From a bacterium (GTDB lineage Bacteria > UBA9089 > JASEGY01): a DNA stretch of 38,867 nt. Both the position numbers and the translations under genes were made by a program. Shown here in pieces: positions 1 to 38,867 of this stretch. Each line of letters starts with the position of its first letter. Position 1 is the first letter of the stretch. The notes beneath the pieces were generated by a model that worked only from the letters and a program-made list of their open reading frames with translations, was not told where the DNA came from and did not search any database. Location: the NCBI GenBank assembly GCA_040753085.1, contig JBFMHI010000012.1, positions 1 to 38,867 on the forward strand, given 5' to 3'.

Positions 1-10
1 ATCGCCCTTA

Positions 11-42
11 CTGTCGGGGCACGTTGCAACGTGCCCCTACAG
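11..42. repeat. Short GTAG-type palindrome
   Basis: A near-perfect 32-bp palindrome, CTGTCGGGGCACG followed by its complement ending CCCCTACAG, with one mismatch. On the minus strand it starts with GTAGGGGCAC. GTAG before a hairpin also occurs at 2887 and 3182 and is the usual foot of REP sequences handled by REP-associated transposases. It is an isolated copy at the window edge. Confidence 0.6.
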
Positions 43-238
43 CCTTGTCAAGATAGAAGTTATCTGTTAGTGCTTGTCTTTATGCCGAAGGGGTAAATAA
101 TTACCCAAATAAGTAATCATAAGGGTTACCCTTACAAAAGACGAACCCATTAAAACAAACTTGACAAGGCAATAGGTATCAGGGAAATACTGAAGGCTGT
201 TTGGTAAGTACTGATAAAATATAAGGGGGTATAAAAGG

Positions 239-436
239 ATGAAAAGGATTTGCAGAAAGATAGAAGATATGATGACCGCAATAGCCTTTGCTGAAGCAGG
301 AGAGTTTGAAACTGCAACCGAGATACTCAAGGAATCAGAATCTAAGGAACAAAGTTCTGCTAAGACAGATAGATTGCCAGAAGAAACGGTTATGCCCCTG
401 CGAACCTGCGATTCTGTGAGGCACAAAGGGGAATGA
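239..436 (+). CDS. Small conserved-looking hypothetical protein upstream of TSUP permease
   Basis: A 65-residue soluble protein beginning MKRICRKIEDMMTAIAFAEA. The N-terminal half looks helical (KIEDMMTAIAFAEAGEFETA) and the C-terminal half is polar and probably disordered. There is no signal peptide or membrane segment. A purine-rich AAGGGGG lies about ten bases before the ATG. It is the first gene of a run of four co-directional genes (small protein, two-TM protein, TauE/SafE permease, tandem UspA). I recall similar short proteins beside TauE/SafE permeases in sulfate-reducing lineages, but from memory only. The function is unknown; a regulatory or accessory role for the permease is a guess from position. 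Confidence 0.65.
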   Translation: MKRICRKIEDMMTAIAFAEAGEFETATEILKESESKEQSSAKTDRLPEETVMPLRTCDSVRHKGE

Positions 437-479
437 TCATAGGCAAGATGCCTGGGCTACTATGAAGGAGGAATATTTC

Positions 480-725
480 ATGGCAAAGCAGTCGAAGAAA
501 AAGCTCCTAAGTAAGATGATTATTTACGGTATAGGAACAGTGATTCTCTATGTCCTGCTGTTGACAAATCAGGACCTTGTCAATCAAAAATTTACCCTTG
601 GAGGCTTTTATGCCCTGCTTCCCATAGGGACAGCTTTTATCTTTTCTTTTATTCACGGTAACTTTACGAGTTATTTTTGGACAGTGATAGGCATAGAGGC
701 AAAAAAGAGAAGGGAGATTAAGTAA
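480..725 (+). CDS. Small two-helix membrane protein, putative permease partner
   Basis: An 81-residue protein with a basic N-terminus (MAKQSKKKLLSK) and two hydrophobic segments at about residues 13-30 and 42-70, so a small inner-membrane protein. The start at 480 is chosen over the upstream ATG at 462 because AAGGAGG at 465-471 lies eight bases before it and would be inside the longer reading frame. The stop falls 2 bp before the TauE/SafE permease start, so the two are almost certainly co-transcribed and probably translationally coupled. No known domain is recognised. A subunit or stabiliser of the permease is an inference from the tight linkage. Confidence 0.75.
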   Translation: MAKQSKKKLLSKMIIYGIGTVILYVLLLTNQDLVNQKFTLGGFYALLPIGTAFIFSFIHGNFTSYFWTVIGIEAKKRREIK

Positions 726-727
726 GG

Positions 728-1810
728 ATGCACGATATAACTCAGACGGTGTCAAATTTTGTAGACCTTAACTGGATGAATATGACCTATCTCTTTCTGG
801 TGGGATTTATTGGAGGTCTGGTGAGTGGTTTTATTGGCTCAGGTGGTGCCTTTGTCCTTACACCTGGTATGATGAGCATGGGGGTACCAGGACTCGTGGC
901 AGTGGCATCAAATATGTGCCATAAGTTCCCAAAGGCACTCGTTGGTGCAATAAAGAGGGCAAAATATGGCCAGGTGGATATAAAACTTGGCCTTATAATG
1001 GGTGCCTCTGCAGAGGCGGGAGTGCTTATAGGTGCCCAGATTCAGGAAAACATCAAAAGGTCCTTTGGTGATGCAGGTTCGAACCTTTATGTAAGTGTAG
1101 CCTTTGTGGTGGTCCTTGCCATAGTGGGTGGATTTGTCCTCGGGGATGCCTTTAAATCAAAGAAGAATACTCAGATAGAGGTGGAAGAAGAGGAGGTAAC
1201 AAGGATAGCAAAATGGATCCAATCCATAAACATCCCTGGCACAATGATCTACTTCAGGAGTCTCAATGCAAAGGTCTCTGTATTATTCACCATCCCTCTT
1301 GGATTTGCTACAGGTATGCTTGCCGCAACCATTGCAGTCGGAGGCTTTATAGGTGTTCCATCAATGATATACCTACTGGGTGCTCCGAGCCTTATGGCTT
1401 CTGCAACAGAGCTGGTAATTGCCTTTGTGATGGGTATGGGAGGGTCTTTTAAGTATGCCCTTCATGGTCTTGTGGATATACGACTGGCAATGATAATACT
1501 TGCGGGCTCTCTCTTTGGTATCCAACTTGGTGCAATAGGGACAACCTATGTTAAAGGATACATGATAAAACTCGTAATGGGAACAATAATGGTTATCGTC
1601 TTATTCAGCAGGGCATTGATGATTCCTGTCTATCTTAGTCAACTTAATCTCATATCTCACCTTGGAGAAACAATGGTAAAGATTCTTAAGGCTTCAAGTT
1701 TTGCTATAATGGTCCTGGCACTTCTGTTTGGTGGATTAATGGTCCTGGGAGCCCTCGTGAAAGGAATAAAGGAAGAAAAGAGATTGGAAAAAGGACTTTC
1801 AGTTACATAG
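728..1810 (+). CDS. Sulfite exporter TauE/SafE family (TSUP) permease
   Basis: A 360-residue polytopic membrane protein of the TSUP (TauE/SafE) family, which moves small anions, often sulfur oxyanions or organosulfonates, across the inner membrane. The family's two pseudo-repeated glycine-rich halves are visible: GGLVSGFIGSGGAFVLTP near residues 30-47 and GFATGMLAATIAVGGFIGVP near 195-215. A charged loop (KSKKNTQIEVEEEEV) separates them. Hydrophobic segments recur throughout, including a C-terminal one before a basic tail. AAGAGAAGGGAGATTAAG ahead of the ATG gives the ribosome site. It sits between a small membrane protein and a UspA protein. The substrate cannot be read from sequence; sulfite or sulfate is the conventional guess. 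Confidence 0.9.
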   Translation: MHDITQTVSNFVDLNWMNMTYLFLVGFIGGLVSGFIGSGGAFVLTPGMMSMGVPGLVAVASNMCHKFPKALVGAIKRAKYGQVDIKLGLIMGASAEAGVLIGAQIQENIKRSFGDAGSNLYVSVAFVVVLAIVGGFVLGDAFKSKKNTQIEVEEEEVTRIAKWIQSINIPGTMIYFRSLNAKVSVLFTIPLGFATGMLAATIAVGGFIGVPSMIYLLGAPSLMASATELVIAFVMGMGGSFKYALHGLVDIRLAMIILAGSLFGIQLGAIGTTYVKGYMIKLVMGTIMVIVLFSRALMIPVYLSQLNLISHLGETMVKILKASSFAIMVLALLFGGLMVLGALVKGIKEEKRLEKGLSVT

Positions 1811-1825
1811 GAGGAATTTATAATT

Positions 1826-2686
1826 ATGAGTATCTACAGCAAGATTCTTGTGGCCATTGATGGCTCACTTACCAGTCTGCATGCCCTTGAGGAGTTCTTT
1901 AAACTCGCTCAGAATGAGGGAAACAGGATTACTGTGGTCTCGGTTATTCCACCATACATAGGAGACCTTGCCCTTGTCGCCGTTGGAGATATAATAGCAG
2001 CAATAAAAAAGCCTTGGGAAGAAGCACTTAAAAAAGCACAGGAACTTGCTGATAAACATAAGGTTCTCATAAAAACGGTCTGTGAAGAGGGTGAACCTTA
2101 TGAGAGGATAATAGACCTTGCCCAGGCAGAAAATTGTGATCTCATAGTAATGGGCAGAAGGGGACTCAAGCGCCTTGAGAGGGTTCTTCTCGGAAGCGTT
2201 ACCGCAAGGGTAATTGGATACAGTCCAATAGATGTCCTTGTTGTTACAAAAGATACCTTTGTGGGATGGCAGAGGATTCTTTTGGCAACAGATGGCTCTA
2301 AATACAGTGAACCTGCTACCAGAAGGGCAATAGACCTTGCCAGCTCCTATGGAGGAGAAATTAAGGTTATCTCGGTCGTTGATGTGCCTCCAGAATTTTA
2401 TGCGGAATCACCAAAGACGGTAGATGAATTAATCACTAAGACAAAGGGGTATGTTGAAGCTGTAAAAAGGAATGCTGAAGGTGTTGGCGTGAGCACAGAG
2501 AGCTTTGTCCGTGAAGGAGAGTCCTATAAGGTAATTGCTGATATGGCCGAGCAACTTAAGGTAAACATTATTGTGATGGGCTCTCATGGTAGAACCGGTC
2601 TCGAACGGCTTCTCATGGGAAGTGTTACGGAAAAGGTCATCGGCCACACAGACCGGGCAGTGCTCGTCGTAAAAAGCGGGTTTTAG
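1826..2686 (+). CDS. Tandem-domain universal stress protein (UspA family)
   Basis: A 286-residue cytoplasmic protein with two UspA domains, about residues 3-143 and 147-286. Each ends in the nucleotide-binding signature G-2X-G-9X-G-S: GRRGLKRLERVLLGS in the first and GSHGRTGLERLLMGS in the second. Both halves therefore look able to bind ATP. Each half also starts with the usual KILVAIDGS / RILLATDGS strand and loop. GGAGG precedes the ATG by nine bases and the gene follows the TSUP permease by 15 bp, so it closes that operon. Usp proteins next to transporters often act as nucleotide-dependent modulators; that role here is inferred from position. Confidence 0.92.
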   Translation: MSIYSKILVAIDGSLTSLHALEEFFKLAQNEGNRITVVSVIPPYIGDLALVAVGDIIAAIKKPWEEALKKAQELADKHKVLIKTVCEEGEPYERIIDLAQAENCDLIVMGRRGLKRLERVLLGSVTARVIGYSPIDVLVVTKDTFVGWQRILLATDGSKYSEPATRRAIDLASSYGGEIKVISVVDVPPEFYAESPKTVDELITKTKGYVEAVKRNAEGVGVSTESFVREGESYKVIADMAEQLKVNIIVMGSHGRTGLERLLMGSVTEKVIGHTDRAVLVVKSGF

Positions 2687-2716
2687 GTGGGATAGAGGGG
2701 CCGGTAACCGTATCCT

Positions 2717-2842
2717 TCATCCTTCTTTTACCTCGGTTTTATCCGGCCATACCGTAATAGAGAAACGGTCTTTGGTGAGCTTTTGTGATATCCCGCAAAT
2801 TTCAAGGAGATATTCAGCAATCTCGGGACGGTTCAAAATCAT
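2717..2842 (-). CDS. Possible short coding remnant
   Basis: A 41-codon frame from ATG 2842 to TGA 2717 reading MILNRPEIAEYLLEICGISQ and ending PDKTEVKEG. The composition is protein-like with normal codon use, unlike the surrounding repeats. No ribosome site is visible and a stop precedes the ATG by only a few codons. It is too short for me to assign. It could be a C-terminal fragment of a gene destroyed by the repeats downstream, or chance. Confidence 0.3.
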   Translation of the reverse strand: MILNRPEIAEYLLEICGISQKLTKDRFSITVWPDKTEVKEG

Positions 2843-2886
2843 CCATTTTCTTGTGAAACTTTAGGCGCGGTTAACCTTCCGCAGAA

Positions 2887-2954
2887 GTAGGGTGGGCATT
2901 ACCCACCAATCTGTTCGCCATCTACGCCTTTTTGGTGGGCGGTGCCCACCCTAC
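2887..2954. repeat. GTAG-type REP palindrome
   Basis: An inverted repeat with arms GTAGGGTGGGCATTACCCAC and its near-complement ending GGTGCCCACCCTAC, separated by about 25 bases. Each arm itself contains a small palindrome (GTGGGCATTACCCAC). The GTAG foot on both ends matches the convention for REP/BIME sequences. It lies just upstream of a broken REP-associated transposase. Confidence 0.65.
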
Positions 2955-3073
2955 CTCTCAGCCGCAAGCTTTCACAGTAAAGTGAACCATCCCGCAATCT
3001 CTCTTTTTATTTTTCCAGGGATATTGTAACCGTTCAGTCCTTTTTTGTCGTAAGGGAAGAGGAGGTAGTAGAG

Positions 3074-3345
3074 AGAGCGGATAATGTGCTCATGATAATT
3101 GCGTTGCCAAAAACGCCCACGAAACCGCGGCCAGTCGAGAGTTCTAACGCCACGGGTGTATTCAACCGTCGTCAACGATCTGTAGGGGCAACCCTTGTGG
3201 TTGCCCCTGTGGTTGCCCTGTCATTTTGGGCACCCACAAGGGGTGCCCCTACGATTACAATGATACCGTGGATGTGGTTGGGCATGGTGATGAATGTGTC
3301 TAAATCAACGTCTGGAAATCGACTTGGTAATGCGTTCCATTCGTT
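3074..3345 (-). pseudogene. REP-associated tyrosine (Y1/IS200-like) transposase remnant
   Basis: Two minus-strand frames together resemble a REP-associated tyrosine transposase. The upstream piece (3345 down to 3172) has DLDTFITMPNHIHGIIVIVG, containing the HUH metal-binding motif His-Ile-His, then a REP-derived low-complexity stretch (GAPLVGAQNDRATTG) and a stop. The second piece (3175 down to 3074) has TTVEYTRGVRTLDW then FWQRNYHEHIIRS, the conserved WQRNYxEHIIR block. The frames overlap out of register, so there is a frameshift. The N-terminus is cut by the nested element at 3346 and the C-terminus is missing beyond 3074. It is not functional as it stands. Confidence 0.75.
3182..3252. repeat. 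GTAG-type REP within the transposase remnant
   Basis: An imperfect palindrome starting GTAGGGGCAACCCTTGTGG and ending CAAGGGGTGCCCCTAC, with an internal GGTTGCCCCTGTGGTTGCCC repeat. It has the GTAG foot at both ends. The same word family (GTAGGGACAACCCTTGTGG) recurs at about 5800-5830 and 38827-38850. It falls inside the Y1 transposase reading frame. Confidence 0.65.
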
Positions 3346-3539
3346 GTAACCGTTCAACCATAAAGCCACTAAGCCACGAAGAGAATGATAGAATAGCACA
3401 CGGATGACACAGATTTTGGCGGATTCTCACGGATTTTTTCTAATAAATTTTTATCCGTGTCAATCCGTTTCATCCGTGTAATCCGTGTGCTATTATTGGT
3501 AATCTTTGTGTCTTTGTGCCTTAAGAGCTGAATAGTTAC
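3346..3539. mobile_element. Family-A MITE, nested, 194 bp
   Basis: The left end GTAACCGTTCAACCATAAAG (3346-3365) is inverted against the right end CTGAATAGTTAC (3528-3539). The arms continue as heptamer-like words (CACTAAG / CTTTGTGTCTTTGTGCC). The centre is a hairpin of CACGGAT and ATCCGTG words. No target duplication is visible, so it may be old. It has interrupted the 5' part of the Y1 transposase. Confidence 0.7.
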
Positions 3540-3586
3540 AAAAATTTCCCCTCAATTTTCATTGCCCCCTGAACGGTTAGGGGATA

Positions 3587-4033
3587 TTAGCGTCTAAAGG
3601 CATACATCCCCCCATTTGAAAACAGGGTATGCTCATCCAGCTCGATTGTTACAGCATCGTCTGTAAAAATAGCCTCGATCTTATTTAGATCTCCAGGCAT
3701 CTCTTCCGGCAAACAAGTTATCTCTTTAGGTCTTTCATTTTGGTAATAGCGAATGTTTATTTTCTTCGAACCGAGTAAATGGGGCAAATGAGAGACAAAC
3801 TTCAGGGCCTTTTCGGGAGGAACTTCGAAACTTAGTCCGTCGTCTCTGGCAGCCACATACAGCTCCGGATCACCGAATCTTCTTTCGCTCTTTTTGCTTT
3901 CTAAAGGGCCGCTGAATCCTTCCAGATCTTCCAGAGGAAGATAGCTCAAGAGATCTGTCTTTTCTTGAGGTGTCATTCTTCGAATCAATTCAGCTATCAC
4001 ACGGCTTATATTGGAAATAGACTTTTGTGGCAC
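3587..4033 (-). CDS. Hypothetical protein, 148 residues
   Basis: A soluble acidic protein beginning VPQKSISNISRVIAELIRRM and ending NGGMYAFRR. GTG at 4033 is preferred over TTG at 4036 because AGGAGG lies seven bases upstream. There is no signal peptide or membrane segment. The C-terminal half (IEAIFTDDAVTIELDEHTLF) looks like beta strands; the N-terminal third is helical (LIRRMTPQEKTDLLSYLPLE). I recognise no family. The upstream side carries a CT-rich heptamer array separating it from the OmpA-type gene, and the stop codon falls in the target duplication of a 555-bp mobile element. A regulatory or toxin/antitoxin role cannot be argued from sequence. Confidence 0.65.
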   Translation of the reverse strand: MPQKSISNISRVIAELIRRMTPQEKTDLLSYLPLEDLEGFSGPLESKKSERRFGDPELYVAARDDGLSFEVPPEKALKFVSHLPHLLGSKKINIRYYQNERPKEITCLPEEMPGDLNKIEAIFTDDAVTIELDEHTLFSNGGMYAFRR

Positions 4034-4047
4034 CAACCTTCCTCCTC

Positions 4048-4101
4048 AGTCAGAAGTCAGAGGTCTTCTGTCCTCTATCCTCTGTCTTCTGTCCCTGTTA
4101 C
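4048..4101. repeat. CT-rich heptamer array (TCCTCTG/TCTTCTG words)
   Basis: Read as consecutive 7-mers this is GTCAGAA, GTCAGAG, GTCTTCT, GTCCTCT, ATCCTCT, GTCTTCT, then GTCCCTGTTAC. It ends in GTTAC, the base of the family-A terminus. That GTTAC contains the stop codon (minus-strand TAA at 4098-4100) of the OmpA-family gene, so the array abuts the end of that gene. Confidence 0.6.
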
Positions 4102-5663
4102 TCTGAAGTCATAATCACTACTTCCACCCGCCGGTTCCTCCGGCGTCCTTCTTCGGTCTTGTTGCTGACCAGGGGCTCATTTCCCCCATAGCCCCTGATT
4201 GACAGCAGCCTGGGGGAGACATTCCCTTTCTCGATCAAATATTTCATTACATTATCGGCCCTGGCTTCTGATAATTGGAGATTAAGAAGGCTTGATTCTT
4301 CATCAGCTTCAGTGTGCCCTTCGATTATCACTTTTTTAAGTTGAGGATGCAGCTTAATGGCTTGAGCCACCGCATCCAATATATCAAAATACTCGGGTTC
4401 TACGGTTATTCTTAATCGAGGAAATGGTATGGGAAGAACCATTACCAACTTGCTGTCTTCCTTAATTACCTCTACCTCCTTATCTCTTAGATTTTTCAGG
4501 GCTTCCTCTAAATTGGCCGGTCCTGCCTTTTTTTCTTTCCCTATCACTTCCTCGGCCGGCTCTAATTTTGGTTTGGGTGATCTCTCTTTCTCCGTTATCT
4601 CCACCACAGGCATTTTTTCCTTTTCATCTCTTTTTTCACCGGTCGGGGCTTTAGCCTGTTTTTCCGCAGGTTCCGGCTTGGTTGGTTTTGGTTGATATAC
4701 CTCGGCCGCTTCAGGGATAGATAATTGGGCCTTATATTGGTTCAAGGCAGCGGCAAGCTCCTCTATTCTTTTTTCCGCCTTCTCTTTAGCGGCAACTGCC
4801 TCTTGTGTTTTTGCATGCGCCAGGAAGATTTCCTCTCTCAATTTATTTATCTCAGCCACTATTTCCTCGTTTTTCTGGGTTTCAGCTTCGATTTTTTGCC
4901 GGGCGGAAACCAGCTCCCCTTTTGCCTGGGCCAATTCACTCTGAAGGGCTTCAGACTCACTTTTTTGTTGCGCCAGGGCCAGGTCTCTCTTTGTTTGAGT
5001 CAATTCAGCCTGCAGGGTTTCCAAACGCTTCTCAGCGGCGGCGAGGTCGGTCTTAGCATTCTCGGCCATAGAGAGTCCTCGCTGCATCTCTTCCCGAGCT
5101 TTAAGGATTTCCTCCTTTTCTTTAAGGAGCAATTTGCTTTCCTTTTCCTGATCCGCTATGGTCTGTTGAGCCGCCTCAAGCTTAGCCCTGGCAGCCGAGA
5201 GTTCCCCTTGCATCTTTTCTTGATTCGCCATGGCGCCCTGAGCCGCCTTAAGCTCAGCCTGAAGACGGGACAATTCCCCCCTCAGTTTATTTACTTCTTC
5301 TTCCGCCTCTTTTCTGGCACGATCGGCCTGATCCGCCTTATCTCTTTGGGAAAATAGTTCTTGCCGCAGTTCTTCTATTCTTCCCCCCTTAATTCGGCTA
5401 AGGCCCCCTTTCTCTAAATTCTCTCGTTTTTCTTTCTCTTCTATAAGGTTACGCTCGGCTAAAGCCATTTCATCTTTAAGTCTGGCCAATTCCTTTTCGA
5501 TCTCATTAATGGTCTCTTGCGACTTTTTCTTAATGGCCTCTACCTTTTCTCTGGCTTCTCTGACCGCCTCATCTGTTTGGACTTGAGCCTCTCCCCCCAC
5601 CCTGCTCAAAAACAGGACCATAAAAATCAACCCGATAATAAAACTTAACCTTCTTCCTTTCAT
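4098..5663 (-). CDS. OmpA-family peptidoglycan-binding protein with long coiled coil
   Basis: A 521-residue exported protein. Residues 1-28 form a signal peptide (KGRRLSFIIGLIFMVLFLSR). Residues about 30-310 are a nearly uninterrupted coiled coil rich in Glu, Lys, Ala and Gln (AQAKGELVSARQKIEAETQK and similar). A Pro/Glu/Lys linker covers about 310-385. An OmpA C-terminal domain follows, with IIEGHTEADEESSLLNLQLS, the conserved LSEARADNVMKYL helix and EEGRRRNRRVEV. This fold anchors outer-membrane or periplasmic proteins to peptidoglycan. GTG plus three ATG codons compete as starts (5672-5663); ATG 5663 gives the best spacing from AAGGGG. It may act as a long periplasmic spacer; no beta-barrel is present. 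It is downstream of, and co-directional with, rpoN across a repeat cluster. Confidence 0.88.
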   Translation of the reverse strand: MKGRRLSFIIGLIFMVLFLSRVGGEAQVQTDEAVREAREKVEAIKKKSQETINEIEKELARLKDEMALAERNLIEEKEKRENLEKGGLSRIKGGRIEELRQELFSQRDKADQADRARKEAEEEVNKLRGELSRLQAELKAAQGAMANQEKMQGELSAARAKLEAAQQTIADQEKESKLLLKEKEEILKAREEMQRGLSMAENAKTDLAAAEKRLETLQAELTQTKRDLALAQQKSESEALQSELAQAKGELVSARQKIEAETQKNEEIVAEINKLREEIFLAHAKTQEAVAAKEKAEKRIEELAAALNQYKAQLSIPEAAEVYQPKPTKPEPAEKQAKAPTGEKRDEKEKMPVVEITEKERSPKPKLEPAEEVIGKEKKAGPANLEEALKNLRDKEVEVIKEDSKLVMVLPIPFPRLRITVEPEYFDILDAVAQAIKLHPQLKKVIIEGHTEADEESSLLNLQLSEARADNVMKYLIEKGNVSPRLLSIRGYGGNEPLVSNKTEEGRRRNRRVEVVIMTSE

Positions 5664-5689
5664 CATCATCACCCCTTATTTTAATTAAC

Positions 5690-5907
5690 GTAACCGTTCA
5701 GGTATGCACGAATTAGCACGGATAAATAACACAGGACAGAAGGCGGAAGTGTAGGGACAGGGCTTGTCCCTGTCCGTGCTTGTCCATGTCCGTTCCGTAG
5801 ACGGACAACCACAAGGGTTGTCCCTACAGCCTAAGGACAGACCCTAATCACGGACACGGCTCACGGATTTTCCGTATTTCATCTGTGTGCATCTGTGGCT
5901 GAAATGT
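5690..5907. mobile_element. Family-A element carrying a REP and CACGGA hairpin
   Basis: The left end is GTAACCGTTCAGG at 5690. The right end is GTGGCTGAAATGTAAC, which overlaps the next element, so the exact boundary is unclear. It contains GGGACAGGGCTTGTCCCTGTC, ACAACCACAAGGGTTGTCCC and CACGGA/TCCGT hairpins. About 120 bp (near 5788-5910) recur as an inverted copy at 38743-38867 with only a few differences. No clean target duplication was found. Confidence 0.6.
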
Positions 5908-5989
5908 AACTATTCAGGCAGATAGGCTGAAGGCTGAAGGCTGAAGTTCAATAGCCTTCAGCCTTCAGCCTATCCACCTGAGTAGTTAC
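5906..5989. mobile_element. Family-A heptamer hairpin (GGCTGAA word), 84 bp
   Basis: GTAACTATTCAGG at the left and CCTGAGTAGTTAC at the right bound a long hairpin. The arms are AGGCTGAAGGCTGAAGGCTG and its complement built from CCTTCAG heptamers, with a short AT loop. Related copies are at 7555, 31695, 33806 and 36769. Confidence 0.75.
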
Positions 5990-6008
5990 AATAAATTGTT
6001 AATTAGGT

Positions 6009-6149
6009 GTAAGCGTTCAGCCACTAAGGCACAAACTCGATGCTCGATGCTCGATCCTGGATACTGGATCCTTTACCAGCATCGAAGATCGAGCATCGAG
6101 GATCGAGCATCGAGCATCGAGCATCCAGCATCATGTGCTGAACGGTTAC
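6009..6149. mobile_element. Family-A heptamer hairpin (TCGATGC word), 141 bp
   Basis: GTAAGCGTTCAG at the left and CTGAACGGTTAC at the right. The left arm is heptamers TCGATGC, TCGATGC, TCGATCC; the right arm is their complements (CGAGCAT, CGAGGAT). It is the same as 36994-37120 except for 14 extra bases, exactly two heptamers. AATTAGGT occurs at 6001-6008 and again at 6160-6167, ten bases beyond the right end; this may be a displaced target duplication. It lies 12 bp past the rpoN stop. Confidence 0.75.
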
Positions 6150-6161
6150 GATAATCGATAA

Positions 6162-7532
6162 TTAGGTTATCTCTCGCCGGAGGTAAGAAGCCCTGACACC
6201 TATCTCTTCTCTGTATTTACTAACGGTCCGTCGGGCAACCTTTATCCCCTCTTTTTGAAGCAATTTCGTTATCTTGGAATCTGATAAAGGCCGCTTGGGA
6301 TCTTCCTTTTCAATCAATGTCTTTATCCGTTCCTTGACCTGAATAGAAGATGCCTGTTCGCCTCTTTTCCTATCCAGGCCGGAATCAAAAAAGTACTTCA
6401 GGGGAAGCATTCCCCACGGAGTCTGAGCAAACTTATTGGATATCGCCCTGGAGACAGTAGTGGCGTCAAGTTCTACCCTCTTAGCCACATCTTCCAGTTT
6501 TAGCGGTTTTAATCCCCGAGGACCGATTCTCAGGAATCCATCCTGAATATTAAAAATAGTTTTTGCCACCTTCATAAGCGTATTTTTACGCTGAATAATA
6601 CATTGCCTGAACCAGGCGGCTGACTTGATCTTTTCTCGAATATATTTAGCTACCCCCTCCTCTAAGCGGTCTTGTTTCAAAACATCTTTGTAGTATGAAC
6701 CGATTCGCAATTTAGGGATTTCACGATCATTTAATGAGACGACAAATTCATTATCCACCTCTTCCACGATTACATCAGGCGTAACATACACAATGGCCTC
6801 ATTTTCATATAACCGTCCTGGTTTTGGCTCCAGGGTGGATAAATCTTTAATTAGTTCTTTTACCTGAGCTAAAGGAATATTCATCTCTTTAACAATCTTA
6901 TCATATCTCCGGCGATAAATATCTTCCAGATGATTTCTGATTAAGGTGATAATAGGGGTATTGTCCCAACCAAGCTCTTTAGCCTGGATTTCCAAACATT
7001 CTTTCAAATCTCTTGACCCTACTCCAGGCGGGTCAAAGCCCTGAATTTTAGTCAACATCTTTTCCAGCTCAGACACATCTTCCTTTAAGCTGGCCGCTAA
7101 GGATTCCAGAGGCAGAGATAGATATCCATTGTCATCAATCTCCCCGATCAAAAACCTGCCTATGAAAAACTCTTTTTCAGTCAGAGACAAGGTCCTGAGC
7201 TGCCCCAACAAATGCTCTCTCAGGGAAGGGGTTTGGGTGACCAGATTCTCATAGTTCGGTTCCCATTCGAGGTCTGAGACGGTCCCAAAGGCCGGGAAAT
7301 CATCCTTCTTCTCCAGATATTTCTCCCAATCTATTTCAGGGTCCTCTGCCTTTTGTTTTGGCTTTTCTTCAATCTCTTCTCCTTCCAATTCCAGGACCGG
7401 ATTTTCCATAAGTTCGGTTTCTATTTCCTCTACAAGTTGTGGAGTAGAAAGTTGAAGAATATGGATAGCCTGCTGAAAAACCTGGGTGAAAATCAGTTGT
7501 TGTCTCTGGATCTGCTGGATGGTCTGTTCCAT
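6162..7532 (-). CDS. rpoN: RNA polymerase sigma-54 factor
   Basis: A 456-residue sigma-54. Region I is the Gln/Leu-rich N-terminus (QQAIHILQLSTPQLVEEI) that binds activators and silences the holoenzyme. An acidic region II follows (about residues 45-80). The core-binding domain covers about 85-270. The C-terminal DNA-binding part ends with the RpoN box ARRTVSKYR at 433-441, one substitution from canonical ARRTVAKYR, so -24 recognition is probably intact. No clear Shine-Dalgarno precedes ATG 7532. The leader contains a heptamer hairpin (7555-7652) and a strong sigma-70-like promoter lies at 7676-7704. It is divergent from a kinase/activator pair that is probably its regulatory partner. Confidence 0.95.
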   Translation of the reverse strand: MEQTIQQIQRQQLIFTQVFQQAIHILQLSTPQLVEEIETELMENPVLELEGEEIEEKPKQKAEDPEIDWEKYLEKKDDFPAFGTVSDLEWEPNYENLVTQTPSLREHLLGQLRTLSLTEKEFFIGRFLIGEIDDNGYLSLPLESLAASLKEDVSELEKMLTKIQGFDPPGVGSRDLKECLEIQAKELGWDNTPIITLIRNHLEDIYRRRYDKIVKEMNIPLAQVKELIKDLSTLEPKPGRLYENEAIVYVTPDVIVEEVDNEFVVSLNDREIPKLRIGSYYKDVLKQDRLEEGVAKYIREKIKSAAWFRQCIIQRKNTLMKVAKTIFNIQDGFLRIGPRGLKPLKLEDVAKRVELDATTVSRAISNKFAQTPWGMLPLKYFFDSGLDRKRGEQASSIQVKERIKTLIEKEDPKRPLSDSKITKLLQKEGIKVARRTVSKYREEIGVRASYLRREIT

Positions 7533-7554
7533 AACATTTTTAGGCCTTGATCAG

Positions 7555-7652
7555 CGTTTCGGCCATTTACCCCTCAGGGGGATAGGCTGAAGACTATCCC
7601 TAAAAGTCTTCAGCCTTCAGCCTATCCACCTGATTGGTGAGTGGCCAAAACG
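7555..7652. repeat. Heptamer hairpin with CGTTTYGGCCA ends in the rpoN leader
   Basis: The left end CGTTTCGGCCATTTACC is inverted against GGTGAGTGGCCAAAACG. Between them is the hairpin ATAGGCTGAAGACT...AGTCTTCAGCCTTCAGCCTA made of GGCTGAA-type 7-mers. The interior matches the family-A hairpins but the ends differ, so the hairpin core seems separable from the terminus. It lies between the likely rpoN promoter and start codon and would be transcribed. Confidence 0.65.
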
Positions 7653-7675
7653 ATGACCCTGGCCTTTTTGTTATA

Positions 7676-7704
7676 ATTATAGCAGATTAAATCGAATCTA
7701 TCAA
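7676..7704 (-). promoter_or_regulatory. Predicted sigma-70 promoter for rpoN
   Basis: On the minus strand: -35 TTGATA (7704-7699), 17-bp spacer, -10 TATAAT (7681-7676). This is five of six and six of six against consensus with optimal spacing. Transcription would run into rpoN with a leader of about 135 nt that includes the heptamer hairpin. Confidence 0.55.
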
Positions 7705-7779
7705 GAAAAAAATAAGCCATTGGCTATTGGCTAAAAAATAAGGTTGCATTTTTAAGAAAAATTTAGTAAGATAAGGAAT

Positions 7780-9150
7780 ATGTTTGCCCAATTAAAGGAA
7801 GTCCTGGCCAAACGAATAGTCTATTTGAAGATCATCATCTTTTTGGGGTTATTACTTCTCCTGATGATTAACGCCGGCAGTTGGTTTTTCTACAACCGGA
7901 CCAGGAATTATTTAGAAGACGAGTTGGCTAAAAGACTAATTGCCATTGCCGCCACGACTGCCCTTAAAATAGACCCAATTGGCCTAAGTGAAGAATCAAA
8001 CAAAGCTCGTCTCAAAAAATTCTTAAAAGATGTAAGGCAGACTAATAATCTTTTCAATATCTCTATTCTTGATACCAGACAGCAGGTGGTGGTGGAAGCC
8101 AAAGATCGAACTGAAGAAGAAAGGGAGAAGTTCATATCTTTTACGGAAGAGGGCACTAAGGCCTGGCTGAGGGCCTGGGGAGGGACTAATGCCGTGTCTG
8201 GGGTTTACTGGATTGATGGGACATATCTTAAAAGCGGTTATGTGCCTATCAGGGATGAAAAGAGCATACCCAGGGCCATCCTTTCGGTGGAGGCGAGTGT
8301 AAGATTCTTTAATGTCTTGAATCTATATAAGCGGAGTTTAATCCTCAGTGGCTTAATATCTCTGGCCTTTACCTTTCTTTTCGGGTTATTTCTCTATCGG
8401 GTGATGGTCTCGACCACTTCTGCTCAGGAGAGTGTTCGTCAGGCGGAAAAACTGGCTACCATGGGGCAGCTTTCAGCCGGTCTGGCCCATGAGATTAGAA
8501 ATGCCTTAGGGGTAATTGATGGCACGGCCGAGGTATTAAAACAAAGATACAATCTGCCTCAAGGCAGGGATGAGATGTTTGACTATATCCCGGCTGAAGT
8601 CAAAAAGTTAAAAAAGATTACCTCTGAATTTTTGACTTTCTTCAAAGGAACCCCCTTGAAACTGGAACCGGGCAATATAAATTCCGTGATTGATCATACC
8701 TTTATTTCTTTAAGATCCGAGTTAGAAAATGTCCATATCAAACTTTCCAGGAGATTTCGGCCTGATTTACCCCTGACCTTATTTGATAGTGGAAGAATGG
8801 AACAGGTCTTCTTAAACCTCTTGTTAAATGCGAAAGAAGCCATGCCTGACGGAGGCGAGATCAGTGTCACTACTAATGTGGTTACAGCTAAGGCCGGACA
8901 AAGCTATATTCAGATAAAGGTATCAGATTCAGGCCAGGGAATTCCTCCTCAGACTGTCGATAAACTGTTTGAACCCTTTTTCACTACTAAAGAAGAGGGA
9001 CATGGCCTGGGATTATCCATTGTTTCCAGGATTATTGAGGAGCATAAAGGTGAAATTACCGTTGAGAGTGAAAAGGGGGTAGGCACAACCTTCGCTGTTT
9101 TTCTACCGGTAAGGAGTAAAGTAAATTATGAAAATTCTCGTAGTCGATGA
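7780..9150 (+). CDS. Membrane sensor histidine kinase (NtrB/HydH-like)
   Basis: A 456-residue inner-membrane kinase. The first membrane segment is at about residues 17-36, then a periplasmic sensor of about 150 residues, then a second membrane segment at about 184-207. The H box is LAHEIRN with phospho-acceptor His237. The N box (NLLLNAKEAMPDGG), G1 box (DSGQGIPP), F box (LFEPFFTTKEEG) and G2 box (GHGLGLSI) are all intact, so it should be catalytically competent. The periplasmic sensor resembles no domain I can name. The stop overlaps the response-regulator start by 23 bp, so the two are translationally coupled partners. It is divergent from rpoN, which fits a sigma-54 two-component circuit. 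Confidence 0.92.
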   Translation: MFAQLKEVLAKRIVYLKIIIFLGLLLLLMINAGSWFFYNRTRNYLEDELAKRLIAIAATTALKIDPIGLSEESNKARLKKFLKDVRQTNNLFNISILDTRQQVVVEAKDRTEEEREKFISFTEEGTKAWLRAWGGTNAVSGVYWIDGTYLKSGYVPIRDEKSIPRAILSVEASVRFFNVLNLYKRSLILSGLISLAFTFLFGLFLYRVMVSTTSAQESVRQAEKLATMGQLSAGLAHEIRNALGVIDGTAEVLKQRYNLPQGRDEMFDYIPAEVKKLKKITSEFLTFFKGTPLKLEPGNINSVIDHTFISLRSELENVHIKLSRRFRPDLPLTLFDSGRMEQVFLNLLLNAKEAMPDGGEISVTTNVVTAKAGQSYIQIKVSDSGQGIPPQTVDKLFEPFFTTKEEGHGLGLSIVSRIIEEHKGEITVESEKGVGTTFAVFLPVRSKVNYENSRSR

Positions 9151-10336
9151 TGAACGAAAGATGTGTAACATCCTGAAGGCCATTCTGGAAGATGAGAACT
9201 ATTCGGTAGCCACTGCGGAAAGTGGCCAGGAAGCCTTAAGATTACTGGGCCGGGCGGATAGTTTTGATCTGATTATCACCGATTTAATGATGCCTGAGGT
9301 AGATGGCATGGCCATCCTTAGGACGGTCAAAGAACGTAAATCACCCCCTGAAGTTATCATTATGACCGCCTATGCTACGGTTCAAACAGCGTTAGCCGCT
9401 ATGAAAATGGGGGCTTATGACTATATTATTAAGCCTTTTGAAATGGATGAACTGAAATTTATGATCAAACGGCTGGCTGATCAGAAAAGGCTCATAAGTG
9501 AGAATATTGAGCTTAAACAGCAACTTGAAGCCAAATACGAATTTGAAAACTTTATTGGAAGAAGCGCTAAGATGATGGGACTTTTTGAGTTAGTCAAAAA
9601 GGTCATCTCAGGCGACACGACTATCCTCCTCAGGGGGGAAAGCGGCACAGGCAAGGCCCTGCTGGCCCAGGCTATTCATTACAACAGCCCGAGGCGGGAG
9701 AAGCCTTTTGTCAAGGTTCACTGCTCTGCCTTTCCCGGTCAGCTCCTGGAACATGAGCTCTTTGGTTATGAAAAGGGCGCCTTTCCCGGGGCCCAATTTA
9801 GAAAATTAGGCCGCCTTGATCTGGCCGGAGACGGGACTATCTTTTTAGACGAGATTGGCGACATTGAGTTGCCTCTTCAGGCAAAGCTGCTCAGGGCTGT
9901 TCAGGATAAAATAATAGTCCGGGTAGGGGGAATAGAAACTATTTCCGTCCATGCCAGGATTATTGCCACCACCAATGTGGACCTGGAAAAGGCCCTTCAG
10001 GAAAAAAGGTTTAGAGAAGATCTTTATTATCGATTAAATGTCTTTCCCCTCTTTATTCCTCCTTTACGGGAAAGGGTGGATGACATCCCGGATCTTTGTT
10101 ATCATTTTTTGAAAGGATTGGGCCACGGACCGGAAAAAATAGATAAAGAGGCTATTACCTCCTTGATGAACTATCCCTGGCCCGGTAATGTCCAGGAGTT
10201 GGAAAACATTGTGGAAAGAATGGTGGTTCTATCAGGCGAGGGGATTATTACGGCTGATATGCTGCCGCCTCATATCAGAGAAAGCCGCGAGCGGAAAGAA
10301 TCTTCTCCCTCAATCGGGGCAAATTATCTGCCTTGA
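9128..10336 (+). CDS. NtrC-family response regulator lacking the DNA-binding domain
   Basis: A 402-residue sigma-54-activator-type regulator. The receiver domain (1-120) has the acid pocket DD at 7-8 and phospho-acceptor Asp52 (ITDLMMP). The AAA+ domain (about 140-370) has Walker A GESGTGK at 170-176, Walker B GTIFLDEIGD, and RFREDLYYRLNVF with the arginine-finger region. The sigma-54-contacting loop, normally GAFTGA, reads GAFPGA at 217-222: the key threonine is proline. The protein stops soon after the AAA+ lid (ENIVERMVVLSGEG) and has no Fis-type helix-turn-helix. Natural HTH-less activators exist (Helicobacter FlgR, chlamydial AtoC/CtcC). The last 13 bp overlap a convergent gene. Confidence 0.9.
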   Translation: MKILVVDDERKMCNILKAILEDENYSVATAESGQEALRLLGRADSFDLIITDLMMPEVDGMAILRTVKERKSPPEVIIMTAYATVQTALAAMKMGAYDYIIKPFEMDELKFMIKRLADQKRLISENIELKQQLEAKYEFENFIGRSAKMMGLFELVKKVISGDTTILLRGESGTGKALLAQAIHYNSPRREKPFVKVHCSAFPGQLLEHELFGYEKGAFPGAQFRKLGRLDLAGDGTIFLDEIGDIELPLQAKLLRAVQDKIIVRVGGIETISVHARIIATTNVDLEKALQEKRFREDLYYRLNVFPLFIPPLRERVDDIPDLCYHFLKGLGHGPEKIDKEAITSLMNYPWPGNVQELENIVERMVVLSGEGIITADMLPPHIRESRERKESSPSIGANYLP

Positions 10337-10902
10337 CCCCTGTTTATTAAAGTGTCTACCACATTACCCCCTCTTTCTTCTCCCGCCGTAGAAACACGAT
10401 CTTCTGACCGGCCTCTTTCCGACTCCCTCATTTCTCTTCGGAAGGAGGTGGTTGTGGTGGACGTATCTCCGCCCTTAAGTTCACTCAAGCTTCGCTGATG
10501 GAGCATCTGTCTGGTAATAGGGAGAGAACTTCTCTTGCTTCCCACTATTTCTTCCTGAAGGGTGTTAATATCTCTCTCTAACATCTCTCTCGTCCCTGGA
10601 TTTTCTCTTTCTTCGGGATACCCCTCGCCCCCCTCATTTATCTCCTCCCTATTGAGCCTGAATCCTTGTTCCTCTCCGGCCAGCCTGGCTCTTTCCATCT
10701 CGTGGGCCGTATTTCTGTATCGGAGATAGTCCTCAGCCAGAGATAAAACCGGGAACTGTCCCCCGGGGGTGCTTCCCTGGGGTTGAGCCAGATAAAATCC
10801 TGCTTCCGAGTGTCTGACCCGATGGTTTCTTTCACTGCCCCTCTCATTGGATCTAACCTCTTTTCTGTTTTGGTCGATTGCCGTTACAAGTAGATTGGCC
10901 AT
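10324..10902 (-). CDS. Hypothetical polar protein convergent with the activator
   Basis: A 192-residue protein starting MANLLVTAIDQNRKEV. AAGGAGG lies nine bases before the ATG on the minus strand, which makes it likely real. It is very rich in Arg, Glu, Ser and Gly, with no membrane segment or signal peptide after the first few residues, and appears largely disordered with a helical middle (GTREMLERDINTLQEEIVG). No family is recognised. It is convergent with, and overlaps by 13 bp, the HTH-less sigma-54 activator. A role with that pair, or in flagellar or pilus regulation, would be guesswork. Confidence 0.6.
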   Translation of the reverse strand: MANLLVTAIDQNRKEVRSNERGSERNHRVRHSEAGFYLAQPQGSTPGGQFPVLSLAEDYLRYRNTAHEMERARLAGEEQGFRLNREEINEGGEGYPEERENPGTREMLERDINTLQEEIVGSKRSSLPITRQMLHQRSLSELKGGDTSTTTTSFRREMRESERGRSEDRVSTAGEERGGNVVDTLINRGQGR

Positions 10903-11052
10903 TTTGATCCCCCCTCCTTGGGAATTAAGGGTTGAGAACAGAGAGGTCTCTTCTCTCCACTCTCAGCTTTCCCCTCTCCATTTTTTGTCAATCAGCCAAC
11001 AAATGGCTAAAGAATCTCTTGTAGGATTGTTGTTTTTTGTGGGGCCAAATAA

Positions 11053-11103
11053 AAAAGGGCCCTCCACAAGGATACCCTTCTTGTTGTAGAGAAGCCCTTT
11101 TGA
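11053..11103. other. Imperfect hairpin, terminator-like
   Basis: AAAAGGGC on the left pairs with GCCCTTTT on the right. Between them are partly complementary CTCCACAAGG and CCTTCTTGTTGTAGAG. It has A and T runs on both sides like a bidirectional terminator, but no gene ends next to it on either strand. Confidence 0.3.
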
Positions 11104-11383
11104 TAGCTCATATTTCAGACACTCATTTTAGCTACATCGTCAACCTCTTACTTTAAGCTTAATCTCGGTGATTTCTACCAATAGATTACCACCCTTGTGG
11201 TTTATAGATTTCAATAGTGTTCGTCTATTATATTATCGACATTGCCTTAGGAAAACATTAAGGGCATTACAGATTATTTCCAGAGAAATAAGCTAATTAG
11301 AGGATAATAGTTATTTTTTCCCACTGTAATTAGCCTAATATCTCCCTATTTTAGCTTATCTCGAAAAACCATGTAATTATACT

Positions 11384-11412
11384 TTGACAAGATCTCAGTC
11401 TTATGATACACT
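11384..11412 (+). promoter_or_regulatory. Weak candidate sigma-70 promoter
   Basis: TTGACA (11384-11389), 17-bp spacer, TACACT (11407-11412): six of six and four of six. It would transcribe through the family-B repeats toward the EIIA-like gene 740 bp away. The -10 is weak and nothing else supports it. Confidence 0.25.
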
Positions 11413-11437
11413 AACACACAATTAGTTGGCGAAAGAT

Positions 11438-11701
11438 TTCGACCTGTGCAATTAGAAATTGCAAGCACTTCCTTTCAAACCTGAAAGGTTTGAACTTCAC
11501 ATAGCCGTATGTGAAACATACGGTAACAAAAATATAAGTCAGCCCAACCCTGAAAGGGTTGAATGTTATGCGATGGACAATGTTCGACCCTTACAGGGTC
11601 GAGCGTTGCGGGTGTATTTATTTCCGTAGATTGGTATCTACGGCTATTTAAAATTTGACGCTTTCAGCGTCAGTAGGTTAAACCTAATTGCACAGGTCGA
11701 A
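11438..11701. repeat. Family-B element (TTCGACCTGTGC ends), copy 1
   Basis: TTCGACCTGTGCAATTAG (11438-11455) is inverted against CTAATTGCACAGGTCGAA (11684-11701). Between them is a string of small separate palindromes: AACCTGAAAGGTT, CAACCCTGAAAGGGTTG, TCGACCCTTACAGGGTCGA, CCGTAGATTGGTATCTACGG and GACGCTTTCAGCGTC. CGAAAGATTTCG palindromes join it to the next copy. Confidence 0.7.
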
Positions 11702-11705
11702 AGAT

Positions 11706-12058
11706 TTCGACCTGTGCGGTTAGGTTTAATTTACTAATTTGAGTTCTTTATATGCACCGAAGGTGCAAAGGAATTGTAGCCGTAGGTTTCAACTTACGGA
11801 ACATTGGATTAAAGTGGAATTAAGCCCCGCAGGGGCGAAGGAAAAGTTCGCGGTGGGCAAAAACTGGAAAAATCAACGCTCAAATTTATCCCTGATCGCG
11901 TTCATTGATCCTCATTTTTCCTGCGCCCCGTCGGGGCTTAATTTTATGGAACATTATCATTCCGTAGATTGAAATCTACGGCTAACATCCTGTAGCCCTT
12001 CGGGCTTTCATAATGATTTTATTTCAAAATAATGTATTTGATAACCGTACAGGTCGAA
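11706..12058. repeat. Family-B element (TTCGACCTGTGC ends), copy 2
   Basis: TTCGACCTGTGCGGTTAG at 11706 and GTACAGGTCGAA at 12047-12058 bound more small palindromes: GCACCGAAGGTGC, AGCCCCGCAGGGGC, GCCCCGTCGGGGC, CCGTAGATTGAAATCTACGG and AGCCCTTCGGGCT. It lies head to tail with copy 1, sharing the linker CGAAAGATTTCG. A 77-codon open frame inside it is an artefact of the repeats. Confidence 0.65.
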
Positions 12059-12069
12059 AAAAATCAGTG

Positions 12070-12103
12070 TTTCATCCGTGTCCATCTGTGGCTGAATAGT
12101 TAC
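12070..12103. repeat. Half family-A element (right end only)
   Basis: TTTCATCCGTGTCCATCTG then TGGCTGAATAGTTAC at 12089-12103 is the CACGGA-word arm plus right terminus of family A. The matching left terminus is missing, probably lost when family-B sequence joined here at 12058. It ends 52 bp before the EIIA-like gene. Confidence 0.55.
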
Positions 12104-12155
12104 AAATTTAGCTACTTGTGAGGCTGTTGTAAATAAAGGCGAAGGAGTCCTGATT

Positions 12156-12617
12156 ATGACATTATCGAAATTTATTGACAAAAGCTTGATTGAGGTTAAC
12201 TTAGCTTCTTCCTCTAAGGAAGAGGCCATCTCTAAGTTAGTTGACCGGATAGACCGCCGGACTAAGATCGTTGACAAAAAAAAGGTTCTTGATGAGCTCC
12301 TGGAACGGGAAAAGGGTATGAGCACAGGCATTGGTGAAGGCGTTGCTTTGCCCCATGTTAGGACATCAAATGTGAGCAAGATTAGTATTGCCTTGGGGAT
12401 AAGTAAAGAGGGGATTGAATTTAACTCCTTTGACGGAAAGCCAGCTCATTTGATCTTTCTTCTCTTAGGCCCTAACTCTGATAATGAGAATTACTTGACT
12501 ATGATGGCTCAAATTACAAAGTTAGTATGCACCGAAAGGAAGAGAGAAAAATTACTCCAGGCCAGAGATCCTAAAGAGGTAATCCAGTTCATAATCGAAA
12601 TGGAGGCAATGAGATGA
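12156..12617 (+). CDS. PTS EIIA-type (PtsN-like) protein
   Basis: A 153-residue cytoplasmic protein with the fructose/nitrogen PTS EIIA fold. The phospho-acceptor motif GEGVALPHVR is intact with His67. The N-terminus (FIDKSLIEVNLASSSKEEAI) and C-terminus (REKLLQARDPKEVIQFI) match the family in order and length. GAAGGAG lies ten bases before the ATG. No PTS membrane component is nearby. The gene overlaps a CBS-domain gene by 4 bp and precedes an ArsB/NhaD-type permease, so it more likely regulates ion transport or a stress response than moves sugar. EIIA-like proteins near antiporters are often regulatory; that is inference here. Confidence 0.9.
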   Translation: MTLSKFIDKSLIEVNLASSSKEEAISKLVDRIDRRTKIVDKKKVLDELLEREKGMSTGIGEGVALPHVRTSNVSKISIALGISKEGIEFNSFDGKPAHLIFLLLGPNSDNENYLTMMAQITKLVCTERKREKLLQARDPKEVIQFIIEMEAMR

Positions 12618-13057
12618 AAGTAGCTAATTATATGGTAGAAGATGTAATAACCCTTTCCCCTAACAAGAGCTTCGAAGAAATACTGGCTCTATTCAGGAGG
12701 GAATCTTTTGACTGTCTGCCCGTAGTTGATAATGAAAGAAGACTGCTTGGGGTTGTCTCCAGGACGGATCTGCTTAAGATATTCGTCCCTGAATATTTTG
12801 CCCTTATAGATGATATCTCCTTCATCAAAGATTTTGGGGCGATGGAGGTAGACCATAAATCGGCTGAGATGATGGAGAGACTTTTAGTGGCCGGTGATAT
12901 AATGACTACCAAAGTAATTACCATCACGGCTGATTCCTCTCTTTTTAAGGCCGTGGCCCTGATGAGGAAGTATAATATCAGGGTCATTCCGGTCGTAGAG
13001 GGGGAAAAACTGGTCGGTATCATTTCCCGGACAGATCTTATGAAGGCCTTTCTGTAA
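12614..13057 (+). CDS. CBS-domain pair protein
   Basis: A 147-residue cytoplasmic protein consisting of two CBS domains and little else. CBS1 (about residues 1-55) carries VEDVITLSPNKSFEEILALF and LLGVVSRTDLLKIF. CBS2 (about 92-147) carries MTTKVITITADSSLFKAVAL and LVGIISRTDLMKAFL. A Bateman module of this sort binds adenine nucleotides and reports energy state. The ATG overlaps the previous stop (ATGA), so it is coupled to the EIIA-like gene. The 66-bp gap to the permease suggests one transcript. A role as nucleotide sensor for the permease is inferred from the layout. Confidence 0.92.
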   Translation: MKVANYMVEDVITLSPNKSFEEILALFRRESFDCLPVVDNERRLLGVVSRTDLLKIFVPEYFALIDDISFIKDFGAMEVDHKSAEMMERLLVAGDIMTTKVITITADSSLFKAVALMRKYNIRVIPVVEGEKLVGIISRTDLMKAFL

Positions 13058-13123
13058 TTGAGCTTCGAGTTTCAGGTTTAAGGGATCAGGAAATAAATAA
13101 CTAACTATGAAGGAGGAAGGATA

Positions 13124-14503
13124 ATGGAGCACGAAATAGCTGCCGCCGCCCAGCCCGTTACCAGCACTGTTTTTTGGACGGCCACCATCATATTCCTTTT
13201 GGCGTATGCGATTATAGTCTCTGAAAAGATTCACAAAACAATTGTGGCCATTGTCGGCGCTTCACTTATGTTAGTGCTCAAGATATTGATGCAGCACGAG
13301 GCCTTTCATATAGAGGAACTCGGTGTGGACTGGAATGTTATTTTCCTTCTTATCGGAATGATGACCATTATTAACCTTATGCGCCCGACAGGGGTTTTTG
13401 AATACATAGCCATCAAGAGCGCCAAGATCGCTAAAGGAGACCCCCTTAAACTTATGGCCATCCTGGCCGTAGTAACCGCTGGATTAAGCGCCTTTCTGGA
13501 TAATGTTACCACGGTGTTGCTTATTGCCCCGGTCACCATCCTTATTGCAGATATCCTGGGGGTTGATGTCATCCCATTCCTGATCACAGAGGTCCTGGCC
13601 TCAAACATAGGCGGCACGGCGACACTTATTGGTGATCCACCCAATATCATGATTGCCTCCAAGGCCAAGCTCGACTTCATGGCCTTCATCTATCATCTGA
13701 CCCCGGCCGTTGTAATCATGATGGTGGTCTGTGTACTTCTCATAAAGATAGTATTTGGCAAAAAACTCAAGGTCAAACCTGAGTTAAAGCAGCAGGTTAT
13801 GGAGATGAACGAGAATGAGGCCATAAAGGATCCGGTGATGTTGAAGAAGTCCCTCTTTGTCCTTTCGGTGGTTATATCTGGTTTTGTTTGTCACGGGATG
13901 CTTCACTATGAGCCGGCTACCATAGCCCTCTTTGGGGCAGGGCTGCTCCTTCTGCTTTCAGGCACCCACGACCCCCACCATTACCTGGCTGAGATTGAAT
14001 GGCCGACTATATTCTTCTTCATTGGGCTTTTTATTATAGTGGGCGGGGTAGTGAAGGTCGGCTTAATAGAATGGATGTCTCTTAAGGTCCTGGCCCTGAC
14101 CCAGGGTAATATGTTTGCCACGAGTATGGTGGTTATGTGGTTTTCTGCCTTTGCCTCAGCCTTTGTGGACAACATACCTTATGTGGCCACGATGAACCCC
14201 TTGATTATTAATCTGGCCCAGGGGATGGTGGCCCAGGGGATATGGCCGCCCCACCTTAAAGGAGTAGAACTCCTGCACTATTCAGAGTTAATGCCTCTGT
14301 GGTGGTCGCTGGCCCTGGGGGCTTGTCTGGGAGGAAATGGCACGGCTATCGGTGCCTCAGCCAATGTAATTGTGGTCGGAATAGCGGAAAGGGCCGGCCG
14401 AAGGATCAGCTTTCTGAAGTTTATGGCCTACGGCATGCCGGTGATGATACTGACCGTTTTCATATCTACGATTTATGTCTGGCTCAGATATTATATATTT
14501 TAA
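13124..14503 (+). CDS. ArsB/NhaD-superfamily (IT superfamily) permease
   Basis: A 459-residue polytopic inner-membrane transporter with about 11-12 hydrophobic segments. The hallmark stretch is AFLDNVTTVLLIAPVTILIA followed by TEVLASNIGGTATLIGDPPN, repeated in the second half as AFVDNIPYVATMNPLIINLA and GGNGTAIGASANVIVVGIAE. This two-fold repeat with D-N and G-G-T-A motifs is typical of ArsB, NhaD and P-protein relatives. Substrates in the superfamily include arsenite, Na+/H+ and dicarboxylates; I cannot choose among them. GAAGGAGGAAGG lies before the ATG. Upstream EIIA-like and CBS-pair genes probably form its regulatory cassette. A family-A MITE has inserted just after its stop. Confidence 0.9.
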   Translation: MEHEIAAAAQPVTSTVFWTATIIFLLAYAIIVSEKIHKTIVAIVGASLMLVLKILMQHEAFHIEELGVDWNVIFLLIGMMTIINLMRPTGVFEYIAIKSAKIAKGDPLKLMAILAVVTAGLSAFLDNVTTVLLIAPVTILIADILGVDVIPFLITEVLASNIGGTATLIGDPPNIMIASKAKLDFMAFIYHLTPAVVIMMVVCVLLIKIVFGKKLKVKPELKQQVMEMNENEAIKDPVMLKKSLFVLSVVISGFVCHGMLHYEPATIALFGAGLLLLLSGTHDPHHYLAEIEWPTIFFFIGLFIIVGGVVKVGLIEWMSLKVLALTQGNMFATSMVVMWFSAFASAFVDNIPYVATMNPLIINLAQGMVAQGIWPPHLKGVELLHYSELMPLWWSLALGACLGGNGTAIGASANVIVVGIAERAGRRISFLKFMAYGMPVMILTVFISTIYVWLRYYIF

Positions 14504-14509
14504 ATAATG

Positions 14510-14662
14510 GTAACCGAAGGGTTTTTCTCCTTCTGTTCTCTGAGTTCTGTCTTCTGTTCTTCTTAATCCCCCGCCAGGGGAGGACACCCGCCTTTGACAT
14601 CTGTTCTCTGACCTTTGTCCTCTGCTATCTGCTTCCGTGCTAATCCGTGGCTGAATAGTTAC
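14510..14662. mobile_element. Family-A MITE with perfect target duplication, 153 bp
   Basis: It starts GTAACCGAAGG and ends TGGCTGAATAGTTAC. It is flanked by AAATAATG at 14502-14509 and 14663-14670, a perfect 8-bp direct repeat. The interior is CT-rich 7-mers (TTCTGTT, CTCTGAG, TTCTGTC; then ATCTGTT, CTCTGAC, CTTTGTC, CTCTGCT). It separates the permease stop from the TupA-like gene by insertion at the 3' edge of the permease gene. Confidence 0.8.
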
Positions 14663-14682
14663 AAATAATGAAGGAGTGCTTT

Positions 14683-15546
14683 ATGGCCGACCCGGAAGAC
14701 CATATGACCAAATACCCTCTTAGGGGCCTAGGGGTTACGCTTCTGGTGATATTCGTTACGCTTGTCTCTGGGTGTTCGGAGAAGGTAACAGAAAAAGAGA
14801 GGCAAGCGGTCAGACTTAGGATGTCCAGCACCAGCAGCTTAGATAATACCGGGCTCTTTGAGGCGCTTAACCCTCCTTTTGAGGAAAAATACGGCGCCAA
14901 GGTAGATGTGGTGGTGGTCGGAACCGGCAAGGCCTTGGAATTGGCTCAAAATGGGGATGTAGACCTAACCTTTGTTCATTCTAAAGAGGAGGAGATAAAA
15001 TTCGTCGAGGCAGGCTACGGGGTAAACCGGCGAGAAGTAATGGCTAATTATTTTATGATAGCCGGTCCGACTTCTGATCCGGCCGGGATTAAAACCGCTA
15101 AAACGGCGGTGGAGGCCTTCCAGAAGATAGCCGAGGCTAAAATTTCTTTTGTCTCCAGGGGAGATGACTCTGGCACTCATATCAGAGAGAAGGCTATCTG
15201 GAAGGAGACGGGTATTATCCCTTCAGGAGATTGGTATCTTGAGAGCGGTCAGGGGATGGGGGCTACCCTGATTATGGCTGATGAAAAGCAGGCTTATACC
15301 CTGGTTGATCGGGGGACATATCTTAAATACCTGGATAAAATCGAGATCCGGGGGGTATTTGAAGCTGAGTCCGAGGCCCTTTACAACCCTTATGGAATTA
15401 TCGCCGTTAATCCGGCCAGGCACCCTCATGCCAATTACATCCTGGCTATGGCCTATATTGCCTGGGTGACTTCTCCTGAGGGACAGAAGATTATTGGCAA
15501 TTTTAAAGACAAAACCGGCCAGGTGCCTTTCACTCCCTTATTCTGA
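14683..15546 (+). CDS. TupA-like tungstate/molybdate-binding lipoprotein
   Basis: A 287-residue periplasmic solute-binding protein. The N-terminus is a lipoprotein signal with lipobox LVSGC and lipidated Cys31. The ligand-site stretch STSSLDNTGLFEAL resembles the TupA pattern TTTS-x-x-x-S/T-G-L. Further family blocks are VDVVVVGTGKALELAQNGDV, FVSRGDDSGTHIREKAIW and EKQAYTLVDRGTYL. ATG 14683 is chosen because AAGGAG ends six bases upstream; the ATG at 14668 would put that site inside the gene, and ATG 14704 is a possible shorter start. No TupB permease or TupC ATPase is next to it; the following gene converges 1 bp away. The permease partners must lie elsewhere or be absent. Confidence 0.88.
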   Translation: MADPEDHMTKYPLRGLGVTLLVIFVTLVSGCSEKVTEKERQAVRLRMSSTSSLDNTGLFEALNPPFEEKYGAKVDVVVVGTGKALELAQNGDVDLTFVHSKEEEIKFVEAGYGVNRREVMANYFMIAGPTSDPAGIKTAKTAVEAFQKIAEAKISFVSRGDDSGTHIREKAIWKETGIIPSGDWYLESGQGMGATLIMADEKQAYTLVDRGTYLKYLDKIEIRGVFEAESEALYNPYGIIAVNPARHPHANYILAMAYIAWVTSPEGQKIIGNFKDKTGQVPFTPLF

Positions 15547-15547
15547 A

Positions 15548-16726
15548 TCACGACCGCACAGACTCTTGGATGGAATCAACGACATAGGCGAGATCATCTT
15601 CGCTCATAGTCGAATACAAGGGCAGGGTAACTTCCCGGGCTGAGACTGATTCGGTTCGGGGAAGCAATCCTTCTTGATAGCCGAATCTCTGCCGGTAATA
15701 AGTAAAGAGATGAATGGGTGAATAATGAATACTGGTCTGTATCCTCTTTTGGCCCAATTCTTGGATAAAATTATCCCGATCAAGACCATTAAGTAAAAGA
15801 GGCATAATATGATAAGCCGATTTTCCATAATGGCTGTCAAAAGGTAAACTTATGTGTGAGAAGACCGCTAATCTTTTCCTGTATTCGGCGACCAATTTTC
15901 CTCGACGGAGGTTATCCTCTTCCAATTTATTCAACTGGACCAGGCCAAGGGCGGCGCTGAGTTCATCCATCCGGTAATTATAACCCAGGTCAAGACAGTC
16001 ATAACCCGGCTTACCTACCCGATACCTTTGCCAGGCTAAGGCCGTCATTCCATGCGACCTCAAAATCCTGACTTTATTGGCCAGACCTTCATCATTGGTC
16101 ACCACCATACCCCCTTCACCGACCACCAGATTTTTGTTGGCGTAAAAACTAAAACAACCAATATTACCTATGGTTCCCAGTTTCCGGCCCTCAAACTCGG
16201 CGCCAGGGGCATGGGCTACATCTTCTACCACTAAAAGGTGGTGGGCCTCAGCCAGTCCGCCTATCTCATCCATCCTGGCCGGATAACCACCGTAATGAAC
16301 CACCGCTATGCCTTTGGTTCTCTCCGTTATCTTCGCCTCGATATCAGCGGGCGAAATATTCAAATCATTATCTCCGCTAATATCGGCAAATATCGGTTCA
16401 GCCCCGGTGTAGAGAACCGCATTGGCCGTGGCCACAAAGGTCAGCGAGGGAACGATGACCTCATCCCCCGGACCAATTCCCATGGCCAGATAGGCCAGAT
16501 GAAGAGCCGCCGTCCCACTGGAGACAGCCAGGGCATACTTCACGCCCAGGTAAGAAGCAAAAGAGTGTTCAAATTCCTCGGTGGCCTCACCCATAGAGAG
16601 CCATTTTGATTCAATAACCCTCTCTAAGGCCTTTATCTCCTCTTTTCCTAAATTGGCCTCTAAAAGGGGAACTCTCCATTTAGATTGGCGTTTGGTGATG
16701 GGCAATCGGTTATTAGTCGTGGTCAT
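15548..16726 (-). CDS. DegT/DnrJ/EryC1/StrS-family PLP aminotransferase
   Basis: A 392-residue sugar aminotransferase-type enzyme. Family blocks in order are VSSGTAALHLAYLAMGIGPG, EVIVPSLTFVATANAVLYTG, VEDVAHAPGA, SFYANKNLVVGEGGMV with PLP-binding Lys198, RSHGMT, and LGYNYRMDELSAALGLVQL. All catalytic positions look intact. Such enzymes transaminate keto-sugars on nucleotide carriers for surface polysaccharide synthesis. No other sugar genes are nearby, so the substrate is open. ATG 16726 has no visible Shine-Dalgarno and a family-A MITE lies 12 bp upstream, so the original leader may have been displaced. The first 15 residues are poorly family-like and a downstream start is possible. Confidence 0.9.
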   Translation of the reverse strand: MTTTNNRLPITKRQSKWRVPLLEANLGKEEIKALERVIESKWLSMGEATEEFEHSFASYLGVKYALAVSSGTAALHLAYLAMGIGPGDEVIVPSLTFVATANAVLYTGAEPIFADISGDNDLNISPADIEAKITERTKGIAVVHYGGYPARMDEIGGLAEAHHLLVVEDVAHAPGAEFEGRKLGTIGNIGCFSFYANKNLVVGEGGMVVTNDEGLANKVRILRSHGMTALAWQRYRVGKPGYDCLDLGYNYRMDELSAALGLVQLNKLEEDNLRRGKLVAEYRKRLAVFSHISLPFDSHYGKSAYHIMPLLLNGLDRDNFIQELGQKRIQTSIHYSPIHLFTYYRQRFGYQEGLLPRTESVSAREVTLPLYSTMSEDDLAYVVDSIQESVRS

Positions 16727-16738
16727 TTTTCAATGGAG

Positions 16739-16934
16739 GTAACTGTTCAACCACAAAGACACTACACTAAGACACAAAGATTAAAGGATTATTTCTTAAT
16801 AGCTCAACAGAGCAGTAGCGCAGTAGTTAAAGACTTTTCTGAAAGTTTCAGAACTTCTGCTCTATTGCTCTAATATTCTCTACGATACATATTTTCCCCT
16901 TTGTGTCTTCGTGCCTTGGGGGCTGAACGGTTAC
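16739..16934. mobile_element. Family-A MITE with target duplication, 196 bp
   Basis: Ends GTAACTGTTCAACCACAAAG and GGGGCTGAACGGTTAC. It is flanked by CAATGGAG (16731-16738) and CAATGAAG (16935-16942), 7 of 8 identical. The arms carry AAGACAC-type heptamers; the interior has AGAGCAGTAGCGCAGTAG and its counterpart CTGCTCTATTGCTC. A close relative is at 31812-32040. It abuts the aminotransferase start. Confidence 0.8.
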
Positions 16935-16959
16935 CAATGAAGCTAAAGGAACGAGCAAC

Positions 16960-17421
16960 GTAACTATTCAGCCACAGATTTACACGGATGAAACACTGAT
17001 TTTTGTATCTGTTTAGCGTATACCCAACCATGAACAGGGCAATCGCCTCAAAAATTCGATCATTCAGGAGCCTTGGAAACCGCTAAAGCAGTTGCCAGGC
17101 GTCATTATCCTTTACCACCTCACCCCGATAAATCGGGGTGCTATTCTCATGTTTGTTGAGTGTAGCACCCCGGCTCCTTCAGGGTAAATGGGGTCGCTAT
17201 TCTCATGCTGGTTGAGCTTAGCACCCTGATTTATCAGGGTGAGGTGAACAAAGTAACCTACAAAATTATAACCGCTTTAGCGGTTTTAAATAAATTCGAC
17301 CTGTGCCATCAGCTTTTAGCCCCGGAGGAAAAATCCGTGAGAATCCGCCAAAATCTGGGTCATCCGTGAGCTATTCCTTTATTCTCTTAGTGCCTTAATG
17401 GCTTTATGGCTGAGTAGTTAC
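16960..17421. mobile_element. Composite family-A element carrying other palindromes, 462 bp
   Basis: Left GTAACTATTCAGCCACAG (16960) and right GGCTGAGTAGTTAC (to 17421). The outer arms are CACGGAT/ATCCGTG words and CTTAGTGCCTTAATGGC. The interior holds ACCGCTAAAGCAG...CCGCTTTAGCGGT, CACCCCGATAAATCGGGGTG, CACCCTGATTTATCAGGGTG and one TTCGACCTGTGCC end of family B (17298). No target duplication is visible. This fills most of the gap between the aminotransferase and pgpA. Confidence 0.6.
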
Positions 17422-17453
17422 AAAAATTCTTGACTTCTATATGGCAGTCTATT

Positions 17454-17495
17454 TTATCCGTGCCAATCCGTGTTAATCAGTGGCTGAATAATTAC
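17454..17495. repeat. Half family-A element forming the 3' end of pgpA
   Basis: TATCCGTGCCAATCCGTG words followed by TCAGTGGCTGAATAATTAC, the CACGGA arm and right terminus of family A. On the minus strand it is translated as the last residues of the PgpA frame and provides its stop codon. No left terminus is present. Confidence 0.65.
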
Positions 17496-17921
17496 CCCTA
17501 TTCGAATAATAATATTAGTGGCCAGTCCTGCCAGAACATCATCTAACATTATCCCCCAGCCACCTGGTAATCGCTCCGTAAGCTGAATGGGATACGGTTT
17601 TACAATATCCATAATTCTGAATATTACAAAGGCCACCGGAATAAAGGCGGGGTTCAGGCCGAACATCGCCACCAGGTATCCCGTAATCTCGTCCCAGACA
17701 ATCCTGGATGAATCTTTTTCCTTATAAATATCCTCTGCCCGACTACAAATCCATATCCCACCAGCCAGGCAGACAATAAGACTTAATAAATATAGCGGCC
17801 AGGCCAGCAAATTAAAACCCAGATACAGCCCAATCCCCACCACGCTTCCCACGGTTCCCGGCGCCAAAGGGGAGTAACCAGTGTAAAAGCCGGTGGCGGT
17901 GAGTCTAATTAAAAAAGTCAT
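17454..17921 (-). CDS. pgpA: Phosphatidylglycerophosphatase A
   Basis: A 155-residue inner-membrane enzyme that removes phosphate from phosphatidylglycerophosphate. Conserved blocks are GYSPLAPGTVGS, IVWDEITGYLVAM, FRIMDIVKPYPI and PGGWGIMLDDVLAG, so the acidic active site is intact. Hydrophobic segments lie at about 30-55, 80-105 and at the end. ATG 17921 starts the family-like part; TTG 17945 is an alternative and neither has a good ribosome site. The last dozen or so residues (IIQPLINTDWHG) are not PgpA-like: they are translated from an inserted family-A repeat that replaced the natural end. The active site lies upstream, so function is probably kept. Confidence 0.9.
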   Translation of the reverse strand: MTFLIRLTATGFYTGYSPLAPGTVGSVVGIGLYLGFNLLAWPLYLLSLIVCLAGGIWICSRAEDIYKEKDSSRIVWDEITGYLVAMFGLNPAFIPVAFVIFRIMDIVKPYPIQLTERLPGGWGIMLDDVLAGLATNIIIRIGVIIQPLINTDWHG

Positions 17922-17964
17922 TAGGCAATAAAGATAGTCAAACAACTTAGATTTTTGTATACAA

Positions 17965-18174
17965 TCAACTTTTACTCTCGCGGATTAGAGTGCTAATCTG
18001 TTCAACAAATTCTTCAGCTTGAGAAATCCAAGGCCGGACTTGAGATTCTATAAAGGTAATGAAATCTGCGTAGTCGCTTTCCTGACGTCGTTCGAAAAGG
18101 TCATTGTATATACGAGATAGTTCTTTCGAAACTATCCCAGTTTTCACAAAATGAAGGTTACTATACTTTTGCAC
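17965..18174 (-). pseudogene. HEPN-domain protein, N-terminally truncated
   Basis: A 69-residue frame beginning at GTG and matching the C-terminal half of short HEPN proteins: HFVKTGIVSKELSRIYNDLF, then RRQESDYADFITF and AEEFVEQISTLI. The conserved first helices (the Y-x-A-C/F-H region) are missing. Upstream at 18181 lies a family-A terminus and at 18219 a REP, so the 5' half was lost there. It is paired with the MNT-type gene just upstream, as in MNT/HEPN toxin-antitoxin modules. Without the N-terminal helices and catalytic R-x4-6-H it should be inactive. Confidence 0.7.
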
Positions 18175-18180
18175 TTTTTT

Positions 18181-18288
18181 GTAACTACTTGAAAGACAAA
18201 TACTTTACAATAACCTCTCGTCATTCCCGCCAAAGCGGGAATCCAGTAATATCAAGGCTTCTGGATTCCTGCTTGCGCAGGAATGACA
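18181..18288. repeat. Family-A terminus plus REP between HEPN and MNT fragments
   Basis: GTAACTACTTGA at 18181 is a family-A left end without a partner. At 18219-18288 is a palindrome of the CGTCATTCCCGCC / GCGGGAATCCAG type, with right arm CTGGATTCCTGCTTGCGCAG and GAATGAC. This REP type is common across unrelated bacteria. Together they sit where the end of the MNT gene and the start of the HEPN gene should be. Confidence 0.65.
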
Positions 18289-18523
18289 AAAAGTGGCCCG
18301 TAGAAATTATTTCTCCTGACTCCCATTCAATTTCGTAAAGGTGGTGGCGAATATTGTCCGTTCGTTGATCATCGACAGAACCATCAACTAAGATCAAGAA
18401 GTCCCAATCAGATTCAAGACCTTCGTCTCCTCGGGAACGAGAACCATAAAGAATAACTTCGGCTCCAGGTTCAACCTCGTGGATAGTCTCCTTTACCTTC
18501 CTTAGCAGTTCGTCGCGATTCAT
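18221..18523 (-). pseudogene. MNT-type nucleotidyltransferase with REP-derived C-terminus
   Basis: A 100-residue frame. Residues 1-75 are a minimal nucleotidyltransferase with GSRSRGDEG at 27-35 and metal-binding Asp39 and Asp41 (ESDWDFLIL). The family then expects about 30 more residues, but from about residue 78 the frame reads LSFLRKQESRSLDITGFPLW, the usual translation of the CGTCATTCC REP. The end was therefore replaced by the repeat. GGAGG lies ahead of ATG 18523. It is the antitoxin-type half of an MNT/HEPN pair whose other half is also broken. Confidence 0.75.
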
Positions 18524-18550
18524 TTCTCCTCCAAACTAAATTGCCTAACA

Positions 18551-19132
18551 CTCGATGTTCAAGTTTTTTCGACCTACACCCTCAGACTTTCAGGGGTTGA
18601 AACCGCTAAAGCGGTTATGATTCTGGATGTTATCCTATCCGTAACACCCTGATAAATCAGGGTGCTAAACTCATACCCCCCATAGTTGTGGAGATAATAA
18701 CCTGATTGAGGCGAGGCATAATGTTCTCCAAACTGTTACCAGTTTTTCAGCCCTTTTTTAGGGGATTTGGGACAATGCCCAATAATCCTTTAATCTTTGT
18801 GTCTTAGTGTCTTTGTGGCTGAACACTTACGAATAAACTTTGAGAAAGCACAAAAACGAACCCTCAAAGATTGATCACCCTTTTGTCGGCTGAATGAATT
18901 TTGTTAGGCTTCGCTAGTGATAGTACAACTGATATTCTGCTTACCGAGAAAAAACTACTTGACCTGTGCGTTTAGTTTAGGCCTATCTTTAGCCCCAGCG
19001 GGGCGACGTATGTAAAGAACATATCGCTCCGCTGGAGCTAACCTTAGATTGTTTGACCAGAGGCTATAAACATCCCGCCTCGCTGGGGCTGAAAAGCTAA
19101 TCGCGTAGGTCGAAAAAAACTTGAACATCAAG
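18551..19132. repeat. Composite family-B region with 27-bp outer inverted repeat
   Basis: CTCGATGTTCAAGTTTTTTC continuing GACCTAC (18551-18577) is inverted against GTAGGTCGAAAAAAACTTG (from 19105) to 19132, nearly perfect over 27 bp. Inside are ACCGCTAAAGCGGT, CACCCTGATAAATCAGGGTG, a family-A right end (CTTTGTGGCTGAACACTTAC, 18811-18830), and a second family-B unit 18959-19114 with AGCCCCAGCGGGGCG and CGCTCCGCTGGAGC palindromes. It has no gene. Confidence 0.65.
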
Positions 19133-19138
19133 TAAAAA

Positions 19139-19191
19139 GCGGTAATCAGTTATTACCGATTACCGCTCACCCATTACCGCTCACCGATTAC
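19139..19191. repeat. Heptamer array (ATTACCG/GCTCACC words) at the pilQ end
   Basis: GCGGTAATCAGTTATTACCG then ATTACCG, CTCACCC, ATTACCG, CTCACCG, ATTAC: a 7-bp word repeated with changes, with a short inverted copy at the left. It begins seven bases past the pilQ stop on the minus strand and could form a transcript-end hairpin. Confidence 0.55.
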
Positions 19192-19197
19192 TAGTCT

Positions 19198-21339
19198 TCA
19201 ACCCCTTTTAATATTAGTAGTAATAAAAATAAGGAGTTCAGTCTTGCTGTTGTCTATATTTCTATTCTTAAATAGCAACCCCACCAGAGGTATATCCCCC
19301 AAAAGCGGCACCTTCGAAACCGTTTCTTTCTTTTCATTCTGAATTAAACCACCAATGACAATTGTTTCGCCGTCTTTGACCAGTATTTCGGATTCGCTCT
19401 CCCTGGTGGCAATAATAGGATTACCGTTGGGGGCATAGCCGCTAAACACGCTCACCTCAGGATGGACCTCTAAGACTATATAGCCATCCGAATTGATCTT
19501 GGGAGTAACCAGAAGTTTTATTCCCAGATCCTTATATTCTATGGTGCGCTGAACGGTGCCTTCACTTATGGTTGTCTCCTCTATCGGATATTCCTCTCCG
19601 ACTATTATCCTGGCTTCTTTGTTGTTTATGGCCAGTATCCTGGGATTGGATAAGATATCGGCCTTAGAGTCTTCCATAAGGGCATTTAATCTGGCATTGA
19701 TATCAAACTCACCCCTAATAGTTCCAATCCTGAAAAAACTCCCTTTACCTCTTCCCAACTCGTTATAGGTAATAGATCCTGGCCCTGAGATAGCAATAAC
19801 CCCTTCTTCTTCTTCCTTTTCAAGCTGGGTTGTTGTTCCACCAGGCATATTAAGCCCCCCGCCTCCCCAGGTCCTCTCCCCTGGAGATTGAGGATCATCA
19901 GCCTGCCACTCAATCCCTAAACTCGTGGCATCCCGCAAAGTTACCTCCACGATCTTGGCCTCGATCATCACCTGCGGGGTTCTCACATCCAATTCTTTAA
20001 TAAGGGCGGCTGCCTGTTCGACAACCGCCGGATTATCATTAATAACCAGGGAATTTGTCCGCTCCACCACCGTCAATTGTCCGGCCGGCTCAGTCCCTTT
20101 TGCCTCGGTTAAAAGAGGTTTAATCGAACCAGAAATCTCCTTGGCATCAGCATAGTTAAGACTGAAAACCTGCGTAATAAATTCTCCTTTAACCAGGGCC
20201 TTACCCACGCGGATGATACCCCCTTCTTCTTCCACATAGGTATAGCCATAAGCCCTGGTCACCATATCCAGGGCCTGTCTCCAGGTAACCGCCTCCAGTC
20301 TGAGGGTAACTTTATCCGTTACTTCTTTTCCGGCCACAATATTTATCCCGGATTTATGAGAAATAAGTCTTAACACATCCCCTATCTCTGCCTCTTTGAA
20401 ATCCATTGAAATAAGGGGCACTTCCACTTTTTTTACCACGGCGGCCTCTTCTTTTTTAGGAGGAGTAACTTCCTCTTCTTCTACCTTTATCCACTCAGGT
20501 ATAATTTCCTCCTCAGGGGCTGCCTTCTTCTCGGGAGGTGTGGGTGGCGCCTCGGGGGCTACTTCAGATGGGACTACCGGCGTTACTTCTTCCACCACGG
20601 GTGGCGCGCCGCCTTCTACCGCAATAATAGTCTGATTAGCCTGGCTGTAAACCCGATAAGGCAAACTTTCCTTCAGGTCAATAACAATCCATACCTTTTC
20701 GACCGGTTTATCCTGAAGTCGGCTGGCCCTGATCCTGGATATTCCATCTTTTTCCACCTCAATAACTTTATCCTTCCAATCGACCTCTACGCCCGTAAAT
20801 TCCACCACCACTCCCGGCGGATCTTCCCTTTTGAAATGATTATATTCGACCGCCTTAGTGGTTGAGATAATCACCTCATTTTTGATCTCATCAAACCTTA
20901 TATCTGTTAATCGAGGCTTCACCTCTTCTTTATAATAAGGATTAGTAATTTCAAGAACGATCTTGTTCTCCAGTTTACTCACCTGATAAGGAACCAGCTC
21001 AGTAACGGCCATAACTACCCTGGCGGTTCGTTCTTCATATTGAGCCCCACGAATTTCAGTAATCACCCCTCCCTTGGCCATCTTTTTCTCCGCCGGAAGA
21101 CTGGACACCGTCTCATACAGATCAACTACAATAGAAGGTGGTTCGGTCAAAGTAAAGGGGTAGTATCTTTCCACTGGCTTGTCAGTGACAATAATTACCT
21201 TGGTTTTCTCCCCTGCATTTTCCACCCTTATATCAGTCAGATGGAAAAGATTTAGCTGGGCCCAACCTCCACCGGTCAAACCCATAAGGAATATTAAAAT
21301 TAATCCGGTTACTAACCAGTTTTTTTTCAACCCGTTCAT
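19198..21339 (-). CDS. pilQ: Type IV pilus secretin PilQ
   Basis: A 713-residue outer-membrane secretin that forms the pilus exit pore. A signal peptide (residues 1-28, LILIFLMGLTGGGWAQ) precedes two AMIN domains (about 30-130 and 140-240) that bind peptidoglycan. A Pro/Glu-rich linker covers about 245-310. The STN/N0 domain begins ISMDFKEAEIGDVLRLIS, followed by a secretin N1 domain (VVERTNSLVINDNPAVVEQA). The secretin core has SKADILSNPRILAINNKEA, the VGEEYPI loop, DGETIVIGGLI and VPLLGDIPLVGLLF. It ends KTELLIFITTNIKRG. ATG 21339 is preferred over GTG 21351, which overlaps the AAGGAG. It is the last gene of the pil operon. Confidence 0.95.
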   Translation of the reverse strand: MNGLKKNWLVTGLILIFLMGLTGGGWAQLNLFHLTDIRVENAGEKTKVIIVTDKPVERYYPFTLTEPPSIVVDLYETVSSLPAEKKMAKGGVITEIRGAQYEERTARVVMAVTELVPYQVSKLENKIVLEITNPYYKEEVKPRLTDIRFDEIKNEVIISTTKAVEYNHFKREDPPGVVVEFTGVEVDWKDKVIEVEKDGISRIRASRLQDKPVEKVWIVIDLKESLPYRVYSQANQTIIAVEGGAPPVVEEVTPVVPSEVAPEAPPTPPEKKAAPEEEIIPEWIKVEEEEVTPPKKEEAAVVKKVEVPLISMDFKEAEIGDVLRLISHKSGINIVAGKEVTDKVTLRLEAVTWRQALDMVTRAYGYTYVEEEGGIIRVGKALVKGEFITQVFSLNYADAKEISGSIKPLLTEAKGTEPAGQLTVVERTNSLVINDNPAVVEQAAALIKELDVRTPQVMIEAKIVEVTLRDATSLGIEWQADDPQSPGERTWGGGGLNMPGGTTTQLEKEEEEGVIAISGPGSITYNELGRGKGSFFRIGTIRGEFDINARLNALMEDSKADILSNPRILAINNKEARIIVGEEYPIEETTISEGTVQRTIEYKDLGIKLLVTPKINSDGYIVLEVHPEVSVFSGYAPNGNPIIATRESESEILVKDGETIVIGGLIQNEKKETVSKVPLLGDIPLVGLLFKNRNIDNSKTELLIFITTNIKRG

Positions 21340-21357
21340 ATCTCCTTCCACTCCTTT

Positions 21358-21909
21358 TTACTTTTTTTGCTTATTTCTTTCGGTAGCTGACTCTCCTACT
21401 TTGAGAGTTATTTTCGTTTTATCCTGAACAAGTCGCGCTTGTTCCCCTATCACTTGTCCGTAAATACCCTCCACGCGCCTCTGGCCTTTGCCCCATAATC
21501 TCCCTTCCTTTAAGATAAACCCGTAATTATCCCCATTATGAAGAAGGGCCATGGCCCCCCCATTCTTTGCATCCCAAATGATGCCGGCCAGGGTGAGATC
21601 TTCGATGTCAAGCTCTCTCTTTACCGGAAGAGCCTCTTTAACTGGTTTAGGCTTTGGCGTGGTTGGCTTAGCCGTTACTTCTTTTTTCGGTTCGATCAAG
21701 GCCTTAAAAGGATCTCGCCTATCCAATGGCCGATACATATAAAGAGACGGAGCCGGCCTGGTAATCTCTCGGGCCAGGATGGCCGGAGCGGTGGCTTCTT
21801 CTATAGAAATCGCTCTTTCCCTTTTGGGCCGGGCCACTTCTTCTTTAGCACACCCGATTATAAGGATGAAGATAAAAAGACTAAGACAAATAGTCAGTTT
21901 CTTTATCAT
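21358..21909 (-). CDS. pilP: Type IV pilus assembly lipoprotein PilP
   Basis: A 183-residue lipoprotein. The signal ends in lipobox LIIGC with Cys20. A basic, Pro-rich linker follows, then YRPLDRRDPFKALIEP, the PilP segment that docks on PilO, and a C-terminal beta domain (IEDLTLAGIIWDAKNGGAMA, GFILKEGRLW, ITLKVGE) that contacts the PilQ N0 domain. The order pilO-pilP-pilQ is standard. The gap to pilQ is 18 bp. PilP tethers the inner-membrane alignment complex to the secretin. Confidence 0.9.
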   Translation of the reverse strand: MIKKLTICLSLFIFILIIGCAKEEVARPKRERAISIEEATAPAILAREITRPAPSLYMYRPLDRRDPFKALIEPKKEVTAKPTTPKPKPVKEALPVKRELDIEDLTLAGIIWDAKNGGAMALLHNGDNYGFILKEGRLWGKGQRRVEGIYGQVIGEQARLVQDKTKITLKVGESATERNKQKK

Positions 21910-21935
21910 AAGGACTTACTCCATACAGATTACTC

Positions 21936-22520
21936 TTAGTTTTCCTTGAACACAAAAGTACTTATAATTAATTCCGCCCGAACGGTGGCATAAGCATTTT
22001 CCGCGGCTGGTGTTACTTCCTCGATTTTAAGTTTATTGGGGGTCACTATCCTGGGCAAACTTCCTACCTGAGACAAGAACGAGCCCAGATTATGATAAGT
22101 TCCGCTTACCTCCATCTTAATCGGCACCTCAATATATGTCTCCTTGGTTTCAATCTCCTCAGGGTGGAAGAGATGGATATCTAAGTCACTTTGATCAGCC
22201 GCCTCAGTTACCCGTCTGAGCAGCTCTGGCATCTCCTTTTCCTTAGGCATCTTCTCTTGAGCGTAAGCCAACTGCTCTTGAAGCTCTTCATGTCTCTTTT
22301 TGAGCTGTGGCAAGCTTTCGGCTACCCGCTCGGCCTCATCCAATTTTATCTGCTTGCGTTCACGCTCCTTTTCTAAATTATCAATCTTAATGGCAAACTG
22401 CCACCAGGCAGGCCTGGTCACGCCTAAAGGTGTATACATATAGGCAAAGTAGATAATTACCCCCAGCAGCAGCACCCCCCCTATTCCCACCATTAAAGGT
22501 TGATTTTTTCGCCAGTCCAT
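21936..22520 (-). CDS. pilO: Type IV pilus alignment protein PilO
   Basis: A 194-residue bitopic inner-membrane protein. A short cytoplasmic tail (MDWRKNQP) leads to one membrane segment at about 10-32, a periplasmic coiled coil (LEKERERKQIKLDEAERVAE, about 45-105), and a ferredoxin-like domain (about 110-194) with EVPIKMEVSGTYHNLGSFLS, the PilO signature. ATG 22520 is used; TTG 22538 would lie in an AT-rich palindrome. The ribosome site is weak. Unusually, it is not next to pilN: three genes, one of 7.4 kb, separate them. Confidence 0.9.
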   Translation of the reverse strand: MDWRKNQPLMVGIGGVLLLGVIIYFAYMYTPLGVTRPAWWQFAIKIDNLEKERERKQIKLDEAERVAESLPQLKKRHEELQEQLAYAQEKMPKEKEMPELLRRVTEAADQSDLDIHLFHPEEIETKETYIEVPIKMEVSGTYHNLGSFLSQVGSLPRIVTPNKLKIEEVTPAAENAYATVRAELIISTFVFKEN

Positions 22521-22530
22521 TTCTTTATTA

Positions 22531-22567
22531 ATTATCAATTATTAATTAATAGTTAATAATTGATAAT
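22531..22567. repeat. Perfect AT-rich palindrome before pilO
   Basis: ATTATCAATTATTAA (22531-22545) is perfectly inverted as TTAATAATTGATAAT (22553-22567) with a 7-base loop. Similar AT words border the elements near 31790-31810 and 32041-32055. It lies between the PorV-like gene and pilO within the operon and could form an mRNA hairpin a few bases ahead of the pilO start. Confidence 0.6.
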
Positions 22568-22573
22568 GGTTAA

Positions 22574-23503
22574 TTAAAATACCACCCTCAGGGTAACCCA
22601 ATGCACCGTCCCAAAGGTATCCCCCAAGGAAGAAGCCGCATAATCAAGATGGGCCACCACTCCCTCAAACATCTTGCCTCCGGAATCATACAAGCCTAAT
22701 CCACCTGAAAAGCCGGCCTCACCACCCTGCTTCTCATCCCTGGTTTGATAGCCCAGTCTTAAAGCAAAAGGGGCCCGTTTAAGTTCAACTCCGCCTTTTA
22801 TTTTCAGATCACTGGCCTTGACCTTTTCCAAATCACACACCAGGGTGGCCTTATTATTCAAATCATAAGACACACCGCCTCGAAAAGTCAGAGGCAAATC
22901 GCTTTCTTCCTCAAGGGGCTTTAAGCCCCCTCCCAGGTTAATGACCGCCAAGCCAAGACCTAAAGCCGGAATAGGCCGAATAACACCCCCCAGATCAAAG
23001 GCTATACTCGAATCTTCTTCACCATCCAGCTCTTCATGGATCTGCTTAATGGTCGCTCCCAAAGCCATCTTGTCCCCTAATCGTTGACCCACAGACACCC
23101 CAACCCACCGGCTATTTACCTCTACCTCACCCATAGCCGGTCCGGGCCCATTTCTTTTTTCATCAATGCCGCCCATCTTAGTTAACACCAGGCCGAACCC
23201 CAGACCGGTCCCCGTGGCCGCAATAGGTATACCCACCCCCATGAATTCAGCCCTGACATCTTCAATCCACTCCACATGACCAGCCCCCATTTCTCGGCTT
23301 TTCAGGCCGGCCAGCCCAGCCGGATTCCAATGGATAGCCGTGAAATCAGACGCCATCGAAGTATAGGCGCCGCCCAGGCCTGCGGCCCTGGCCCCTTGAT
23401 CGAGTCCAATTATATTGTCCGCCGTGGTTCCCACTCCATCCGCATAAACCACCTTAGCCAAAATTATCAACCAAAGAAAGGTTATTCCTCCCGCCTTCTT
23501 CAT
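22574..23503 (-). CDS. PorV/PorQ-like outer-membrane beta-barrel protein
   Basis: A 309-residue outer-membrane protein of the PorV/PorQ (UPF0164, FadL-like) group. A signal peptide (ITFLWLIILAKVVYA) is followed by GLDQGARAAGLGGAYTSMAS and AIHWNPAGLAG, the conserved FadL/PorV N-terminal block. Alternating amphipathic strands rich in Gly follow and the protein ends VHWVTLRVVF, with the terminal Phe usual for barrels. In Bacteroidetes PorV shuttles type-9-secreted cargo to the surface. Here it sits two genes after a giant protein with a type-9-like C-terminus, within a pil operon. GAGGAGG lies before the ATG, inside the preceding small gene. The pairing suggests a cargo relation; this is inference. 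Confidence 0.85.
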   Translation of the reverse strand: MKKAGGITFLWLIILAKVVYADGVGTTADNIIGLDQGARAAGLGGAYTSMASDFTAIHWNPAGLAGLKSREMGAGHVEWIEDVRAEFMGVGIPIAATGTGLGFGLVLTKMGGIDEKRNGPGPAMGEVEVNSRWVGVSVGQRLGDKMALGATIKQIHEELDGEEDSSIAFDLGGVIRPIPALGLGLAVINLGGGLKPLEEESDLPLTFRGGVSYDLNNKATLVCDLEKVKASDLKIKGGVELKRAPFALRLGYQTRDEKQGGEAGFSGGLGLYDSGGKMFEGVVAHLDYAASSLGDTFGTVHWVTLRVVF

Positions 23504-23647
23504 CTAGGCCTCCTCGTAAAATGATAATCGGTAATTGGAAGAGCCGATCGCTTTCCGGCCCAAGGTTGGCCGCCTATCTTGAGCCGCCTCTGCCTGCCAC
23601 GTAATAACCACCAGACCCATCAGAGCTATAAGGGTCTGTCTAAACAT
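23504..23647 (-). CDS. 47-residue secreted protein between giant FN3 gene and PorV-like gene
   Basis: A short gene starting MFRQTLIALMGLVVITWQAE, a good signal peptide with likely cleavage after AEA, leaving a mature peptide of about 25 residues (AQDRRPTLGRKAIGSSNYRL and six more). TAGGAGG lies five bases before the ATG and overlaps the stop of the giant gene. Its own stop TAG is followed at once by the ATG of the PorV-like gene, and it contains that gene's ribosome site. This tight packing argues it is translated. No family is recognised. It may be a cofactor or may merely couple translation of its neighbours. Confidence 0.6.
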   Translation of the reverse strand: MFRQTLIALMGLVVITWQAEAAQDRRPTLGRKAIGSSNYRLSFYEEA

Positions 23648-23655
23648 TGCGCCTC

Positions 23656-26600
23656 CTACCGGATAATGACCATCTTCCCTTTCACCATATCCATACCGGT
23701 AGCTTCAATCGTGTAGATATAAGCTCCCGAGCTTACCAGGTCTCCCTCATCATTTTCCAGATTCCACGCCTGAGAATACTCGCCGGCCCCCTGCTCTCCG
23801 ACTTCCATCTCTCTCACCAGATCACCCATCAGGGTAAAGATCTTGACGGTCACTCTGGCCGGAGAAGGCAACTCATAATGGATATAAACCTTTGACTGCT
23901 TTTTAGCCGGATTGGGGTAAGCATACACCTCCTGCAAGCCCCGCACACTCACCGCCTCCTCACTCAAGGTAAATTGAACCGCCTTTGTTTCCTGATTACC
24001 CGCTTTATCTACGGCCGTCACCTCCATAGTATATTTACCAGGGGTGCTCTGCTCACTGTAAGGACGAAAGGTGATTGTTCCGGCTGAATCTGTTTCTTTA
24101 GTCCCGCTAATCAAATTCCCCTTTGAATCACGCAGAGAAATGCTGGAGGCCTTAAGATCAATCCCTGACCCGCCTGGTTCATCCTGCAAATAAGCCGAAA
24201 CCTCTGAGATATAAGCAGTCAAAGTGGCCCCCTCAGCCGGAATGGTATAAACAATCACCGGATCAGTGGTGTCAGCCGGTCCCTCAGGCCCTTCCCAGTA
24301 GATAGAAATAGAACCCTTGGTCCATGTCTCCACTCCCTGAACGGCCGCCTTAATGGTAAAAGGATAGAGACCGTTAGCCACTCGTTTACCTGTATTATCC
24401 AGGCCATTCCATTGATCGGTCTGAGGCCCAACCCCGCGGTCAAAGCTAAGAGACCTGACTAAGACTCCACCCGTGGCGATTCCATCAGCCCCGATGGTCG
24501 TCCCCGGCTCATAGATATCAATATCCACCTTTATTTCATCCCCGACAATATACAATCCCTTCACCTCTAAGGTATAGGTTATCTCAGCCAGATCACTCTG
24601 GCCGGAAATTCCTTTCACCGAGAGATTTGATATCTGAATCTCTGCCGGCTCCCGCTCCACCATAATTTCACCCTGTTTCCAATCTTTCAAATTTCCTCCA
24701 GGGGCCACGGCCGTAATAGTAAAGAGATAAGTACCATTATTAACCGAAACTCCTGACCCATCTCGGCCATCCCAGATATCAATCTGCTCCCCAAGACCGT
24801 GCGTGAAAGTCAGGTTTCTGATTAATCTCCCCCCGGTAACACTCCCGTCAGTATGGATAACGGCTGCCGAATCATAAATGTTAATAATTACCGTTATTTC
24901 ATCTCCGGAAAGCTCTAATCCGGAACCGGCCAGGGTATAAGTGAACTTAGCCTGTGGATTACCTTCTCCAATATCCTGGACAGATAGTCCCACAATCTCC
25001 AATTTCCGATCCACCGGGATATTGCCATGCATGGGACGGTCATTTCCTTCGGCATCAAGGGCCTTATTACCATAACCATCTTTGGCCTCTATGGTAAAGA
25101 CGTATATCCCGGCCGGGAGGAAATCCCCTTTTTCATTGCGTCCATCCCAGGTCTCCGTGTTGCCGCCCAGATTCCTGAAGCCGCTTATGGTCTTAACCAG
25201 CTCTCCGCCGCTCACCACACCTTCCGAAGAAATAGTTGTGCCCGGGGTATAGATCTTTATGGTCACCTCCATCCCGCCACTGGTTCCGCCACCACCAAAA
25301 CCTGAGCCGGTCAGGGTATACTTTATCTCTGATTTACAACTGGTAGGTGTAATACCTGAAACAGTAACATCTAAGATGCGGAGTAGATCAACCGCGATAC
25401 CTTCGGCGCTCACCCACTCGCCCATATCCAGATAAGGGTCGGCAGGGTCTTTCCACTCGGCCCTGATGGTAAACCCATAAACACCATTAGGCACTATTCG
25501 TCCCGAATCATCCTTGCCATCCCAGACATCACTATTTGTCCTATCCCTATTCAGATACTCCCCTAAACGCGGTGTCTTATGGATAATAGTCTTGACCGTC
25601 TCTTCAGTCTCTTTATTCCGAATCTCTATGGTAGTCCGGGCGTTTTTGGTCAGGGCATAGGTAATGGTATAAGGCGGCACATGTGCCTCCATTATATCTC
25701 CCACCTGCTGATATTCCAGCTCCACTTTCTGGACATGAACCACATCCACCATGATATAGTTATCAACCGAATATATCTCTGAAACCTCATCGTTGTAATT
25801 AGTCACCTTGGCCTCAACTTTGTAGGTAGAATTATGCTTTATCCCTACCCCCTCATCCCAGGTCCCATCCCAGGTGGCTGCGCCTTCGTAATAGGTAAGT
25901 CCAGTTATCGCCACCACATCAGCCGACTGATTAGGCTCGTCAAACCGGACGTAGCCGAATTGGGGATAAATCTGGTAGGATTTAGTGGTCTGTATTCCAT
26001 TGATATACACTAAAGGTGATTTGGTCTCATCCCAGGCCGATTTATAATTATACCACTGATAATTCCTAATGTGATTCATCGGTTCAAGCGTAGTCACATC
26101 CTTAGCCCGGCTCTGAGTCACATTATACACTTCCATCTTATCCGCTACCTCATCACCCAGGGTATCAGTAATAGTAATCTCCACCTTCTTGGCCGGCCCA
26201 TTAATCACATCCAGCATAATAACGGCAAAGGTCGGCACCCCGTTGGATTCGTAATCTATGATCGGATTCTTGATGGAAAGATTAACGGCCTGGGGATAAT
26301 AGGACTTAGCAAAAGCTAAATTAGACGGATAACCGATCTCCTCTGAAATGGGATCAATAACAGCCACCCGATAAAAATAGGTGCCATTATTAACTGTTTG
26401 ATAATCAGTCCATTCCGTAGCCTGAACTCCACTGGCCACTAAGTTATCCGTATCAAGCTCATCTATGACCGAGGTGGACCGATAAATATTATAAGTGAGC
26501 ACACCAGGCGTATCAGCCGAAATCTCCCAACTGAGTTTAATCGGGCCTTCGGCCAAGGCTTCAGCCTTAAGATTAAAGGGGGTCGGTATGGCCGGCGGGA

Positions 26601-29600
26601 AAGGCGCCATTACCGATACCGTCGCGGATGGTTCACTCTCCTGCTCACTGGCATCCACCGCCGTCACCGCGTAATAATATTTGACTCCGCCTTCTATCTT
26701 GCCATCTGTCCAGGTAGTGATAGTAATACCTGAATCTACCAGATTCGATGCCTTAACTACCTCTGAGGAGGTTAAGGCCCGATAAATCCGGTAGGTTATT
26801 TCTCCCTGTCCCACCGCCGAAGTCCAGCTTAACTGAATATAACCGCCTTCCAAGGCCAGACCTGTCAAGGCAGAAGGTGGAATAAATTCATCCGTCAGGG
26901 TAAAGGTAACTATCTTAGCCTTACTTTCGTTGCCCGCATTATCCACCGCAATGACCTTGAGGGTATAAAGTCCCGTATCCGTCTGTTCATTAAATCTGAG
27001 ACGAATAGTATCAATCCCATTGTTGGATTGAATCCCTGTTACCGGCTGACCATCAGGCCCGGTCAGGGTAAGGCTTGATTTGGCCAGATTAAGCCCGGAG
27101 CCGCCAACTTCATCACTTAGTTGAGCCAAAACCTCAGAGATAGTAAAATTAATCACCTCTCCGTTGGCCGGCTCAGTAGAAACGACTACCGGGCTGGTAA
27201 CATCAGGTGGTTCCTGGTCCGGGGTTCGATCAACCGGAATAGTCCCATGCAGAGGCCCATCATTGCCCTCTCTATCCAGGGCTAAATTCCCGTAAGTATC
27301 CTTAGCCGAGATGGTAAAGACATAGTTCCCATTAGGGAGCAGGACATTATCCTCATCTAATCCATTCCAGACAATGAAATTTTGTCCCTGATTCTGATAA
27401 AAGGTGAAGGACTTGACCATGACCCCACCGGTGGCATTACCATCTACATCTACGGTCGTCCCTGGTTCGTAAATATTAAGAGTAACCTCCATCCCCCCAC
27501 CGGTTCCCCCTTCGGCAAAGCCGGAACCGCTGAGGATATATCTTATTTCGGCCAGGGGGTTATCCGCACTGATCCCGGTCACATCTAAGTCCAGAATCCG
27601 AAGGATATCAACCGCCACCGTAGTATTGACGCCAGTCCAGCCATAAGCCATATCCGTACCAGGATTAAATCGCCGCTCAATGGCATCAATGGCCACCCGA
27701 TAAATACCATTAGGCACTATCCGGCCCTCATCACCCTTGCCATCCCAGATATCTATGTTCTTGAAATCACGGCTGGCCAGCTCTCCTGGCCGAGGGGTCT
27801 CGTGAACAATGGTCTTTACCAAGATGTCATCTCCCAGGTTCTCGGCCGTATTATTAGTGTCATAAAATCGGAAGGTGACATAAGCATCTTTCGTCAAACG
27901 ATACTCAAACTTGAAAGGCGGCACATGGGCCGGGGGCATGTCTCCCACCTCTTGATAGATGATTTTCACACCACCCTGCACATGGACCACATCAACCCCA
28001 ATAATCGGACCGGTCTCTATCTGGAGCGACTCAGCATCGTTATGATTAACCACGCAAGCCGTAACGCCGTAAACACTATTATGTTTTATCGGACTGCACT
28101 CGCCGGCCTCCAGTTCAGTCCATTCCCCATCCCAGTTAAGATCATACGTCCCGGTAGACAGATTGTACATCTGAAAAACAGCCGCCGTGGGAGCAGCCGT
28201 TATGCCTACATCAGTGATCTTGATAATCAGTTTCTTAACGGTGCTTATATTTCCGTCAGAATCGGTCGGGCCAGCATTGACATCAAGCGTAATGGTCGTA
28301 TATTCCAGTTGATTAGGCTCACCCGCCGGACCGTTGGTTTCATAATCAATGATGGACGGATAGACAGTGATATTACTGACGGATTGTTTATGGTAGGAGG
28401 TAGCACAGGAGAGATTAGATGGATCGCTCTCTAAATTGTCAAAGGAGTCAACCGCCGTAACTTGATAACAATATCGGGCATTATTGGCCGTATCAATATC
28501 CGTCCATTGGGGATTCATCAGGCCGGATACCTTCAAGATAGGGGTAGGGACACGTGGCGAACTCCGATAAACATTGTAGGTAACCAGGCCAATCCCTTCT
28601 GTTTTGGTCCACTCTAATTTAATCTGCCCCTCTTCGCCTTCGCCGGTCTGATTGGTGGCCTTAAGTTTAGAGGGAGGCTCGAAAAAGGAGATGCCCATCA
28701 CCGGTCCGCCAGGTTTACTTACCAGAGAGGAACTTTCATCCACGGCTGTGACCACATACCAGTATATAGTTTTATTCTCTACATCAAAATCAGTGTAGGT
28801 AGTAGTAGTTAAGCCTTGAACTAAGAGATTAGTGTCATTGACCTCCACCGGCCTGGTCCGACTTCGATAAACACGATAAGTAACCGGCCCCTCGCTTCCC
28901 CCCTGAAGCTGAGAGGCAGTCCAGGTAAGAACTATCTGCCTCTTTTCCGTCTTAGTGGCCAGATCAGAAGGGGCCGTGGGTGAAGCCGGATAGACAGCCT
29001 TAGCCGAAGCTTCGTTAGAAGAAGGACTTTCTGCCCCATCAGCCGAATCCACCGCTGTAACAATATAGTAATATGTCACCTGATCCTCGGTATTGCCATC
29101 AGACCAAGTAGTCCCCCACAAACTACTCTTTACCAGGTTAACCGGATCAGGCGTCACCCCAATGGAGGTGCTCCGATAGACATTATAGGTAACCATTCCC
29201 CCCTGTCCGCTGGTTTTCTCCCAAGTAAGATTTATCTGCCCTCTATCATTCTCGGCTTCCAGATTGCTGGGGGGTATAAAATGACTCATCCCCCCAACCC
29301 AATTAGAAGGATCACTTTCGCCCCGGTAAGAGGTAAAAGAAGTAACCACATAAAAGTAAGGAGTTTCATCGGCCGGAGGATTATCAATGTAGCTTGGATT
29401 CTGAAGCTGCTGGGCCACCCGATGAGCCAAGTCTACGGGAACAGGAGATGAGGTATGACGATAGACTCGATAAGTAACTACTTCCCCCTCACGGGTTACC
29501 CCCTCCCAAATAAGCCTTACCCGGCGGCTTAGCGGCCTTCCCTGGCTGTCCTTATCGGTGGCTTCTAAACCAGAGGGAGTAGGCGGTGGATAAAGGGCCG

Positions 29601-31095
29601 TGGCCTGGGCCATTCCACTTGCATTGCTCTCCAGGCCATCAAAAGAGTCAACCGCACTAACCCAGTAATAATAAGTAACCCCGTCGAGCGTCCCCTCATC
29701 CAGGTAGGTTGTCCCCGTTACTCCCGAAGCTATGCGGGAAGACGCGGCAGCGCTCGAGGTATCGCTCCGATAGACATTATAAGTTATCGTGCCTAAACCC
29801 GAAGTGCCCGTCCAACTTAAGCTGATAGGGCCTTTAGCATTGGCGGCACTCAGGTTTGAAGGGGGGGTAAAGATGGAAGTGGCTGAAACCTCACTTGAGA
29901 TATCACTTTCTCTGGCCAGAGGATCCGGGTCGGCTGGATCTACTGAAGTAACTACATAATAATAGGTCTGACCAACGGTGACGGTTGTATCCAGAAACTC
30001 GGTTTCTGAAATCTCATCCGCTACTCTGGGAGACGACTTGTTTACCCCGGCAGAAGTGGCCCGATAAACATTATAAACCATCCCAGAAACTGTATTCCAA
30101 TCAATATATACGGCCCTTCCGACCGTCGCTGCGGTAACACCGGTCGGCGCCGGTGGAGGCCAGTTGGAAACAGCCCAGGCCTCGGTCGAAGGGGGACTCT
30201 CCAGTCCATCGGCAGAATCAACCCCACTTACCCAATAATAATACAGGGTACCATCAACCGTGCCACTGTCAGTCCAGAAGGTATTTATCTCGCCGGTTCT
30301 TATCCTGCTGCTGGTAGCAAAATCAAGGGCCGTATTTCGATAGACATTATAGGTGATCGTCCCAAATCCTGTGGTAGCTGACCAACTTAAATCAATCGGC
30401 CCCAGGTTGTTAACAGCCGCAAGATTAGAAGGAGGGTTAAAGATAGAGGTGGCCGAAGCTTCATTAGAAACATCACTCTCGGTAAGATCGCCCGGATCCA
30501 CCGCCGTAACCGCATAGTAATAAGTTTGGCCATTACTGACGGCCGTATCCCGGTAAGATGTGGCAGAAGTCTGGATAACTATCCGGGGAGACGATTTAGT
30601 TATACCAGGAAAGATATTACGATAGACATTATACACCATCCCTGTCACAGGGTTCCAAGCTAAATTTATACCCCGATTGACCAGGGTAGCCGTTAGATTC
30701 GTGGGAGCAGAGGGAGGAAAATTAGCGGTGGCCGAAGCCGTGTCAGAGAGGGCACTTGGGTCATAAAAAGGAAAGTTCTCAACCGCCCTAACCGCATAGT
30801 AATAAGTTGTTCCATCCACGGTGTTAGTATCAGTATAAGCGATAGGATCAGTCCCCTCTGGTGGAGTAATATCCCCTATTAAAAGAGAACTGGTAGTAAC
30901 GGTCGAAGAAGTATCCCGATAAATTTCATAACTGATTAGAATCCCACTCACGGCGTCCCAGGTTAAGTCAATTGGCCCCTCATTATTAGAGGCGGTCAGG
31001 TTTGTGGGTGGAAGTGGAGCTGCCTTGGATATTTCAGAAAATGAGATTACTATTCCCAAGACAATTAAAAGTATGCCTATCAATCTTGCCTTCAT
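23656..31095 (-). CDS. Giant FN3/FlgD-Ig surface protein with type-9-like C-terminal domain
   Basis: A 2,479-residue secreted protein. Residues 1-25 are a signal peptide. Nine fibronectin-III-like repeats of about 95 residues fill about 26-900 (each like PPSNLAAVNNLGPIDLSW, YNVYRNT, YYYWVSGVDS). A spacer (YPSIIDYETNG) and two FlgD-Ig-like domains (IWDGKGDEGRIVPNGIYRVA, VWNGLDEDNVLLPNGNYVFT) follow, then an Ig-like domain near 1295-1400. Two more FN3 units (about 1405-1600), a second copy of the spacer (NPIIDYESNG), four FlgD-like domains and another Ig-like domain come next. The end (about 2385-2479) reads VYAYPNPAKKQSKVYIHYEL to GKMVIIR, like a type A sorting domain. It splits the pil operon between pilN and pilO. 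It may be a pilus-associated adhesin. Confidence 0.88.
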   Translation of the reverse strand: MKARLIGILLIVLGIVISFSEISKAAPLPPTNLTASNNEGPIDLTWDAVSGILISYEIYRDTSSTVTTSSLLIGDITPPEGTDPIAYTDTNTVDGTTYYYAVRAVENFPFYDPSALSDTASATANFPPSAPTNLTATLVNRGINLAWNPVTGMVYNVYRNIFPGITKSSPRIVIQTSATSYRDTAVSNGQTYYYAVTAVDPGDLTESDVSNEASATSIFNPPSNLAAVNNLGPIDLSWSATTGFGTITYNVYRNTALDFATSSRIRTGEINTFWTDSGTVDGTLYYYWVSGVDSADGLESPPSTEAWAVSNWPPPAPTGVTAATVGRAVYIDWNTVSGMVYNVYRATSAGVNKSSPRVADEISETEFLDTTVTVGQTYYYVVTSVDPADPDPLARESDISSEVSATSIFTPPSNLSAANAKGPISLSWTGTSGLGTITYNVYRSDTSSAAASSRIASGVTGTTYLDEGTLDGVTYYYWVSAVDSFDGLESNASGMAQATALYPPPTPSGLEATDKDSQGRPLSRRVRLIWEGVTREGEVVTYRVYRHTSSPVPVDLAHRVAQQLQNPSYIDNPPADETPYFYVVTSFTSYRGESDPSNWVGGMSHFIPPSNLEAENDRGQINLTWEKTSGQGGMVTYNVYRSTSIGVTPDPVNLVKSSLWGTTWSDGNTEDQVTYYYIVTAVDSADGAESPSSNEASAKAVYPASPTAPSDLATKTEKRQIVLTWTASQLQGGSEGPVTYRVYRSRTRPVEVNDTNLLVQGLTTTTYTDFDVENKTIYWYVVTAVDESSSLVSKPGGPVMGISFFEPPSKLKATNQTGEGEEGQIKLEWTKTEGIGLVTYNVYRSSPRVPTPILKVSGLMNPQWTDIDTANNARYCYQVTAVDSFDNLESDPSNLSCATSYHKQSVSNITVYPSIIDYETNGPAGEPNQLEYTTITLDVNAGPTDSDGNISTVKKLIIKITDVGITAAPTAAVFQMYNLSTGTYDLNWDGEWTELEAGECSPIKHNSVYGVTACVVNHNDAESLQIETGPIIGVDVVHVQGGVKIIYQEVGDMPPAHVPPFKFEYRLTKDAYVTFRFYDTNNTAENLGDDILVKTIVHETPRPGELASRDFKNIDIWDGKGDEGRIVPNGIYRVAIDAIERRFNPGTDMAYGWTGVNTTVAVDILRILDLDVTGISADNPLAEIRYILSGSGFAEGGTGGGMEVTLNIYEPGTTVDVDGNATGGVMVKSFTFYQNQGQNFIVWNGLDEDNVLLPNGNYVFTISAKDTYGNLALDREGNDGPLHGTIPVDRTPDQEPPDVTSPVVVSTEPANGEVINFTISEVLAQLSDEVGGSGLNLAKSSLTLTGPDGQPVTGIQSNNGIDTIRLRFNEQTDTGLYTLKVIAVDNAGNESKAKIVTFTLTDEFIPPSALTGLALEGGYIQLSWTSAVGQGEITYRIYRALTSSEVVKASNLVDSGITITTWTDGKIEGGVKYYYAVTAVDASEQESEPSATVSVMAPFPPAIPTPFNLKAEALAEGPIKLSWEISADTPGVLTYNIYRSTSVIDELDTDNLVASGVQATEWTDYQTVNNGTYFYRVAVIDPISEEIGYPSNLAFAKSYYPQAVNLSIKNPIIDYESNGVPTFAVIMLDVINGPAKKVEITITDTLGDEVADKMEVYNVTQSRAKDVTTLEPMNHIRNYQWYNYKSAWDETKSPLVYINGIQTTKSYQIYPQFGYVRFDEPNQSADVVAITGLTYYEGAATWDGTWDEGVGIKHNSTYKVEAKVTNYNDEVSEIYSVDNYIMVDVVHVQKVELEYQQVGDIMEAHVPPYTITYALTKNARTTIEIRNKETEETVKTIIHKTPRLGEYLNRDRTNSDVWDGKDDSGRIVPNGVYGFTIRAEWKDPADPYLDMGEWVSAEGIAVDLLRILDVTVSGITPTSCKSEIKYTLTGSGFGGGGTSGGMEVTIKIYTPGTTISSEGVVSGGELVKTISGFRNLGGNTETWDGRNEKGDFLPAGIYVFTIEAKDGYGNKALDAEGNDRPMHGNIPVDRKLEIVGLSVQDIGEGNPQAKFTYTLAGSGLELSGDEITVIINIYDSAAVIHTDGSVTGGRLIRNLTFTHGLGEQIDIWDGRDGSGVSVNNGTYLFTITAVAPGGNLKDWKQGEIMVEREPAEIQISNLSVKGISGQSDLAEITYTLEVKGLYIVGDEIKVDIDIYEPGTTIGADGIATGGVLVRSLSFDRGVGPQTDQWNGLDNTGKRVANGLYPFTIKAAVQGVETWTKGSISIYWEGPEGPADTTDPVIVYTIPAEGATLTAYISEVSAYLQDEPGGSGIDLKASSISLRDSKGNLISGTKETDSAGTITFRPYSEQSTPGKYTMEVTAVDKAGNQETKAVQFTLSEEAVSVRGLQEVYAYPNPAKKQSKVYIHYELPSPARVTVKIFTLMGDLVREMEVGEQGAGEYSQAWNLENDEGDLVSSGAYIYTIEATGMDMVKGKMVIIR

Positions 31096-31138
31096 CTCTA
31101 TCTCTTTCCTCCTTAAATGGTCGGATACTCACCGGTCA

Positions 31139-31681
31139 TTAAATCTTAAAGCCGAATCTGAGCTGGAAATCCTTTACCTCCCTCTCATTTATTTCATCTC
31201 TCTTAATATCAATCAGCTCTACATCGCTAAAATAATCGTTACCCTCCAGGTTAACCATCAGATTAGCAATAGCAAAATTATCCAGGGCTACTCCCGTCAA
31301 TTCGATATTATTTCCGCTGGTATTTATGGACTCCGTCAACCATAGATCAGACGGGATAGCATTACTCATCTCATCTAAGATATGCGCCCAGGCCAGTCGG
31401 TCTTTAATCAATTGACTTATAATATCTATCCGCCTCTTGATCATCGCATCTTCTTTTTTTAAGCTCTCTATTTCAGCCAGAACGTTCTTAAGGTCATCCA
31501 TACGTCTATCCATCTGCTTTATTTCACCCTTCAAGCTATTGACCACAAATGTCCTTTCTATATAAATGACCGCTATAATACCCAGCACCACCACAAACAC
31601 GAGGGCAGACATAATATTTCTTCGCCTGGCCTCTTTCTTGGCTAAAAGTTCCGGGCTTAATAGATTAATCCGAACAGCCAT
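31139..31681 (-). CDS. pilN: Type IV pilus alignment protein PilN
   Basis: A 180-residue bitopic inner-membrane protein. The cytoplasmic N-terminus has INLLSPELLAKKEAR, the conserved INLLP-type motif that docks in PilM. One membrane segment lies at about 24-44 (ALVFVVVLGIIAVIYI). The periplasmic part starts with a coiled coil (LKGEIKQMDRRMDDLKNVLA) and ends in a ferredoxin-like fold (LTGVALDNFAIANLMVNLEG). AGGAGAAGAG precedes the ATG. It is followed by the giant FN3 gene 43 bp downstream instead of pilO. PilN and PilO normally heterodimerise, so the split order is a rearrangement that keeps one transcript. Confidence 0.92.
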   Translation of the reverse strand: MAVRINLLSPELLAKKEARRRNIMSALVFVVVLGIIAVIYIERTFVVNSLKGEIKQMDRRMDDLKNVLAEIESLKKEDAMIKRRIDIISQLIKDRLAWAHILDEMSNAIPSDLWLTESINTSGNNIELTGVALDNFAIANLMVNLEGNDYFSDVELIDIKRDEINEREVKDFQLRFGFKI

Positions 31682-31694
31682 CTCTTCTCCTCAA

Positions 31695-31789
31695 TTAACA
31701 ATTCTCAGGTAAATAGGCTGAAGGCTGAAGTTCAATAGCCTTCAGCCTTAAAAGCCTTCCACCTTCAGTCTATCCACCTGAGTAGTTAC
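31695..31789. mobile_element. Family-A heptamer hairpin between pilM and pilN
   Basis: A degenerate left end (TTAACAATTCTCAGG) and clear right end CCTGAGTAGTTAC (to 31789). The stem is AATAGGCTGAAGGCTGAAG against CTTCAGCCTTAAAAGCCTTC and CTTCAGTCTATCC. It is the same word family as 5906-5989. The left boundary is uncertain by a few bases. Confidence 0.65.
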
Positions 31790-31811
31790 CAATTATCAAT
31801 TAATAATTGGT

Positions 31812-32040
31812 GTAAGTGTTCAGCCACAAAGACACTAAGACACAAAGATTAAAGAATTATTTCTTAATAGCTCAACAGAGCAATAGCCCAGTAGTTAAAG
31901 ACTTTTCTGAAAGTTCCAGAACTGCTGCTCTATTACTCTACTGCTCTCTAAGACACATACTTTTTAATAAGTAACATATTAAAATTGATTAAAAAACCAA
32001 ACTCTTTCGTGTCTTCGTGCCTTGGTGGCTGAACGGTTAC
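31812..32040. mobile_element. Family-A MITE inside the pil operon, 229 bp
   Basis: GTAAGTGTTCAGCCACAAAG at the left, TGGCTGAACGGTTAC at the right. The arms have AGACACT, AAGACAC, AAAGATT heptamers; the interior repeats the CAACAGAGCAATAGC and CTGCTCTATTACTC words of 16739-16934. TAATAATTG occurs at 31801-31809 and 32041-32049, but two bases separate the left copy from the terminus, so the duplication is not certain. It lies 13 bp past the pilM stop. Confidence 0.75.
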
Positions 32041-32053
32041 TAATAATTGATAA

Positions 32054-33184
32054 TTATGCTTTTTCGTATCCCACCAACCCTCTCAGGGCCAAACCAGCGC
32101 TGACGGCAAAAGCCGGCGCCACCTTGCTAATATACTTTAGATCAACGCCGGCCGTATCGATATGGATCCTTTTAAAAGGATTATTTATTTCCACCGGTAT
32201 CCCTAACCCATTAGATAAAAAGCGATCCAGGTTAGGCAGGCGGCTCGAACCGCCATTAAGCACCACCCGGTTAACCGTCTTTTTATGTATCTGGGTATGG
32301 GCATAATAATAGGCAAAAGATCTATCTAATTCTCCTAACAGCTTGGTAGCTATGGTCCCGATAGCCTCGTTAACTCTGGAAGTCCGGTCCCCCTCGATAG
32401 CTCTTGCTTCTGCTTCGCCTTCCATAGATATACGTCCCTGTTCTTCCTTCAATGCCTCGGCTGCCTGGAAATTTAACCCTAACTCCTCAGCAATAGACTT
32501 GGTGAAATCATTTCCTCCGACCAGAACATCCCGATTAAAAGATGATCTTTTGCGTTCAATAATATTAATATTGGTTACCCTGGCCCCAATATCAATCAAG
32601 GCAATAATTTCATTTTCTTCTTTTATCCCGCTGCTGCCAGAAAGTTCCCAGGAATCTTCTACGGCTAAGGTATCAACATTAATAGACTGGGGTTTTAAAT
32701 TAGCCCTCTTCATAATCTCCATATGTTGGCCAATGATTTCTTCCTTGGCCGCTACCAGGAGGACCTCAATCTTCTTTTCCCCTCTTTCCACAAATTCACG
32801 CAGTATCTCACAATCCAGCACTACCTGCCGAACATCAAAGGGAATATACCCCTCCGCCTCAAACCGAATTACACCCCTGAGTTCCTTTTGAGTCATATAG
32901 GGAAGGACAATATATCTAACCACTACCGAGGTCCCTCCGACTGAGGTATAAACGCTTTTAGTTCTTATCTTGCTTTGCCCCAGGACCCTCTTGATGGCCT
33001 TGGCGGTCAGATCTGTCCTGGCTTCGGAAACCTCGTCGGGAATAGGGCTGGGAGATAGTTTGCTCATACCCAGATTAGCCAGCGAAATCCCGCGCCTGGT
33101 TTGCCTTAGTTGAACCGCCTTGACTGTATCACTGCTTATATCCAGGCCGACGGCTGTTTTTCCACCACCAAGACCAAATAACAT
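32054..33184 (-). CDS. pilM: Type IV pilus actin-like ATPase PilM
   Basis: A 376-residue cytoplasmic protein with the FtsA/actin fold. N-terminal VGLDISSDTVKAVQL is the phosphate-1 loop. GGTSVVVRYIVLPYM and LRGVIRFEAEGYIPFDVRQV are the PilM-specific 1C-like region. IALIDIGARVTNINII is the second phosphate loop and VVLNGGSSRLPNL the adenosine motif. It ends FAVSAGLALRGLVGYEKA. PilM binds the PilN tail to form the cytoplasmic ring. ATG 33184 is preferred over an upstream in-frame ATG (33223) because GAGAGGGG lies just ahead of it and the longer N-terminus is translated repeat sequence. It is the first gene of the pil operon, with a promoter at 33478-33506. Confidence 0.94.
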   Translation of the reverse strand: MLFGLGGGKTAVGLDISSDTVKAVQLRQTRRGISLANLGMSKLSPSPIPDEVSEARTDLTAKAIKRVLGQSKIRTKSVYTSVGGTSVVVRYIVLPYMTQKELRGVIRFEAEGYIPFDVRQVVLDCEILREFVERGEKKIEVLLVAAKEEIIGQHMEIMKRANLKPQSINVDTLAVEDSWELSGSSGIKEENEIIALIDIGARVTNINIIERKRSSFNRDVLVGGNDFTKSIAEELGLNFQAAEALKEEQGRISMEGEAEARAIEGDRTSRVNEAIGTIATKLLGELDRSFAYYYAHTQIHKKTVNRVVLNGGSSRLPNLDRFLSNGLGIPVEINNPFKRIHIDTAGVDLKYISKVAPAFAVSAGLALRGLVGYEKA

Positions 33185-33197
33185 AATTTCCCCTCTC

Positions 33198-33305
33198 TTG
33201 CTCGATGCTCGATCCTCGAGCATCGAGCATCGAGCATCGAGTATCGAGCCTCGAGTATCGAGTATCGAGCATCCAGCATCGAGGATCGAGCATCGAGCAT
33301 CCAGG
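33198..33305. repeat. Heptamer array (CGAGCAT word) in the pilM leader
   Basis: About fifteen consecutive 7-mers: TCGATGC, TCGATCC, then TCGAGCA, TCGAGCA, TCGAGTA, TCGAGCC, TCGAGTA and similar, ending with CATCGAGCATCCAGG. The word family is that of 6009-6149 and 36900-37120, but the GTAAC ends are missing. Self-complementary CTCGATGC/GCATCGAG words allow several hairpins. It lies in the untranslated leader between the likely promoter and pilM. Confidence 0.7.
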
Positions 33306-33477
33306 ATTGTTTGGTTGCAGCGGGAGGCCGCCCTATGTTCACCCCGTCAGGAATAAATTTTTAGCGGGATAAATCTACCTCCCCCCAAAAAAAAGATTTT
33401 TTCACCTACGGATGCCTTCCAAATAACCCAAGATAAAATATTAAGTTAAGATATAGTATATGCGAATAATATGGGTA

Positions 33478-33506
33478 AGTATAGCATACTTAAAGCCAAA
33501 AGTCAA
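33478..33506 (-). promoter_or_regulatory. Predicted sigma-70 promoter of the pil operon
   Basis: Minus strand: -35 TTGACT (33506-33501), 17-bp spacer, -10 TATACT (33483-33478), preceded by TG one base upstream (TGC-TATACT, an extended -10). Each hexamer matches five of six. The leader to pilM is about 285 nt and includes the CGAGCAT heptamer array. Confidence 0.6.
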
Positions 33507-33586
33507 CAACTTTTTTCCCAATGGGAGACAGATTCAGAACAACAATCTTGACGTGTCTTTTCAATATTTCGGGGGAAGTCAGTAAT

Positions 33587-33680
33587 TTGGTAATCGGTAA
33601 TCGGTAACAACTAATTACTGGCTACTTCTCACCGATAACCGATAACCAATAGCCGATGAGCGATAACCGGTCACATAGTT
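33587..33680. repeat. Heptamer hairpin (GGTAATC/CGATAAC words)
   Basis: TTGGTAATCGGTAATCGGTA on the left and ACCGATAACCGATAACC plus GCCGATGAGCGATAACCGG on the right, all in 7-bp periods, bracketed by TCGGGGGAA on the left (about 33569) and TTCCCCCGA on the right. It lies between the divergent pil and coiled-coil promoters. It has no GTAAC terminus. Confidence 0.55.
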
Positions 33681-33761
33681 CCCCCGATTTACTGAAGATA
33701 CATCTTTACATTTTAGTTGGGCTGAACGGCAAAATTAGAATTCGGATTAGCAACTTATCTC

Positions 33762-33789
33762 TTGACAAATTTGGGCTGGCATGTTATCT
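33762..33789 (+). promoter_or_regulatory. Predicted sigma-70 promoter of the coiled-coil gene
   Basis: TTGACA (33762-33767), 16-bp spacer, TTATCT (33784-33789): six of six and four of six. A leader of about 145 nt would follow, containing the small GTAAC hairpin at 33806-33851. Confidence 0.5.
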
Positions 33790-33805
33790 TATATAAAAGT
33801 GTCTT

Positions 33806-33851
33806 GTAACTAAAAGCCTTCTACCTTCCGTCTATCTACTTGAGTAGTTAC
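33806..33851. mobile_element. Short family-A remnant in a leader, 46 bp
   Basis: GTAACTAAAAGCC at the left and TGAGTAGTTAC at the right, with GCCTTCTACCTTCCGTCTAT between. The right arm matches the GGCTGAA-word elements (CCTATCCACCTGAGTAGTTAC type) while the left arm is mostly deleted. There is no target duplication. It sits between promoter and start codon. Confidence 0.55.
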
Positions 33852-33938
33852 GTTTTATTTTCCTACACCTTTTTCTTTGAAGGCGTCAGGGGCTTGAGGG
33901 AAATAGGTTATTATTCTATAAGAATAGGGAGTTTGAAT

Positions 33939-34925
33939 ATGATGAGTTTTTCTGTAATAAGAGAAAGATTAGGTGAGGTGTTTGAAAAGTATCAGGCAGA
34001 TGTCCTTGCCACCACAATCTTTGATGCCTATAACGACCTTGTAAAGGTATCTGACTTTAGCGAGCTTAAAGATATTGTAAAGGAGCTTGCAGTTGCTCAG
34101 AAACGAACCGAGGCAAGAGTTGAGGAGCTTGCAGTTGCCCAGAAGAAATCAGAAGAAAGGCTTACAAGGGTTGAAGTAGCAATTGAGGAGCTTGCAGTTG
34201 CCCAGAAGAAATCAGAAGAAAGGCTTACAAGGGTTGAAGTAGCAATTGAGGAGCTTGCCGCTGCCCAAAAACGAACCGAGGCAAGAGTTGAGGAGCTTGC
34301 AGTTGCCCAGAAGAAATCAGAAGAAAGGCTTACAAGGGTTGAAGTAGCAATTGAGGAGCTTGCCGCTGCCCAAAAACGAACAGAGGCAAGAGTTGAGGAG
34401 CTTGCAGTTGCCCAAAAACGAACAGAGGCAAGAGTTGAGGAGCTTGCAGTGGCTCAAAAGAAAACAGAGATAGAAATCCAGAAACTTACAGAAAAAGTTG
34501 AGGATCTTACAGAAGGTTTAAAAGAAACCAGAGGAGAGTTGGGGGGATTATCAAGGAGTATGTCTTATGCCTTTGAAAATGAAGCATATAGAATGCTCCC
34601 TGGGTTATTAAAGACAAATTATGGTATTGAGATGACCGCGAAGATAATAAGAACAAAGATAAAGGGGAAGGAGATAAATCTATTTGGAAGGGCCAGAAGA
34701 AATGGCAATGATGTCCTGATTGTAGGAGAGGCAAAATTAAGGCTTGAGAAGAAAAAACACGAAAAGAAGGATGTCTTTGAGGAACTAAAAAAGAAAGTAG
34801 AAGCAGTAGAAAAGACTTATAAAGAAGAAATAGTAAAAATACTAATAACCCATTATGGAGAACCAAATCTTATTGAAGAAGCAAGACGAAAAGGGATAAT
34901 TGTTATTCAAAGCTTCGAGTGGTAG
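33939..34925 (+). CDS. Coiled-coil protein with PD-(D/E)XK-like C-terminal domain
   Basis: A 328-residue soluble protein. Residues 1-45 ([20 protein letters not shown]) resemble the head of DUF3782-type proteins. Residues about 46-195 are a coiled coil of exact repeats: 14-residue [14 protein letters not shown] and 21-residue units with [18 protein letters not shown]. Residues about 205-328 look like a PD-(D/E)XK nuclease fold, with [20 protein letters not shown] and GEAK (Glu264, Lys266). The position where an Asp is expected (I-D-L) is Asn here, so activity is uncertain. ATG 33939 (or 33942) follows GGGAG by seven bases; an upstream in-frame ATG at 33840 lies in repeat sequence. It is a single gene between repeat blocks. 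Confidence 0.75.
34082..34460 (+). repeat. In-frame 42/63-bp tandem repeats in the coiled-coil gene
   Basis: Units GAGGAGCTTGCAGTTGCCCA recur every 42 or 63 bp, nearly identical at DNA level. All unit lengths are multiples of 21 bp, one heptad, so gain or loss of units keeps frame and coiled-coil register. Near-identity means recent expansion or gene conversion. Confidence 0.8.
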
Positions 34926-35027
34926 TCAAATAATAGTGGAAATACCATCTTGGAAGGTGTGGCTTGGTGGCCGGGCCCCTTTCTGAAGGGCTCACTCTAC
35001 CTGCCGTTCAACGTAAGTAGGCCCCCA

Positions 35028-35170
35028 AGTGGTCTGTCACGTGTGATTTGACCTGTTCGTCTCTTAGAGAAGCAATCCCCCCTCACCTTAATCCTCTCCC
35101 CTTAGGGGAGAGGGTCAGGGTGAGGGGGCAAAAGAGGCTTTACCCACAATTTCAAGCGTGACAGAGCACT
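35028..35170. repeat. Nested palindromes upstream of rplU
   Basis: The outer arms are AGTGGTCTGTCACG (35028-35041) and CGTGACAGAGCACT (35157-35170), 13 of 14 complementary. The inner hairpin at 35077-35128 is CCCCCTCACCTTAATCCTCT with CCCCTTAGGGG loop and AGAGGGTCAGGGTGAGGGGG. The inner type recurs at 36199-36325. It ends 24 bp before the L21 start and could be transcribed as leader. Confidence 0.65.
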
Positions 35171-35194
35171 AGTGATAAAAGAAAGAGGTGATAT

Positions 35195-35515
35195 ATGTTG
35201 TATGCCGTCGTGGAAGAAGGAGGAAAACAGTACCGAGTGGAAGAGGGCGACCGAATCCGGGTGGATCGGATTAATTGTCCTCTGGGAGAGAGGGTAGAAT
35301 TGGACCATGTCTTGCTAATAGCTGATAAAGACCATCTTCACCTTGGGCAGAAACTTAGCTCGGCCAGGGTTACGGCCGAGGTGGTGGAACAATCAAAGGG
35401 CAAAAAGATTACTGTCTTTAAGTTCAAGAAGAGGAAAAACTACAAGCTCAAGCGTGGTCATCGTCAACCCTATACCTGGCTTCTTATTCGAGAGATACAA
35501 CCTGGTCTGCAATGA
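35195..35515 (+). CDS. rplU: Ribosomal protein L21 (bL21)
   Basis: A 106-residue large-subunit protein. MLYAVVEEGGKQYRVEEGDR, VLLIADKDHLHLG, and the basic C-terminus FKFKKRKNYKLKRGHRQPYT are the family blocks in order. The length is normal. AGAGGTG lies before the ATG. It overlaps prp by 4 bp (ATGA), the conserved rplU-prp linkage. Confidence 0.96.
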   Translation: MLYAVVEEGGKQYRVEEGDRIRVDRINCPLGERVELDHVLLIADKDHLHLGQKLSSARVTAEVVEQSKGKKITVFKFKKRKNYKLKRGHRQPYTWLLIREIQPGLQ

Positions 35516-35859
35516 TTAAGGTTTACTTTGATCGAGATGCCCAGGGAAGGATTGTGGCCTTTGAGACAAAAGGTCATGCCCTCTATGCTGAGCCAGGGCG
35601 AGATATTGTTTGTGCCGCTGTATCAGCCCTCCTCCAGAATGTGGTGGTAGGTCTTAAGCAATATCTTGGCTTAGAAATCGACCACCAGAAAAATAAAGGT
35701 TGGATGAGGGTCTCTATTAGAGGGTTTAAGGGTAAGGAGAAAGAGGCGGCCGCTCTCTTGGAAACAATGGCCTTAAGTCTCCGGGCCATAGCGGGAGAAG
35801 AAAGATATCAGGGTTATGTAAAAGTGTATGGAAGTGACGAGAGGGGGGAATTTATTTGA
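35512..35859 (+). CDS. prp: Ribosomal-processing cysteine protease Prp
   Basis: A 115-residue protease that in Firmicutes and relatives cleaves an N-terminal extension from L27. The catalytic motif is complete: GHALYAEPGRDIVCAAVSAL with His22 and Cys34, the same numbering as characterised Prp. The C-terminus (LETMALSLRAIAGEERYQGY) matches. It overlaps rplU by 4 bp and the next gene by 4 bp. The L27 encoded downstream begins [10 protein letters not shown] with no extension to cleave, so the usual substrate is missing here. Confidence 0.92.
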   Translation: MIKVYFDRDAQGRIVAFETKGHALYAEPGRDIVCAAVSALLQNVVVGLKQYLGLEIDHQKNKGWMRVSIRGFKGKEKEAAALLETMALSLRAIAGEERYQGYVKVYGSDERGEFI

Positions 35860-36113
35860 GGGCTGCCCTTGACACCTTAAATATTTATGAACGATTAAGA
35901 GATGCGCACCTGGATGATTTGGCCGCCAAAGAAATTGCCGAAGTTATTAATGAGGTGACCAAGACCTATTTGGCTACCAAGGGTGATGTGGAAAAAGCAA
36001 AAATTAAATTAAAAGCCGAGATTGAAAAGGCAAAAGTCAAAATTATAAAGTGGGTGGCGGGTATGTTAGCCGCTCAGGCGGCGATAGTGGCCACTTTGGT
36101 TAAGCTTTTGTAG
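35856..36113 (+). CDS. DUF1640-like coiled-coil membrane-anchored protein
   Basis: An 85-residue protein with TTG start overlapping the prp stop (TTGA) and AGGGGGG eight bases upstream. A helical N-terminus (LRDAHLDDLAAKEIAEVINE), a coiled coil of Lys/Ala/Glu (TKGDVEKAKIKLKAEIEKAK) and a C-terminal membrane helix (GMLAAQAAIVATLVKLL) make it a DUF1640 / CCDC90-type protein. These are usually found near mobile or defence loci, not in ribosomal operons. It has been inserted between prp and rpmA. Function unknown; a membrane tail-anchored oligomer is inferred. Confidence 0.75.
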   Translation: MRAALDTLNIYERLRDAHLDDLAAKEIAEVINEVTKTYLATKGDVEKAKIKLKAEIEKAKVKIIKWVAGMLAAQAAIVATLVKLL

Positions 36114-36143
36114 CTGAAGATTGACTCCCACTAATCCGCCATT

Positions 36144-36441
36144 CGAAATGTAACTACTCAAAACTAAGTTAAGCAGTTAGTTGGGAGACAAAGCAAAATT
36201 CCCTCTCCCTTGATGGGAGAGGGATAGGGTGAGGGTGAAATGGGCGGGCAATATTATTACTCTTGCTAAAAACCTTAGAAAAAGAGCTACCACCCTCCCC
36301 TAACCCCTCCCATCAAGGGAGGGGAAGCTCTTAGGCCGACGCTGTCGGGACAAAAGGAGATGGAACTTAACCCATAGCACTATAATCTGTAATGAGCTTA
36401 CTTTTTTAACTTGATTTTGAGTAGATACTTCGAAATCTACC
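36144..36441. mobile_element. Insertion with 10-bp flanking direct repeats before rpmA
   Basis: ATCCGCCATT occurs at 36134-36143 and 36442-36451. Inside the boundaries are inverted CGAAATGTAACTACTCAAAA and TTTTGAGTAGATACTTCG arms, then TTAA-rich words. The interior has CCCTCTCCCTTGATGGGAGA hairpins and ACCCCTCCCATCAAGGGAGG. The GTAACTACTCA word relates it to family A, but the ends differ. It lies between the DUF1640-like gene and rpmA. Confidence 0.6.
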
Positions 36442-36470
36442 ATCCGCCATTGAAAAGGAGGTGATTAAGC

Positions 36471-36722
36471 ATGGCCCATAAAAAAGGAATGGGTAGTTCC
36501 CGTAACGGCCGGGATAGTAATGCCCAAAGATTAGGCGTAAAACGGCACGATGGGCAATTTGTTACGGGAGGAAGTATTCTCGTCAGACAGCGAGGGACAA
36601 GATTTTTCCCGGGAAGAAATGTTGGTCGGGGCAGCGATGATACCCTTTTTGCCAAGGTCTCCGGTTTCGTTAACTTCATTCAATCAGGGGGTAAAAGGAG
36701 AATAGAGGTGATTGAAGGGTAA
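36471..36722 (+). CDS. rpmA: Ribosomal protein L27 (bL27), no N-terminal extension
   Basis: An 83-residue large-subunit protein starting [20 protein letters not shown], with [20 protein letters not shown] and a normal C-terminus. Its N-terminal tail reaches the peptidyl-transferase centre. AAGGAGGTGATTAAGC precedes the ATG, and an in-frame TGA lies three codons upstream, so a Prp-cleavable leader (usual motif ending FF/A) cannot be encoded. That is notable because prp is 0.6 kb upstream in the same cluster. Confidence 0.96.
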
Positions 36723-36768
36723 AAAGCATGTGGCCAAGAGCACTGAGCATAGGTTTTGAGATAGACTC

Positions 36769-36886
36769 GTAATTACTCAGGTAGATAGGCTGAAGACTGA
36801 AGGCTGACGACTGAAGACTGACGTCAAATCATCTGCTCTCCGCATTTATTCCTAAAAGCCTTCAGCCTATCCACCTGAGTAGTTAC
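36769..36886. mobile_element. Family-A MITE with target duplication (GGCTGAA word), 118 bp
   Basis: Ends GTAATTACTCAGG and CCTGAGTAGTTAC. The flanks are ATAGACTC (36761-36768) and ATAGACTT (36887-36894), 7 of 8. The left arm is GGCTGAA, GACTGAA, GGCTGAC, GACTGAA, GACTGAC, clean 7-bp words. The right arm is shorter (CCTTCAGCCTATCC). Confidence 0.8.
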
Positions 36887-36899
36887 ATAGACTTTAAAG

Positions 36900-37120
36900 G
36901 TAAGCGTTCAGCCACTAAGGCACAAAGACACAACCTCGATCCTCGATCCTGGATGCTCGATTCTGGATGCTCGATCCTGGATACTGAATCCTTGTAAGCG
37001 TTCAGCCACTAAGGCACAAACTCGATGCTCGATGCTCGATCCTGGATACTGGATCCTTTACCAGCATCGAAGATCGAGCATCGAGGATCGAGCATCGAGC
37101 ATCATGTGCTGAACGGTTAC
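36900..37120. mobile_element. Family-A element pair with perfect target duplication (TCGATCC word)
   Basis: The outer left end GTAAGCGTTCAGCCACTAAG starts at 36900, a second left end at 36994, and the shared right end CTGAACGGTTAC finishes at 37120. CTTTAAAG flanks it at 36892-36899 and 37121-37128, perfect 8 of 8 (though the octamer is itself a palindrome). The part 36994-37120 equals 6009-6149 minus 14 bp. It inserted next to the 36769-36886 element. Confidence 0.8.
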
Positions 37121-37129
37121 CTTTAAAGA

Positions 37130-37191
37130 CAGGTAAGTAGACAGTAGGCATTTATAAGAGAAGACCGCTGTCTACTGCCTACTGCTTACTG
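37130..37191. repeat. Heptamer hairpin (CTACTGC word) abutting the obg start
   Basis: CAGGTAAGTAGACAGTAGGC on the left and TGTCTACTGCCTACTGCTTA then CTG on the right form a stem with an 18-base loop; the words TCTACTG, CCTACTG, CTTACTG are 7 bp. The stem ends four bases before the obg ATG, where a ribosome site should be. Confidence 0.65.
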
Positions 37192-37195
37192 ATAA

Positions 37196-38479
37196 ATGTT
37201 TATAGACCAGGTGGAGATTCAAGTTAAAGGAGGCGACGGGGGCAACGGTGTCGTAAGCTTCAGGCGTGAACCCTTTGTTCCTTACGGAGGGCCTGATGGC
37301 GGCGACGGAGGAAAGGGGGGCGATGTCATCCTGAAGGCTGATCCTGGGTTAAACACCCTGGTCGATCTTCAATCTCGGATTTGCTGTCGGGCTCAGAATG
37401 GCCGAGCCGGCGGTCCTAAAAAACAATTCGGGGCAAATGGGCAAGATATAGTTATTCCGGTCCCGGTAGGCACAGAGGTATATGAAGTGGAGCATGGAAA
37501 CCGGCTGGCCGATCTGACCGAACCAGGCCAGGAGATAATTGTCGCTTACGGTGGCCGAGGAGGAAGGGGAAATACGCATTTTGCCACCAGCACCAATAGA
37601 GCACCCCGTCAGGCTGAGCCGGGTGAGGAAGGAGAGGCCTTTACCCTTCGATTGGAACTGAAGCTCCTGGCTGATGTGGGATTATTAGGCTACCCCAATG
37701 TGGGGAAGTCAACCCTGCTTTCCCGTCTGTCCCGAGCACGACCTAAGATCGCACCTTATCCTTTTACTACTCTTTCTCCTAACTTAGGCATCGTTAAAAT
37801 TGAAGACTGGAAATCTTTTGTCCTGGCGGACATACCCGGACTTATCGCCGGGGCCCACCGGGGAGTCGGTCTGGGAGATAGATTTCTGCGCCACATTGAA
37901 CGCACGCGCCTCTTAATTCACCTTTTAGACGGTTCGGCTGCCGCCGCCGTAGATTCTTTTTATTCTCTAAATAAAGAATTGCAGCTTTACAATCCAACCC
38001 TGGTGGAAAAACCGCAAATCATAGCCGTCAACAAGATGGATCTGGCGGAGAGCCAACAAAACTTCGACCAAATAAAAGAATCACTTTCGACTTATTCGAT
38101 TTTTCCCATCTCGGCTCTAACTGGCCAGGGGTTGTCTGAGCTGGTAAAAGAGGTGGACGGACAACTGAGTCAGTTGCCGCTTCCAGAGAAAAAACCTGTG
38201 TCGGTCTGGAAAAAGAGATACGGAGCGCCTAAGACGAAGCCTGCTTTTACCATACGCCGAGAAAAAGGGATTTATATCCTTAGCGGTAGCCGGATTGAGA
38301 AGGCGTTAGCTATGGCCGATCTGAAGACCCACCAGGGACTTGAGACCTGGAGAAAGGCTCTGAACCGAATGGGAGTAAATGAAGCCCTCCTCCAAGAGGG
38401 AGTGAAGATAGGGGATACGGTCCTCATCGGAAAAGTCGAGTTTGAATTCCAACCGGAAGACAGAGGGCAGAGGTCATAA
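37196..38479 (+). CDS. obg: GTPase Obg (ribosome assembly / stress)
   Basis: A 427-residue GTPase acting in 50S assembly. The N-terminal glycine-rich Obg domain (1-157) starts MFIDQVEIQVKGGDGGNGVV. G1 is GYPNVGKST at 165-173, G2 within PFTTLSPNLG, G3 DIPGLI, G4 NKMD at 279-282, G5 ISAL. A C-terminal OCT domain (about 350-420) follows. The start is fixed by homology, but no Shine-Dalgarno precedes it: a heptamer hairpin ends four bases away. The last residues (PEDRGQRS) are translated from ACAGAGG/GCAGAGG heptamers, so both gene ends touch repeats. Linkage rplU-rpmA-obg is standard. Confidence 0.95.
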   Translation: MFIDQVEIQVKGGDGGNGVVSFRREPFVPYGGPDGGDGGKGGDVILKADPGLNTLVDLQSRICCRAQNGRAGGPKKQFGANGQDIVIPVPVGTEVYEVEHGNRLADLTEPGQEIIVAYGGRGGRGNTHFATSTNRAPRQAEPGEEGEAFTLRLELKLLADVGLLGYPNVGKSTLLSRLSRARPKIAPYPFTTLSPNLGIVKIEDWKSFVLADIPGLIAGAHRGVGLGDRFLRHIERTRLLIHLLDGSAAAAVDSFYSLNKELQLYNPTLVEKPQIIAVNKMDLAESQQNFDQIKESLSTYSIFPISALTGQGLSELVKEVDGQLSQLPLPEKKPVSVWKKRYGAPKTKPAFTIRREKGIYILSGSRIEKALAMADLKTHQGLETWRKALNRMGVNEALLQEGVKIGDTVLIGKVEFEFQPEDRGQRS

Positions 38480-38538
38480 GACAGACGACAGAGGAGGGCC
38501 ACACCGGGCTGATTTCTGACTTTTAACCTCTGACCTGG
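38462..38538. repeat. Heptamer array (ACAGAGG/TCTGACC words) at the obg end
   Basis: ACAGAGG, GCAGAGG, TCATAAG, ACAGACG, ACAGAGG in 7-bp steps, then inverted-sense words TTCTGAC, TTTTAACC, TCTGACC. It overlaps the last codons and stop of obg. The words are complements of the array at 4048-4101. Confidence 0.55.
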
Positions 38539-38554
38539 AGGGAGATGGTGGCAG

Positions 38555-38713
38555 ATGGATACCAAATTAAGCCGGCGAGAGTTTCTGAGTAGAGGGATAT
38601 TAGGTGGGGTAATATTTTTTCTAACTACTCTCTTTCTTAAGGATAACAAATGTGACGAAACTCCCAATATCTCTCAAACAGAAGCCGGTTATTATCGCCA
38701 TTTGGCTGGCTAA
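38555..38713 (+). CDS. Short Tat-signal protein, possibly a truncated radical-SAM N-terminus
   Basis: A 52-residue frame with a twin-arginine signal: SRREFLSRGILGGVIFFLTT then a polar tail ending EAGYYRHLAG. GGAGGGAG lies about ten bases upstream of the ATG. Tat signals precede large folded cofactor proteins, so a 52-residue product is odd. The tail resembles the EAxYYxKL segment that starts AmmeMemoRadiSam-type radical-SAM proteins just before their LCPHxC cluster motif; that is a memory-based comparison. A family-A element begins 30 bp after the stop, so the gene may have been cut by repeats. Confidence 0.5.
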   Translation: MDTKLSRREFLSRGILGGVIFFLTTLFLKDNKCDETPNISQTEAGYYRHLAG

Positions 38714-38742
38714 AAAACAGCCGCCAATAGAGAAAAGAGGGG

Positions 38743-38867
38743 GTAACCGTTCAGCCACAGATGCACACAGATGAAACACGGAAAATCCGTGAGCCGTGTC
38801 CGTGATTCGGGTCTGTCCTTAGGCTGTAGGGACAACCCTTGTGGTTGTCCGTCTACGGAACGGACAT
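38743..38867. mobile_element. Family-A element, partial at window end
   Basis: GTAACCGTTCAGCCACAGAT begins it, followed by ACGGAAAATCCGTGAGCCG and GTAGGGACAACCCTTGTGG. It is the inverted copy of the right part of 5690-5907 with only a few differences over about 120 bp. The other end lies outside the window. Confidence 0.7.

Follow-up and report, generated by a model that had tools for sequence, protein, structure and literature searches.

Elements of the window

The window analyzed in this work is the whole of contig 12 (38,867 nucleotides) of the draft genome of an uncultured bacterium, which amounts to 3.05 Mb and comprises 250 contigs. Its open reading frames include a pilM-like ORF (32054-33223) and an obg-like ORF (37196-38479), and elements composed of short tandem words are scattered along it, none of them assigned to a strand. 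An Rfam scan of the window gave no match. Arrays with GTAAC ends and arrays without them are both present, as had been proposed in a previous examination of this DNA, referred to here as the sequence-only reading.

The elements with terminal inverted repeats (TIRs), complete or degenerate, begin with an IS66-type element at 3346-3539 (GTAACCGTTCAAC..GCTGAATAGTTAC), which is composed of 8-9-bp words, has no preserved target duplication and was assigned a period of 9 by TRF at 3453-3488. Heptamers form the arms of the two TIR elements that follow, one with GGCTGAA arms at 5906-5989 (GTAACTATTCAGG..CCTGAGTAGTTAC; fold z -12.6) and one with CGATGCT arms at 6009-6149 (fold z -9.6), whose length of 141 bp is 1 modulo 7 and whose end has about 102 copies in the genome. 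An IS66-type miniature transposable element (MITE) that contains CTTCTGT/CCTCTGT heptamers (14510-14662) has a degenerate left end, GTAACCGAAGGG, and an exact 8-bp target duplication, AAATAATG. The MITE of the same type at 16739-16934 consists of period-8 words, not 7, and is flanked by a target duplication with one mismatch (CAATGGAG/CAATGAAG). Further along, a GGCTGAA hairpin at 31695-31789 combines a degenerate left end with the right end ..CCTGAGTAGTTAC, and it is followed by a TIR element (GTAAGTGTTCAGCC..GGCTGAACGGTTAC) at 31812-32040, whose words (CACAAAGA) again have period 8, not 7. Two more IS66-type MITEs lie close together: the one at 36769-36886 has GGCTGAA arms and a target duplication with one mismatch (ATAGACTC/ATAGACTT), and the one at 36900-37120 has CGATGCT arms, a second left end inside it at 36994 and the exact target duplication CTTTAAAG. 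The left end of another IS66-type element (GTAACCGTTCAGCCACAGATG..), one truncated by the contig end, lies at 38743-38867.

Period-7 arrays without GTAAC ends are found at 4045-4100 (a hairpin of CTTCTGT/CCTCTGT words; lag-7 match 0.63, p 0.002), 7575-7640 (a GGCTGAA hairpin within a larger inverted repeat, 7542-7665), 19137-19192 (an ATTACCG hairpin; lag-7 match 0.63, p 0.002), 22525-22576 (an AATAATT array; TRF/array census), 33198-33302 (a CGAGCAT/CGATGCT hairpin; lag-7 match 0.84, fold z -7.6), 33585-33672 (a GGTAATC/CGATAAC hairpin; lag-7 match 0.64) and 37130-37192 (a CAGTAGG/CTACTGC hairpin; lag-7 match 0.54, fold z -3.6). The hairpin at 33198-33302 sits at the start of the pilM-like ORF. 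A degenerate period-7 hairpin of ACAGAGG/CCTCTGA words (38455-38540; lag-7 match 0.52, p 0.002) overlaps the 3′ end of the obg-like ORF.

The sequence-only reading had described these arrays as hairpins whose words differ while the period stays 7. At 12 of the 14 sites that it cited, the lag-7 self-match exceeded that of 500 mononucleotide shuffles, with p values between 0.002 and 0.010. These sites are GGCTGAA at 5906, 31695 and 36769; CGATGC/CGAGCAT at 6009, 33198 and 36930; TCCTCTG at 4048 and 14510; CTACTGC at 37130; ATTACCG at 19139; GGTAATC at 33587; and ACAGAGG at 38462. GGCTGAA at 7575, beyond the cited sites, likewise passes the shuffle test. The two AAGACAC sites do not: their p values at lag 7 are 0.58 and 0.98, their lag-8 matches are 0.53 and 0.76, and TRF reports period 8 at one of them (31825-31848). 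Since both have period 8, the statement of a constant period is inexact.

Period-7 arrays in the genome and beyond

An array census covered the window and 40 stretches of the same genome, together 748 of 3053 kb. For comparison, 14-127 kb of sequence from each relative was used, and shorter stretches of 20 genomes that belong to other phyla. A real and strong preference for seven letters emerged. The census yielded 164 period-7 arrays, as against 0 in a third-order Markov (Markov-3) control, and the same 748 kb contain 22 arrays of period 8, 19 of period 9 and 0-6 at each of the periods 4-6 and 10-12. Runs of at least 12 lag-7 matches number 116, compared with 0 in a Markov-1 control of the intergenic part, and the autocorrelation of intergenic sequence peaks at 7, 14 and 21.

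The 164 arrays form 112 clusters with 36 canonical words, which were grouped by eye into roughly 14 word families, CGATGCT being the most frequent. A different word for each element was an overstatement, as the 112 clusters share these 36 words. The description as hairpins applies to about two thirds of the arrays: an inverted partner lies within 150 bp of 107 of 161 arrays (1 of 161 in the shuffled-flank control). Folded as DNA, the four hairpins with a fold z given above are far more stable than their shuffles.

The arrays lie mostly outside genes, with 11 of 95 placed clusters inside ORFs; over-represented, mostly intergenic tandem 7-bp units are what characterizes bacterial heptameric simple sequence repeats. 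The gene context of the array clusters is tandem in 70 cases, divergent in 10 and convergent in 4, and these three contexts make up about 73, 16 and 11 percent of the gaps, respectively. A terminator role for the arrays was considered and rejected, as convergent gene ends show no enrichment.

Array density amounts to 210-232 per Mb in G000, G001 (a congener of the window genome), G013 and G018, with other words in the relatives, and the TIR density varies from 126 to 677 per Mb across the same four genomes. Outside the phylum, the 20 genomes contain 27 arrays per Mb, contributed mostly by G034, a distant genome of another phylum in which 20 kb hold 7 arrays, an inverted GGGACCA/CCCTGAT pair among them, and no TIR. 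Period-7 arrays are independent of the TIR, as they occur where such ends are missing and also in a second phylum.

The shared terminus

The terminus common to many unrelated 7-mer hairpins had been taken to suggest a process that writes or amplifies 7-bp units. It has another identity: GTAAC..TTCAG represents the terminal inverted repeat of MITEs belonging to the IS66 family, which generate an 8-bp duplication on insertion. Both GTAA ends and duplications of 8 bp are typical hallmarks of that family. The exact sequence GTAACYRTTCAGCC occurs 363 times in the genome, and the reversed-pattern control 0 times. Paired inverted ends beginning with GTAA enclose 52-462 bp, and an exact 8-bp flanking duplication accompanies 24 of 67 paired elements, where 0.33 would be expected; in the same 67 elements, duplications of 5-7 and 9-12 bp are not in excess. 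A search of GTAA/TTAC pairs gave 39 exact duplications of length 8 versus 5, 1, 2 and 0 at lengths 6, 7, 9 and 10, and other tetranucleotide pairs, serving as a control, gave 0-2. An empty site was also found, as G013 has ATAAAAAAATCTTATATTG where G018, about 98% identical, contains a 235-bp element between two copies of AAAAAATC.

IS66 transposase genes in the phylum are bounded by the same ends, and the terminus is therefore a transposon end. In the survey of these genes (PF03050), which covered 19 species of this small phylum, paired GTAACTACTCAGG or GTAACCGTTCACA ends were found around a 522-aa transposase gene of G009 (L092:569-2137, with the ends at positions 485 and 2221) and a 468-aa gene of G006 (L093:1375-2781, with the ends at positions 1339 and 2843). 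G013 and G007 have similar ends, and the IS66 copies examined in relatives have no intact target duplication. PF03050 had no match in the window's draft assembly, so that present mobility there is unproven. Strictly, a MITE does not need an autonomous partner in its own genome, and multicopy IS may drop out of a draft assembly at contig breaks.

The terminus also bounds hairpins of 8-9-bp words and an array-free MITE family, all 5 copies of which measure 184 bp, and many 7-mer arrays, including those of an unrelated phylum, lack it; it is thus not a marker of a 7-mer-making process. Literature searched for the terminus sequences returned solely unrelated papers.

Variation of the arrays

The CGATGCT element has an end of the CACATGATG type that occurs 102 times in the genome, and 41 complete copies of this element range in length from 99 to 379 bp. 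Their lengths modulo 7 are 1 in 25 copies, 2 in 14 and 3 in 2, and on reading the sequences most copies of the last two classes hold one or two further 8-bp units (TCTTTGTG), which belong to an 8-mer array adjoining the heptamers. Copies thus step by 7 bp, with steps of 8 bp coming from the adjoining array, so that the unit of an array sets the size of its changes. Such whole-unit length change is a further characteristic of bacterial heptameric simple sequence repeats. Taken together, the period-7 peak and the 7-bp steps among copies make the amplification of 7-bp units, as put forward in the sequence-only reading, real.

The two arms expand independently of each other, and templating of one arm by the other, which the sequence-only reading had proposed to test, was not found. 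CGATGCT elements have 2-41 units in the left arm and 1-5 in the right, and the two counts are weakly correlated (rho 0.32, p 0.06). Unit order is not mirrored either (0.876 versus 0.871 in shuffled arms, p 0.32), a comparison of modest power for short arms.

Word turnover was seen between relatives. At the rpmA-obg hairpin of G013 and G018, in a locus 98.4% identical over 3,972 bp, the number of units is equal, and three successive right-arm units read TTTCTAC in G013 and TCTCTAC in G018, with the identical C/T change in each; this difference is a concerted replacement of units. In the pilM gaps of the window genome and its congener G001, the arrays are built of wholly different words. The GAAATTG hairpin of G001 (L173:2644-2842) has ends of the GTAACCGTTCAC type and is flanked by a duplication in which one position is mismatched.

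Origin of the arrays

We consider these arrays to reflect the overlap of two independent things, IS66-type MITE ends and heptamer arrays that change by slippage or unequal exchange, with a probability of roughly 0.78. An IS66-type transposase supplied in trans would move the MITEs, as suggested by the genes with matching ends in sister species. Tandem heptamer arrays form the arms of many MITEs and, equally, occupy many intergenic sites without a TIR. Within each arm, arrays gain and lose whole units, with slipped-strand mispairing or unequal exchange as the most likely cause, and as a result words would drift in concert and come to differ between species. Transposition would spread the copies together with their arrays. 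The inverted arms probably start from a terminal-repeat or palindrome context, or from fold-back synthesis. Slippage or unequal exchange would suffice to explain the amplification; slippage alone accounts neither for the advantage of 7 over 6 or 8 nor for the frequent inversion of the arms.

Other explanations were weighed against this one. It is conceivable, though unlikely, that bacterial DNA replication or repair includes an unrecognized general step by which duplications of exactly 7 bp arise or are retained, in the two arms of palindromes alike and in unrelated phyla, and that the MITE families record its action copy by copy. Selection of heptamer hairpins as binding sites or RNA structures, such as those of regulators or terminators, with a protein footprint setting the 7 bp, appears distinctly improbable. 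The location of the arrays mostly outside genes would suit it, as would the presence of arrays in orthologous gaps of both G001 and the window, and regulatory roles have been proposed for the heptamers of Geobacter and Beggiatoaceae (PMC2700814, PMC4679880). However, words are fully replaced between congeners at the same gap, convergent gene ends are not enriched, and so many words could hardly be read by one protein.

A dedicated writer of 7-bp units, for example a short-template reverse transcriptase or a hairpin-guided polymerase with one arm templating the other, would account for the excess of period 7 over every other period with many unrelated words, as well as for the frequency of hairpin arms. 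We nevertheless hold it to be very unlikely. The arms differ independently in length and unit order, RVT_1 reverse transcriptase and Y1 transposase were not found in the window's draft assembly, and 8-bp arrays in the same elements vary by their own 8-bp unit, so that the steps follow the existing unit and not a fixed 7. The data fit slippage or unequal exchange rather than a 7-bp writing enzyme. Dispersal of REP/BIME-like palindromes by a REP-associated tyrosine transposase, which the scattered intergenic palindromes, some without GTAAC ends, might bring to mind, is scarcely credible, as no PF01797 gene was found in the window's draft assembly and, for the GTAAC class, it is already contradicted by ends and 8-bp duplications of the DDE IS66 type.

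The roughly 100 copies of one transposable element, many of them with marks of age (target duplication, end divergence), constitute a natural experiment. Arrays of 7-bp and 8-bp units lie inside the same element, which makes gain and loss countable per unit length, and the copies bear on the prevalence of heptamers, the commonest of the long simple repeats of bacteria. They also carry a caution, namely that an end common to unlike hairpins can be merely a transposon end.

Comparison with known systems

The elements resemble the IS66 family and its MITEs of the single-ORF type in their GTAA ends, their 8-bp target duplication and the existence, within the phylum, of transposase genes bounded by such ends. 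They differ from the IS66 family in being non-coding and about 50-490 bp long, with many interiors consisting of inverted tandem words. No description of IS66 MITEs with such interiors was found in the literature searched.

Heptameric repeats, including inverted pairs, are already known elsewhere, and what is new here is the many-word, transposon-borne form. In Xanthomonas, GGGAATC heptamers form intergenic arrays, often in close convergent (inverted) pairs, with positions kept and with length and sequence variable between relatives (PMC4692102). That system has one G-rich word per genome studied, with no transposon ends reported (PMC4692102), whereas about 14 word families and a transposon carrier are present here. 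Cyanobacterial STRR heptamers are likewise degenerate, tandem and intergenic; however, their words and host differ, and in Nostoc they form few inverted pairs (PMC4692102). Identity with STRR was rejected, as the words of the census include none of the CCCCA(A/G)T type and the host phylum is not cyanobacteria.

Geobacter metallireducens has heptanucleotide and octanucleotide elements in multiple copies, composed of tandem 7- or 8-mers that in some cases occupy both strands; in the portions of the report that describe them they are read as regulator sites, and transposon ends and unit-step variation go unreported there (PMC2700814). The abundant intergenic TAACTGA heptamers of Beggiatoaceae consist of one word in direct repeats near start codons, unlike the arrays described here (PMC4679880). 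According to work cited in the same paper, no class of long repeats is more abundant than heptamers in most bacterial genomes (PMC4679880), and the main published proposal found for the heptamer preference, as relayed in two of these papers, is the length of DNA in contact with the polymerase (PMC4692102, PMC4679880). Against this background, the arrays described here are distinguished by the number of word families in a single genome, their carriage by transposable elements and the copywise record of unit gain and loss.

Further repeats in the window

The IS66-type MITE at 36900-37120, whose outer ends are flanked by an intact 8-bp duplication, contains an additional, internal left end (GTAAGCGTTCAGCCACTAAGGCACAAA) at 36994, which looks like the product of either an internal duplication or a nested insertion. 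Another repeat family, centered on CGACCTGTGC(A/G)(A/G)TTAG and including palindromic pieces, is found at 11440-12060 and 18960-19120; its copies there are without GTAAC ends, and the family looks dispersed. The inverted repeat CGTCATTCCCGC..GCGGGAATCCAG at 18213-18294 looks like one more type of dispersed palindrome. The open reading frame at 33840-34925 carries in-frame tandem repeats of 42, 63 and 105 bp at 34051-34470, which look like coiled-coil coding sequence, and their recent expansion is suggested by the fact that the copies differ hardly at all from one another.

Heptamer arrays in other genomes

In G034, a genome from outside the phylum, seven period-7 arrays were found in 20 kb (L158:1105-1293 and 12425-18451), including the inverted pair GGGACCA/CCCTGAT and AAGGCGG arrays; none of the arrays in these 20 kb has GTAAC ends. 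A CAGAAGT heptamer array (L083:10492-10531) in G018, a relative from the same phylum, appears to lie within a reading frame, and its length is unchanged in the closely related G013. At one orthologous gap, with flanks of approximately 97-98% identity on both sides, G018 carries a TTACCAT heptamer hairpin (L083:18600-18800), while a GTAAC-ended element occupies its place in G013 (L087:2627-2930).
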